Positions 1 through 40,123 of a stretch of 40,123 nt of DNA are shown piece by piece. The stretch lies in IMG/VR virus record IMGVR_UViG_3300005337_000033, positions 1 to 40,123 of that record; one strand, 5' to 3'. This stretch comes from a virus. The notes below the pieces were generated by a model that was not told where the DNA came from, ran no database searches, and saw only the letters and a program-made list of their open reading frames with translations. Within the stretch, counting starts at the first letter, position 1. The number at the start of each line of letters is the position of its first letter. A program made the position numbers and the translations under genes.

Positions 1-3
1 CGC

Positions 4-402
4 GTGCTGGAGCTGTCCGGCACCGACGTGGCGGAGTGGCTTCCGCACTTCGTCCGCGTGCCCGTGGGCGTCTGGGTGATCATGCCGGACTTTGGCCCGC
101 TGCCCGTCGGTCTGTGTGAGCGCGTCCGCGTGGAGGATGGCTGGCTGCTCGCCGAAGGCCGGATCTCCCTGGCGCACTTCGAGAAGGCCGCGCCCGAGCT
201 GTACCGCGGCGCCACCACGCCGCTGATGGAGTCCATCCCGGCGGCCATCGACGTGACGAACGGCCGGCGGGACTCGCATCCGCAGGGCGTGCACATCGGC
301 GGTCGGTGGGAGCTGGAGCGCGTGGTCTTCGGCTCAGACCCCGCCTGGCCCGGATGCCGCGTCCAGCTGGACGGCATGGAGATGGGAGCGATCCGTGGCT
401 GA
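4..402 (+). CDS. Hypothetical protein, 5' end uncertain
   Basis: This frame is open from the first base of the window to a TGA at 400-402. The first possible start inside is GTG at 4, so the gene may well begin upstream. The visible 132 residues have no signal peptide, membrane span or motif I recognise. They mix short hydrophobic strands with acidic and aromatic residues, as in a small globular protein. The next gene begins 8 bases before its stop, so it heads a tightly coupled operon of small genes that leads to the portal. Function unknown. Confidence 0.5.
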   Translation: MLELSGTDVAEWLPHFVRVPVGVWVIMPDFGPLPVGLCERVRVEDGWLLAEGRISLAHFEKAAPELYRGATTPLMESIPAAIDVTNGRRDSHPQGVHIGGRWELERVVFGSDPAWPGCRVQLDGMEMGAIRG

Positions 403-580
403 TCTTCCTCCCCGGCTGCTGCGGGCTCACTGGTGCCCGGTGTGCGGCCGCTTCGAAATCGTCAGGCAGGCGCACCACATCCGCTCCGGCTCTATCAGTG
501 ACCAGTGCGAAGGGCTCATGATCACCGTGGAGTACGAGTGCGCCGTGGACCAGGACTACCTCGCCGGCCTGATGTCATGA
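395..580 (+). CDS. Small CxxC protein, hypothetical
   Basis: A 61-residue protein starting at GTG 395 inside the end of the preceding gene. It carries one CPVC pair near residues 14-17 and two further cysteines later (in QCEG and YECA), with two adjacent histidines between, which could form a small zinc-binding site. Its TGA at 578-580 overlaps the ATG of the next gene (577), indicating translational coupling. No specific family recognised; zinc binding is inferred from cysteine spacing only. Confidence 0.5.
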   Translation: MADLPPRLLRAHWCPVCGRFEIVRQAHHIRSGSISDQCEGLMITVEYECAVDQDYLAGLMS

Positions 581-771
581 TCACCTGGATCTTGAACCAG
601 TACGGCCGGGTGGTGACGTGGATCAAGACCGACCACTGGTGCACGGGGCACGTCTGGGGCGACTGGGTCATGGTCGACATGGGCCGCGAGAAGATCCGCC
701 ATTGCCAGTGTTGCGGCTGGATGGAGACCACGAACCACCCCTGGCGCGGCTTCCTTCGGCGGCCGCGATGA
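577..771 (+). CDS. Small Trp/Cys-rich protein, hypothetical
   Basis: The protein has 64 residues from ATG 577, chosen because this ATG forms an ATGA overlap with the upstream stop. The same frame extends upstream, but that would run through the preceding gene. It is rich in tryptophan and has a CQCCGW cluster preceded by histidine, plus a WCTGH segment, which suggests metal binding. The stop overlaps the next start at 768. Function unknown. Confidence 0.5.
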   Translation: MITWILNQYGRVVTWIKTDHWCTGHVWGDWVMVDMGREKIRHCQCCGWMETTNHPWRGFLRRPR

Positions 772-1469
772 CCACGGAGCGCTTCGTCTTCGACTTCGAT
801 GAACTGGACGCGCGGGGTCTGCCGCGCTGTCCCGTCGCCTACTTGTTCCCGGAGCCACCCACCCCCGCGATGCTCGAAGTGGTCGGGCCGTACCTCCGGC
901 TCCGGGACCGTGGCCGCCGCATCCTGGTGGAGGGCGCGATCAGGAACCTGGAGCTGGCCGGCGATCGCATGACGGCCCACCTCATGTACGACGGCGGTCC
1001 GGAGCCCCGGCTGCTCGGCGCCATCGTCACCGGCCAGAGCGAGCCGCCAGAGAAGCGCTACCAGTACGACGAACTGAACGGCTGGCTGCTGCCCGGCGAG
1101 GCGACCATAGACCTGGGGGGCGGTGCACCGCCGCTCAAGGCCCGTGGCATCCGAGTCGTGCCCATTCGCGAGGTCACAGAACCCGAGACGCTCGATCCCG
1201 AGATCGGCGCCATTCTCGACAGCGTCCGCTCCGGCCGTCAGCACCACCTTGAGGCGGAACGGCCCTCACCCCTCACCGGTGAGCGACTGGAGGAGCTGGC
1301 CGTCACCGCTGGAACCCGGCTCGCGCGCAACTCCCCCGAGGGGCTCGCGATCATGCGCGCCACGATCGCGGCGAGCCCCTACCAGCAGTGCCGGGCAGCT
1401 CACGGGTGCGAGCACCCCTGTAGCTGCCCGATCCGCAACACCACCACCACCCGAGGAGAAGGATCATGA
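768..1469 (+). CDS. Hypothetical protein with Cys-rich tail
   Basis: The protein has 233 residues from ATG 768, which overlaps the previous stop (ATGA). The same frame is open upstream to 618 but would overlap the previous gene, so the coupled ATG is preferred. The body looks globular and acidic and opens with RFVFDFDELDARGL. The last 30 residues hold four cysteines in the pattern CRAAHGCEHPCSC and then a Thr-rich end. No family recognised. The cysteine cluster could bind a metal, but that is inference. Confidence 0.6.
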   Translation: MTTERFVFDFDELDARGLPRCPVAYLFPEPPTPAMLEVVGPYLRLRDRGRRILVEGAIRNLELAGDRMTAHLMYDGGPEPRLLGAIVTGQSEPPEKRYQYDELNGWLLPGEATIDLGGGAPPLKARGIRVVPIREVTEPETLDPEIGAILDSVRSGRQHHLEAERPSPLTGERLEELAVTAGTRLARNSPEGLAIMRATIAASPYQQCRAAHGCEHPCSCPIRNTTTTRGEGS

Positions 1470-1684
1470 TCGAAGTCCGCTTGCGCCACGTCGACCAGGC
1501 CGAAGGCGTCCGGCTGATGAACTGGGACCCCACCGACTTGGACGGGGCGCTGAAGCTCTGCACCACCTGGGGCGTCCGGTACGCGGAGGACGGCGGCGAG
1601 TACGGCAACCCCGGCCAGTTCTCCGGTCAGCTGGTCGTGGACGGCGGCCGCGCCTTCTTCGAGATCCTGGTGGACGGCGAATGA
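1466..1684 (+). CDS. Hypothetical 72-residue protein
   Basis: ATG 1466 overlaps the stop of the preceding gene, after a GAGGAGAAGGA ribosome-binding stretch just upstream. The product begins MIEVRLRHVDQ and is acidic, with alternating strand-like segments and no membrane span. It ends in an ATGA overlap with the next gene. No function assigned. Confidence 0.6.
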   Translation: MIEVRLRHVDQAEGVRLMNWDPTDLDGALKLCTTWGVRYAEDGGEYGNPGQFSGQLVVDGGRAFFEILVDGE

Positions 1685-2049
1685 AGCCCGAGCAGCGCCA
1701 CGGCTTCCTGGTCCTGACCGCGATCAACACCGACGATGGCGCGGCCGACTCCGAGACGTTCCGGGTCAACGCCACCGCCGTGGACCAGGGCGACGGCGGG
1801 CCGGTGGAGCGCTTCCACGTCACCGACGCGGCGGGCGACGACTACATGATCACCAGCCACACGGCGGGCTCGATCCTCCCCGAGGTGCGCCCGTACCGCG
1901 AGCTGGTCCAGGCGCTCATCGCGGCCGACGAACCGTGTCCGGCCTACAACTGCTCGGTGTCGCTGCTGGGCCACCTGATCGCCAGCCTCACCGCCGACCA
2001 GGTAGAGCTGGTTCGGGAGCTGGACCCGAGCGTCTCGGAGGGGACATGA
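1681..2049 (+). CDS. Hypothetical 122-residue protein
   Basis: The gene starts at ATG 1681 in an ATGA overlap. The product is acidic, with a strand-rich N-terminal half (HGFLVLTAINTDD, TFRVNATAVD) and a helical C-terminal half (LTADQVELVRELD). There is one Cys pair near residues 86-91. No family recognised. Its place in an unbroken run of overlapping genes supports real coding. Confidence 0.6.
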   Translation: MKPEQRHGFLVLTAINTDDGAADSETFRVNATAVDQGDGGPVERFHVTDAAGDDYMITSHTAGSILPEVRPYRELVQALIAADEPCPAYNCSVSLLGHLIASLTADQVELVRELDPSVSEGT

Positions 2050-2141
2050 CCGACTTCCTTCGCCTCTCCGCCCTCCTGGCCGGCTTCGCCGTGATCGGGC
2101 TGCTGCTCTTCGCCGCGGTCGCCTTCGGAGGTCGACGATGA
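2046..2141 (+). CDS. Single-span membrane peptide, 31 aa
   Basis: A 31-residue product from ATG 2046, overlapping the previous stop. After MTDF it is almost entirely one hydrophobic helix (LSALLAGFAVIGLLLFAAVAF) and ends GGRR, so a single-pass inner-membrane peptide with a basic cytoplasmic end is expected. It overlaps the next gene, also a membrane peptide, by ATGA. The pair may be co-translated and could interact. Function unknown. Confidence 0.5.
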   Translation: MTDFLRLSALLAGFAVIGLLLFAAVAFGGRR

Positions 2142-2245
2142 GCCCGTGGCTGCTGCTGCTCATCATCCCCGCGGCCCTGGCCTTCGGGGCGGTCGGGCTG
2201 GCCGTGTACATCGCGGTCAAGATCAGCCGATCGGACTCGCGATGA
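2138..2245 (+). CDS. Single-span membrane peptide, 35 aa
   Basis: ATG 2138 overlaps the preceding TGA. The 35-residue product starts MSPW, has one long hydrophobic segment (LLLLIIPAALAFGAVGLAVY) and ends in a basic tail, ISRSDSR. It is the second of two adjacent membrane peptides of similar size. The following gene overlaps its stop. Function unknown; a small membrane-active phage peptide is one possibility. Confidence 0.5.
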   Translation: MSPWLLLLIIPAALAFGAVGLAVYIAVKISRSDSR

Positions 2246-2568
2246 TGCGCCGGGCGGGCTGCTGCCCGATGTGCTCAGGCTCGGGGGCCAGCGGCGAGGA
2301 GAGCACCGGCGGAGCGTGCTGGGACTGCCAGGGCACTGGCCACCCGCACCTCGGGCCGTGCGGCTTCTGGCTGTGGTGGAAGAGCAGAAGCGCCGCGCTT
2401 CTGCTGATCGTCTTCGCCTGGATGGTCGCGGGCAGCGTGCCCGTGTACCTGATCGATCGCGAGTGGGTTGTCTGGATCTACTTCGTGGGGGTGCCCCTCG
2501 CCTTCGCGTGGCTGGGGCTGGACGCGGTGTACCGCCACCTGGAGCACAAGGGGACGTGGAACCGATGA
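2242..2568 (+). CDS. Zinc-finger membrane protein, DnaJ-type CxxCxGxG
   Basis: The product has 108 residues from ATG 2242, with a second in-frame ATG at 2245. The N-terminus has two CxxCxGxG motifs (CPMCSGSG near residues 8-15 and CWDCQGTG near 26-33), the pattern of the DnaJ zinc-binding region, enough for one zinc site. Two hydrophobic segments follow, around residues 49-66 and 74-93, so it is probably a membrane protein with a cytoplasmic zinc knuckle. There is no J domain, so it is not a DnaJ homologue. The role may be protein binding at the membrane; this is inference. Confidence 0.65.
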   Translation: MMRRAGCCPMCSGSGASGEESTGGACWDCQGTGHPHLGPCGFWLWWKSRSAALLLIVFAWMVAGSVPVYLIDREWVVWIYFVGVPLAFAWLGLDAVYRHLEHKGTWNR

Positions 2569-2765
2569 GGACCTGGACGGAGTACGCGGTGCGCATCCGG
2601 ACCGGCGCCGGGGAGGTTCGGCATATCGGGATCGAGAGCCCTGAGCCCAAGCACGTGGGCCAGTACGCCCGCCGTCCCGCCGGTGACGGATCGAACCGCA
2701 CCGTGCCGGATATGGATGCACTCCGCCAGCGCACGGTTCGGGTGACGGAGTGGAGGCGGCCATGA
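2565..2765 (+). CDS. Hypothetical 66-residue protein
   Basis: ATG 2565 overlaps the previous TGA and the stop overlaps the next ATG. The product is small, basic and strand-rich (TEYAVRIRTGAGEVRHIGIE), with no cysteines or membrane span. No family recognised. Confidence 0.5.
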   Translation: MRTWTEYAVRIRTGAGEVRHIGIESPEPKHVGQYARRPAGDGSNRTVPDMDALRQRTVRVTEWRRP

Positions 2766-3025
2766 CGCACGGCTACCCGATCGGCATGGGGGATCCGGAG
2801 TCGCCGAAAGGCCCACTGGGCGCTGGCTGCTGGTCGGACATCATGGCGGCACCGGTAGGCGGGAATGACCCAGCGCCGGGGGAGGCTCCTGAGTCGAGCG
2901 AACCGGAGCCACCGCACCCGCCGCCGGACGCCTGCCTTGACACCGGCTGCTTCCCGCCAGAGAGCGAGCTTCACCGGTTCGACGGGCGAAACCGGAGGGC
3001 CGGGGCTGACGCGGTAGAGGGCTGA
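2762..3025 (+). CDS. Pro/Glu-rich hypothetical protein
   Basis: The product has 87 residues from ATG 2762 (ATGA overlap), which is preferred over an in-frame start at 2750. The middle is a disordered Pro/Glu stretch (PGEAPESSEPEPPHPPPD), followed by CLDTGC. It is likely unstructured. No function assigned. A gap of 26 bases with a good GGAGG site precedes the next gene. Confidence 0.45.
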   Translation: MTHGYPIGMGDPESPKGPLGAGCWSDIMAAPVGGNDPAPGEAPESSEPEPPHPPPDACLDTGCFPPESELHRFDGRNRRAGADAVEG

Positions 3026-3051
3026 GCCCGCGCACGAAGACGGAGGAGCGC

Positions 3052-3216
3052 ATGAGGACGTGGCTGTGGAGGCAGGCGCTTCGAGGTGCCGAGCTGCTTC
3101 ACAAGATCATGTGGCACCTGAACCTCCGTCCGCCGGTCCGGGTGGTGGCCTGGACAGCACGGCAGTGGGGCGACTCGGTAGACCGACACGGGGCAGGGCG
3201 GGGCGACGGGAGATGA
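3052..3216 (+). CDS. Small basic Trp-rich protein, 54 aa
   Basis: ATG 3052 follows a strong CGGAGGAG ribosome-binding site 5 bases upstream. The 54-residue product begins MRTWLWRQALRGAELL. It is basic, amphipathic and rich in tryptophan, with a Gly/Arg-rich end. It looks membrane-associated or nucleic-acid-binding, but no family is recognised. Confidence 0.45.
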   Translation: MRTWLWRQALRGAELLHKIMWHLNLRPPVRVVAWTARQWGDSVDRHGAGRGDGR

Positions 3217-3222
3217 TCATGC

Positions 3223-3363
3223 GTGGGTGGACAGCATCGTGGCGAGGTACCCGAGGACGTGGCCATCAGACGAGCGTGGCTCGGTGGCACGGTGCTCGGG
3301 TTGCTGATCAGCCTCGCGATCTGGGGGATCTGGGAGCTGATCCAGTGGTGGCCGACCTGGTGA
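3223..3363 (+). CDS. Single-span membrane peptide, 46 aa
   Basis: The frame opens at GTG 3223, about 10 bases after a GGGAGA ribosome-binding site. A second in-frame GTG at 3259 would give 34 residues. The C-terminal half is one hydrophobic helix (LGGTVLGLLISLAIWGIWEL) followed by a Trp-rich end (QWWPTW). The stop at 3361-3363 overlaps the GTG of the next gene, giving the same GTGA coupling seen elsewhere. This explains the stretch better than extending the following gene upstream. Function unknown. Confidence 0.45.
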   Translation: MGGQHRGEVPEDVAIRRAWLGGTVLGLLISLAIWGIWELIQWWPTW

Positions 3364-3632
3364 CTGACTCGCTGGCCGTGTGGCGCATCGTGCGCTTCAT
3401 CCAGCGTGACAGCCTGATCGAGGAGCCGCGCGAGGCCGTCATCAACCGCTGGGGACACCTGAAGATCACCGAGCTGCTGACGTGCCCCTGGTGCCTGAGC
3501 ATCTGGGTGGCCGCCGGGGTCGTGCTCGCCCGCGCGGCGGCCCCACGAGTCTGGGGCATGATCGCGCGCGGTCTGGCATTCTCAGCGGGAGCCGGGGTGA
3601 TCACGGGCCTGGTGGACCAGCTGGACGACTGA
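3360..3632 (+). CDS. DUF1360-like membrane protein
   Basis: The product has 90 residues from GTG 3360, chosen for the GTGA overlap and because the DUF1360-like part begins here; the frame stays open further upstream. The pattern VWRIVRFIQRDSLIEEPRE, then TCPWCLSIWVAA and two hydrophobic helices, matches my memory of DUF1360 proteins, which occur in Firmicutes (YjcA-like) and commonly in actinophages. The family is membrane-embedded with a conserved CxxC. Its biochemical role is not known to me. It is the last small gene before the portal. Confidence 0.65.
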   Translation: MTDSLAVWRIVRFIQRDSLIEEPREAVINRWGHLKITELLTCPWCLSIWVAAGVVLARAAAPRVWGMIARGLAFSAGAGVITGLVDQLDD

Positions 3633-3650
3633 GCCGGAAAGGGTGCGTTA

Positions 3651-6284
3651 ATGCCTCTCTTCGGGAAGCGGCGGGAGAAGCCCTCGCCCCACGTGATGAC
3701 CGCCGCCGGTCGGGTCGTGGACCTCCGCGACCGGGACACCGTAGCCACGCTCGCCATGACCCGGATGCCCTGGCAGTCCGTGGCCTGGAACTACCGCAAC
3801 TCGATCGGCGAGCTGGGGCAGGCCCTGCGGATGAAGGCCAACCTGCTGAGCAAGCTCGGCTGGACCGCCGCCTACCAGCCGCCCGGCGAGGACGAACCGA
3901 TCCTGCTGACCGGCAACCCGGACGAAGACAAGGACGAAGACGGCAAGCCGTATGTGTCGCCGCACGTCGCCCAGGCCGCGATCGAGTGCCTTCAGCAGCT
4001 CCCCTGGTCCCGCGGCTACGGCTTCACCGGGCGGATCTCCACCGGCTTCGACGTGCCGGGCGAGGTGTGGCTTCACGGCTTCCCGGGCGATGACGGCCAG
4101 GAGACGTGGGAGGTGCGCTCCACCTCCGAGGTCACCCCGAGCACTGGCGGCGGCCTGCTGGTCACCACTGTGCCGGGGAAGCCGCCGCGCGAGCTGGACC
4201 CCGACGAAGAGACGCTGATTCGGCTGTGGGTGCCGCACCCGGAGTGGGGTGACCTCTCCGACTCGCCGATCCGCACGCTGATGGATGTGTGCGAAGACGT
4301 GGTGCTGGCCGGCCGCGAGATCCGGGCGGCCGCGATGAGCCGGATCGCCTCGAACGGCATCCTCTTCATCCCCGAGGGCATGGCCCTGGTCAAGCCTGAT
4401 CAGCAGGTCGTCCGGCCGAACGAGAACGGGTTCGCAGCCGCCTTCACCGCGAGCATGACGGCACCGATCAACAACGAAGGCCACGTGTCCGCGGTCGTGC
4501 CCATCGTGATCTACGGCGACCCCGAGGACGGCCAGGCCATCCGCCACGTCACCCTGGACCGGGCCAGCGCCGATGACGTGATCGAGCGACAGAAGGCCAG
4601 TCTGGATCGGCTCGCCGACGGGATCGACCTGCCCCGCGAGGCGATGCGGGGCAGCATCGGCGAGGCGAACCACTGGAGCGCCTGGCTGATCGACGCCCAG
4701 ACGTTCGAGAACCACCTGGAGCCCGGCGCCCGCATGATCGCCGACTCCATCACCATGAGCTACATGAAACGGCGCCTCACCATGAGCGTCGCGGATGGCG
4801 GATGGGGCCTCTCCGTCGAAGAGGTCGACACGGTCCGCTGCTGGTTCGACGCCAGCACGATCACCCGCAACACCAACCGCTCCGCCGACGCGGATGCCGC
4901 GATGGACCGCGGTGCCATCAGCTACGACGCGTACCTGAAGGCGAAGGGCTTCGACCCGGCCGACAAGGCCGACGAAGAGGACATCCAGCGCCTGATCGCG
5001 GTCAAGTCCGCCGCTCCACAGGACGCGCTGGGCAAGCTCATGGAGGCGGTGGCAGGGATCAAGGCCGATCCCCAGCCGAAGCCCATGATCGTGCCTGGGC
5101 AGATCGTGCGCCCGGGCCAGCAGGCTCTCCCGCCTGGTGCGCCGGCCGACGCGGACCAGCCGCCGCCCGCACCGGGCCGTGGGCCGGGTCAGGGGACGCC
5201 CCCGGTGCCGACGGGCGCCCGGACGGCGGCTGGTGCCAGCGATTCGCAGGGCGTACTCGATTCAGTGCGGATCATCGATGGCCAGGTGCTGGCCGATATC
5301 GACCGCCAGTTGGTGGAGGCGATCCGGCACGCCGCGGAGGCGGAGCTGGCCACGGCCCTGCGCAAGGCCGGGAACAAGATCAAGGCCCAGGCCCAGGGCA
5401 AGGACCCCGAGCTGGCCGCCGCGCTCAAGGGCATGGAGCCCACGCTGGTGCCGTCGTTCCTCACGGCCAACGGCGGCGGCGAGCGGTTCATGGAGCTGGG
5501 CCTGACGGAGGAGGTGCTGCTGGCCGCCGCCTTCGCCTACCTTCAGGCGAAGTTCGCCAGCTGGACCGGTGCCGCGATCAAGGACGCCGTGCTGGCCGTG
5601 TCCGCGATGCTGGCCTTCCCACTGGTCACCACCCAGGCGCTGGCGAGCGCCATGGCGGAGCGCATCCCCGCCGCCTGGAAGCGGCTGGAGTCGAGCCTGC
5701 GGGCCCGCGCCATGTCCGCGCTCTACGGCCGGAAGCTGGACCTGCTGCCCGACGGCGAGGTGCCGGACACCATCATCCTGCCGGGAGACATCCGCGAGGC
5801 CCTGGCGGAGATCGGCGGACCGGTGAACGGCAACGGCCCCGGCGGGCTCGCGCTCGGCGGGGACATCCTGCGCGAGGTCGACCAGCGGGCGGTCTCGCTC
5901 GGTTTCAGCTGGCGGTACGGCGTGACCCCGCGGGCGCGCGCCTTCCATCCTCACCGCCAGCTGGCCGGCGAGCGGTTCGAGTCGTACACGGACGCCCGCC
6001 TGGTGCCGACGCCGGAGAATGCCTGGCTGGGCCCGCACATGCACCCCGGCGACCACCCCGGGTGCATGTGCGACGCCGTACCGGCCTGGGCCGTGGGTGA
6101 GGCTGACGCGGCCGCTCACGTGGTCGCCGACACCGAGACCCCGGGGATGCGGAACGAACGCCTCCTGGCCCAGCTGGACGACGCGGCGGGCCGGGTGGGC
6201 ACGCACAGCCAGCGCACCCGGGCGGAGCGGGATCGTATGGTCGAGGTCCAGCGGGCATGGATCGAGCGGAGGGCGCCGCAATGA
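3651..6284 (+). CDS. Portal protein with fused MuF-like C-terminus
   Basis: An 877-residue protein from ATG 3651. The portal forms the dodecameric DNA channel at one head vertex and docks terminase and connector. Residues 1 to about 470 look like a portal body, with WNYRNSIGELGQALRMKANL near the start and the actinophage-portal-like segment GSIGEANHWSAWLIDAQTFE near residue 335. A Pro-rich linker follows around 475-530. The C-terminal third ends with a MuF-like part: AFHPHRQLAGERF, then PGDHPGCMCDAVPAW near residues 800-813, the HPxC(x)C pattern of SPP1 gp7/Mu gpF-type minor head proteins. The size exceeds a typical portal (about 450-550 residues), in line with a portal-MuF fusion. The stop overlaps the next start. 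Confidence 0.9.
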   Translation: MPLFGKRREKPSPHVMTAAGRVVDLRDRDTVATLAMTRMPWQSVAWNYRNSIGELGQALRMKANLLSKLGWTAAYQPPGEDEPILLTGNPDEDKDEDGKPYVSPHVAQAAIECLQQLPWSRGYGFTGRISTGFDVPGEVWLHGFPGDDGQETWEVRSTSEVTPSTGGGLLVTTVPGKPPRELDPDEETLIRLWVPHPEWGDLSDSPIRTLMDVCEDVVLAGREIRAAAMSRIASNGILFIPEGMALVKPDQQVVRPNENGFAAAFTASMTAPINNEGHVSAVVPIVIYGDPEDGQAIRHVTLDRASADDVIERQKASLDRLADGIDLPREAMRGSIGEANHWSAWLIDAQTFENHLEPGARMIADSITMSYMKRRLTMSVADGGWGLSVEEVDTVRCWFDASTITRNTNRSADADAAMDRGAISYDAYLKAKGFDPADKADEEDIQRLIAVKSAAPQDALGKLMEAVAGIKADPQPKPMIVPGQIVRPGQQALPPGAPADADQPPPAPGRGPGQGTPPVPTGARTAAGASDSQGVLDSVRIIDGQVLADIDRQLVEAIRHAAEAELATALRKAGNKIKAQAQGKDPELAAALKGMEPTLVPSFLTANGGGERFMELGLTEEVLLAAAFAYLQAKFASWTGAAIKDAVLAVSAMLAFPLVTTQALASAMAERIPAAWKRLESSLRARAMSALYGRKLDLLPDGEVPDTIILPGDIREALAEIGGPVNGNGPGGLALGGDILREVDQRAVSLGFSWRYGVTPRARAFHPHRQLAGERFESYTDARLVPTPENAWLGPHMHPGDHPGCMCDAVPAWAVGEADAAAHVVADTETPGMRNERLLAQLDDAAGRVGTHSQRTRAERDRMVEVQRAWIERRAPQ

Positions 6285-6748
6285 GCTGGAAGAAGACGCT
6301 GGCCCACCTCAACCGGGGCGGGTCGTGGGTGACGCGGCCGCGCGAAGTGGACCTCACGCCAGCCAGCGGGCCGATCGCGTACACGCCAGACGAAGATGCC
6401 CAGGACGGCAAGGTCCCGGGCACGGCGGGCCACGACCTGGTGGCGGCCCGTGAGCTGCTGGAGCGAGAGCGCGCCTTCGCCCCGCACTGTGATCAGCGCA
6501 TCCTCCACCCGCCGGGCACCTGCTGGGCGTGCGACCTGTACCCGGACTGGCAGAAGCTCCGCGAGCTATGGGGCATCGCCTTCACTGGTCAGCAGCCGAA
6601 TGACGAAGTCCTGCGTGTCGACCAGCGTGAGGAGCCGGTGGCGGTCCGGAAGATGCTGCCTTGTCCGGCCGACTTCAACCGCCCGCCGGACAGTCCCAGT
6701 GATCATCGCCAGTGGGGCCCGAATCAGGCTCAGGGGGAGCGCCCGTGA
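6281..6748 (+). CDS. Hypothetical head-region protein
   Basis: The product has 155 residues from ATG 6281, in ATGA overlap with the portal stop; an in-frame ATG at 6257 is less likely. A helical middle part (GHDLVAARELLERERAF) is followed by a Cys/His cluster (HCDQRILHPPGTCWACDLYP, near residues 68-87) that could bind zinc. It sits between portal and protease, so a head assembly or minor structural role is plausible but unproven. The end overlaps the next GTG. Confidence 0.6.
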   Translation: MSWKKTLAHLNRGGSWVTRPREVDLTPASGPIAYTPDEDAQDGKVPGTAGHDLVAARELLERERAFAPHCDQRILHPPGTCWACDLYPDWQKLRELWGIAFTGQQPNDEVLRVDQREEPVAVRKMLPCPADFNRPPDSPSDHRQWGPNQAQGERP

Positions 6749-9120
6749 CCGGACCGATGACGCACCACATGGCTCGCTCGGACATGATCGTGCCCGCCGA
6801 CGTGGCCTTGTCGGTCGCACTGGCGGCGGCTGGCGCGGAGATCCAGACCGGCGGCATGATCGCGCTGATCCCCGACAACCCCCAGGCGTTCACCGTGTCC
6901 GGCGGCGACCCGGCCGCCCAGATGCACATGACGCTGTGCTTCCTCGGGGACGTGTCCGAGCTGGACGACGCCACCCGCGAGGAGCTGGTGAAGCGCGTCC
7001 AGGTGCTCGCCGCGGACAACGGCCCGGTGGAGATGCGGGTTCAGGGCGTCGGGATCTGGAACCGGGACGGCGGCGACACCGGCGACCGTAAGCCGTCTAC
7101 CAACACGCTGCTCCAGCCGACGGACCAGGCGCAGAACCTCCGCGACTACGCGGACCAGATCGGCCGGGACGCACTCGGCGCGCGGTACCCCGAGCAGTTC
7201 CGGCCGTGGGCGCCGCACATCTGCGCAGGCTTCGACCTGCCGCCGGAGACCTTGCCGATGCACGACGGCGTGGTGCGCTTCTCGAAGGTGCGGCTCGCGC
7301 TCGCGGGCGAAGATCAGGACTTCGCACTGGTGGGCCCGTCGCGGCTGGATGAGCCGACCGCGGGCAACCGGTACTCGAAGATCGGAGTAGTGGAGATGAC
7401 GGACACGAAGACGGACGTGCGTCCCAAGGCTCCGGCCGACGTGGACGCCAGCCAGCAGCCCGGGGAGATCAAGCTGGGCAAGGTGCGCGAGGACGGCACC
7501 GTGCCTGCGTACTTCCCCTGCCTCGCCGTGGAGGGCATGGAGACCGCGGACGGGCGGTACATCGAACCCGGCGCGCTCCAGGTGCGCACCCCGCCGCTGT
7601 CGGTCTTCGCCCAGTTCACCAACACCGGCCAGGGCGGGCACTCGGGCGCGGAGATCTCGGGCAACCTCACGGAGGCGTGGCGGATCCCCGGCCCCGAGTT
7701 CATCAGCCGCCAGACCGGTGAGCCGCTGCCCGAAGGGACCTTCGTGTGGCAGGGGCGCGGCGAGGTCGACACGAACACCACCGGCGGCAAGCTGTTCTGG
7801 AAGCGGTACCTGCGCGGCAACTCGGTGGACCTGTCCGAAGTGGATGCGTACGACGATATCCAGTTCGACGAAGACCAGGAGCACCACCGGGTGGTGGTGA
7901 CGAAGGGCTTCATCAACGCCACCACGCTGTGCGCCATCCCCGCCTTCCCGGACGCCTACGGCGAGATCGAGGGCGAGGAGGGCGGCTACAGCGCGGCCAT
8001 GGCAGCCCGGGAGCTGGAGCTGGACGCGAAGTACCCGAAGACGATCGAGGGCCTCCAGGCGTTCCTCCGGGACCGCGGCATCCAGCCGGTGGTGGCCAGC
8101 TTCTCGATCCCCGAGCTGGGCGACGCCTGCTCGCCGTGCCTCGCGTCGGCTGGCGAAGAGGAGCTGGGCACGCTCCCGCCCGCGCTCCGCAAGAAGGCGG
8201 AGGCGAAGAAGGCGGCCGCGAAGGACGGCGACACCACCGAGCCGGACGACGACGAAGACGACGGCAAGCCCGCGTTCCTGAAGAAGAAGATCAGCAAGGG
8301 CCGCACCGCGTCGGCCGCCGCGCTCCCGCCGATCGAGTACTTCACGGACCCCGGCTTCTCCGAGCCCACCCCGCTCACGATCGACGGGGACCGGATCTTC
8401 GGGCACATCGCCACCTGGGGCACGTGCCACATCGGCATCTCCAAGCGGTGCACGCCGCCGCCGCGCTCGAAGAGCGACTACGCCTATTTCAACGTCGGGG
8501 CGAAGCGTGTCCAGGACGGCGATGCGGTGCGCACCGTGGGCGTCGGCCACCTCACCATGAACACCGGCCACGCCTCGCTGAACGCCAGCCTGGCGGAGAC
8601 GCTGGCCCACTACGACAACACCGGCACATGCGCGGCCACCGTGGCAGCGGGCGAGGACCGGCACGGGATCTGGATCAACGGTCTGGTGGAGCCCGAGCTG
8701 TCCGAGCGGGACCGCGAGCGCCTCGCCGCCGCCCCGCCGTCGGGCGACTGGCGGCCGAAGGGGGGCGCGCTGGAGCTGTGCGCCGTCCTCGCGGTGAACG
8801 TGCCGGGCTACCCGGTGCCGCGAGCCCGCGTCGCCGCTGCTGGCGTGGGCGAGGAGCCCGAGGTGCTGGCGCTGGTGGCGGCCGGGGCGACGAAGCCGGC
8901 CAGCGCCTTCGGTCCGGGCGGGATCGACCTGGACGACTTCGCCGACCGGGTGAGCGCCCGCGTGCTGGTCGCGCTCGAAAAGGCGGTGCCCGAGGTGTTC
9001 GCCGCGGACCCCGGGCTGGCTGGCCGCCAGCAGGACGCGGCACTGGCGCTCCGCCAGCTGGAGGCCGTGGAGGCGATGCGCCCTTTTCCGGGAGCCCCGA
9101 CGGGGCCGACGAAGAGCTGA
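6745..9120 (+). CDS. 2H phosphoesterase-capsid maturation protease fusion
   Basis: The product has 791 residues from GTG 6745 (GTGA overlap, CAGGGGGAG upstream). Residues about 35-215 resemble the 2H phosphoesterase (LigT/2'-5' RNA ligase) fold. The first motif HMTLCFLGD has H61 and T63. The second is PHICAGF with H158, where Cys160 replaces the usual Thr/Ser. Residues about 240-425 resemble actinophage capsid maturation proteases (AVEGMETADGRYIEPGAL; GGHSGAEISGNL; TLCAIPAFPDAYGE), which cleave the capsid protein delta domain during prohead maturation. A Lys/Asp-rich linker leads to a Cys-containing C-terminal module (GDRIFGHIATWGTCH) also seen in such proteases. The stop lies 30 bases after a slippery site (9081), so a longer form is predicted. 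Protease assignment is fairly sure; 2H activity is inferred. Confidence 0.85.
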   Translation: MTGPMTHHMARSDMIVPADVALSVALAAAGAEIQTGGMIALIPDNPQAFTVSGGDPAAQMHMTLCFLGDVSELDDATREELVKRVQVLAADNGPVEMRVQGVGIWNRDGGDTGDRKPSTNTLLQPTDQAQNLRDYADQIGRDALGARYPEQFRPWAPHICAGFDLPPETLPMHDGVVRFSKVRLALAGEDQDFALVGPSRLDEPTAGNRYSKIGVVEMTDTKTDVRPKAPADVDASQQPGEIKLGKVREDGTVPAYFPCLAVEGMETADGRYIEPGALQVRTPPLSVFAQFTNTGQGGHSGAEISGNLTEAWRIPGPEFISRQTGEPLPEGTFVWQGRGEVDTNTTGGKLFWKRYLRGNSVDLSEVDAYDDIQFDEDQEHHRVVVTKGFINATTLCAIPAFPDAYGEIEGEEGGYSAAMAARELELDAKYPKTIEGLQAFLRDRGIQPVVASFSIPELGDACSPCLASAGEEELGTLPPALRKKAEAKKAAAKDGDTTEPDDDEDDGKPAFLKKKISKGRTASAAALPPIEYFTDPGFSEPTPLTIDGDRIFGHIATWGTCHIGISKRCTPPPRSKSDYAYFNVGAKRVQDGDAVRTVGVGHLTMNTGHASLNASLAETLAHYDNTGTCAATVAAGEDRHGIWINGLVEPELSERDRERLAAAPPSGDWRPKGGALELCAVLAVNVPGYPVPRARVAAAGVGEEPEVLALVAAGATKPASAFGPGGIDLDDFADRVSARVLVALEKAVPEVFAADPGLAGRQQDAALALRQLEAVEAMRPFPGAPTGPTKS
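9081..9106 (+). promoter_or_regulatory. Predicted -1 ribosomal frameshift signal
   Basis: The protease frame reads cgC-CCT-TTT, so bases 9081-9087 form a CCCTTTT heptamer of the X-XXY-YYZ type in the correct phase. Six bases (9088-9093) separate it from a GC hairpin, with GCCCC at 9094-9098 pairing GGGGC at 9102-9106 around a 3-base loop. This is the textbook arrangement of a -1 slippery site with a stimulator. TTT is an unusual codon in this GC-rich genome, where Phe is usually TTC. Slippage moves ribosomes into the frame ending at 9515. Confidence 0.6.
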
Positions 9121-9515
9121 CCGCTGACGAAGCGGTGGCCGTCGACTGGGTCACCGCTTGGGTACTCCGCGAGCAGGCCGCCAGCCTGACCGACGCGGAG
9201 CGCGAGGAGGTGGAGCGCTGGCTGGCTGGCGATGCGCTGGTGATGCTCTCCGCCGTCGCGGCCGATGAGTTCAACTGGGTGGACAAGGTCGGCGGCCTGC
9301 CGAAGTTCATCAAGCGGATCAAGAACCACCTGGTGCGCAAGGGCATGGACACCTCCCGGGCGATCGCGACCGCGGTGAACGTGGTCAAGAAGATGTGCGC
9401 CAGCGGGGACACGAACTGGCCCGGCAAGCAGAACGTCAACGCGGGCAGCCGCGCCGAAGCGTGCGGGGCGGTGGCCGACTGGGAGAGGAAGAAGGCCCAG
9501 TCCCACGCCGACTGA
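9087..9515 (+). CDS. -1 frameshift extension of capsid protease
   Basis: Reading in the -1 frame from TCC 9087 gives 142 residues that would be joined to the first 781 residues of the protease, a 923-residue product. The segment starts with an acidic linker (SGSPDGADEELTADE). It then has a helical part and a basic module, FNWVDKVGGLPKFIKRIKNH, followed by SRAIATAVNVVKKMCASGD and NVNAGSRAEACGAV. From memory, similar modules occur at the ends of actinophage head proteins. No ATG lies near its start. The first in-frame GTG (9135) follows the protease stop by 14 bases and lacks a good ribosome-binding site, which argues for frameshifting over independent initiation. A GTG-started separate gene remains the alternative. 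Confidence 0.65.
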   Translation, partial: SGSPDGADEELTADEAVAVDWVTAWVLREQAASLTDAEREEVERWLAGDALVMLSAVAADEFNWVDKVGGLPKFIKRIKNHLVRKGMDTSRAIATAVNVVKKMCASGDTNWPGKQNVNAGSRAEACGAVADWERKKAQSHAD

Positions 9516-9531
9516 GAGGAGAGCCGGGCCG

Positions 9532-9939
9532 GTGATCAAGGCCAACTCGCACATCGGCTTTCGGCACCAGCTCTCCATGACGCTCGCCGTCGGAGACATC
9601 GTGCTGGCGGTCATGTACCTGTTCCCGGGTATCCTCACGCCCGCGAGCCCGACGACCACCCGGATCGTGCTCGATCTCGCTCGCGTGGGTCCTGTCTGGA
9701 CGATCGCGTATGGGGTCACGGGCTTGGCCATCATCGCCGGCCTTCAGGTACATAAGCTGCTCCACGTAGCCCATGCGGCTACGGGGAGTGTCTGGGTGGG
9801 CTTCGTGTTCTGCCTGGTCCTCTCCGCGTTTGCGAACCATGGAACGTTCCTGCTCCCGGCGGTCTGCGCGGTGGTGGCGGCAGTGAACTTCGTGCTGGCC
9901 GTCGCCTACTCGCGCGACGTTGGGAGAAAGGAGCCCTAG
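9532..9939 (+). CDS. Four-span membrane protein, unknown
   Basis: The product has 135 residues from GTG 9532 after GAGAGGAGAG. Four hydrophobic stretches are visible: about residues 18-36, 53-73, 83-101 and 103-124. The C-terminus is short and charged (SRDVGRKEP). A holin is possible on topology alone, but no endolysin gene is nearby, so I leave the function open. It is followed with a 2-base gap by another membrane protein gene. Confidence 0.6.
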   Translation: MIKANSHIGFRHQLSMTLAVGDIVLAVMYLFPGILTPASPTTTRIVLDLARVGPVWTIAYGVTGLAIIAGLQVHKLLHVAHAATGSVWVGFVFCLVLSAFANHGTFLLPAVCAVVAAVNFVLAVAYSRDVGRKEP

Positions 9940-9941
9940 CC

Positions 9942-10274
9942 GTGAACTTGACCCTGCTCGGGGGCTTGGGCTCGCTGTTTTTCATGATCGCGTCCTTCGT
10001 GGTCGCCACGATCTCGCTGCGCGCCTCGCGTAAGTCGAAGGAGGCCGTGGAGTCCCGCGAGACGGCCGAACTCGGTATCGTCATGCTCCGCTGGTCGAAC
10101 CAGGTCCGGCGTCTGGCCGCGTCGAACGGATGGGATCAGGACCCGGCCTGGCCGGCCATCCCGGTCGAAGCTACTCCCGAGTACCTGCGCGGGAAGGCGT
10201 CGGCCACCAACAACGACGACCTCACGAAGTTCATCGAGACCGTCCAGAAGTTCACCAAGGGTGACGCAAAATGA
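9942..10274 (+). CDS. N-terminally anchored membrane protein
   Basis: GTG 9942 follows a GAAAGGAGC site. The 110-residue product has one N-terminal span (LLGGLGSLFFMIASFVVATI). A basic helix (LRASRKSKEAVESRETAELG) and a soluble, mostly helical domain follow. This N-in or N-out single-pass layout resembles small phage membrane proteins of unknown role. The stop overlaps the next ATG (ATGA). Confidence 0.6.
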   Translation: MNLTLLGGLGSLFFMIASFVVATISLRASRKSKEAVESRETAELGIVMLRWSNQVRRLAASNGWDQDPAWPAIPVEATPEYLRGKASATNNDDLTKFIETVQKFTKGDAK

Positions 10275-11092
10275 CCGTGACGGAGCTGCCCAGCACGCCC
10301 ACGCCGACCAGGAAGCTGCGCGTGTGGCTGCCCTCCACTCGTGCGCTGGTCGCGGTCGCTGTGCTGGCCCTGCTTGGGCTGCTCGCCGTCTTCGTGATCG
10401 CACTGGTCACCGGCCAGGACGCGAAGGACAAGGCCCAGACCGTGGCCCAGGACACCGCGCCGGCCGTGCTCACCTTGGACGTGCTGTGCAAGCGGAACGA
10501 CCAGCTGGGCGCGGACCTGCGGAGTGCCGGGGCGTGCGGGGACAAGATCGACAAGGCGAAGTCCGCGGTGGACGGCCAGCCCCAGCCGCCCGTGGCCGCC
10601 GCCGGGCTGTCGAAGGATGACGTGGTGGCGATCGTGGCCGGCCAGCTCGCCGGCAAGACGGTGACCGTGGACCAGGTCATGGCCATGGTCACCCAGGTCT
10701 ACAACGCGAACCGGCCGAAGGACGCTCCGCCGCCGACCGGGGACCAGGTGCTGGCCGCCGTTCAGCAGGTGTGCGGCTCCACGAAGTGCCAGGGCCCGCA
10801 GGGCGAGAAGGGCGCCGACGCTCCACCGGTCACCGATGAGCAGCTCTACGCGCAGGTGGCCGCGTACTGCGCGGGCCCCAGTGCGCCATGCAAGGGCTCG
10901 CCCGGGGAGAAGGGCGACACCGGCGCACAGGGCGTCTCGATCGTCGCCCAGACCTTCGCGCGCAACGACGCGGGCGAGTGCCGGAGCTACATCATCTTGA
11001 GCAGCGACACCAGCCGCCGGATCGACTCCGGCCCGGCGGGCGACGCGGCGTGTCCGGTGCCGGAGCCGCCGAACACCACGCCGGGCGGGTAG
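10271..11092 (+). CDS. Membrane-anchored collagen-like protein
   Basis: The product has 273 residues from ATG 10271. A Thr/Pro-rich N-terminus leads to a single membrane span around residues 24-46 (ALVAVAVLALLGLLAVFVIA), then a long extracytoplasmic-type domain with six or more cysteines. Two short collagen-like Gly-X-Y runs are present, GPQGEKGADA and GSPGEKGDTGAQG. The repeated sentence QVLAAVQQVCG / QLYAQVAAYCAG flanks them, so the domain looks internally duplicated. Collagen-like modules are frequent in phage structural proteins. Here the membrane anchor suggests a host-envelope protein instead. It is the last gene before a strong bidirectional terminator. Confidence 0.7.
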   Translation: MTVTELPSTPTPTRKLRVWLPSTRALVAVAVLALLGLLAVFVIALVTGQDAKDKAQTVAQDTAPAVLTLDVLCKRNDQLGADLRSAGACGDKIDKAKSAVDGQPQPPVAAAGLSKDDVVAIVAGQLAGKTVTVDQVMAMVTQVYNANRPKDAPPPTGDQVLAAVQQVCGSTKCQGPQGEKGADAPPVTDEQLYAQVAAYCAGPSAPCKGSPGEKGDTGAQGVSIVAQTFARNDAGECRSYIILSSDTSRRIDSGPAGDAACPVPEPPNTTPGG

Positions 11093-11194
11093 CCTGGGGC
11101 GCGCGCCGGGGCATGGTGACGGAGGAGATCTCCGGACGGCCCTTTCCCGCGGCTGACCGCACGCGGGGTTCAGGCTCATGAAACACCCCGACGC

Positions 11195-11230
11195 ACCGAA
11201 GCCCCCCGAGTAGGCCCGGGGGGCTTCGGT
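11195..11230. terminator. Bidirectional hairpin terminator
   Basis: A perfect 14-base stem, 11195-11208 pairing 11217-11230 with an 8-base loop, reads CGAAGCCCCCC in one arm. It lies between a + strand gene ending at 11092 and a - strand gene ending at 11233, so it can end transcription from both sides. The stretch 11093-11194 holds no gene I can support. Confidence 0.85.
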
Positions 11231-11232
11231 AA

Positions 11233-11466
11233 TTAGAGACTGCCGAGCTTCACCGCGAGGAAGGATGCGCGCTCCTCCGGAGCCATGCATTCGATCAAGT
11301 CGCCGATCAGCTTCGGCAGGTCCTCACGGCTCACGCGCGAGACCATCTCGATCTCCTGAGCGTCCGTCTTCAGGCTCAGCCGCACGTCCGCCGTGCCGTC
11401 GCCGCCCGTCTGCGCGGACACCGCGGTGGTGACCTCGGTCCACGCGCGGTCCGAATAGCTGTCCAC
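11233..11466 (-). CDS. Hypothetical 77-residue protein
   Basis: A - strand gene starting with GTG (complement of 11464-11466), 3 bases after the stop of the gene before it, so the two form an operon. The product has a strand-rich first half (ADVRLSLKTDAQEIEMVSRV) and a helical second half (EDLPKLIGDLIECMAPEERA). No family recognised. It reads toward the terminator at 11195-11230. Confidence 0.6.
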   Translation of the reverse strand: MDSYSDRAWTEVTTAVSAQTGGDGTADVRLSLKTDAQEIEMVSRVSREDLPKLIGDLIECMAPEERASFLAVKLGSL

Positions 11467-11469
11467 GGG

Positions 11470-11658
11470 TCAGTCCTCCGTCTTCTCGAACCAGGCCAGC
11501 GCGACCGGGTCGCCGTCGTCAGCCCTCGCGGACAGTGCGTCCACGATGGCGTTGATCCGGCTCTGGAGGCGGGTACGGCCGTTGGCTCCGTAGCGGGCGC
11601 CGCGCGTGGTGATCGCCTGGTCGTACTGGCTGATCAGGTCCGCGGTCTTGGTGGTCAT
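11470..11658 (-). CDS. Small helical protein, probable leaderless mRNA
   Basis: The product has 62 residues from the ATG complementary to 11656-11658. A longer reading frame upstream would run through the promoter, so it is rejected. The -10 box ends 6 bases before this ATG, which puts the A at the expected transcription start, and there is no ribosome-binding site; translation is therefore probably leaderless. The product is helical (TADLISQYDQAITTRGARYG; INAIVDALSARADDGDP) and acidic at the end. No family recognised. It is first in a two-gene - strand operon. Confidence 0.65.
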   Translation of the reverse strand: MTTKTADLISQYDQAITTRGARYGANGRTRLQSRINAIVDALSARADDGDPVALAWFEKTED

Positions 11659-11664
11659 ACCCCA

Positions 11665-11693
11665 ATCATGCCCCCCATTTTGGGGGGTGTCAA
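11665..11693 (-). promoter_or_regulatory. C6-G6 palindrome promoter, copy 1
   Basis: Read on the - strand: TTGACA (11688-11693), 17-base spacer CCCCCCAAAATGGGGGG (11671-11687), then CATGAT (11665-11670). The spacer is an inverted repeat with 6-base arms. The downstream ATG lies 6 bases after the -10. It is the mirror orientation of the other copies. Confidence 0.8.
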
Positions 11694-11706
11694 TACCTGG
11701 GGATGA

Positions 11707-11743
11707 AGAAGGCCCCGAGGTCTCTCCCACCTCGGGGCCTTCT
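11707..11743 (-). terminator. Hairpin terminator
   Basis: A perfect 15-base stem, 11707-11721 pairing 11729-11743 with a 7-base loop, contains AAGGCCCCGAGG. It lies 35 bases downstream of the - strand gene 11779-12090 and just upstream of promoter copy 1, so it insulates the two - strand units. Confidence 0.8.
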
Positions 11744-11778
11744 GGGTGCCGGACCACCAACCGAGCACGCGGCGAAGC

Positions 11779-12090
11779 CTACGCGTCGGTGCCGCCCTGA
11801 CCCTCCGCCGTGCTCTCCGGCGTGTCGTCGCCCTCCGGCTTCCGCCGGCCACCAGTGGACCGCGGCTTCTTCGCCTTCGCGGGCTCGCCGGACTCGGGGT
11901 GCGCGGGCGCCGTGCTGAGCAGCGCCAGGCCCTGCTCGAAGCGCTGCATCGCGCCGACCACCTCGCCGCTGTTCGGGTCGAAGTGCTCTTCGACCGTATC
12001 GGCGATCGTCTTCAGCTGGTCTACGACGGCCCGGAGCCCGCCGCCCTTCGGTGCACTCACGGCGTCGAACCGCTTCGCGTGCTGCCCCAT
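11779..12090 (-). CDS. Hypothetical protein with charged tail
   Basis: The product has 103 residues from the ATG complementary to 12088-12090, preceded on the - strand by AAGGAGGAA. The first half is helical (GGLRAVVDQLKTIADTVEEH, near residues 17-36). The second half is disordered and charged (AKAKKPRSTGGRRKPEGDD). It is divergent from the + strand gene at 12168, and the C6-G6 element at 12101-12129 lies between them just behind its ribosome-binding site. A regulator bound there could affect both directions. Function unknown. Confidence 0.6.
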   Translation of the reverse strand: MGQHAKRFDAVSAPKGGGLRAVVDQLKTIADTVEEHFDPNSGEVVGAMQRFEQGLALLSTAPAHPESGEPAKAKKPRSTGGRRKPEGDDTPESTAEGQGGTDA

Positions 12091-12100
12091 GGCTTCCTCC

Positions 12101-12129
12101 TTGTCACCCCCCAGTTTGGGGGGTACGAT
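12101..12129 (+). promoter_or_regulatory. C6-G6 palindrome promoter, copy 2
   Basis: TTGTCA (12101-12106), 17-base spacer CCCCCCAGTTTGGGGGG (12107-12123), TACGAT (12124-12129). One base in the loop differs from the other copies, while both 6-base arms are intact. It drives the + strand gene at 12168 through a leader of about 30 bases. It also abuts the start of the divergent gene 11779-12090. Confidence 0.75.
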
Positions 12130-12167
12130 CGGGCCTGATCACTAACCGTACGCGAGCGAGGAGCAAC

Positions 12168-12806
12168 ATGCTTCCGATCATCACCATCGGCCTGAGCGAG
12201 CCGGCCCGCGCCGTCATGGAGCGTATCCCGGGTGACCGCGGCCAGGCGCACTATGAGACCGCGGAGGAGGCGCTGTGGGACTTCGGCAGCGTCTCGAACC
12301 CCACCGTGGCCCAGATCAGCCTGGACGCGAAGGGGCGCCTCTGGAGCTGCCACGTCTTCTATGGTGATGACGCGCTGGGCCCGCTGCTGACCGCCACCAA
12401 GGAGTCCACGGTCCCCACGCGGGTGCCGTGCCAGGGCCTGAAGGCCGTCATCACCGACACCCTAGGCAGCGACCCGACGAAGGCTGTACGCGTCGTCGGC
12501 GGACAGCCCGAGCCGCGCACGGCGCCGCACCTCATCGGGGTGGAGGCGGTGAAGGTGCTCGGCGCCGGGGTCTTCCTGGTCGTGGACGAACTCGGGCAGA
12601 ACCCGAGCTGGCCGGACGCCGTGCGCACCATGCTGGAGCACGCGGAGGCGCCGCGCCCGCTCGGCGAGGACCTGGGCTTCGTTCCGGGTGCGGAGGCCCG
12701 CGTGGAGTTGGCCCGGCTGGAGGAGCTGCGCAAGCGCGGCCAGACGCGGCCGGGCCACTTCGAGGCCCAGGACCTCGCGCGCCGGGGCGGGGGGCTTCTG
12801 CCGTGA
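12168..12806 (+). CDS. Hypothetical protein, first gene of copy-2 operon
   Basis: The product has 212 residues from ATG 12168 after GCGAGGAG; upstream in-frame extension would run through the promoter. The protein mixes strands and helices (MLPIITIGLSEPARAVMERI; LLTATKESTVPTRVPCQGLK) and ends in a basic helical segment (RVELARLEELRKRGQTRPG). No membrane span and no family recognised. It starts a three-gene operon with GTGA overlaps at 12803 and 13075. Confidence 0.65.
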   Translation: MLPIITIGLSEPARAVMERIPGDRGQAHYETAEEALWDFGSVSNPTVAQISLDAKGRLWSCHVFYGDDALGPLLTATKESTVPTRVPCQGLKAVITDTLGSDPTKAVRVVGGQPEPRTAPHLIGVEAVKVLGAGVFLVVDELGQNPSWPDAVRTMLEHAEAPRPLGEDLGFVPGAEARVELARLEELRKRGQTRPGHFEAQDLARRGGGLLP

Positions 12807-13078
12807 ACTGGGGAGTGGCGCTGGAGACGGCGTGCTGGCTCATCGCTGGGATCATTCTGCTTGCAGTGATCTTGGGCCTGTTCCGTGACGCCGTGATCAA
12901 GGTCAAGAAGGCGGGTGCCTACCGGGCAGAGCTGGACGCGCCCGAGCTGGGCGGCTACGGCGGCAAGATCACCGTGCGCGTCGACTCGGAGGAGGAGCTG
13001 ATCAAGTTTCTTCAGCGCTACGCCACCGACGTGACCCGGTGGGCCATGTCGCCGGACCGGAAGAAGACGGACCGGTGA
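12803..13078 (+). CDS. Single-span membrane protein
   Basis: GTG 12803 overlaps the previous TGA. The 91-residue product has an N-terminal span (LETACWLIAGIILLAVILGL, residues 7-26). A basic segment (FRDAVIKVKKAGAYR) and a soluble part (GGKITVRVDSEEELIKFLQR) follow, so the bulk is probably cytoplasmic. Function unknown. Confidence 0.6.
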   Translation: MNWGVALETACWLIAGIILLAVILGLFRDAVIKVKKAGAYRAELDAPELGGYGGKITVRVDSEEELIKFLQRYATDVTRWAMSPDRKKTDR

Positions 13079-13554
13079 CCAGCTGGCCCGGGTGGAACGC
13101 GCACGGCTGGTGGATCGGGCCACCGGAGGAGGAGCCCGAGCGCAAGCCGCGCAGGGCGCCGTGCGGCGGGCCGAAGGTGTGCGTCATCTGCGGTGACAAG
13201 ATCAAGTGGCCCAAGCCGCATCCGGACGGCCTGCCGCTCTCGAAATGCAACTTCTGTGACGCCGTCATCATCTGGGCCCTGACGATCCCGAACAAGAACG
13301 CCCGTACTGCTGCCAAGCGCGCCGAGCAGGAGAAGATCCCGTTCGACGCGGTTCCGTCCGAGCAGGGCCTTCACGCGCTCACCCGGCAGGAGGGGAAGCC
13401 GCCGCTGTGTGGGGTCATGACGCGGGTCAAGGCAGCAGCGTTCCGGGCCGCCGGCCAGAAGACGTACCTGCGTCACGTGAAGACCTGCCCGAACGTGGCG
13501 AAGTGGCCGAAGGGCCAGTACATCGTGGCCGCGCGAAGGAAGGCGGAGGAGTAG
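13075..13554 (+). CDS. Zinc-ribbon-like protein
   Basis: The product has 159 residues from GTG 13075 (GTGA overlap), preferred to the in-frame upstream start at 13039. Two CxxC pairs, CVICGDK near residues 36-42 and CNFCDAV near 58-64, form a likely zinc ribbon. A later part has Cys and His residues (PPLCGVM, LRHVKTCPNV) that could form a second site. The protein is basic, so nucleic-acid binding is possible. No named family. It is followed by the tRNA-like stretch and a terminator. Confidence 0.65.
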   Translation: MTSWPGWNAHGWWIGPPEEEPERKPRRAPCGGPKVCVICGDKIKWPKPHPDGLPLSKCNFCDAVIIWALTIPNKNARTAAKRAEQEKIPFDAVPSEQGLHALTRQEGKPPLCGVMTRVKAAAFRAAGQKTYLRHVKTCPNVAKWPKGQYIVAARRKAEE

Positions 13555-13562
13555 CCTCACGA

Positions 13563-13629
13563 GCGGCGGAGATGGCGGGTTCGAGTCCCCCACCCCCAAG
13601 ACGGGTTCGGCTAATTGGCAAGCCGCCGC
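13563..13629 (+). other. tRNA-like parts in permuted order
   Basis: The non-coding stretch holds a T-arm-like piece, GCGGG-TTCGAGT-CCCCC (13575-13591, four of five pairs). It is followed, not preceded, by a D-arm-like piece, GGCT-AATTGGCA-AGCC (13609-13624, all four pairs). GCCGC (13625-13629) could pair GCGGC (13563-13567) as an anticodon stem. ACCCCCA (13592-13598) and GACGGGT (13600-13606) pair at only four of seven positions as an acceptor stem. No tRNA in normal order can be drawn. It may be a permuted tRNA, a remnant, or chance. Confidence 0.3.
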
Positions 13630-13632
13630 ACC

Positions 13633-13679
13633 ACGAAGGCCCCGGGCAGCAGGCCCCCCGACTGCTCCGGGGCCTTCGT
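13633..13679 (+). terminator. Hairpin terminator
   Basis: A 13-base perfect stem (13633-13645 with 13667-13679) extends inward by GCAG/CTGC, with AAGGCCCCGG in the arm. It lies after the gene ending at 13554 and 18 bases before promoter copy 3. Confidence 0.8.
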
Positions 13680-13697
13680 CTTGTCCACAAAACGCCC

Positions 13698-13726
13698 TTG
13701 ACACCCCCCATTTTGGGGGGCATGAT
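13698..13726 (+). promoter_or_regulatory. C6-G6 palindrome promoter, copy 3
   Basis: TTGACA (13698-13703), spacer CCCCCCATTTTGGGGGG (13704-13720, 17 bases), CATGAT (13721-13726). A leader of about 30 bases carries a GGAGG site before ATG 13763. It directly follows a terminator, making this an independent unit. Confidence 0.8.
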
Positions 13727-13762
13727 TGAGGCATCCCCACCACCAACCCCCCGGAGGCCCCG

Positions 13763-14128
13763 ATGCCCACGAACACGCCGGCCGAAAACCCCCGGCTCAC
13801 CCCGGTGTCCACACCGGACCAGCTCCGCGAGCGCATCGAGCAGATCGCAGAGACTGCCGCCGTGCCGACGGTCCGGATCACCACTCGCCTGACCGTGGAT
13901 GGCGTCAAGCTCTACGCGTCGATCATGTGCGTGCGCGAGACCTATGCGGAGGTGCTGACGACGGCGCTCCGGCGCGAGGCCACCGCGGAGTTCGGCCAGC
14001 AGGGCAGCCAGCTGACCGCCCGCCGCGAGGGTCCGCACGTCCACGTGTTCCTCCCGATCCCGAAGCCCGACGCCCAGCTGGGAGCCCAGTTCCTGTCCTC
14101 GCTGGCCTCGCCGAAGACGGAGTTCTGA
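13763..14128 (+). CDS. Hypothetical 121-residue protein
   Basis: ATG 13763 has GGAGG 7 bases upstream. The N-terminus is disordered (MPTNTPAENPRLTPVSTPDQ), then a helix and two long strand-like segments (VRITTRLTVDGVKLYASIMC; PHVHVFLPIPKPD). No family recognised. First gene after promoter copy 3, followed with a 2-base gap by the next gene. Confidence 0.6.
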   Translation: MPTNTPAENPRLTPVSTPDQLRERIEQIAETAAVPTVRITTRLTVDGVKLYASIMCVRETYAEVLTTALRREATAEFGQQGSQLTARREGPHVHVFLPIPKPDAQLGAQFLSSLASPKTEF

Positions 14129-14130
14129 TC

Positions 14131-14463
14131 ATGACCGACACGATCGGGGTCGACGAAGAGCGTGCCCAGCTGATCGAGCGCACCGCGAAGGCGATCTTCC
14201 AGGCCGACGTGTTCGGGCTTCGGCAGATGCCCGAGGGCACGGACCTGCGCGAGCTGTGGAACGCGGAACTGGCGACCAGCCGAATCCGCTACCGCAACCA
14301 GGCCAGGGCCGCGCTCGCCGCCTCCGAGCTGCTGACGCGGCTGGAGGAGCTGGAGCGGGCGATCAACACGGCGCGCAGCCACTTGCACGACCTGGACCAC
14401 CGGACCGTGTCCGTGGCGGCCGCCGAAGCGGTCCTGAACCGGGCCGTGGAGAAGACGACCTAG
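14131..14463 (+). CDS. Hypothetical coiled-coil protein
   Basis: The product has 110 residues from ATG 14131. It is helical almost throughout, with heptad-like stretches (ELLTRLEELERAINTARSHL) that suggest a coiled coil or helical bundle. It may act with the preceding gene product. No function assigned. Confidence 0.6.
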   Translation: MTDTIGVDEERAQLIERTAKAIFQADVFGLRQMPEGTDLRELWNAELATSRIRYRNQARAALAASELLTRLEELERAINTARSHLHDLDHRTVSVAAAEAVLNRAVEKTT

Positions 14464-14505
14464 GGGCGCCCCCACAGCGCGCCCCGCTACCGGAGGAGGC
14501 GCGCT

Positions 14506-14718
14506 GTGGACTGGCGGAAGATGGCCGCGTGCCAGGGGATGGACCCGGAGCTGTGGTTCCCCCTGGGCGACGGCGCCGATGCGCGGGCCGTGTGTGCGCA
14601 CTGCCCGGTGGCGGACGCCTGCCTGGCCTGGGGTCTGGCGATCGGGGCCACGGACGGGATCTTCGGTGGCCTGGACGGCGACGACCGTCGGGCGCTTCGG
14701 ATGGCGGAGAGGGGGTGA
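14506..14718 (+). CDS. WhiB-like iron-sulfur regulator
   Basis: The product has 70 residues from GTG 14506 after CGGAGGAGG. It has the WhiB (Wbl) layout: Cys9, then CAHCPVADAC giving Cys30, Cys33 and Cys39, which bind a [4Fe-4S] cluster. A GIFGG turn (residues 51-55) follows, where most Wbl proteins have GVWGG, and then a basic tail (DDRRALR). Wbl proteins are restricted to actinobacteria and their phages and act by binding the housekeeping sigma factor region 4. Phage WhiB proteins such as that of TM4 can interfere with host WhiB function. The Trp-to-Phe change in the turn is worth noting. Transcribed from promoter copy 3 unless an unseen promoter exists. Confidence 0.9.
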   Translation: MDWRKMAACQGMDPELWFPLGDGADARAVCAHCPVADACLAWGLAIGATDGIFGGLDGDDRRALRMAERG

Positions 14719-14722
14719 TCAG

Positions 14723-14785
14723 GTGGGCACGCGTGTCACGTGCTCGAAGTGCGGGGGCGACCCGCACTCAGGTCCCTGCAAGTAG
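14723..14785 (+). CDS. 20-residue CCHC microprotein
   Basis: GTG 14723 follows GAGAGGGGG by about 7 bases, just after the WhiB stop. The 20-residue product has C-x2-C-x4-H-x3-C (CSKCGGDPHSGPC), one residue shorter than a retroviral-type zinc knuckle. It could fold around one zinc and bind nucleic acid. Its size makes it uncertain, but spacing, ribosome-binding site and motif agree. Confidence 0.4.
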   Translation: MGTRVTCSKCGGDPHSGPCK

Positions 14786-14791
14786 CGGACG

Positions 14792-14822
14792 GTCCCTCGG
14801 GTGGTTCATCCATCCGGGGGAC
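14792..14822 (+). terminator. Hairpin terminator with two G-U pairs
   Basis: GTCCCTCGGGTGG (14792-14804) pairs CCATCCGGGGGAC (14810-14822) over 13 positions, two of them G-U, around a 5-base loop. It lies after the WhiB and microprotein genes and 17 bases before promoter copy 4. Confidence 0.65.
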
Positions 14823-14839
14823 TCTCCGTTGGTGACCGA

Positions 14840-14868
14840 TTGACACCCCCCATTTTGGGGGGTAGATT
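14840..14868 (+). promoter_or_regulatory. C6-G6 palindrome promoter, copy 4
   Basis: TTGACA (14840-14845), spacer CCCCCCATTTTGGGGGG (14846-14862), TAGATT (14863-14868). It drives the RapZ-like/SLOG cassette, whose first ATG is at 14900 after an AAAGGAGG site. Confidence 0.8.
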
Positions 14869-14899
14869 GGAGGGACACCGAGCAAAGGAGGGCCAAGCC

Positions 14900-15283
14900 A
14901 TGATCACCGTTGTCAGCTACGGAGACGGCCACGGACCGCTGACGGAGTACCAGGCGGACGTGATCTTCCCGCTGGCGTCTCGCTTCCGGGACCCGCACGT
15001 CTCCCCGGAGATGCGTGAGATGACCGGCCTGGACAAGCCGGTCGTGGACAACGTGATGGCGCAGCCAGGTGCGCACCCGTACCTGCTGGCCACGTTCAAT
15101 CTGGCCACCTCGCTCTACACCGCGCACGATCGCGCGGACATCGTGGTCGCCTTCTCCTGTGTCGGAGGTCGGCACCGCTCCGTCGCCTTCGCGGCGGCGC
15201 TCCACGCCCTGCTGGTGCGCTGGTTCCCCGGACAGGTAGCGCTGGTCCACCGAGACGTGACGAAGGCTGTGATCCGCCGATGA
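14900..15283 (+). CDS. RapZ C-terminal domain-like protein
   Basis: The product has 127 residues from ATG 14900, with AAAGGAGG about 6 bases upstream; an in-frame start at 14801 lies before the promoter and is rejected. It matches the C-terminal domain of RapZ/YvcJ proteins. DVIFPLASRFRDPHVSPEM and TGLDKPVV correspond to the family's D-x-R-F-x-NP and TGxD stretch, and SCVGGRHRSVA (Cys87 to Ala96) is its GCTGGxHRSV loop. VHRDV near the end matches the family's HRD segment. In E. coli RapZ this domain senses glucosamine-6-phosphate and binds RNA. The P-loop kinase-like half is absent here. Coupled by ATGA to the SLOG protein gene. Confidence 0.8.
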   Translation: MITVVSYGDGHGPLTEYQADVIFPLASRFRDPHVSPEMREMTGLDKPVVDNVMAQPGAHPYLLATFNLATSLYTAHDRADIVVAFSCVGGRHRSVAFAAALHALLVRWFPGQVALVHRDVTKAVIRR

Positions 15284-15705
15284 AACGCGTCATGGTGACC
15301 GGCTCACGCGTGTGGGCGAAGTGCCCACACGACCCGATCCATCCGGACGCCTTCCCCTGCCCGGCCGTGATGAAGCACCGGCGGATCATGCTCGCCGCCT
15401 TCATGGAGCACGTGGTCCCGCTGGCCCGAGAGGACCACGTGGAGCTGATCCACGGCGACGCGGATGGCGCCGACAGACTGGCCGCGCGGTACTGGTCGCT
15501 CTACCGGTTCGGGCCGATTACGGCCTTCCCGTACGTCAAGGAGCTGGGCAAGGCAGGCGGCCACGCGCGCAACGGCGTGATGGTCGCGCACATGCCGGAC
15601 CTGGTGCTGGCGTTCCACCTGGACAACTCCCGCGGCACCGCCGACGCCATCCGGCAGGCGAAGGCCGCGGGACTCACCGTGCACGTCTACCCGAAGGAGA
15701 ACTGA
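15280..15705 (+). CDS. SLOG-family (DUF2493/YspA-like) nucleotide-binding protein
   Basis: The product has 141 residues from ATG 15280 (ATGA overlap). Family marks are RVMVTGSR at the N-terminus, LIHGDADGADRLA (residues 57-69), GGHARNGVMV (93-102) and LVLAFHLDNSRGTADAIRQA. This is the Rossmann-like SLOG fold of the YspA/DUF2493 type, common in phages and thought to bind nucleotide-derived ligands. Members of the wider SLOG superfamily act as sensors in nucleotide-signal defence systems. A phage role in blocking or mimicking such signals is possible but is inference. Confidence 0.85.
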   Translation: MKRVMVTGSRVWAKCPHDPIHPDAFPCPAVMKHRRIMLAAFMEHVVPLAREDHVELIHGDADGADRLAARYWSLYRFGPITAFPYVKELGKAGGHARNGVMVAHMPDLVLAFHLDNSRGTADAIRQAKAAGLTVHVYPKEN

Positions 15706-15707
15706 CC

Positions 15708-16226
15708 GTGCTCACCCCCCGAGTCCTCGCGGCCGCCATTGTGGCGACCGGCGCGGGCGCTGCCATCTTCCTGGCCAGCGGCCAGCAGCCCGCGGCCCCG
15801 GCGCAGCCCGCCAGCGGCCCGGTTCCCGTAGCCATCCCGCCGGCCGTCACCGAAGCAGTCCCGACCCCGCACCCGGCGGTCCCCGCCGCCGAGCGTGTGC
15901 CGCCGTCGTCCATGCCGAGCACCACGCCCGCGGCCCGTCCGGCGCCGAAGCGGGCGAGCGCGCCGGCCACCCCGACTCCGACTCCGGCTCCGAAGCCCAA
16001 GCGGCCCGCGGCCGCCCGGCAGGCCCCACCGGTCACCAGTCAGCAGCAGCCCCGTCCGGCCGACACCGAGCCGAACGGCACCGGCGGCTGGCAGCTGCCC
16101 GCGTGCTATGACCCGTCCTGTGTGGCGGACCCGAACCAGGGCACCGGCACCCAGGCGCTGAACGCGGGGCCCCTGGGTCAGGCGGGCATCGTCAACACGA
16201 TCGCCGACCTGATCGGCCGGCACTGA
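15708..16226 (+). CDS. Secreted or anchored Pro/Ala-rich protein
   Basis: GTG 15708 follows GAAGGAGAA. The 172-residue product has an N-terminal hydrophobic segment (RVLAAAIVATGAGAAIFLAS), then about 100 residues rich in Pro, Ala, Thr and Lys, such as TPTPTPAPKPKRPAAAR. This is a disordered, cell-wall-spanning type of sequence. A short C-terminal part has two cysteines (PACYDPSCVADP). It is probably exported and held at the envelope. A surface role such as superinfection exclusion is conceivable, but nothing in the sequence shows it. Confidence 0.6.
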   Translation: MLTPRVLAAAIVATGAGAAIFLASGQQPAAPAQPASGPVPVAIPPAVTEAVPTPHPAVPAAERVPPSSMPSTTPAARPAPKRASAPATPTPTPAPKPKRPAAARQAPPVTSQQQPRPADTEPNGTGGWQLPACYDPSCVADPNQGTGTQALNAGPLGQAGIVNTIADLIGRH

Positions 16227-16405
16227 TGACCGGCCGCTACGCAGTGCAAGCTGTTCCGCAGGGGGCGGGCTGGTTGATGGTCGCCGACCTCCTGAGCGAC
16301 CGACCGGAGGTCATGCCCGCTGCGATGTTCCGTCCGGAGTACCGCGAGGAGGCCCAGGAGTTCGCCGACCGGCTGAACGTCCGCGAGCTGGCGAGGAGGG
16401 GCTGA
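16226..16405 (+). CDS. Hypothetical 59-residue protein
   Basis: ATG 16226 shares one base with the previous stop (TGATG). The product starts MTGRYAVQAVPQGAGWLMVA and continues with a charged helix (YREEAQEFADRLNVRELA). It looks like a small strand-helix domain. No family recognised. The next ATG shares one base with its stop. Confidence 0.5.
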   Translation: MTGRYAVQAVPQGAGWLMVADLLSDRPEVMPAAMFRPEYREEAQEFADRLNVRELARRG

Positions 16406-16596
16406 TGTTCAACCCTGGCGTGGAACCGATGAGCCCGGCCGTCCAGGAGCACGGCCCCGAGGCCCTGCGCGCCGTGGCGGCCGGCGACGGACCGGCCTTG
16501 GATCGAGCACTGTCGGCGCTCGACTTCATGGACCTGGAGGCGCTCCAGCAGGCGGCCGCCTTCCTGGCAGATGCGTGCCGAGCGAGTTCAAGGTGA
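16405..16596 (+). CDS. Hypothetical 63-residue helical protein
   Basis: ATG 16405 shares one base with the preceding stop, after GAGGAGGGG. The product is helical and acidic (PEALRAVAAGDGPALDRALS; LEALQQAAAFLADACRASSR). Function unknown. Confidence 0.5.
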   Translation: MFNPGVEPMSPAVQEHGPEALRAVAAGDGPALDRALSALDFMDLEALQQAAAFLADACRASSR

Positions 16597-16778
16597 TGGT
16601 GACGGGGCAGTACGACCGCGAGCAGCTGGCGGCCGCAGTGTGGCAGGCGACCGGCGGAGACATGGCCGGCGCCCTGGCGATCGCGGACGGCTGGAGCGCG
16701 AACGCGATCGAGGACTTTGCGGAGCAGCTCCGCGAGTTCGCGAAGGAACTGGATCGACTGGCGAGGAGCAGACGATGA
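16596..16778 (+). CDS. Hypothetical 60-residue helical protein
   Basis: ATG 16596 is chosen because it shares one base with the previous stop; an in-frame GTG at 16575 would add 7 residues. The product has a short N-terminal part and a long amphipathic helix (IEDFAEQLREFAKELDRLAR). Its stop overlaps the next ATG. Function unknown. Confidence 0.5.
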   Translation: MVTGQYDREQLAAAVWQATGGDMAGALAIADGWSANAIEDFAEQLREFAKELDRLARSRR

Positions 16779-17044
16779 TCACACCGTGGGACAACGACGT
16801 GGCGGAGGCTGTGCGGCGCGCGTACGCGGGCGTGTCGGACAACTGGCCGCTGACCGCCCGGACGCTGGCCACCGAGCTGGCAGAGGTGCGGAAGCAGCTG
16901 AACGACAAGCTGGCAGAGGACCTGAAGCGCTGCCCGCGGTGCCACGTCGTGGCGCTGGGCGTAGTCGTGGAGGAAGGAAAGCCGACGCGGTACCACCACG
17001 AGACGACGACACACTTCGACCTCCTGACGGACCTCACCGTTTGA
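16775..17044 (+). CDS. Hypothetical protein with CPRC motif
   Basis: The product has 89 residues from ATG 16775 (ATGA overlap). A helical part (LATELAEVRKQLNDKLAEDL) precedes CPRCHVV and a His-rich segment (YHHETTTHF), so a metal site is possible. Its TGA (17042-17044) lies inside the TTGACA box of promoter copy 5, so the operon end and the next promoter physically overlap. Confidence 0.55.
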   Translation: MITPWDNDVAEAVRRAYAGVSDNWPLTARTLATELAEVRKQLNDKLAEDLKRCPRCHVVALGVVVEEGKPTRYHHETTTHFDLLTDLTV

Positions 17045-17069
17045 CACCCCCCATTTTGGGGGGTAGGAT
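17041..17069 (+). promoter_or_regulatory. C6-G6 palindrome promoter, copy 5
   Basis: TTGACA (17041-17046), spacer CCCCCCATTTTGGGGGG (17047-17063), TAGGAT (17064-17069). The transcript would start near 17076 and have a leader of nearly 100 bases before ATG 17172, the longest leader in the family. Confidence 0.8.
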
Positions 17070-17099
17070 CGGACCGTCTCGATCTTCTGATATTGCGTG

Positions 17100-17140
17100 C
17101 TCCCCGATCGCCGGATGGCACCGGGCCGACGACCGGGGAG
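17100..17140 (+). promoter_or_regulatory. Leader hairpin upstream of 17172 gene
   Basis: CTCCCCGATCG (17100-17110) can pair CGACCGGGGAG (17130-17140) at ten of eleven positions, with an A-C mismatch inside. It sits in the middle of the leader, with no run of T after it. It could modulate translation or transcription of the downstream gene. Confidence 0.4.
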
Positions 17141-17171
17141 CCGCACCAACCACCACCTGAAGGAGCACACC

Positions 17172-17612
17172 ATGCCTGACCCCAGCATTGCGATCCAGGG
17201 TTGGCGCTACACCAAGGTGACCACCGAGCAGGCGGAGTACGCCGCGCAGGTCACGGCGGCGGGCCTCACCCCGGCGTCCGAGACGAAGACAACCGTGGTC
17301 GAGACCGTGGCCGCCCGCTTCGAGCTGTTCGACGCGGAGCCGTTCGCGAAGACGAGGCGCTCGACCAACCAGGTTCGGCCGGAGGCGCTGAACGTAGTGT
17401 TCACGTCTACCGACAACGGGGCCTGGTACGTCGAGTACGGCATGACCCTGACGGGCTCGAACATCCTCAAGGGCGGCAAGCTCGGGTCGGAGCAGGTGGT
17501 CCGCGCGAGCGACTGGCCCGAGGAGATCCGCGCACTGGTCACCACCGGGAAGTACACCTACGACCCAGCAGGCCAGGCGGCGGACTGGATCTACGGCGAG
17601 TACCCCCGATGA
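17172..17612 (+). CDS. Hypothetical 146-residue protein
   Basis: ATG 17172 follows AAGGAG by 7 bases. The product is strand-rich, with helices at the start (TTEQAEYAAQVTAAGL) and later strand-like parts (LNVVFTSTDNGAWYVEYGMT). There are no cysteines or membrane spans. No family recognised. It is coupled by ATGA to a membrane protein gene. Confidence 0.6.
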   Translation: MPDPSIAIQGWRYTKVTTEQAEYAAQVTAAGLTPASETKTTVVETVAARFELFDAEPFAKTRRSTNQVRPEALNVVFTSTDNGAWYVEYGMTLTGSNILKGGKLGSEQVVRASDWPEEIRALVTTGKYTYDPAGQAADWIYGEYPR

Positions 17613-17830
17613 TCTTGATCCTGCTGTGGATCGTGTTCTTCCGGGCGGTCTTCTGGTGCTTCGCGGCCATGATCTGGCTGTGCTTCGCCTCCGCCGCCTG
17701 GATGCTGGTCCTCCTCGCCGCCACCCTGCTGGTCTGGTTCGACCGCCGCGCGACCGTGAACATGCTCGCCAGCGCGGCCCGCATCTTCGCCCCGCCGCAC
17801 TACCTGCGGTCCCGTAGATCCCACACATAG
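17609..17830 (+). CDS. Two-span membrane protein
   Basis: The product has 73 residues from ATG 17609 (ATGA overlap). Hydrophobic segments run nearly continuously from residue 2 to 43 (ILILLWIVFFRAVFW; FASAAWMLVLLAATLLVW), enough for two spans. A basic C-terminus (RSRRSHT) is probably cytoplasmic. Function unknown. Confidence 0.6.
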   Translation: MILILLWIVFFRAVFWCFAAMIWLCFASAAWMLVLLAATLLVWFDRRATVNMLASAARIFAPPHYLRSRRSHT

Positions 17831-17841
17831 CGCGCACGCTG

Positions 17842-17880
17842 AGTGCCCCGTCTCCTACGCTCGCCGGGAGACGGGGCACT
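17842..17880 (+). terminator. Hairpin terminator
   Basis: A perfect 14-base stem (17842-17855 with 17867-17880) has an 11-base loop and GTGCCCCGTCTCC in the arm. It ends the non-structural block before the capsid gene. The 90 bases that follow show no clear housekeeping-type promoter, so the capsid operon start may need a late-specific factor or read-through. Confidence 0.8.
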
Positions 17881-17971
17881 TGCGCGTTCCGGGCTCCAAG
17901 CCTGATCACCGCGCTGGCGCTCTAAGCACCGACCGGCCCCCGTCACCGAGACGACACGGAAGGGGCCGATC

Positions 17972-19711
17972 GTGGACCCGAAGCGCATTGCGGAGATCCT
18001 GGGGGATCTCGCCAACGCCAGCGAAGCGGACATCCGCGCGGCCTTGGCCGCCCTGGGTGCGCAGGGCAAGGAGCTGGCCCTGAACCCGCCGACCGCCGAG
18101 AACGTGGCGGCGGTCGAAGAGGTCGTGAAGAACGCGAAGACGCTGTCCGCCGCGCTCACCGAGAAGGCGGAGCTGGCAGGCAAGCAGACCGCCGCGCTCG
18201 CGGAGCTGGACGGCGTGCACGACCCGGCTCGCGACCACGTGGAGCAGCCCACGGCGGAGAACACCAAGGATGTGCCCGCCCCGGCGGACGCGGGTGCGAC
18301 CACCGACCCAGGCGCCGACGTGGAGGGCGACGACGGGGACAAGGGCGACACCGCGAAGAAGGCGGCGCCGGCCAAGAAGGCGCGCACCGCGTCCGGCCTG
18401 GGCAAGATCGGCAAGGACGGGTCCCCCGAGCAGGACGCGAAGGCGGGCGCCGTCCAGGCGACCACCACCGTGGCGGCCGGCGTGCCGGGCTTCTCGCCGG
18501 GCCAGCAGCTGACCGAGGACGCGTTCGTGAAGGCGTTCGCGGCGGTCGCTCGCTCGAAGGGCAACGGCTCCGCGAACATCGCGCACGTGGAGTTCGCCTA
18601 CCCGGCAGAGCGCACCCTGGGCGACGACTCGGCGGCGAACCAGGCGCGCATCGCGGCGGCCACCGACGAGCAGGCCATCACCGCGGCGGGCGGGCTCTGC
18701 CTGCCGCCCGAGGTCCGCTACGACATCAACGTCCTGGGCGTGACGGACCGGCCTGTCCACCAGGCGCTGAACACGTTCCGGACGGAGCGCGGCATCCTCC
18801 AGTACCGGGCGCCGTTCGACGCGCTGGCGATGACCTCGGGCCTGGGCATGTGGACCCAGACGGACGACCAGGCGATCGTGATCCCGCCGGCCGACCCGGA
18901 CACGAACGTGTACAAGTCCTGCTACGTGGTGAGCTGCCCCGGCGTGCTCGAAGCCTCGATCTACTCCACGTACATGTGCCTGGAGTTCCCGAACATGACC
19001 GCCCGGTTCGACACCGAGTGGGTCCGGGCGACCACCCAGGCCGCGCAGATCGCGTGGAGCCGGTACACGGAGAACAACCTGCTCTCCCGGCTGTTCTCCG
19101 CCTCCAAGATCCTCAAGGGCATGGGCCCCGCGGTGTCCGCGGTCGCCGACCTGCTGGCCACCTACGACCGGGTGATCGCCTACTACCGGAACCGGCACCG
19201 CCTGAACTCGCGGGTGTCGCTCCGGACGATCATGCCCCAGTGGGTGATCAACCTCCTGATGACCGACCTCGCGCGGCGCTTCACCATGGCGTCCCCGGGC
19301 GAGCTGTTCGGCATCGCCCAGTCCGAGCTGGAGCGCTGGTTCTCCACGCGCGGCGTGAACGTCACCTGGCACCTGGACGGCCTGGCCGGCGCCACGGTGT
19401 CCGGCGTGACCGTCGCCCAGCAGTTCTACGACGACAGTGTCGCGGGCGCGGTGGTCCCGCAGTACCCGGCGAACGTGGACAGCCTGCTGTTCGTGGAGGG
19501 TGACTGGCTGCTGCTCGACGGCGGCACGCTGGACCTGGGCCTGGTGCGGGACTCCGAGCTGAACAAGCGGAACCGCTACCAGACGTTCATCGAGACCTTC
19601 GAGGGCGTGGCCTTCACGGGCAAGGAGTCCCTGCGCGTGGTCCTGCCGCTCCGTCCGGACGGCTCGGCGGCGGGCACGAAGGCTGTCCCGGCCGGCGGCT
19701 GGGACGCCTGA
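17972..19711 (+). CDS. Major capsid protein with N-terminal delta/scaffold region
   Basis: The product has 579 residues from GTG 17972 after GGAAGGGG. Residues 1 to about 180 are helical and charged (KRIAEILGDLANASEADIRA) and then low-complexity Ala/Lys/Asp. This resembles the delta domain of HK97-fold capsid proteins that guides assembly and is removed by the maturation protease. The remainder looks like a capsid core: AFVKAFAAVARSKGNG, LPPEVRYDINVLGVTDRPVH, NRYQTFIETFEGVAFTGKES. Family knowledge predicts cleavage near the end of the Ala/Lys-rich part by the 6745 protease; the exact site is not visible. A hairpin follows the stop. Confidence 0.85.
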   Translation: MDPKRIAEILGDLANASEADIRAALAALGAQGKELALNPPTAENVAAVEEVVKNAKTLSAALTEKAELAGKQTAALAELDGVHDPARDHVEQPTAENTKDVPAPADAGATTDPGADVEGDDGDKGDTAKKAAPAKKARTASGLGKIGKDGSPEQDAKAGAVQATTTVAAGVPGFSPGQQLTEDAFVKAFAAVARSKGNGSANIAHVEFAYPAERTLGDDSAANQARIAAATDEQAITAAGGLCLPPEVRYDINVLGVTDRPVHQALNTFRTERGILQYRAPFDALAMTSGLGMWTQTDDQAIVIPPADPDTNVYKSCYVVSCPGVLEASIYSTYMCLEFPNMTARFDTEWVRATTQAAQIAWSRYTENNLLSRLFSASKILKGMGPAVSAVADLLATYDRVIAYYRNRHRLNSRVSLRTIMPQWVINLLMTDLARRFTMASPGELFGIAQSELERWFSTRGVNVTWHLDGLAGATVSGVTVAQQFYDDSVAGAVVPQYPANVDSLLFVEGDWLLLDGGTLDLGLVRDSELNKRNRYQTFIETFEGVAFTGKESLRVVLPLRPDGSAAGTKAVPAGGWDA

Positions 19712-19717
19712 TCGCTT

Positions 19718-19752
19718 CCGCCCGGCCCTCACCCCGACGGGGGGCCGGGCGG
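19718..19752 (+). terminator. Hairpin after capsid gene
   Basis: CCGCCCGGCCC (19718-19728) pairs GGGCCGGGCGG (19742-19752) over 11 bases, with a further CCCC/GGGG possible inside. It may be a partial terminator that sets the ratio of capsid to downstream transcripts, or a stabiliser of the capsid mRNA 3' end. Confidence 0.55.
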
Positions 19753-19783
19753 TTGATCAGGCCCGCCCGCGAAAGGAGATCAG

Positions 19784-20605
19784 GTGGCTACGTACTTCGT
19801 CGAAGTCCCGGCCCCGGCGGCAGCTGCCCAGAATTCGGCGAACCTGCTCACGTCCGCCCCACCGGACAACTCCGGCGACTGGGAGAACGGGATCTCGTTC
19901 ATCGGCGAGGGCTGCCCCTCGCTGGAGGTGTTCGACCCCTGCGCCGAGCTCGACACGATGGACGGCACCCCGGACGGCGTGACCTTCCTGTCTCCGCTCG
20001 GGTACCGGCTCACCAGCGAGTGCACGACGCTCGGGGTGGACCGGGATGCCGCGATTCAGCGCGTCACCCGGCAGGCCAACGCGGTGGCGTCCTGGGCGCT
20101 CGCGCGTGAGCTGGCCGAAGGCGCCGGAACCCAGGCGAACCCGTTCGACGTGACGGCGCACGGCGAGACCGGCGTCATGAACCCGTACTTCTCGGACGGG
20201 AACGCGGAGGTACTGCCCGCCGCCACGTCCCTGCTCCAGGCGATCGGCCGGCTGGAGCAGGCCGCGCGGGAGAAGACCAAGGGCCAGCGGGTGTTCCTGC
20301 ATATCCCGATCGAGATCGCCACTCAGGTGGCCGCCTCGCTGTTCAAGGTCGGGAACGAGATCCGGACCGCGACCGACGCCGTGGTGATCGCGGACGCAGG
20401 CTACTCCGGCAAGGGCCCGGGTGTGCAAACGGGACTTTGGGGCTACGCAACGGGTCCTGTCTTCACCCGACTGTCCACAGTGTCCACCATGGGCGACGCG
20501 GCCATGACCATCGACCGCCGGACGAACCGGCAGCAGGTCTGGGCCGATCGCCTCTTCGTCGCTGGATACGACCCGTGTTCCAGTGTCGCGATCAAGTTCC
20601 CGTGA
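19784..20605 (+). CDS. Second head-like structural protein
   Basis: The product has 273 residues from GTG 19784 after AAAGGAG. It is globular, with no membrane span, and has a helical middle (RDAAIQRVTRQANAVASWAL; QAIGRLEQAAREKTKGQRVF). The C-terminal portion resembles capsid-fold ends (GYATGPVFTRLSTVSTMGDA; WADRLFVAGYDPCSSVAIKF). Between capsid and tail tube, it could be a second capsid-like subunit or a decoration or minor head protein. I do not recognise a specific family, so only a structural role is claimed. Confidence 0.55.
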   Translation: MATYFVEVPAPAAAAQNSANLLTSAPPDNSGDWENGISFIGEGCPSLEVFDPCAELDTMDGTPDGVTFLSPLGYRLTSECTTLGVDRDAAIQRVTRQANAVASWALARELAEGAGTQANPFDVTAHGETGVMNPYFSDGNAEVLPAATSLLQAIGRLEQAAREKTKGQRVFLHIPIEIATQVAASLFKVGNEIRTATDAVVIADAGYSGKGPGVQTGLWGYATGPVFTRLSTVSTMGDAAMTIDRRTNRQQVWADRLFVAGYDPCSSVAIKFP

Positions 20606-20624
20606 CGGCTAGAGGAGAAGGATC

Positions 20625-21293
20625 ATGACCTACGACGGTGCGGGAACGCTGTTCGCCCTCGGGGTGCGCGTGGCGAAGCTGGACGTGGACGGCAAGCCCA
20701 CTGTGGGCACCGCGAACGCCTACACCTCGGACGCCCTGGTGAAGGTGGAGCTGGGCCTGGAGTACGAAGACGCGAAGCAGGTCACCCAGCTGAACGGCTC
20801 GGGCGTCGCGTGCGTCAACTACCAGGCGCCGTACACGCTCAAGCGCGGCTCGATCAAGGGCCTCCAGATCTGCACCCCGGACCCGAACCTGCTCGCGTTC
20901 CTGATCGGCGGTGACGTGATCAACGACACCACCGTGCCGACGCCCAACCAGATCGGGTACCGGGCGCCCCAGACGGGCGTGGAGGAGACCCCGAACGGCG
21001 TCTCCCTGGAGTTCTGGACGAAGGCGGTCATCGGCTCTTCGCTGGCCACCGTTCTCCCGTACTACCACTGGGTGGTCCCGCGCGCCTTCCTGATCCCCTC
21101 GGGGTCCTGGGTGCTCGGCGGCGACGCGGCCATGCTCCCGGAGTTCGACGGCTACTCGACCCAGAACGCCGGCTGGGGCTCGGGGCCGAACGACGACTTC
21201 GACAGTCCGTCGGACCGCGTCTGGCAGTTCGTCCGGGAGGCCACCGTGCCCAACCTGGACGCCGGCCTGGTCCCGGTGGTCGCGCAGACGTGA
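20625..21293 (+). CDS. Probable major tail (tube) protein
   Basis: The product has 222 residues from ATG 20625 after GAGGAGAAGGA. It is strand-rich and opens TLFALGVRVAKLDVDGKPTV. VKVELGLEYEDAKQVTQLNG and YQAPYTLKRGSIKGLQIC follow, then a long strand-rich C-terminal half. The pattern resembles tail tube proteins of actinobacterial siphophages as I remember them. The tube gene usually lies after the connector genes, whereas here it precedes them, so the assignment is tentative. A head-decoration role is the alternative. Confidence 0.55.
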   Translation: MTYDGAGTLFALGVRVAKLDVDGKPTVGTANAYTSDALVKVELGLEYEDAKQVTQLNGSGVACVNYQAPYTLKRGSIKGLQICTPDPNLLAFLIGGDVINDTTVPTPNQIGYRAPQTGVEETPNGVSLEFWTKAVIGSSLATVLPYYHWVVPRAFLIPSGSWVLGGDAAMLPEFDGYSTQNAGWGSGPNDDFDSPSDRVWQFVREATVPNLDAGLVPVVAQT

Positions 21294-22144
21294 CGACGCC
21301 TCTCCCGATTCCCGACCTGCCGCCCGCACAGGCCAGCTCCATCCTGTGCGGGCCGTGGGCGTCTCCGAGCGATATCCCGGAGAAGTGGCGGAGCCGAGTC
21401 TCCCTCGGGCAGTGGGAGACCGTGTTGACCATGGCGTCCGAGCTGCTGTACCAGCTGACCGGTCACCGGTGGCTCGGCGCCGGTTGCCACGAGACGGCGG
21501 AGATCCGGAGTCGGCCGCTGGCGGTCGGCAACGGCACCTGGCCGTTCCAGGACATCGGCGCGTGCGGCTGCTGGATCCAGGCTCCGGGCCTGAGCTACGC
21601 CACGAACATGGCAGACGCCTGGCTGTTCAACGCGGCGTGGCGCGGTGCGCACCCCCGACCGGTCGCCGTGGAGCTGGACCCGAGCGCGACCGCGGTCACC
21701 TCGGTGACGCTCGGAGACGGGACCGTGCTCGACCCGGCCGCGTACGAACTGCTCCCTGCCGGCTGGCTCCAGCGAACCGACGGGGCCGGCTGGTCCGGGT
21801 GCGGAGACGAAGGCCCGACCACAGTCCTGTACGACCGCGGGATCAACCCGCCGGTGGGCGGGATCTCCGCGTGCGTGACGCTGGCGATCGAGCTGGTCCG
21901 GTCGTGGTGCGGCGAGCAGGGGTGTGCGATCCCCCAGAACGCCTCCACCATCACGCGCCAGGGCATCACGATCACGATGGACGTGTCGAAGTTCCTGGAG
22001 GAGCAGCGCACCGGCGTGCCGACCGTGGACCTATGGATCGAGTCGGTGAACCCGCGAAGCAAGAACGGGAAGCGGCACCAGCGCATGGCCTCGGTCTGGA
22101 GCCCTGATTTGCCGGTCGCAACGCGGATCGCACCCCCCGCGTAG
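21290..22144 (+). CDS. Head-to-tail adaptor protein
   Basis: The product has 284 residues from GTG 21290 (GTGA overlap). The N-terminal part is helical (EKWRSRVSLGQWETVLTMAS, ELLYQLTGHRWLGAGCHETA). LGDGTVLDPAAYELLPAGWL and a C-terminal segment with VTLAIELVRSWCGEQGC and GITITMDVSKFLEE follow. This arrangement matches actinophage head-to-tail adaptors of the HK97 gp6 type, though larger than the classical ones (about 100-150 residues). The protein would sit on the portal ring. It contains many cysteines for a connector. Confidence 0.7.
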   Translation: MTTPLPIPDLPPAQASSILCGPWASPSDIPEKWRSRVSLGQWETVLTMASELLYQLTGHRWLGAGCHETAEIRSRPLAVGNGTWPFQDIGACGCWIQAPGLSYATNMADAWLFNAAWRGAHPRPVAVELDPSATAVTSVTLGDGTVLDPAAYELLPAGWLQRTDGAGWSGCGDEGPTTVLYDRGINPPVGGISACVTLAIELVRSWCGEQGCAIPQNASTITRQGITITMDVSKFLEEQRTGVPTVDLWIESVNPRSKNGKRHQRMASVWSPDLPVATRIAPPA

Positions 22145-22173
22145 TGGGGTGACATTGGTCTACGCTGGCCGCC

Positions 22174-22392
22174 ATGACCGATGACGACCTGATCAGGGCC
22201 CACGATCCATTCTCGGGGCACGAAGCCCCGGCTCCGGCCGCTGACACCAGCGAGCCCGAGAAGCCCGCAGAGGCGCCTACACCGGAGCCGGAACCGGCCA
22301 AGAAGCCCGCCGCCCGCCGGAGCCGTCGCGCTCGCCGCACGCCGCCGCCGGCCAAGACGGTCCAGGCCCGCCGGAAGGCGACGGGAGCGTGA
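22174..22392 (+). CDS. Disordered acidic-then-basic small protein
   Basis: ATG 22174 has no evident ribosome-binding site. The 72-residue product is disordered: acidic Pro/Glu-rich first (DTSEPEKPAEAPTPEPEPA), then strongly basic (AARRSRRARRTPPPAKTVQA). It could be a small structural or DNA-neutralising protein. The next gene begins with a GTGA overlap, which supports coding. Confidence 0.5.
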   Translation: MTDDDLIRAHDPFSGHEAPAPAADTSEPEKPAEAPTPEPEPAKKPAARRSRRARRTPPPAKTVQARRKATGA

Positions 22393-22931
22393 AGGCCGGC
22401 CAGCTGCCCGCCGAGCCGCCCGACCTGCTGACGTGGGCCGAAGGCGTGATCCCGGCGCTGGTGAGCTACTTCGCGGACCGGAATGTGGACCTACCGGCCC
22501 GGCGCCGCATCGTCCCCGGCCAGCTCCAGCTCGACTCCTGGGACTGTGAGCAGGTGTCCGTGGGCTTCGCCGGGATCACCGATCCGGGTCGCCAGGGCAC
22601 CACGTCGGGGGCGCCGCGGACCGGGACACCGTTCTCCGCGCTGAAGCGGCGGCAAGTCGCCTACGGCATCCAGATCGTGCGGTGCGCGGGGGATTGCAAC
22701 GGGATCTTCAGCACCGACAACGACGCGTACGGCGAGGTCGGGAAGCAGATGCTCACGGACGCGGCGCTGCTCTCCCAGTTCATGGTGGACATGGCCAGCG
22801 CCCCGCCGTCGTGGCATCCCAAGGAGCTGAACGCGGACGCGGGCGACGTGGTACCGATCGGCCCGGAGGGGAACATGTACGCCATCGAGGCGTCCGTGAT
22901 CTTCGACCTGATGGGCAGGGTGGCAGGCTGA
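22389..22931 (+). CDS. Head-tail connector or tail terminator-like protein
   Basis: The product has 180 residues from GTG 22389. A helical start (LLTWAEGVIPALVSYFADRN) is followed by strands (VSVGFAGITDPGR; QVAYGIQIVRCAGDC) and a helical segment with VGKQMLTDAALLSQFMVDMA. The layout and its place between adaptor and gp10-like gene fit a connector or tail terminator. No motif settles which. Confidence 0.5.
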   Translation: MKAGQLPAEPPDLLTWAEGVIPALVSYFADRNVDLPARRRIVPGQLQLDSWDCEQVSVGFAGITDPGRQGTTSGAPRTGTPFSALKRRQVAYGIQIVRCAGDCNGIFSTDNDAYGEVGKQMLTDAALLSQFMVDMASAPPSWHPKELNADAGDVVPIGPEGNMYAIEASVIFDLMGRVAG

Positions 22932-23362
22932 TGGCGCGCGTGGTGATCAAGAGTCGACGGGGCGGGGTGAACGATGCCCAGTTCGCTCGCTTCGTGAACG
23001 ACCCGGACGGCCCGATCCGCCACGAACTCCGCCGCCGCGGGACGCTGGTCCAGCAGTACCAGATCCGCCACGCGAACCGCCGCACTGGCCGGCTGGTCTC
23101 GACCTCGCGAAAGCGGGAGAGCTTGCGGGGCCCGCTGAACCCAGCCATCGAGGTGATCATCGGCAAGGATGGCCGGACGCCCTACCTCGGGTACATCCTC
23201 TTCGGCACGCACGCGCACGTGATCCGGGCTATCCCGAACCGGCCGAACGCCCACCTGCGCTTCGTCGCCGGTGGACGCGTCGTCTTCGCCAAGGAGGTCA
23301 TGCACCCCGGCACCAGGGCGAACAACTTCGTGCGCGACTCGCTGAAGATGGCGCGCGGATGA
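22931..23362 (+). CDS. HK97 gp10-like head-tail protein
   Basis: The product has 143 residues from ATG 22931, which shares one base with the previous stop. It is basic, with HELRRRGTLVQQYQIRHANR then IEVIIGKDGRTPYLGYILFG. The end LRFVAGGRVVFAKEVMHPGT followed by NNFVRDSLKMA matches the C-terminal pattern of HK97 gp10-type neck proteins (hydrophobic strand, K-x-V-x-HPGT, final helix). Such proteins act at the head-tail joint or tail completion. Confidence 0.7.
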   Translation: MARVVIKSRRGGVNDAQFARFVNDPDGPIRHELRRRGTLVQQYQIRHANRRTGRLVSTSRKRESLRGPLNPAIEVIIGKDGRTPYLGYILFGTHAHVIRAIPNRPNAHLRFVAGGRVVFAKEVMHPGTRANNFVRDSLKMARG

Positions 23363-23472
23363 TCACCGATCCGATCGACCAGATCGCGGTCTCCATCCTC
23401 ATTGGACTGGCAGCCGCGCTGAGTCTGTACTTCCTGGCCAGCTTTGTAATCCACATGATCAAGGAGTGTGTT

Positions 23473-24048
23473 ATGCCGAAGACGTACGGCCCAGACACGG
23501 TTCCCGAGGTGCCCCGGATCGATTTCGACCTGCGGGCGATCCACGAAGACCCGTCGACCGGGAGGAAGATCATCAAGACGCACCACTTCGAGGCAGCGCC
23601 GGACCCGTCGGCCGGCGACTTCCACCGCTTCGCGCTCGCGGCCAAGAAGGGCGGCGGTGACCTGCTGATCGTGCTCGGGGACATCATGCCGCGCATGATC
23701 GTCAACGACGACGGGGTCCCGGCCCAGTGGGAGTACCAGGAACTGCCGCCGAAGGTGGTCCGGGAGGAGCTGCCCGGCCCGGCGCCGGAGGAGCACGGCG
23801 GCGGTCTCCAGGTGGTCGGCACGTTCGAGGACACCCCCGCCGTGGTGGCGCACTTCCGCGGTCCGGACGGCCAGATCTACCCCGAGACGGAGCGCAAGCG
23901 GTTCGAGGAGTTCGACGCGGGCAGCTCGCGGCGGCGGCTGTACAACCTGATGTTCGAGGACGAGAACGTCAAGGTCCACATGCAGACGGTTGCGGAGATC
24001 ATGCGGGACCTGTTCGAGGCAGCGGGAAAAGGCCCTGGGTCCGCCTGA
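23473..24048 (+). CDS. Tail assembly chaperone, short form (gpG-like)
   Basis: The product has 191 residues from ATG 23473, which has AAGGAG 6 bases upstream. The same frame is open to ATG 23359, which overlaps the previous stop. That longer start would add 38 residues with a membrane-type segment (VSILIGLAAALSLYFLASFV). The body has RFALAAKKGGGDLLIVLGDI and ends with the helical MQTVAEIMRDLFEAAGK typical of chaperones that hold the tape measure. A GGGAAAA slip site lies just before its stop. The long form, if made, could be a separate membrane-anchored product. Confidence 0.75.
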   Translation: MPKTYGPDTVPEVPRIDFDLRAIHEDPSTGRKIIKTHHFEAAPDPSAGDFHRFALAAKKGGGDLLIVLGDIMPRMIVNDDGVPAQWEYQELPPKVVREELPGPAPEEHGGGLQVVGTFEDTPAVVAHFRGPDGQIYPETERKRFEEFDAGSSRRRLYNLMFEDENVKVHMQTVAEIMRDLFEAAGKGPGSA

Positions 24049-24054
24049 AGACCC
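24024..24054 (+). promoter_or_regulatory. -1 frameshift signal in tail chaperone gene
   Basis: The frame reads gcG-GGA-AAA, so 24024-24030 is GGGAAAA, a classic -1 slippery heptamer in the correct phase. After a 6-base spacer, GGGTC (24037-24041) can pair GACCC (24050-24054). This is the same logic as the lambda G/T frameshift and is widely conserved in siphophages immediately upstream of the tape measure gene. Confidence 0.85.
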
Positions 24055-24317
24055 TCCACGCCGTAGCTAACGCCACGTACCGGAACCACTACACAAACGG
24101 CAAGCTGGCCATGGCGGGGATCGGTCCGTGGACACCGCTGGCCGCCTGGATGGACGCCGTGTTTGTCATCCTGCTGGAGACTCCGGTGGATCAGATCAAG
24201 AAGCTGGAAGAGCAGCTGGCCGTGGCGGACGCACAGGTGGACCCGAAGGCGGCTCGCGAGACATGGGGCGCCACGCCGGAAATGCAGGGGCTGGGCGGCA
24301 GGTTGATGGAGGGCTGA
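24030..24317 (+). CDS. Tail assembly chaperone frameshift extension (gpT-like)
   Basis: The -1 frame from 24030 adds 95 residues to the first 186 of the short chaperone, giving a 281-residue product. It contains HAVANATYRNHYTNGKLAMA, GPWTPLAAWMDAVFVILLE and a helical end (VDQIKKLEEQLAVADAQVD). This second chaperone form recruits tail tube protein to the tape measure in the lambda model. No independent start fits, and the extension ends 3 bases before the tape measure GTG. Confidence 0.8.
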   Translation, partial: RPWVRLKTLHAVANATYRNHYTNGKLAMAGIGPWTPLAAWMDAVFVILLETPVDQIKKLEEQLAVADAQVDPKAARETWGATPEMQGLGGRLMEG

Positions 24318-24320
24318 CGG

Positions 24321-27300
24321 GTGCTGATCGGTGAGGCGTCGATTCGGCTGGACGCGATCGCCGATGACCTGAAGCGGACGATCGACCGGGACATCAACGA
24401 AGCGCTCGCCGGGGTCAAGATCGACAGCGATCCCCTGGTCAAGATGACCCAGGACCTGAACAAGGCGGAGCTGGAGCTGGTCAAGGCCGAAGACCAGCTT
24501 CAGGCCGCCCACCGGGGAACCCAGGAGACCGAAGCCAAGCTGATCGACCTCCGGCGCGACGGCAAGGCGTCGGCGAACGAGATCACCGCGGCGGAGCGGG
24601 CTCTGACCCGGGCTCGCGCGGAAGAGGCCGTGGCTGGCGACCGGGTCACCGTGGCTACCCAGAAGCTGGCTTCCGCCCACGGCGCGCTCACGAAGGCCCA
24701 GAGGGACGGCGAGACCCAGCAGAAGTCCTGGATCAGGTCCATGCTCGGGTCCTCGAACGTGATCGACAACGTAGTGTCAAGGATCAACATCTTCAGCCGG
24801 CGGAACAAGGAAGCCGGGGACGAGAGCACCCGAACCGGCTCGAAGATTCGCGACACCGGCCGTGAGGCGAGTGGCCTGGGCCGCATCCTGGACACGGTCC
24901 TGGGCGGGGCGCTGAAGTCGCAAACCGGTCAGCTCGGGGCTCTGGGCTCCGTCGGCGAAGGCGTCTTCTCCACGCTCACCTCCAAGATGGTCTTGATGCC
25001 CTCCGCGCTGGCGCCCCTGCTCGGGGTGATCGGCGGGCTGATCATCGCCTTCCCGGCGCTGGCGACCGTCGGCGTGGCCGCGCTCGGGGCAATCGCCCTG
25101 GGGATGGACGGGATCAAGCGGGCGTTCAAGCCGCTGGCTGACGACATCGATGCCCTGAAGTCCAAGGTGTCGGCCAGCTTCGAGTCCGCGCTGGCGCCTG
25201 CCGTGGCGAAGATGCCCGCGCTACTCGGTGCGGCGACCACGGGGCTCCAGGCCATGGCGACCGCATTGGGCGGCATGGTGACCCGGCTCACCGACCTACT
25301 CACCAGTAGTGAGAACCTGGCGAAGATCCGGGACCTGTTCATCCAGACGGCCTTCTTCATCAAGGCCATGGGCCCTGGAATCCAGCAGTTCACCCAGGGC
25401 TTTCTCAACCTGGCCTCCGCCGTCGCGCCCCAGCTCGAAGGGCTTGGGCGGGCCATCGGTGGCTTGCTCGGCTCCGTCGGCCAGGCGTTCGATCGGCTTT
25501 CCCAGCTCGGGCTGGTGAAGCCCGCGATCGATGGCCTGATCCAGGTCTTCGGCGCCCTGGGCAACCTGATCGGGCCGATCCTGGAGATCTTCGGCCGGCT
25601 CGCGGCCACCCTTCAGGGCCCTCTGGCCACCGTGATCAACGCGATCGCGGCCGGCCTTCAGGCCGCGATGCCTGGTATCCAGGCGTTCGCGGACGGGATC
25701 GGCAAGGCGCTCGTGGCGCTCGCGCCCGCCCTCCAGGCCGTCCTGCCGCTGGTGGGTCAGGTGGCTGGCCTGATTGGCGGCGTGCTCGGGACCGCGATCT
25801 CCGTGCTGGCACCGCCGCTCACGAAGTTGATCAACGGCCTGTCCGCGGGGCTCGCCCCAATCCTCCCTGCGATCTCGAAGGCGTTCGAGGATCTGGGGGC
25901 CGCGCTCGCCCCGGTGCTCGACCAGCTGGCCGGCGTGCTTGTGGACGCCCTGAACCAGCTGCTCCCGCTGCTGCCCACCCTGCTGGGTGCGATCACCTCG
26001 CTGGCGCCCGTGTTCCTCCAGCTGGTCCAGGCCGTCCTGCCGCTGATCCCCCCGCTGGTACAGCTGGTCGCCACGATCCTCCCGCCGCTGATCCGGCTCT
26101 GGCTGCTGATCGAGAAGCCGTCGCTGGAGTTCGCGGTCATCTTGCTGAACAAGGTCGTCCCGGCGCTGGTCTCCTTCCTCGGGGTCGTCCAGAGCGTGGT
26201 CACCGGCGTCGTCAACTTCTTCACCGATTTCGATACGAATGTGTCGAAGATCTGGTCCAATATCGTCAATTTCTTCAAGGGAATTGGCGACTCAATTGGC
26301 TCATTCTTTAGCGGAATCGGAAACAAGATCGTCGAATGGTTCCAGGCTGGCGTGGACTTCCTTGCCGGGCTGCCCGGCAAGGTGGGCAACTGGCTGGCGT
26401 CGCTCCCGGGGATCGTGGGCAACGCCCTGCTGGATGCCGGAAGGGCCATGCTGAACGGCGCGATCCAGGGCGTGGAGTGGGTGCTGGCGGAGTTCATCGC
26501 CCTGCCGTTCCAGATCGTCTACGGGCTCGCCGCGCTCGGGAAGATGCTGTGGGACGTGGCCGTGGCCGCGTTCAACGCCTTCATCAACGGGATCGTCACC
26601 ACGGCGCAAGGCGTGTGGACCTTCATCCAGTCCGTGCCGGGCCGCATCCGCGATGGGCTGTCTTCGCTGGCCCAGACCCTGCGCGACACCGCGTCAAACG
26701 CCTGGCACGGCTTCTTGGACACCATGGTCTCGGTGGCACAGGGCGTGTGGTCCTTCGTCCAGTCAATCCCTGGCCGAGTCCGAAGTGGACTGTCGTCACT
26801 GGCCCAGACTCTGCGCGACGCGGCGGTGAACGGGTTCAACAACTTCATCACCGGCGCCCAGAACACGGCCAGCGGGATCTGGTCGTTCGTGTCCTCCATC
26901 CCCGGGCGGATCTGGTCCGCGCTCGGCGACGTGGGTGGGATGCTGTTCAACGCCGGAAAGGCGATCATCCAGGGACTGATCAACGGCATCAAGAACGCGG
27001 CTGGCGCGGTCGCGGGCGCCATCGGCGACGTGCTGGCGAAGGCCCGTCGGCTGCTCCCCTTCTCGCCCGCGAAGGAGGGGCCATTCTCCGGACGCGGCTG
27101 GGTGCTCTACTCCGGCATGTCGATCCCGCTCGCGATCGCGGACGGGATCCGGCGCATGGCCGGCTCCGCGATCAGCGAAGCGGCGGCTCTGGCGGCTGCT
27201 GTCCAGGCGGAGCTGGGCATCACGCCGACGGTCGATCTCGGCGGCACCTCGGGCCGGGCGCCGTCGGTGCCGGACCTCTCCGGGTCCAGCACCCAGCAGG

Positions 27301-27479
27301 CGATGGCGGAGGCCCAGCTGGTCGCGCTCCAGGGTCTCGTGGACCAGTTGGCCGCCCAGGGCAAGACACTCCCGGACGACCTGGTGGCCGCACTGGAGCA
27401 GCTCCGTGTCGTAGTCTCCGCCAACGAAGTGGCCAGCGGCGTGAAGTCGGTCGACCAGCAGAACGGCCGGAGGCGGTAA
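24321..27479 (+). CDS. Tape measure protein
   Basis: The product has 1052 residues from GTG 24321. It has an N-terminal coiled coil (LVKMTQDLNKAELELVKAED; TAAERALTRARAEEAVAGDR), long hydrophobic helical stretches in the middle, and Trp/Phe repeats toward the C-terminus. Tape measure proteins set tail length and enter the cell with the DNA. At about 0.15 nm per residue, this length predicts a tail near 150-160 nm. Three 44-residue repeats occur near 26610-27000. A patch at about 26220-26340 is visibly richer in A and T. There is no obvious peptidase or lysozyme domain. Confidence 0.9.
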   Translation: MLIGEASIRLDAIADDLKRTIDRDINEALAGVKIDSDPLVKMTQDLNKAELELVKAEDQLQAAHRGTQETEAKLIDLRRDGKASANEITAAERALTRARAEEAVAGDRVTVATQKLASAHGALTKAQRDGETQQKSWIRSMLGSSNVIDNVVSRINIFSRRNKEAGDESTRTGSKIRDTGREASGLGRILDTVLGGALKSQTGQLGALGSVGEGVFSTLTSKMVLMPSALAPLLGVIGGLIIAFPALATVGVAALGAIALGMDGIKRAFKPLADDIDALKSKVSASFESALAPAVAKMPALLGAATTGLQAMATALGGMVTRLTDLLTSSENLAKIRDLFIQTAFFIKAMGPGIQQFTQGFLNLASAVAPQLEGLGRAIGGLLGSVGQAFDRLSQLGLVKPAIDGLIQVFGALGNLIGPILEIFGRLAATLQGPLATVINAIAAGLQAAMPGIQAFADGIGKALVALAPALQAVLPLVGQVAGLIGGVLGTAISVLAPPLTKLINGLSAGLAPILPAISKAFEDLGAALAPVLDQLAGVLVDALNQLLPLLPTLLGAITSLAPVFLQLVQAVLPLIPPLVQLVATILPPLIRLWLLIEKPSLEFAVILLNKVVPALVSFLGVVQSVVTGVVNFFTDFDTNVSKIWSNIVNFFKGIGDSIGSFFSGIGNKIVEWFQAGVDFLAGLPGKVGNWLASLPGIVGNALLDAGRAMLNGAIQGVEWVLAEFIALPFQIVYGLAALGKMLWDVAVAAFNAFINGIVTTAQGVWTFIQSVPGRIRDGLSSLAQTLRDTASNAWHGFLDTMVSVAQGVWSFVQSIPGRVRSGLSSLAQTLRDAAVNGFNNFITGAQNTASGIWSFVSSIPGRIWSALGDVGGMLFNAGKAIIQGLINGIKNAAGAVAGAIGDVLAKARRLLPFSPAKEGPFSGRGWVLYSGMSIPLAIADGIRRMAGSAISEAAALAAAVQAELGITPTVDLGGTSGRAPSVPDLSGSSTQQAMAEAQLVALQGLVDQLAAQGKTLPDDLVAALEQLRVVVSANEVASGVKSVDQQNGRRR
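26610..27000 (+). repeat. Three 44-residue repeats in tape measure
   Basis: GVWTFIQSVPGRIRDGLSSL (from 26610), GVWSFVQSIPGRVRSGLSSL (from 26742) and GIWSFVSSIPGRIWSALGDV (from 26874) recur with a period of exactly 132 bases. The third copy diverges after its first half. Such periodic units in tape measure proteins match the stacking of tube rings. Confidence 0.8.
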
Positions 27480-28354
27480 TGACGGAGTGGATCTACCTGG
27501 GGCCTATGGGTCGCATGGTCGCCCTGGAGGTCCCGTCCGGGGGCTACAAGCACGATCTCGTGGAGTACGGATCCGAGCACGTCCCGCTCTCCGGGCAGCG
27601 CACCAAGGATATCGTCAGCGTCCGGAACGAGTTCGAGATCGAGACGGATGGACTGTCGCCGCGGGCGCTGTCGTGGCTGCGGATGCTCTACGTCGAAGCG
27701 ATCCCCGGTCCGATCTACCTGCGCGAGTCGTCGGAACGGAACCTGCTGCGCGCTCGAATCAGCTCGACTTCCAGCACCATCGCGAACCTACCGGGCGCGG
27801 TGGACTGGGTGATTCCCGGCGTCGGCGATGCGGTCGGCGCGGTGACCGCCGCCAACCTCACGCTCCCCTGTGCGGTGCCCGGTGAAGAGGTCACCATGGC
27901 GCCGTACCGGGTGTTGACGTGGACGGCGGCCGGCTCGAACCGGACACTGGCCGACGCTGCGCTGATCCCCGTCCTGCCGGGTGAGGTGCTGTGCTTCTCC
28001 GCCTACGTCCAGTCCGGCACGCCGACGCTGGAGATCGTGCCGTACAACGCTGCTCTCGTGGCACAGGCGCCGATCACGGGGACCAGCATCATCGCCGGAA
28101 CACCGCCCCGCCGGTACGTCACCTACACGGTCCCGAGCAACGGCACCATCGTGGCGGTCCAGGTCCAGCTCCGGCTCGCCGCCGCGGGCAGCACGTTCAC
28201 GCACGCCTGGCAGCTGGAGACGGGCACGGCCACACCGCGCGGCTGGCAGCTCGGGCTAGGCGTGCCCAAGGTGATGATGACCGGCGACGCCCAGGGCGAC
28301 CGGCACGGTATCGGCACCTACACCGCGGGCACCTACCAGCTGAAGGAGATCTAG
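27479..28354 (+). CDS. Minor tail protein
   Basis: The product has 291 residues from ATG 27479, which shares one base with the tape measure stop. The N-terminal 100 residues (EWIYLGPMGRMVALEVPSGG; GSEHVPLSGQRTKDIVSVRN) resemble distal-tail-type minor tail proteins of actinophages. The C-terminal part is strand-rich and looks like a carbohydrate-binding-type sandwich (LCFSAYVQSGTPTLEIVPYN; STFTHAWQLETGTATPRGW). Its position directly after the tape measure supports a distal tail role. Confidence 0.75.
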   Translation: MTEWIYLGPMGRMVALEVPSGGYKHDLVEYGSEHVPLSGQRTKDIVSVRNEFEIETDGLSPRALSWLRMLYVEAIPGPIYLRESSERNLLRARISSTSSTIANLPGAVDWVIPGVGDAVGAVTAANLTLPCAVPGEEVTMAPYRVLTWTAAGSNRTLADAALIPVLPGEVLCFSAYVQSGTPTLEIVPYNAALVAQAPITGTSIIAGTPPRRYVTYTVPSNGTIVAVQVQLRLAAAGSTFTHAWQLETGTATPRGWQLGLGVPKVMMTGDAQGDRHGIGTYTAGTYQLKEI

Positions 28355-30891
28355 TGCAGCTCGCTGGAGACGCGAACCTCGCGGCCGCGCTGGCGACCGG
28401 CCAGAAGCGGCACCTTCAGACGCGCCTGTGGTTGGACTGGGCTCGGGACGGCAACTACGCGGACCCGCTCTCGAACCTGTCGGCCAACGTGGACGAGTGG
28501 AGCCTGGAGCGCTCGCTGGCCGGCGTGCTGCCCGACGAACTTCAGGCCACCGAGGGCTACTCGACCGCGAAGATCACGATCAAGCTGTCTGGGAACGTGA
28601 ACGGTCTTCCCATGTGGAAGCTGTTTTCCCCGTACTCCGGGCTGAGCTACGGCACCGGCACCGCCCTCAACATCCCGATGTTCCTGCGCTGTGCGGTCGA
28701 GAGCCCGCTGGGGTACTGGGAGATCGACCAGATCACCGGCTGGATCGACAGCGTGGTGCCGGACCGCGCCAGCGGCACGGTGACGATGGTGTGCTTCGAC
28801 GGCGGCGGCCAGCTGGAGACCGGCATCACCATCGACCGGTGGGCGGTGGATCAGTACCGCCGCGAGGTCTACATGGGCGACACCGCCAGCAACAACGCCG
28901 ATGAGGCCGCGGAGTCCGGCACGATCGAAGCGGGCTGGGTGATCGACTCCGCGCTTCGGCGGACGGGCTTCTTCGAGGGGCCGCCCTGGCACGGCTACGC
29001 CATCCACGGCCGGACGCTGCGCGGCTCTGCCCTGCCGGAAGTCGGTGCCTGGGGACAGATTCCCGATGCGGACTGGGCTCCACAGTGGAGCTTCGGAATG
29101 CTCAACTCCACGCCGCACCTGGGCCCTGCAATGCAGACGCCGGGCGAGATCTGGAGCAAGGCCGCGGGCAAGTACGGGCCCGCCTTCATCGGCCGGTACC
29201 GCCTGCCGAACTGGAAGGCGACCGGCAACCGTGGCCTGTTCCGGCTCAGCTCGGGCTCGAAGGCCACCATCCAGCTGATCATCACCAACTACGGCGCGAA
29301 CAACTCGAACCTTCTCGGCTGGTCGGGGTGGGTGTTCGTCGACTCGACCCTGTCCAGCGATCCCTGGTCGTTCGATCAGTTCTTCCTAAGCGCGAAGAAC
29401 GGGATCTCGCCAGCCACGGCATCCGTGACGATCAAGCACAAGACGAACTCCGTGCTCTTCCAGGTGTGGAGCGACAACGGCCCGACGCCCTGGAGCTGGA
29501 CGGCGGCTCTCGGCGGGAACGGGTGGCACTTCGTTTCGATCGTCTGGCAGTTCACGCCGAGCCAGGTGTGGGGATCGATGTGGCTGGACGGCGCCCAGGT
29601 GATCAACAAGACGAACGGCGGCAAGGCGGGCGCAATGCCGGTGAGTTCGTATACCTGGGTCGAAGGCATGACCAACTCGGTCTATCTCCAGCTTGACGGG
29701 CCGATGCAGTACACCCAGTGGATCAGCATGGTGGACACCCCGCTGGCCAACTACATCCAGCCCCAGAGCACGCCGCCCGCGGCGCCGCGACAGCAGGCGA
29801 AGGTGGACCTGGCCGGCCAGCGGGTGCTGTGGTTGCCGAACATCGAGCAGACGCCAGCCGGCGACGTGGTCAAGGCGGTGACCGCTGCGGACCTCGGCGC
29901 GTTCTACTTCACCGAGCAGGGTGTGGCCACATTCGACAGCCGGGCAACGATCAAGGGCCGCCAGCTCGCCGCGAACAGCGTCTTCGACATCACGATCAAC
30001 AACGCCTCGAACTTGCGTCCGGTCCAGTCGTACGTCTCGGTGGCCAACCGGATTGGCTACACCGCGCGGCCGCGGGTGGCCCAGCCGTTCCTCCACGCCT
30101 ACGCCGCGTCCAAGCCGGACCAGTTCGTGATCCAGCCGCTGTCATACCCCCGGTACGCGGTGACGCTGTCCGATGTCCAGTCGTTCCGGTGCGGTGGCGT
30201 CACGGTCCGCCCGTTCGCGCAGGGGTATGACTCGGGCCTCACGCCGCCAACGGCGTTCTGGCAGGAGTACATGCAGCACTACGGCCCGTCCTACTGGGAG
30301 GAGGGCACCACGCCCTACCAGCCGGGCAGCCAGCCGTCCAACGGGCCGCCGCCGATCGTCACCAACGCCTACGTCTTCGCGCTGCCTGGGTACGACAACA
30401 TCGACACCAACAACCGGCACATGCGCCTTGCGTTCGGCAACGACAACCCCAGCACGGTGGTGCAGTTCTCGATCAACGACTCGACACCGTTCCTGATCGT
30501 CGGCGGCACGCTGCTGGTCGACCGGCCCACGGCGACGGAGAGCATCTCGGACGCGACTTCGATCGCGAGGTACCGGGAGCGCGTCTACAACCTGCCGGCC
30601 GACGACTGGCACCAGGACCTGTGGTGGCTTCGCGGGCTGGCCACATCGCTGCTCTTCGACACGAAGAACCCTACGGTCCAGTTCGAGGAGATCGAGGTGG
30701 TGGGCGACCCGCGGCGGCAGATCCAGGACGTGTGCCGGATCATCGATCAGGACCTGGCCGGCGGTGCGCAGGGCATGACGGGCAGCAGCCAAGCCTACGG
30801 CTCGGTGGTGGCGATCACGCGGAAGTTCACCGGCGGCCAGAAGAGCGGCAAGCTCACCGACACTCTGACGATCCGGACCTTCGCGGCGTAG
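28354..30891 (+). CDS. Large minor tail protein with lectin-like domain
   Basis: The product has 845 residues from GTG 28354, sharing one base with the upstream stop (TAGTG). The N-terminal 250 residues (QTRLWLDWARDGNYADPLSN; GYWEIDQITGWIDSVVP) look like a tail-tip hub-type protein. Residues about 295-460 resemble a concanavalin/LamG-type sandwich (GLFRLSSGSKATIQLIITN; WHFVSIVWQFTPSQVWGSMW), a fold often used to bind host glycans. The C-terminal 350 residues are strand-rich with many Tyr and Pro. It is probably the receptor-binding or tip protein. It is followed by a terminator, so the structural operon ends here, without lysis genes. Confidence 0.8.
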   Translation: MQLAGDANLAAALATGQKRHLQTRLWLDWARDGNYADPLSNLSANVDEWSLERSLAGVLPDELQATEGYSTAKITIKLSGNVNGLPMWKLFSPYSGLSYGTGTALNIPMFLRCAVESPLGYWEIDQITGWIDSVVPDRASGTVTMVCFDGGGQLETGITIDRWAVDQYRREVYMGDTASNNADEAAESGTIEAGWVIDSALRRTGFFEGPPWHGYAIHGRTLRGSALPEVGAWGQIPDADWAPQWSFGMLNSTPHLGPAMQTPGEIWSKAAGKYGPAFIGRYRLPNWKATGNRGLFRLSSGSKATIQLIITNYGANNSNLLGWSGWVFVDSTLSSDPWSFDQFFLSAKNGISPATASVTIKHKTNSVLFQVWSDNGPTPWSWTAALGGNGWHFVSIVWQFTPSQVWGSMWLDGAQVINKTNGGKAGAMPVSSYTWVEGMTNSVYLQLDGPMQYTQWISMVDTPLANYIQPQSTPPAAPRQQAKVDLAGQRVLWLPNIEQTPAGDVVKAVTAADLGAFYFTEQGVATFDSRATIKGRQLAANSVFDITINNASNLRPVQSYVSVANRIGYTARPRVAQPFLHAYAASKPDQFVIQPLSYPRYAVTLSDVQSFRCGGVTVRPFAQGYDSGLTPPTAFWQEYMQHYGPSYWEEGTTPYQPGSQPSNGPPPIVTNAYVFALPGYDNIDTNNRHMRLAFGNDNPSTVVQFSINDSTPFLIVGGTLLVDRPTATESISDATSIARYRERVYNLPADDWHQDLWWLRGLATSLLFDTKNPTVQFEEIEVVGDPRRQIQDVCRIIDQDLAGGAQGMTGSSQAYGSVVAITRKFTGGQKSGKLTDTLTIRTFAA

Positions 30892-30929
30892 CCTGAAGGC
30901 ACCGTGCTGGGCAGGTGCGGTTCCTCCGA

Positions 30930-30963
30930 CGAAGGCCCCCGGAGCAGCGACCGGGGGCCTTCG
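30930..30963. terminator. Bidirectional hairpin terminator
   Basis: A perfect 13-base stem (30930-30942 with 30951-30963) has an 8-base loop and GAAGGCCCCCGG in the arm. It lies between the tail operon (+) and the convergent HNH gene (-), ending both. Confidence 0.85.
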
Positions 30964-30967
30964 CGTG

Positions 30968-31423
30968 TCACCGGTACTGACTGCGGGCCGGGCGAGCCGC
31001 GGGGACGTAGCCCTGGGTCTGCTCCAGCGTGCGCCACAGGTAGCGCTGGGACCGGTTGGACAGCTCGCCCATGGTCCCCTCTTCGTCCAAGATCATCCAG
31101 GTGCGGCCCCGGTACAGCAGCGGCTCCAGCCGCGCCTCCTCCACGACGTTCCGGAGCAGGTACCCGCGCGGGCGGCTCCAGCTCGGGCGCTGGTGCACCG
31201 ACCAGGAGGCGCCGTTGTGCACCTCGGGATCGAGCGCCAGCAGGTTGGCGGCGGTGTCGGTGTCCGGACGGTACGTGCCGCCCATCCCCTTCGGTCGGCG
31301 GTGGTGGGCATCGAAGGTCTCGAAGTCCAGGGGCCGCCCGCTCACCTCGCAAAACCCGTCACACCGCACCCACAGCGTCTCCCGGAGTTGACGCCAGTTC
31401 GGGTCTGCTCGCTTCTTGCCCAT
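30968..31423 (-). CDS. HNH endonuclease
   Basis: The product has 151 residues from the ATG complementary to 31421-31423, with AAGGAGAG just upstream. HNH-fold marks are CDGFCEVSGRPLDFETFDAH (Cys21, Cys25, His40), HRRPKG, Asn60 in NLLAL and His69. The C-terminal 70 residues are basic and Trp/Arg-rich. HNH enzymes are metal-dependent nickases or nucleases. In phages they serve in packaging, recombination or homing. As the only - strand gene in this half, divergent from the recombination operon, it may be a moron or homing-type element, but it has no LAGLIDADG or NUMOD parts that I can see. Confidence 0.8.
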   Translation of the reverse strand: MGKKRADPNWRQLRETLWVRCDGFCEVSGRPLDFETFDAHHRRPKGMGGTYRPDTDTAANLLALDPEVHNGASWSVHQRPSWSRPRGYLLRNVVEEARLEPLLYRGRTWMILDEEGTMGELSNRSQRYLWRTLEQTQGYVPAARPARSQYR

Positions 31424-31450
31424 CTCGCTCTCCTTGGTGGCCCGCAGCTA

Positions 31451-31481
31451 TTGCACTTACCCCCATTATAGGGGGTAAGAT
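31451..31481 (+). promoter_or_regulatory. Variant palindrome promoter, copy 6
   Basis: TTACCCCC-ATTATA-GGGGGTAA (31457-31478) has perfect 8-base arms and an A/T centre. It overlaps TAAGAT (31476-31481), a -10 that ends 7 bases before ATG 31489. The only -35-like TTGCAC (31451-31456) is 19 bases upstream, so this copy departs from the 17-base rule. On the - strand the centre reads TATAAT, a possible -10 for the divergent HNH gene. Confidence 0.6.
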
Positions 31482-31488
31482 GGCAGTC

Positions 31489-31908
31489 ATGGACAGCACG
31501 ACTACCCCCGAAAAGGCGGAAGAGGAGAAGGTGCCGGAGGAGATCATGATCCGGCTCGACCTCTACGACTCCGCCATGGACCGCGCAGAGTCTCAGGGTG
31601 AGACCTTGGCCAGCGTGACCCGCGCGTGTTACTTCGCGGCGGCCGCGCTGGCAACGCCCGTCGAAGGCGGCAAGGCGCGAATCCGCCCCCGCCCGTACGG
31701 CGAGGACCGCGAGCGCATCCGGTTCCGGATCCCCCGGAGCCAGCGCACCGCGGCCCGCAACACGATCGAGTCGGCGGGGGTTGGCGTCCCTGCCGCCGTC
31801 GAGCAGCTGCTGGAGTACTACGTGGAGCACGGGACGATCATCGGCTTCGCTGCGCTGGTGATTCCCGAACCCCCTGCCGCCGACGACACCACCGAAGAGA
31901 GCGAGTGA
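31489..31908 (+). CDS. Tandem ribbon-helix-helix DNA-binding protein
   Basis: The product has 139 residues from ATG 31489. An in-frame ATG at 31480 lies inside the -10, so the later one is chosen, which makes the mRNA leaderless. Two copies of a strand-helix-helix pattern are visible. Residues 19-54 (IMIRLDLYDSAMDRAESQGE...) and 77-112 (IRFRIPRSQRTAARNTIESA...) each have alternating strand residues and then two helices, as in MetJ/Arc proteins. A single chain with two such units would form an intramolecular dimer. Its own promoter holds the variant palindrome, as expected for an autoregulator. Family assignment is by pattern only. It heads the recombination operon with the Erf-type gene. Confidence 0.55.
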   Translation: MDSTTTPEKAEEEKVPEEIMIRLDLYDSAMDRAESQGETLASVTRACYFAAAALATPVEGGKARIRPRPYGEDRERIRFRIPRSQRTAARNTIESAGVGVPAAVEQLLEYYVEHGTIIGFAALVIPEPPAADDTTEESE

Positions 31909-31910
31909 TC

Positions 31911-32840
31911 ATGACCGCACCTGCCCAGCACGAAGCCGCGCCCAGCGGACCTCCGGCGATCTTGGCGGCAATCGCTGCTGTCATGAAGTCGGTGACGTAC
32001 ATCCCGAAGGCGGGCCAGTACGGCAAGGAGGGTGACCGGGGCGGCACGTACAAGTTCCGCAAGTTCGAGGACACCGCCGCCGCGCTCGGACAGGCGTTCC
32101 GCGACCACCTGATCTTCGTTCAGTCCGAGGTGATCAGCCGCGAGATCGCGGAGCCGGAGAAGAAGCCGTACAGCACGGGCTCCGGCTACACCATGTGGAC
32201 TCAGGTCTTCGTGACCGTGCGGTACCGCTTCACCAGCCTGGTGGACGGCTCGGTGCTCACCGCCGAAGCCGCCGGGGAGGGCAAGGACTCCAGCGACAAG
32301 GCCAGCTCGAAGGCCATGACCATGGCCATGAAGTACGCCCTCACTCAGGCGTTCATGATCGCCACCGACGACCCGGACCCCGACAGCCAGCGCCCCGGCG
32401 ACGACTACTCCGAGCCGATCGGCCAGGGCCGCGGATACGACCCGAACGAGGCGGCTCGCAAGCGGGCAGCTCAGCAGCGCCAGCAGGCCGCCGCCGCGGG
32501 CGTCACGCCGCCGGAGCAGTCCGGCAACCGCGAGGAGAAGAACGCCCAGTGGTCCGCCTGGGTGCAGCGCGAGTTCACGAACGACGCCATGACCCTGGAG
32601 CGGCTGGCGTACATCCACATGATGACGAAGCAGCGCGGTCTCCTGGGCATCGACGCGGCCGGGGTGCCGCTGGAGCAGCGCATCCGCGCGGAGCTGGCCC
32701 GCTTTGGCATCGACCCGAACGTCACCATGCCGACGCCCGAGCAGGCGCAGCGGTGGATGGCCCAGAACGGTGGCGTGACGCGCGCGGAGTCGGCCCAGCC
32801 GAACAGCATGACCACGCCCCCCGACGGAACGGGGTACTGA
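31911..32840 (+). CDS. Erf-family single-strand annealing protein
   Basis: The product has 309 residues from ATG 31911, 2 bases after the previous stop; upstream in-frame extension runs through the RHH gene. PAILAAIAAVMKSVTYIPKA, then GGTYKFRKFEDTAAALGQAF and DKASSKAMTMAMKYALTQAF, follow the P22 Erf family pattern. Erf-type proteins anneal complementary single strands and promote recombination or circularisation of phage DNA. The C-terminal 110 residues are Gln/Ala-rich with a helical domain. With SSB nearby, it forms a recombination module; no exonuclease is recognised beside it. Confidence 0.85.
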   Translation: MTAPAQHEAAPSGPPAILAAIAAVMKSVTYIPKAGQYGKEGDRGGTYKFRKFEDTAAALGQAFRDHLIFVQSEVISREIAEPEKKPYSTGSGYTMWTQVFVTVRYRFTSLVDGSVLTAEAAGEGKDSSDKASSKAMTMAMKYALTQAFMIATDDPDPDSQRPGDDYSEPIGQGRGYDPNEAARKRAAQQRQQAAAAGVTPPEQSGNREEKNAQWSAWVQREFTNDAMTLERLAYIHMMTKQRGLLGIDAAGVPLEQRIRAELARFGIDPNVTMPTPEQAQRWMAQNGGVTRAESAQPNSMTTPPDGTGY

Positions 32841-32842
32841 CC

Positions 32843-34141
32843 ATGGGTGAGGTGACTTCCGCGCAGACCACGATCGAGCGCGTTTGGCCTGCCCACGCCG
32901 GACACAACTCCGGCACGCGGCACGCCCGCTGGTCCACCGCCGACGGCATCGTGTGTGCGTGCGGCGACCACCTCGGGTGGCCGGACCCCGAACACAGCGA
33001 GACCTACAGCCAGTACACGAAGCGCATGGCGAAGGCGCAGGTGGACGCCGCCAGTGCGCCTGGTCGCGTCCAGGGCGCCTTCGGGACGTACTCGCGGCCG
33101 GCGCCCGAGCCGGAGGACGGCGAGCTGGCCGCCGCGCTCCCGGGTGGCGACAACGCGCCCGAGCCCGGTGACTACGCGGCCCCCGAGGTCCAGGAGCCTC
33201 CCCGGCATGACGACGACCCCGGGCCCGCGGAGCCCGAGGACGCGGAGGTGGACTGGGGCGAGCCGCCGGCCGATGAGCCGGAGCCCGAGGTCCTGGAGAT
33301 CTCGGACGCGGCCTGGGAGGACTCCGCCGTCCGGCAGGCCGTCCGAGCGACCGGAGTCCGCAGCATGACGGAGGTCGAGCTGCCCGGCGGAGACGAAGCC
33401 CAGGCGGAGCCGTGGGGCGCTGCGCCGGTGGCTGAAGAGCCTCCGCCGTGGCACGGTGTGGACGACGCACCCGAGCAGCACGGCTGGGCGCCCGGCGAGC
33501 GCACCGACGCGGTGGAGATCGCCGATGGGAGCCAGGCGGAGTACGCCGTGGGCGACCAGGTGACCGTGGCCGGAATGACCTTCACGAAGCACTCGGAGAG
33601 CCCATTCCCCGAGCACAACCGCGAGCCCGAGAAACCCTCAAATGAGGGGATCGGCTCGGAGGTTGTGCCGTACTCCGGAACGCCCATCGTGCCGACAGCG
33701 GAGCAGGAGCTGGACCCGCTCACTGGCCGGCTGGCCCCGCTGGACCCGACGCTTCCGTACACCCCGGCTGACGTAGAGATCAAGATCGTCGAGATCATGC
33801 GGCAGATGGAGAACTCGGAGGTCTTCCTTCGCCAGCAGCTGGCCCGCCTCCACCAGGCCCAGCACAACCTGGACTTCCGCTACAACCTGGCCATCGCGAA
33901 GTCTGACGCCCGATCGGCCGACCAGCGGAAGGCGGAAGCCTGGATTGCCACCGAGCGCGAGCGCTTCGAGGCCACCCAGGCGGACATGCTGGTGCGCGCG
34001 CTGCGCGACTCCCAGCACAACCTCCGCGCCCAGCTGTCCGGCTTCCAGTCCGTGGCCCGCTCCCTCGCGGTGTCCATGGTCAATGCCCTGGACGGGCGCG
34101 AGCGGCCGCCGCTCCCGCCCGAGCCGCCGCGCTGGAACTGA
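32843..34141 (+). CDS. Acidic recombination-region protein with coiled coil
   Basis: The product has 432 residues from ATG 32843. A short N-terminal CACGDH site may bind zinc. Residues about 70-280 are a long acidic, Pro-rich disordered stretch (PEPEDAEVDWGEPPADEPEP). The C-terminal 120 residues form a likely coiled coil (IVEIMRQMENSEVFLRQQLA; HNLDFRYNLAIAKSDARSAD). Position between Erf-type and SSB genes suggests an accessory recombination or replication factor, but I recognise no family. Confidence 0.6.
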   Translation: MGEVTSAQTTIERVWPAHAGHNSGTRHARWSTADGIVCACGDHLGWPDPEHSETYSQYTKRMAKAQVDAASAPGRVQGAFGTYSRPAPEPEDGELAAALPGGDNAPEPGDYAAPEVQEPPRHDDDPGPAEPEDAEVDWGEPPADEPEPEVLEISDAAWEDSAVRQAVRATGVRSMTEVELPGGDEAQAEPWGAAPVAEEPPPWHGVDDAPEQHGWAPGERTDAVEIADGSQAEYAVGDQVTVAGMTFTKHSESPFPEHNREPEKPSNEGIGSEVVPYSGTPIVPTAEQELDPLTGRLAPLDPTLPYTPADVEIKIVEIMRQMENSEVFLRQQLARLHQAQHNLDFRYNLAIAKSDARSADQRKAEAWIATERERFEATQADMLVRALRDSQHNLRAQLSGFQSVARSLAVSMVNALDGRERPPLPPEPPRWN

Positions 34142-34182
34142 AGACCTGCCCTTTCTAGATCAACAATCGGAGGAACAAGATC

Positions 34183-34773
34183 ATGGCTGGAAACGCACAG
34201 ATCAGCTTCGTGGGCAACCTCGGAGGTGACCCCGAACTCCGCTTCACGCCGTCCGGCGCGGCGGTGACGAACTTCAGCGTGGGCGTCCAGGACCGCCGCA
34301 AGGAAGGTGACCAGTGGGTGGACGGGGAAACCACCTGGTACCGGTGCAACGCCTGGCGCACGCTCGCGGAGAACATCGCGGAGTCCCTGACGAAGGGCAC
34401 CCGCGTGGTCGTCACGGGGACGATCAGGTCCCGGAGCTACGAGACCCGCGAGGGCGCCAAGGGCGTGTCCTGGGAGGTGGAGGTGGACTCTATCGGCCCG
34501 GACCTCCGCTTCGCCACGGCCCGCGTCCAGCGCGCGGAGCGTTCCGGCGGTTACGACCAGGGCGGCGGTGGTGGCTGGAACCAGGGTGGTGGCGGCCAGG
34601 GCCGTTCCCAGGGCGGCGGCGGCCAGTACGGCGGCCGCCCGCAGGGTGGCGGCGGTGCGCCGGCCGACCCGTGGGGCCAGCCCCCGCAGGGTGGCGGCGG
34701 CTACGGCGGCGGAGGCTTCACCGACGAACCGCCTTTCCACCACCCGCCTGCAATGGACCACTTTCTGGCCTGA
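34183..34773 (+). CDS. ssb: Single-stranded DNA-binding protein (SSB)
   Basis: The product has 196 residues from ATG 34183 after CGGAGGAA. The OB-fold domain is clear: [52 protein letters not shown] and [21 protein letters not shown] Gly/Gln-rich linker follows from residue 125. SSB coats unwound DNA and recruits partners through its last residues. Here the usual actinobacterial tip DEPPF occurs at residues 181-185 but is followed by eleven more residues ([11 protein letters not shown]). The partner-binding tip is therefore internal, or replaced by the new end. Confidence 0.95.
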
Positions 34774-34774
34774 G

Positions 34775-34793
34775 TGTTCTAAACTTTAGAACA
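34775..34793 (+). promoter_or_regulatory. A/T-rich perfect palindrome at HNH start
   Basis: TGTTCTAAACTTTAGAACA is a perfect 19-base palindrome about a central C, in a very GC-rich setting. Its last A is the A of the ATG at 34793. It could be an operator, or a hairpin that hides the start codon. There is no ribosome-binding site between it and the ATG. Confidence 0.6.
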
Positions 34794-35278
34794 TGAGTCG
34801 TCAAGCCTGGGGTGAAGTCCCCATCCCCGACCGGGTGGCCGAACGTGCGGCCACCCGGTTTCGGGCGTCCGGCGAATGCCAGATCAGCACCTACTCTGTG
34901 GCCAGTCACGGGTACGCGCAGATCGGCTGGAAAGACGACGAAGGTGTCATGCGCGGAACTACCGCACACCGAGCCGCCTGGGTCTACCACACCGGTCGCC
35001 AGATCACGCCCGGCGTGACGATCGATCATCGCCAGGCGGACGGGTGCACATCTCGCCAGTGTGTCCGCTTCGAGCACCTGCGCGAGCTGGTGAACCTGGA
35101 GAACGCGCGTCGGCACCTTGGGCGGGACTGGCCAGTGGACGGCCGATGCAGGCATGGTCACGACGAACGGTGGTGGCGCCCGAAGGGACCGACGCGGCGG
35201 AAAGGCTACTGTGCCGCCTGCCGCTCGGTGCTCCAGCAGACGCGCCGGGGTTCGAAGCGACGGAAGACGTACACCTGA
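34793..35278 (+). CDS. HNH homing-type endonuclease
   Basis: The product has 161 residues from ATG 34793. It has the HNH_3-like signature TTAHRAAWVYHTGRQITPGV, IDHRQADGCTSRQCVRFEHL and NLENARRHLG, with His59, Asp78-His79, zinc-type Cys85/Cys90 and Asn104. This pattern is typical of free-standing homing nucleases in actinophages. The C-terminal part is basic with a CAAC pair. Insertion between SSB and a terminator, with an A/T-rich palindrome at its start unlike its neighbours, suggests it arrived as a mobile gene. Confidence 0.8.
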   Translation: MSRQAWGEVPIPDRVAERAATRFRASGECQISTYSVASHGYAQIGWKDDEGVMRGTTAHRAAWVYHTGRQITPGVTIDHRQADGCTSRQCVRFEHLRELVNLENARRHLGRDWPVDGRCRHGHDERWWRPKGPTRRKGYCAACRSVLQQTRRGSKRRKTYT

Positions 35279-35319
35279 TGACTCCCGGCGGAAGACAGGT
35301 GCGGGTCTGCCGTCGGTGA

Positions 35320-35349
35320 GCGCGAGCCGGTCTCGTGGCGCGAGCCGGT
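35320..35349 (+). repeat. Two direct copies of a 12-base repeat
   Basis: GCGCGAGCCGGT occurs at 35320-35331 and 35338-35349, 18 bases apart, in the non-coding stretch after the HNH gene. No gene is seen between 35279 and 35433. Confidence 0.6.
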
Positions 35350-35359
35350 GACCGCGATC

Positions 35360-35400
35360 AAGTACACCCCCGGGCGTGACGGCCACCCGGGGGTGTACTT
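35360..35400 (+). terminator. Hairpin terminator overlapping promoter copy 7
   Basis: A perfect 15-base stem (35360-35374 with 35386-35400) has an 11-base loop. Its last two T bases are also the first two of the -35 box of promoter copy 7. Confidence 0.8.
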
Positions 35401-35427
35401 GTGTACCCCCATTTTGGGGGGTACGAT
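35399..35427 (+). promoter_or_regulatory. C5-G6 palindrome promoter, copy 7
   Basis: TTGTGT (35399-35404), spacer ACCCCCATTTTGGGGGG (35405-35421, 17 bases), TACGAT (35422-35427). The first arm base is A instead of C, and the extended palindrome GTACCCCC/GGGGGTAC is kept. ATG 35434 lies 6 bases after the -10. Confidence 0.75.
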
Positions 35428-35433
35428 TCTGGC

Positions 35434-35595
35434 ATGACCACCACCGATGAGCGCTTCATCGCTACCCCGCACTGGCAGCACGAAGACTGGACCGTCTACG
35501 ACCAGCGGACCGATGGGTACCGCCTTCGCGGCTTGACCGAGATCGAGGCGCTGGAGCAGGCCGACGCCCTGAACCGACAGGAGCGCGCACGATGA
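35434..35595 (+). CDS. Small hypothetical protein, probable leaderless mRNA
   Basis: The product has 53 residues from ATG 35434, which coincides with the expected transcription start of promoter copy 7; there is no ribosome-binding site. It begins MTTTDERFIATPHWQHEDWT and ends in a charged helix (LTEIEALEQADALNRQERAR). No family recognised. It starts an operon of small overlapping genes reaching 37914. Confidence 0.6.
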   Translation: MTTTDERFIATPHWQHEDWTVYDQRTDGYRLRGLTEIEALEQADALNRQERAR

Positions 35596-35873
35596 CCACC
35601 CACCGCCCGCTCCAGCGGAGCATCACCGGCCGTCCGGAAGTGCACCTGATCTTCCGCGAAGAGTGGCCCGACCACATCGACAACCGCGGCGAGCCCTGCC
35701 CGATCTGTCAGCTCGAAGGCCGCGTGATCGAGTGCAACGTCTACGTGCCGACGTGCGACGGCGGCACCGACCTGCTGGGCACCTGCCGCTGCTGCGCGTC
35801 CAGCGCGGCCACCGATCACGGCCAGCTCGACCCGGGCCGTGACGCCATCATCGAGTACGCGAAGGAGAACTGA
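35592..35873 (+). CDS. Cys-rich zinc-binding-like protein
   Basis: The product has 93 residues from ATG 35592 (ATGA overlap). It has CPICQLEGRVIEC and then TCRCCASS, about six cysteines with CxxC spacing, consistent with a zinc ribbon. It ends IIEYAKEN with GAAGGAG serving the next gene. No named family. Confidence 0.6.
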   Translation: MTTHRPLQRSITGRPEVHLIFREEWPDHIDNRGEPCPICQLEGRVIECNVYVPTCDGGTDLLGTCRCCASSAATDHGQLDPGRDAIIEYAKEN

Positions 35874-35876
35874 CCG

Positions 35877-36578
35877 GTGACCGACCAGGAGAAGGGCCTG
35901 GCGCTCCACGACGGACGCCAGCTCCCGACGACGCGAGACCTGCGGACCGTGCTCCGCGAGGGGCTGGACGCTGTCCAGGCGGAGGAGTACGCCGCGCGCG
36001 GCGGGGCGGAGGTCGAGAAGCCCGAGGATGCCTACGCGCTGCTCCGGCGGTTCGGGGCGATGGAGGAGACCGCCGTCGACTACATGCGTGCCTTCGGCGA
36101 CTTCGCCAAGGAGATCCGCGTGCGTGCGGGCGAGCAGCTGTCGATCATGCATGGCGAGCAGGACGGCGTCCCTAACGCGGACGCGGCGGTGCCGGACACC
36201 GACGGGACCACGATCAAGGTCAAGCGCGAGCACGCGAACAGCTACAGCTTCGACCTGGATGCGGTCATCAGCGGCACGATCGTGCTCATGCTCGCCGACC
36301 CCGAGGTGAACGAGGCGCTGGCGGAGATGTTCCAGGCGGAGTTCAAGGGCGAGGCGGAGACCACCATTCGGCACCTCTCGTGGGTGCTCGGGGAGGGCGT
36401 CCGCCGTGTGCTGGCCACTGGCAAGTTCGAGGCGCAGGTGACGAAGGTCAAGGCGCTGGCGAAGGCGGCGGCTGGCGCGGGGAACGACTCGCTGGCGAGC
36501 ACGGTCACCGGCGCGATCAAGAAGACCACCGTGCTCAAGGGTTTCAAGATCGAGCGCGAGCAGCCGAAGGAGAAGTGA
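35877..36578 (+). CDS. Hypothetical 233-residue replication-region protein
   Basis: GTG 35877 follows GAAGGAGAA. The product is mainly helical (AYALLRRFGAMEETAVDYMR; FAKEIRVRAGEQLSIMHGEQ), with a central strand-like part (SYSFDLDAVISGTIVLM) and a basic C-terminal end (GAIKKTTVLKGFKIEREQPK). No motif recognised. Its operon of small genes leads to the replication region, so an accessory role there is possible. Confidence 0.6.
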   Translation: MTDQEKGLALHDGRQLPTTRDLRTVLREGLDAVQAEEYAARGGAEVEKPEDAYALLRRFGAMEETAVDYMRAFGDFAKEIRVRAGEQLSIMHGEQDGVPNADAAVPDTDGTTIKVKREHANSYSFDLDAVISGTIVLMLADPEVNEALAEMFQAEFKGEAETTIRHLSWVLGEGVRRVLATGKFEAQVTKVKALAKAAAGAGNDSLASTVTGAIKKTTVLKGFKIEREQPKEK

Positions 36579-36580
36579 TC

Positions 36581-36748
36581 ATGGGTGACTTCATGGCGAA
36601 CGTGACCCAGGACGTGAAGGACGCTCTCGAACTGGGCGGCATCGCAACCGGCTTCACGCTCACCACGCCGGACTACGGCGAGATCGACGCCACCACGCGC
36701 GACGGCGTGAAGCTCGAAGTCCGAGTGGTGGTGATGGGGCGTGAGTAA
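36581..36748 (+). CDS. Hypothetical 55-residue protein
   Basis: ATG 36581 follows GAAGGAGAAG by 7 bases. The product begins MGDFMANVTQDVKDALELGG and is strand-rich afterwards (GEIDATTRDGVKLEVRVVVM). The next gene begins 8 bases before its stop. Function unknown. Confidence 0.5.
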   Translation: MGDFMANVTQDVKDALELGGIATGFTLTTPDYGEIDATTRDGVKLEVRVVVMGRE

Positions 36749-37025
36749 GGCTGACCGCGACGCCTACGACCTGGAGAAGACCGAGGCCCGCGTGCACACG
36801 CTGGCCCAGGTGCTTCACGGCGAGCTGGCGTGCCCGCGCGGCGCGGACCCCGTCTTCCGTGGCCGCGCACCGAAGGGTGTGCACCCGCTGGTGGTGCCCG
36901 AGGCGTACCACGACCTGGTCCGCGCTGGGCTGGTGGTCGGCGACGTGATCACCGGCCGCGGGTACCGCGCGGCGCAGGACTGGGGGCTGGACCCGGCGAG
37001 CCACTTCGGGGGGCGGAAGCGGTGA
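36741..37025 (+). CDS. Small winged-helix-like protein, paralogue A
   Basis: The product has 94 residues from GTG 36741, overlapping the previous gene by 8 bases. It shares with the next protein a core of helix, LVRAGLV, GRGYRAAQDWGLDP and a basic end (HFGGRKR). This looks like the second half of a winged helix. The N-terminal portions differ. A DNA-binding role is possible. Confidence 0.55.
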   Translation: MSKADRDAYDLEKTEARVHTLAQVLHGELACPRGADPVFRGRAPKGVHPLVVPEAYHDLVRAGLVVGDVITGRGYRAAQDWGLDPASHFGGRKR

Positions 37026-37300
37026 CGGAAGACAGCTGGACCTTGACCCACCGGGAAATGCTGGAGCACGCGATGCGCGCCCGGATCTATACCTGGGCGG
37101 GCGAGCCGCTGCGCCGTCACCACCCGGCCAGCACCGAGCGCTTCACGCCCGAGCAGCGCGCGGCCTGGACGGACCTGGTGAACGGCGGGCTGGTGAGCCC
37201 CGGCGGCTCGATCGCCAGCATCACCGAGCGCGGCTACCAGGCCGCCGAGACCTGGGGCCTGAACCCCGACCAAAACCTGAAGGGTCGTATCCGATCATGA
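37022..37300 (+). CDS. Small winged-helix-like protein, paralogue B
   Basis: The product has 92 residues from GTG 37022 (GTGA overlap). Its C-terminal half (LVNGGLV, ERGYQAAETWGLNPDQNLKG) parallels that of the preceding protein, so the two genes probably arose by tandem duplication. It ends in an ATGA overlap with the next gene. Confidence 0.55.
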   Translation: MTEDSWTLTHREMLEHAMRARIYTWAGEPLRRHHPASTERFTPEQRAAWTDLVNGGLVSPGGSIASITERGYQAAETWGLNPDQNLKGRIRS

Positions 37301-37914
37301 ATGAGGACTACCGGGCCGGCGAGGCTCGCGAGGAGCAGCCCGGGGCGGACGCGCGGGCGTCCTTCTCCGACGCGCTGCTGTGCTCGGAGCGAGCCCTGGC
37401 GCTGGCCCGCGATCTGGACAAGGTCCGGGACGGCGGCTCGCTCTCCCAGATCGCCTCCGGGCTCCGACGTGAGTTGGATTGCGCAATCCAGCGGCTCTCA
37501 GACGGCCTGGACGCGCTCGTGGGTGCCGTCACGGCCGACCGCCCCGGCAAGGTCCGGAACGACGCGCTGGCGACCAGCCGGGCCGCCGCGCTGGCGGTCA
37601 TGCGGCCGGGCTCGAAGCGCGCGGAGGTGCTGCTGGCGATCTACCGCTTCGGGGACCTCACGGACTGGGAGATCCAGCAGAAGCTGGGGATGGACCCGAA
37701 CACCGAGCGGCCCCGGCGGGGCGAGCTGGTGGACGCCCAGCTGGTGGTTCCAGTGGTCATCAATGGAAAGGCCGTGACGCGCGAGCACCGGGGCCGGTGG
37801 TGGCAATGCTGGCAGCTGACCGTGGCCGGCGAGACGGCGGCGGAGAAGCTGGCCGGAACGGAGGGCGCCTCCGGTACGAGGCGGGAAACCCTTGGGCCAC
37901 AGCAGTTGTTCTGA
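37297..37914 (+). CDS. Winged-helix DNA-binding-like protein
   Basis: The product has 205 residues from ATG 37297 (ATGA overlap). A helical N-terminal half (SDALLCSERALALARDLDKV) precedes a MarR-like core. That core has KRAEVLLAIYRFGDLTDWEI, QQKLGMDPNTERPRRGELVD and a wing-like strand pair around REHRGRWWQCWQLTVAG. It is likely a DNA-binding protein. Its stop lies at the front of the next promoter-like element. Confidence 0.6.
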   Translation: MNEDYRAGEAREEQPGADARASFSDALLCSERALALARDLDKVRDGGSLSQIASGLRRELDCAIQRLSDGLDALVGAVTADRPGKVRNDALATSRAAALAVMRPGSKRAEVLLAIYRFGDLTDWEIQQKLGMDPNTERPRRGELVDAQLVVPVVINGKAVTREHRGRWWQCWQLTVAGETAAEKLAGTEGASGTRRETLGPQQLF

Positions 37915-37936
37915 CCCCTCGCCACGGGGTTATGAT
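37914..37936 (+). promoter_or_regulatory. Relaxed relative of the palindrome promoters, copy 8
   Basis: ACCCC-tcgccac-GGGGT (37914-37930) is a 17-base interrupted palindrome directly followed by TATGAT (37931-37936), the placement seen in the other copies. The -35 is poor (TTCTGA or TTGTTC, depending on spacing). It may respond to the same regulator or to none. Confidence 0.45.
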
Positions 37937-37942
37937 CGGCGG

Positions 37943-38065
37943 ACGCCCTACCGGGTGGGCCTGCCCTCCCGGACACCGAGCCACGAGAGGGCAGGCGCGA
38001 TGACGCTACACCCCCCGTAACGCGACGGAGCCGGACCCTTGCTCAAGGGGTCCGGCTCCGACTGC
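37943..38065 (+). ncRNA. Candidate short RNA or attenuated leader
   Basis: This stretch starts near the expected +1 of the copy-8 promoter and ends with a strong hairpin. It contains a 10-base stem (37959-37968 with 37987-37996) and a 6-residue reading frame (ATG 38000 to TAA 38020, MTLHPP), whose ATG lies right after the hairpin. Either a roughly 120-base stable RNA is made, or the hairpins attenuate transcription into the replication genes. No larger gene fits in 37915-38120. Confidence 0.35.
38026..38060 (+). terminator. Strong hairpin terminator
   Basis: CGGAGCCGGACCC (38026-38038) pairs GGGTCCGGCTCCG (38048-38060) over 13 bases with a 9-base loop. It lies ahead of the replication genes. 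Confidence 0.8.
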
Positions 38066-38070
38066 TGAGG

Positions 38071-38099
38071 TTGTCCGCTCGAACGGTTCCCAGCTAAGT
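38071..38099 (+). promoter_or_regulatory. Possible promoter for replication genes
   Basis: TTGTCC (38071-38076), 17-base spacer, CTAAGT (38094-38099). It directly follows the terminator and would start near 38106, shortly before AGAAGG and the first GTG of the replication operon. The spacer is not palindromic. The matches are weak. Confidence 0.35.
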
Positions 38100-38132
38100 C
38101 CACACACCCCCGACCAGAAGGTGAGTGCTCAC

Positions 38133-38378
38133 GTGAGTGTAACAACCCCCTCCGACATTTTCGCTAGCGGAGTCAGTCTCTCCGCATTGGGCCTGTATTT
38201 CTGGCTCGCCGATTTCGGTCGGCGCGAGGGTCGGCACGCTGGCTGGATGGAGATCGTTCGTCAGGTGCCCGACCCGATCGAGGCGCGCGACGCCCTGACG
38301 GAGCTGGCCCTGGCGGGCTTCATCTCGCGTTCTACACGCGACGGCGAGGCCGCCTACGCCGTGGATGTGACCGCATGA
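38133..38378 (+). CDS. Small HTH protein, replication region
   Basis: The product has 81 residues from GTG 38133, which has AGAAGGTGAG at a good distance; an in-frame GTG at 38121 would add 4 residues but overlaps that site. The sequence SALGLYFWLADFGRREGRHA, then PIEARDALTELALAGFISRS, looks like a winged helix of the type found in replication-initiation and DnaD-related phage proteins. It ends in an ATGA overlap with the larger HTH protein and probably works with it. GTGAGTGCTCAC just before the start is an imperfect palindrome. Confidence 0.6.
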   Translation: MSVTTPSDIFASGVSLSALGLYFWLADFGRREGRHAGWMEIVRQVPDPIEARDALTELALAGFISRSTRDGEAAYAVDVTA

Positions 38379-39214
38379 CGGAGATCCGCATTCAGCGGGC
38401 GCCGATGCCCGCCGACCGTTTCATGATCGTGGCGAACGCCTTCATGCGCGGCCAGCTCCCCGTCCCGTTGAAGGCGCTCCCTCGGGTGCTGCTCGGGCAC
38501 ATGCTCTCCTTGCCGGACGGCTGGGTGCTCGACCGCGCACAGCTGGACGCCTCCGTACTGGAAGGGCGCGACGCCGTGAGCACCGCGCTGTCTCAGCTCG
38601 AAGAGGCAAAGTACCTCGCGCGCGTCCGACGCGCGGGCGAGGGTGGTCGCTGGTCCTGGTCCTGGCTGATCACGGACGACCCGCTCACACGGCCGCTCAC
38701 GGAACAGCCATCGACGGGATCTCAGGGGATGGCGCCGACCAGCAAGAAGACGACAGATTCCCAGGTCGGACCATCGACTGGAAAGCCGTCGCCGGATTCC
38801 CAGTCGATAAAGAAGAAGACTGAGATCAAGAAGACTGAGAAGAACATCTCCGCCGCTCCCGCGTCGGAAGCGCTTTTCGATGTCCCCGAGCAGGGACGCA
38901 AGGACGACGCGGAGCCCAAGCCGCCCACGGTGAACCAGCGGGCCAACGTGCTTGCCGGGCGCCACTACGAGCGGCTGGGGAAGATGGGCAACGTGCCCGC
39001 CTTCGCGAAGATCATCAAGCAGGCTTTGACGCACGACTGGCCGGACAAGGCCGTGGACGAAGCGCTGGCCTACATCGCTGATCGCAACTGGACGCTCACC
39101 GCCGAACGGCTCGCGAACACGCTCCGGGGCGGTCCCAAGCCCGCTGGCGCTACGGCGCCGGGACGCACTTCCACCGCCGCCCGCATGGTCGGCCGTCAGC
39201 TGCTGGAGGGCTGA
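38375..39214 (+). CDS. HTH replication initiation-like protein
   Basis: The product has 279 residues from ATG 38375 (ATGA overlap). The N-terminal 100 residues form a likely winged helix (PLKALPRVLLGHMLSLPDGW; SVLEGRDAVSTALSQLEEAK). A disordered Ser/Thr/Lys linker follows around residues 115-155 (KKKTEIKKTEKN). The C-terminal 80 residues are helical (RHYERLGKMGNVPAFAKIIK). The layout resembles phage initiators such as lambda O or DnaD-like proteins. It sits immediately upstream of a helicase gene, as initiators do. Short direct repeats in the linker-coding part could be an internal origin. Confidence 0.7.
   Translation: MTEIRIQRAPMPADRFMIVANAFMRGQLPVPLKALPRVLLGHMLSLPDGWVLDRAQLDASVLEGRDAVSTALSQLEEAKYLARVRRAGEGGRWSWSWLITDDPLTRPLTEQPSTGSQGMAPTSKKTTDSQVGPSTGKPSPDSQSIKKKTEIKKTEKNISAAPASEALFDVPEQGRKDDAEPKPPTVNQRANVLAGRHYERLGKMGNVPAFAKIIKQALTHDWPDKAVDEALAYIADRNWTLTAERLANTLRGGPKPAGATAPGRTSTAARMVGRQLLEG
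38708..38840 (+). repeat. Short direct repeats in initiator gene, possible origin
   Basis: This stretch is visibly richer in A and T than its surroundings. It holds three repeat pairs: CCATCGAC (38708, 38771), GATTCCCAG (38756, 38795) and AAGAAGACTGAGA (38813, 38828). Phage origins often lie inside the initiator gene, as in lambda. The last pair also encodes a KKTEI/KKTEK repeat, so it may be protein-driven. Confidence 0.35.
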
Positions 39215-39217
39215 GCC

Positions 39218-40123
39218 ATGGCACGCAACGCACACGACATGATCATCGAAAAGGCGCTGCTCGCCGCGATGATCAACCGGCCCGCCGACACCGGCGGAGC
39301 CTTCCTCTCCGTGCCGGTGGAGGCGTACTACGGGCTGAAGCACCAGGCCATTGCTGCGATCATCCGGGACCTGCTGATCCGGAACGACCCGATCGATGCC
39401 AACACCGTGCACGCCGCGATCCTGGATCAGGGCCTGGCGTCGCGCATCCACGCGGTGGAGTTGTTCCAGATCGTGGAGCACGGCCAGCACGTCGGCCCGG
39501 CCGCCGCGCCCGCGTACGCGGAGCGGATCTGTGAGCTGTACGCCCGGCGCCGGATGGCCGACGAATTCACCCGCGAGGTCCAGCACCTGGATGCGAGCTG
39601 GGAGTGCGGCGAGCCGGCCGACGTGGCAGCCACCATCGAGCGCGTCCGGCTCATGCTCTCGGACATCGCGGCGGTGGCGGCTCCGTCGGCGGAGTGGAGC
39701 CCGCCGACGCTGGCGGACCTGCTCGCCCAGGAGTCGGAGTACGACTGGATCGTCCCGGGCCTGCTGGAGCGCATGGACCGGCTGATTCTCACCGGGGATG
39801 AGGGCTTCGGGAAGTCCGAGTTCGTGGCCCAGACGCTGTGCGCCGTCGCGGCTGGCATCCACCCCTTCACCACGGAGGAGATCGAGGGCTCGCCGGAGCT
39901 GATCGTCACGGTCATGGATTGCGAGAACAGCCCGAAGCAGAGCCAGCGCCGGTACCGCCGGATCGTCCAGCTGGTGGACCACGTCCGCGCCCAGAACGGG
40001 CTCCCGCCGATCGTCTGGGACAAGCGGCTGTACATCGACTTCGCGCCCGGCGGCATGGACCTGCTCAAGGGCGGAGACTTCGTCCGGCTGGAGCGCTTCG
40101 TCTCCGCGACCGCGCCGCACGTG
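39218..40123 (+). CDS. DnaB-N/RepA-type replicative helicase, 3' end cut
   Basis: 302 residues are visible from ATG 39218 (GGAGGG 7 bases upstream), with the frame open to the window edge. Residues about 6-150 resemble the DnaB N-terminal domain (IEKALLAAMINRPADTGGAF; LKHQAIAAIIRDLLIRNDPI). Then comes a RecA-like ATPase start with Walker A GDEGFGKS (residues 193-200) and a Walker B-like LIVTVMDCENS (Asp234). The ATPase part resembles RepA/AAA_25 helicases more than classical DnaB. It would unwind DNA at the phage fork, loaded by the HTH proteins upstream. The end of the gene is outside the window. Confidence 0.85.
   Translation, partial: MARNAHDMIIEKALLAAMINRPADTGGAFLSVPVEAYYGLKHQAIAAIIRDLLIRNDPIDANTVHAAILDQGLASRIHAVELFQIVEHGQHVGPAAAPAYAERICELYARRRMADEFTREVQHLDASWECGEPADVAATIERVRLMLSDIAAVAAPSAEWSPPTLADLLAQESEYDWIVPGLLERMDRLILTGDEGFGKSEFVAQTLCAVAAGIHPFTTEEIEGSPELIVTVMDCENSPKQSQRRYRRIVQLVDHVRAQNGLPPIVWDKRLYIDFAPGGMDLLKGGDFVRLERFVSATAPHV

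Follow-up and report, generated by a model that had tools for sequence, protein, structure and literature searches.

The window analysed here, a 40,123-nucleotide stretch of viral DNA (IMG/VR record IMGVR_UViG_3300005337_000033), encodes a protein that joins a 2H (LigT-like) phosphoesterase domain to a head maturation protease. We put at about one half the probability that this is a working, metal-independent 2H phosphoesterase carried on the head protease polyprotein, packaged, injected, and acting on RNA, on RNA ends or on a signalling oligonucleotide. The fusion to the protease, and in relatives often also to MuF, would carry the 2H domain into the prohead during assembly, and processing in a flexible linker could then release it. 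Any copies that stay in the head would pass into the next host along with the DNA and act ahead of the first phage gene expression. Such copies would cut their target by 2',3'-cyclic-phosphate chemistry.

Gene and genomic context

The reading frame is open from a GTG at 6712 through the stop codon at 9118-9120 (802 residues). We prefer the GTG at 6745, which gives a product of 791 residues, because it overlaps the stop codon of the preceding ORF (6257-6748) as GTGA and has the purine-rich sequence cagggggag just upstream. Residue numbers below are counted from GTG 6712; subtraction of 11 gives the numbering from GTG 6745. With the latter start, the residues named in the preliminary description as the two histidine motifs (H61, T63, H158 and C160) are exact, and correspond to H72, T74, H169 and C171 here. 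The PHROG matches of the product are of the head maturation protease/portal type. The features are as follows.

3651..6284, + strand: portal protein gene (phrog_776, E=2e-82, residues 12-579)
6257-6748: small ORF between the portal gene and the 2H-protease gene
6745..9120, + strand: entire gene, coding for 2H phosphoesterase, head maturation protease and D3 (open frame, GTGA overlap, PHROG matches)
6838..7341, + strand: 2H (LigT-like) phosphoesterase domain, residues 43-210 (Pfam LigT_PEase, model, VIA-align)
6925..6933, + strand: motif 1, H72-M-T74 (both H and T are kept in all 50 aligned sequences and in 94/94 copies)
7216..7224, + strand: motif 2, H169-I-C171, HxC variant (His in 94/94 copies)
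7342..7473, + strand: residues 211-254, a flexible linker that joins 2H to protease and is a candidate region for processing (low pLDDT)
7474..8001, + strand: PR, the domain of the head maturation protease (residues 255-430); H310 and S371 are invariant (VIA-align, invariance)
8332..8835, + strand: D3, a conserved head domain and the third of the protein (residues 541-708); H620 and S677 are invariant (profile match, E=7e-81)
9135..9515, + strand: SM2, small protein gene directly 3' of the 2H-protease gene, in another frame (profile match, E=1e-56)
17972-19711: major head protein gene (phrog_777)
24321-27479: tape measure protein gene

The order of these genes is that of a siphophage-like late operon (portal, small ORF, 2H-protease gene, SM2, major head, tail genes, tape measure), and the 2H-protease gene lies between those for the portal and the major head protein. 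The portal protein has about 300 additional residues at its C-terminus, where the scores for a MuF domain were too weak to claim one. The SM2 profile was built from the relatives L010 and L013, in which this polyprotein carries SM2 fused at its C-terminal end.

In the full-length model, residues 255-409 aligned with T4 gp21 (5jbl) at a VIA-align Z of 8.9, and neighbouring ranges within residues 255-461 aligned with herpesvirus proteases at Z 6.4-6.8. H310 and S371 were invariant in 50 sequences, as expected for the conserved His and the Ser nucleophile of such proteases. Sub-threshold matches to Peptidase_S77 were found in 6 of 50 relatives, two of them with stated positions inside PR. Judged by the model, PR is a genuine assemblin-fold head protease; the fusion to a capsid protease in the preliminary description is borne out by the alignment with T4 gp21 and by the position of the gene between the portal and major head genes. 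Most of residues 210-254, which separate PR from the 2H domain, had a pLDDT below 50 in the full-length model.

H620 and S677 of D3 were likewise invariant in the 50 sequences, and one scan found at least 559 relatives of this domain. Comparison of its profile with solved structures yielded no credible relative, and D3 had no match among the 50 structural matches listed for the full-length model. A second assemblin-like protease was considered for D3: by eye, D3 resembles PR in its invariant His and Ser and in the order of strands and helices, but a profile comparison of the two gave a probability below 1%.

Predicted fold of the N-terminal domain

Pfam LigT_PEase (PF02834) matched the N-terminal part of the protein at E=1.3e-7, its 32.2 bits lying above the cut-off of 23.3. 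An AlphaFold2 model of the domain, made with a 26-sequence alignment, had a pLDDT of 92.9 and a pTM of 0.87 and showed the two-lobed fold of the 2H superfamily. In VIA-align comparisons, the model matched 1iuh (Z 15.6, rmsd 2.9, 156 residues), drCPDase (Z 15.1), E. coli LigT (Z 14.4), human Usb1 (Z 14.2), the rotavirus VP3 phosphodiesterase (PDE; 4ye2, Z about 11.6-11.7) and Acb1 (Z 9.9, rmsd 3.6, 127 residues). Foldseek also matched it to LigT, CPDase and Usb1 structures, and 1iuh was found by sequence too, with a profile of 26 relatives (E=1.6e-5). The nearest folds handle RNA ends with 2',3'-cyclic phosphate or trim RNA.

On the evidence of the model, the N-terminal domain of the 6745-9120 product is a genuine 2H/LigT domain, and its fold is nearer to LigT/CPDase and Usb1 than to Acb1. 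The 2H fold proposed in the preliminary description is thus confirmed by the Pfam match above cut-off and by Z scores of 14-16 to LigT/CPDase. That description had also named Acb1 beside LigT as a structure for comparison, and there the agreement was partial, since the shared 2H fold was found but Acb1 ranked behind LigT/CPDase, Usb1 and the VP3 PDE.

The NCBIfam equivalog for LigT/ThpR (TIGR02258) scored 22.5 bits, far under its cut-off of 65.7. With E-values of up to 1 admitted, Pfam PF23474 (Acb1) did not match the window protein; weak matches, all below cut-off, occurred in 3 of 50 relatives, the best at E=6.4e-5. A defence-system library gave no match.

Conservation of the catalytic positions

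In the 2H superfamily, the third place of motif 2 is usually Thr or Ser, which is not the case in the window (C171), and the preliminary description had considered that the Cys may alter or abolish activity. Across 50 aligned relatives, H72, T74 and H169 were invariant. The catalytic positions were His, Thr, His, and Cys or Thr in every one of 94 non-redundant copies, 55 of them with Cys and 39 with Thr. This set was obtained after removal of 13 duplicate loci, with a 2H E-value of up to 1e-8 and omission of copies more than 90% alike (from 111 to 94). A quick tree of the 94 copies, in which many forks are open, explains the Thr/Cys swap by 3 changes, and on account of this interchange we treat C171 as a variant within the 2H superfamily. 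The HxC of motif 2 is therefore, on the sequences compared, a common natural form and not decay. The Cys does not serve as a sign of lost activity, since it is found in more than half of the copies and there is no variation at the other three catalytic positions.

The way in which the loci were collected bears on these counts. Those from an IMG/VR search with the 2H domain and from a scan of bacterial genomes were fetched by a pattern containing PH[IV][TC], so that their conservation of motif 2 is by construction; motif 1 is unaffected. The 94 copies mix such loci with others that were selected by D3. Within the D3-selected sample, motif 2 read H-[T/C] in all 34 copies, and motif 1 read H-T in all 33 readable ones, the motif being missing from L135 through truncation.

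Distant copies of the domain were down to 24-35% identical to that of the window. Retention of the catalytic positions over this distance would be unexpected in a structural remnant. A 2H domain that has decayed on account of the Cys was considered, and is ruled out by the conservation of the catalytic positions. Against five close relatives, dN/dS was 0.24-0.35 for the 2H domain, within the range of PR (0.17-0.44) and D3 (0.25-0.49). By this computation, the 2H domain is under purifying selection. The window domain is likely an enzyme.

Distribution and domain order among relatives

In tblastn searches of 50,697 phage records, the whole protein matched 1,054 and the 2H part 377, and the organism names listed for the matches were all of phages of actinobacterial hosts. 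The 2H gene is often annotated as RNA ligase in these records. With the 2H alignment as query, an IMG/VR search yielded 158 relatives, and 80 of these were retained. The 14 loci from the scan of bacterial genomes were all actinobacterial, with the fusion in 13. Relatives with the fusion include Streptomyces phages TP1604 and YDN12, Gordonia phage Tiamoceli and Curtobacterium phage Kithara.

We tabulated 88 ORFs, namely those of loci L002-L092 minus four duplicates, plus the window (left out as duplicates were L001 and L014-L017; L062 and L064, copies of L003-type phages, are still contained). In 66 of them the 2H domain was joined to one or more head domains, and in 22 it was unfused. Half of the unfused copies (11) lay directly before a separate PR-D3 gene; for the other 11, no PR-D3 gene was present in the fetched stretch, which for L019 ends at the contig end. 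These other copies include solo 2H genes a few genes 3' of the portal gene in Mycobacterium phages Phrappuccino and Pleione. By these computations, the 2H domain is joined to or adjoins a head protease in many phages.

When loci were chosen by D3 alone (best 80 of 559), 34 had a fused 2H domain and 46 did not, 7 of the latter being cut at the 5' contig end. Being the best 80 of 559, this sample is weighted to close kin, and it includes near-copies, for example L094-L100 with L106, and L133 with L136. With no 2H domain seen in 46 of 80 such head proteins, the domain is not needed for head assembly in general.

Where present in the D3-selected loci, the domain was found N-terminal to PR, in the stretch from MuF to PR or SM, or in that from PR to D3; the Tiamoceli type has it C-terminal to D3. 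A rough count on the quick tree gave 13 changes of domain-order class. The occurrence of several orders suggests that the tie of the 2H domain to the head polyprotein outlasts rearrangement. In a Pfam search for other known cargo, nine long head proteins, eight of them without a 2H call, gave only Phage_Mu_F, the 2H domain of the ninth, and a sub-threshold DoxX-like match.

Possible delivery and substrates

From the fusion to protease or MuF, we can fairly infer that the 2H domain would be taken up into the prohead. Fusion to the protease alone would be no proof of retention in the mature head, since maturation frequently leaves a head without its protease. As to the substrate, we somewhat favour RNA or an RNA end over cyclic oligonucleotide signals, given that RNA 2',3'-cyclic phosphodiesterases (LigT/CPDase) and Usb1 have the nearest folds. 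More tentatively, and with the odds rather against it, the head protease polyprotein of these phages of actinobacteria may be a delivery chassis. On it an exchangeable 2H cassette, catalytically intact at every position and with HxC as its now commoner form, would be taken into the prohead by the protease itself and not by MuF alone, cut free there and injected as a first-strike enzyme.

The domain could instead cleave the cyclic oligonucleotides of CBASS or type III CRISPR as Acb1 does, whether delivered with the virion or made late. The fold is the same as that of Acb1 (VIA-align Z 9.9), and weak Pfam Acb1 matches below cut-off were seen in 3 of the 50 relatives. Breakdown of defence nucleotides is also named as an option in a passage of PMC5512222. 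Moreover, of 14 actinobacterial genomes with such loci, 3 had a match above cut-off to SMODS, the CBASS-type nucleotidyltransferase domain, and in the other 11 it was absent or below cut-off; from this it follows only that hosts of this sort can contain the class of substrate. The case is weakened by the higher VIA-align scores of LigT, CPDase, Usb1 and the VP3 PDE, the lack of a Pfam Acb1 match in the window protein, and the HxC of its motif 2, where Acb1 has the tetrad HxT/HxT according to a passage of PMC9117128. Because LigT/CPDase and Usb1 are closer and the Pfam match is missing, we regard this as an option that is not favoured, and on the whole unlikely.

A role in RNA repair, in which the enzyme would open 2',3'-cyclic phosphates on tRNA cut by host anticodon nucleases for resealing by a ligase, and the fusion to the head protein would be incidental, appears improbable. 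It would agree with the closest structures, which are RNA 2',3'-cyclic phosphodiesterases, and with the frequent annotation of the gene as RNA ligase. However, the gene lies within the late head operon, and neither RtcB nor RNA_ligase (PF09414) was found in any of 47 related records (34 with the 2H fusion and 13 without, some of them fragments), although the controls were detected; a search with RNA_lig_T4_1 carries no weight, as its control was not detected. The 47 records agree with Iyer et al. (2017, PMC5512222), in the passages of which these 2H versions are described as never seen with RNA ligases, and on both grounds a partner RNA ligase is not favoured.

Least probable is a non-enzymatic assembly module, with the 2H fold kept for binding in the prohead, for instance to protease, portal or nucleic acid: the domain is part of the head polyprotein and travels with it, and 2H folds can serve in structures, as a 2H-fold protein of the trypanosomatid mitoribosome was among the matches (6hiw_DQ, Z 11.8), but the catalytic positions are retained in all copies however distant, many head proteins of the same type have no 2H domain, and stand-alone 2H genes exist.

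If the preferred reading of a packaged and injected 2H phosphoesterase is true, several hundred sequenced phages (the 377 records matched by the 2H part) possess an enzyme that cuts nucleotides, encoded within a head gene or close to one. Many such phages were isolated on laboratory strains of Gordonia, Mycobacterium, Microbacterium and Streptomyces. Their current labels, mostly RNA ligase, portal or protease, hide the 2H enzyme. The proposal made in 2017 of a virion-delivered 2H domain would then be directly testable with existing isolates.

Comparison with known systems

The window domain is like LigT (ThpR) in its fold, its two His motifs and its Pfam LigT_PEase score, and unlike it in falling under the equivalog cut-off, in having HxC for HxT/S in motif 2, and in its place inside a head polyprotein. 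Acb1 is a separate small protein. It shares with the window domain the 2H fold and its carriage by phages, whereas the window domain has the tetrad HxT/HxC in place of HxT/HxT, no Pfam Acb1 match, and a lower structural score with Acb1 than with LigT and Usb1.

The C-terminal 2',5'-phosphodiesterase of rotavirus VP3 is likewise a 2H domain within a larger protein, at about 10-12% identity to that of the window. VP3 is virion-associated, but in an RNA virus, and its 2H domain is fused to a capping enzyme. PR has the fold and the invariant His and Ser of T4 gp21 and the herpesvirus assemblin, whereas D3 is without an assigned counterpart in these proteins, and we know of no 2H domain in the T4 gp21 or herpesvirus head proteases.

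Fusions of 2H domains to MuF or portal head proteins were described by Iyer et al. (2017, PMC5512222), who, in the passages concerned, proposed that such head-fused domains are likely delivered with the virion, and that they act as RNases or break down 2'-5' oligoadenylate or other nucleotides directed against invaders. Virion delivery of a head-fused 2H domain is thus an already published proposal, and the window holds one more fusion of that kind; together with the wide recurrence of the fusion, this makes the word "unusual" in the preliminary description too strong. The window resembles the published systems in the fusion of a 2H phosphoesterase to a phage head protein. Its partner, however, is a gp21-like protease with D3, where the passages of PMC5512222 name MuF and portal and not protease; its motif 2 is HxC, and the scores for MuF are too weak to demonstrate that domain. 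As far as these passages go, our analysis adds the gp21-like protease and D3 as partner, the fluid domain order, the observation that a split pair may stay adjacent, the retention of the active site and the commonness of the HxC form.

Our search of the non-subscription literature found no experiment on a fusion of 2H and head protein, and the relevant works were PMC5512222 and PMC9503650. In the latter, Nudix domains are described as fusion partners of MuF, of portal or of the serine peptidase that processes the capsid. As in the window, a small nucleotide-acting enzyme domain is placed on the same head proteins, the protease included, although Nudix is another enzyme superfamily than 2H. For Microbacterium phages, a passage of PMC7302621 reports the fusion of a MuF-like protein with a VIP2 toxin.

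Domain order of the head polyprotein in relatives

The position of the 2H phosphoesterase domain varied among related loci. In six of them (L110, L113, L114, L116, L118 and L163) it was placed between the gp21-like protease domain (PR) and the third conserved domain (D3), giving the order PR-2H-D3, and a long insert, acidic or proline-rich, lay between 2H motifs 1 and 2, both of which were retained. The head proteins of four further loci (L133, L136, L146 and L154) had the order MuF-2H-SM-D3, without a recognisable PR domain. Pfam gave no match in the very long region (about 580-600 residues) N-terminal of D3 in L162 and L166; it is possible that this part of the polyprotein holds other cargo.

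The matched phage records carried this one protein under varied labels: RNA ligase, head or capsid maturation protease, portal protein, MuF-like fusion, phosphodiesterase and hypothetical protein.

D3 and the adjoining small gene

8332-8835, plus strand: D3, with invariant H620 and S677 (numbered from GTG 6712)
9135-9515, plus strand: gene for the small protein SM2, immediately 3' of the D3 polyprotein gene, in a different frame

The order of elements in D3 (His, strand, strand, helix, Ser-strand) is similar to that in PR. D3, with its invariant His and Ser, may be a second assemblin-like domain, an identity that sequence profile comparison did not support. At L010 and L013, the SM2 sequence was an in-frame C-terminal extension of the D3 polyprotein.

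Other features of the window

2588-2670, minus strand: predicted tRNA-Glu (CTC), upstream of the portal gene
10271-11092, plus strand: open frame with short Gly-x-y (collagen-like) stretches

The latter frame, in which one such stretch reads GPQGEKGADAPP, is flanked by the head protease gene on one side and the major head protein gene on the other.

Follow-up and report, generated by a model that had tools for sequence, protein, structure and literature searches.

Which factor, if any, reads the palindromes of C and G runs that fill the spacers between the -35 and -10 boxes in this phage DNA, and how much of the genome would it control? The stretch analyzed (hereafter, the window) comprises an entire IMG/VR record, 40.1 kb long and probably a fragment, as related complete-looking contigs span 55-62 kb. 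Six sites with both boxes and a spacer of exactly 17 bases (6/6) had been listed in an earlier note on this sequence, and all of them are present. The site at 11665..11693 lies on the minus strand (TTGACA-CCCCCCAAAATGGGGGG-CATGAT, with TTGACA at 11693 and read leftward), and 6 nt past its -10 box stands the ATG of a 62-aa, apparently leaderless gene (11470..11658, minus strand; phrog_14103, function unknown, with mycobacteriophage relatives). On the plus strand, TTGTCA-CCCCCCAGTTTGGGGGG-TACGAT (12101..12129) precedes the gene 12168-12806, TTGACA-CCCCCCATTTTGGGGGG-CATGAT (13698..13726) the gene 13763-14128, and TTGACA-CCCCCCATTTTGGGGGG-TAGATT (14840..14868) the RapZ-C-like gene 14900-15283, while TTGACA-CCCCCCATTTTGGGGGG-TAGGAT (17041..17069) is followed by 17172-17612, 17609-17830 and the major capsid gene at 17972. 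Finally, TTGTGT-ACCCCCATTTTGGGGGG-TACGAT (35399..35427, plus strand) is followed by the apparently leaderless ATG at 35434 of a 53-aa gene (35434..35595, plus strand), which heads the 35434-37914 operon. The -35 boxes are thus TTGACA in four sites, TTGTCA in that at 12101 and TTGTGT in that at 35399, and the -10 boxes are CATGAT (two), TACGAT (two), TAGATT and TAGGAT. Exact C6-N5-G6 is present in five copies, the copy at 35399 being one base off. The list had missed a degenerate seventh promoter, TTGCAC-TTACCCCCATTATAGGGGG-TAAGAT (31452..31482, plus strand), with a 19-base spacer, the extended palindrome CTTACCCCC-ATTATA-GGGGGTAAG and an ATG shortly downstream of the -10 box; it precedes the regulator candidate gene at 31489 and resembles its orthologous sites in G002, G010, G017 and G020. 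According to gene positions obtained with a codon-model gene caller, all window sites occupy intergenic gaps immediately upstream of genes and do not lie within diverse genes, as had been claimed; the site at 17041 overlaps the preceding gene by its last bases only.

These palindromes are far more frequent than shuffled sequence would yield. Exact C6-N5-G6 occurs five times in the window versus a mean of 0.02 and a maximum of 1 in 100 dinucleotide shuffles, and with at most one mismatch it occurs seven times versus a mean of 1.09 and a maximum of 6 in the same number of shuffles. Six of the seven window palindromes (at most one mismatch) are embedded in promoters, as are 113 of the 150 palindromes in 17 related IMG/VR contigs, compared to 0.4% of random positions in these contigs; the earlier suggestion that the palindromes are selected is upheld for the whole family. 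Palindromes without promoter boxes, named beforehand as the finding that would speak against a promoter role, exist to a minor extent, as 37/150 fail the strict box rule. Spacing among the 113 embedded palindromes is 17 (75), 18 (34) or 19 bases (4), and their -35 boxes are TTGACA (66), TTGTGT, TTGCGT and others. An ATG or GTG stands 6-7 nt past the -10 box in 49 of these 113 sites, which likely corresponds to leaderless actinobacterial mRNAs starting about 7 nt after the box; in the remaining embedded sites the gene start is mostly 25-40 nt downstream. Conversely, every strictly consensus TTGAC[AT]-17/18-TANNNT site of the window has the palindrome, and no intergenic TTG[AT]C[AT]-17/18-TANNNT site devoid of it was found in 16 contigs, G025 being the exception in the 17-contig set. 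Within this group of contigs, the exact 17-mer CCCCCCATTTTGGGGGG, searched without boxes, is almost always part of a promoter of this type. Taken together, these data support the view that the palindromes are promoter spacers kept under selection across the whole phage family and that they would serve as operator-like sites of one regulon. The proposal of a single regulon is retained in this form, but its restriction to accessory cassettes is not, since sites precede the recombination genes (31452), the 35434-37914 operon and the run of genes leading up to the major capsid gene (17041).

The proposed search of the genome and its relatives for the pattern proved productive: a scan of viral contigs revealed many carriers of the promoter-plus-palindrome combination, which have portal, capsid protease, major capsid and tape-measure genes in common, and further relatives were gathered through capsid alignment. 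Almost every recognisable promoter of the phage and of about 30 relatives has a palindromic spacer. The palindrome itself differs between lineages, being C6-N5-G6 in the window, G001, G006, G019, G031 and G032, C6-N3-G6 in G036 and G038, CCCAC-N7-GTGGG in G039, G043 and G044, CCCG..CGGG in G034, G035 and G041, and a looser CCCACCG form in G025, G014, G045 and G053. At least five C-G pairs across the spacer were counted in 96 of 181 TTGAC[AT] sites of all genomes (53% versus 8% for shuffled spacers), and the core common to the lineages is CCC at the -35 edge of the spacer and GG near the -10 box. The design is older than its sequence, for half-sites and spacing vary while CCC...GGG stays in sister lineages, and half-sites that change in a fixed spacer position are what would be expected of a coevolving regulator and operator. 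A short BLAST search with the 32-base site against named phages gave no match, possibly owing to low-complexity masking. Other matches to the 17-mer CCCCCCATTTTGGGGGG were scattered, several of them in AT-rich sequence. Bacterial genomes contained 16 matches to the motif, approximately the chance number, with no convincing prophage or motif copy, and no tyrosine integrase (PF00589) was detected in ten members, some of which are fragmentary records; for these reasons an immunity role is possible, though not our first choice.

The most promising candidate for the binder is a 139-aa protein encoded at 31489..31908 (plus strand), directly behind the degenerate seventh site, for which a tandem ribbon-helix-helix (RHH) fold is predicted. 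The AlphaFold2 model, based on an 11-sequence alignment and with core pLDDT mostly above 85, contains the strand-helix-helix order twice (strands 14-22 and 74-82; helices 23-35, 40-54, 83-95 and 100-114), i.e., two beta-alpha-alpha units per chain, as in tandem RHH proteins. Its closest fold is a chain of the F-plasmid relaxosome (Z 9.2, rmsd 3.0, 98 residues), and the viral regulator AvtR matches at Z 6.9 (rmsd 3.1, 80 residues). The relaxosome chains of entries 9f0x-9f12 are taken here to be TraY, a name absent from the entry titles. None of the Pfam RHH models reached threshold with the window protein; its orthologs gave weak matches (E 0.002, 0.011) to an Arc-like repressor, phrog_6506. 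Relatives of the protein occur throughout the phage family, and in tblastn against named phages the window protein had no match, while an ortholog gave weak matches alone (E 0.3-0.5), to Arthrobacter phage methylase genes.

The predicted DNA-reading part of this protein appears to vary together with the operators. R78 and E18 were invariant in the first alignment, and among the 31 genomes compared the central R78 of the second strand, RERIRFRIP, is Arg in 30 and Lys in G033; the half-site begins with CCC in nearly all of these genomes. Residue 76, predicted to face DNA, is Arg or Lys in 22 genomes, all of which have A at half-site position 4 in at most 6% of sites, whereas seven of the nine genomes with another residue have at least 25% A there (7/9 versus 0/22; naive Fisher p 1e-5, phylogeny ignored). 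This link tracks phylogeny and comprises few independent changes, with G013 and G052 as misfits. The RHH gene has a spacer-palindrome promoter just upstream in 24/31 genomes compared to 5.5% of random windows, which suggests that it may be autoregulated; as the gene heads its operon, such a site would be expected as for any operon of this phage.

We consider it rather probable that a phage-encoded factor, for which the tandem RHH protein 31489-31908 is the likeliest candidate, uses the 17-base palindrome as its operator, and that occupancy of the operator excludes RNA polymerase. In nearly all sigma-A-type promoters that can be recognised in the phage, the operator would exactly fill the interval between the -35 and -10 boxes. 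Each RHH chain would fold as one pseudo-dimer, and one molecule would occupy each of the two C/G half-sites, whose centres lie one helical turn from each other (11 bp in C6-N5-G6). The G-tract would be recognised through the RxRxR strand, which is rich in Arg; the half-site spacing argument and the contact scheme follow from what is generally known of RHH repressors. Bound in the spacer, the protein would compete with RNA polymerase by occlusion. As it accumulates, it would silence the operon that encodes it along with the remaining phage promoters, since this early-type operon, shared with Erf-like and SSB genes, has the same class of promoter. The sites, their promoter context, the likely leaderless starts and the conservation of the design are read directly from the genomes, and the fold from prediction; that a protein binds, which protein it is, that it represses and does not activate, and when it acts are what we infer.

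Co-occurrence alone does not single out this gene. It occurs in 25/25 near-complete relatives that bear operators and in 0/4 relatives that lack them, and six further families (HNH, Erf-like, 432-aa, SSB, 233-aa and 159-aa) have an identical distribution, so that the pattern supports a module and not the RHH binder alone. It is by its predicted fold and the residue/half-site pattern that the RHH gene stands out. Accordingly, the alternative that survives best, unlikely as we regard it, keeps the same spacer-operator regulon and assigns the binding to the winged-helix-like protein 37297-37914, the CxxC protein 13075-13554 or the 233-aa protein 35877-36578. The latter two occur in 25/25 operator-bearing relatives and 0/4 of those without operators, and 37297-37914, with its weak winged-helix match, in 24/25 and 0/4; yet no symmetric sequence-specific binder is known among the three, 37297-37914 is a member of phrog_1123 (function unknown), and a residue/half-site link was found for the RHH candidate, the sole protein examined for one.

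If the RHH protein is the binder, it could also, through bends or twists imposed on the spacer, act as an activator, or activate when scarce and repress when abundant. The tandem-RHH viral protein AvtR both activates and represses gp30 depending on concentration (PMC5569661), and the -35 box of some lineages is poor (TTGTGT, TTGCGT). We nevertheless hold this for quite improbable, as spacing is 17-18 in 109/113 sites and many boxes are full TTGACA, so an activator should be unnecessary. Still less credit is due to a recruited host regulator. Palindromes with C/G tracts are typical of CsoR/RcnR family operators, which the present G-tract palindrome resembles, and the host would have to supply a factor of this kind, as a CsoR-family gene (PF02583) was found in 0/10 member genomes, by which the phage-encoded version of this candidate was rejected; but half-site sequence and spacing vary by phage lineage, a better fit to phage-encoded binders. 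That the palindromes arose by chance from the C/G runs of a GC-rich genome, or are DNA or RNA hairpins and not protein sites, we practically dismiss despite the perfectly complementary arms of many copies, given 0.02 exact copies expected and 113/150 promoter-embedded palindromes versus 0.4%, arm changes (e.g., last C to T) left uncompensated on the other arm within a phage, and a position upstream of the expected start, which leaves the site out of the transcript that its promoter would produce.

Two other candidates were discarded. MerR-type spacer operators lie in spacers of 19-20 bp; here 109/113 sites have 17-18, and MerR_1 (PF13411) was found in 0/10 members. A WhiB protein (14506-14718) is encoded by 7/10 members and is absent from the operator-bearing G001, G021 and G043.

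A phage-wide autoregulated promoter switch working through repression by occlusion is, on the genomic evidence, the most likely reading. A simple signature marks nearly all recognisable promoters and the likely leaderless starts of this large group of uncultivated actinobacterial phages and points to a candidate master regulator, such that one candidate protein could switch the whole phage genome. The lineages offer naturally varying pairs of regulator and operator with which RHH specificity can be dissected, and their promoters may prove useful in actinobacteria as tight, tunable ones.

Among the known systems, the closest functional analogue of the 31489-31908 protein is AvtR of Acidianus filamentous virus 6 (PDB 4hv0), likewise a viral tandem RHH protein, which binds an imperfect inverted repeat, represses its own gene and has eight potential sites in the viral genome (PMC5569661). 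The likeness of the two proteins is one of fold; AvtR acts on archaeal promoters, and its sites are not reported to be fixed spacers between bacterial -35 and -10 boxes. The TraY-type protein of the F-plasmid relaxosome entries 9f0x-9f12 is the best structural match, with two RHH motifs per chain, but it is a conjugation accessory protein at oriT without a phage-wide promoter set. Dispersed sites of one phage regulator are represented by the 20-30 stoperators of Cluster A mycobacteriophages, where site and regulator diverge together; these are asymmetric, 13-14 bp long, monomer-bound, mostly situated outside promoters and block elongation (PMC6550527). The present sites, in contrast, are palindromic and lie in promoters in 113/150 cases. 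Phages of Cluster O (Corndog) have more than 30 copies of a dispersed 17-bp 7-3-7 palindrome with a TTT/AAA centre, listed apart from eight to nine predicted SigA promoters and in many cases intragenic (PMC4351075). It is thus a dispersed palindrome of 17 bp, as here, but of different sequence and reported separately from promoters. The Streptomyces phage phiC31 also has many copies of a short dispersed palindrome, CCTACTCACGTGAGTAGG, unlike the present one, and the scanned region of phiC31 contained no TTGAC[AT]-16/19-TANNNT sites. The phiC31 palindromes are presumably the operators of its repressor.

A comparable arrangement was found in two named mycobacteriophages. Nigel has seven spacer-palindrome sites of the type TTGACT-TACCCG..CGGGT-TA(G/C)TGT, and Thonko ten TTGACA/T-..GTCGGG-TAACTT sites, whose spacer palindromes are less regular than those of Nigel. 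Thonko gp67 is annotated as RHH, and we read Nigel gp61 as similar to it. It is the arrangement that is shared with the present system, whereas the half-sites are other ones and the proteins have a single RHH. The earlier note had known of no such spacer design elsewhere; Nigel and Thonko carry a comparable one, and the design, theirs included, is undescribed in the open-access literature searched. Operators that fill the spacer thus seem to recur among actinophages, named ones included. We find the case evenly balanced that the present family has converted nearly all of its sigma-A promoters to spacer operators of a tandem RHH protein, with operator and protein diverging together and a comparable design in Nigel and Thonko, and that this would be an undescribed general mode of control. 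Dispersed operators of a phage regulator are known, and what is unusual here is the uniform design of promoters with the operator in the spacer.

Promoters with palindromic spacers occur in two named mycobacteriophages, each with a spacer sequence of its own: seven such promoters were found in Nigel (handles L332 and L333) and ten in Thonko (L334), and small ribbon-helix-helix-type proteins are encoded by both phages (gp61 in Nigel, gp67 in Thonko).

Among the related IMG/VR phage contigs of the family, the promoters G009:15937, G018:2462, G007:21644 and G020:35857 have in common a CCGGACCGGTCCG-like palindrome upstream and a GTCAAGCAGTACCGG-like element downstream, these shared flanking elements being perhaps the site of a second regulator. 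At the 35399 promoter of the window, a near-perfect, GC-rich 15-bp hairpin (35360-35400) reaches into the -35 box (TTGTGT), whose TT forms the hairpin's end, and a comparable CCCGGGGG..TAC stretch lies immediately upstream of the TTGTGT promoters of the relatives. A long palindrome, ACTCA-C6-N5-G6-TGAGT, was observed without promoter boxes at G002:8585, where it adjoins the end of a DnaB-like gene (neighbourhood checked in this contig), G010:25351 and G020:20433; it might serve as a terminator, as an origin or in some other way.

Directly downstream of the 14840 promoter lie the genes of a RapZ C-terminal-domain-like protein (14900-15283, plus strand) and then of a SLOG/YspA-like protein (15280-15705, plus strand). 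The window also encodes a WhiB-family transcription factor (14506-14718, plus strand; Pfam PF02467, E = 1.7e-19), WhiB genes being present in 7 of the 10 phage family members tested, and a tRNA-Glu (CTC) (2588-2670, minus strand). In the related contig G019, genes for a DUF2637-like membrane protein and an FtsK/TraB-like ATPase (52869-55596) were read by eye, and on this reading the pair resembles the transfer genes of Streptomyces plasmids.
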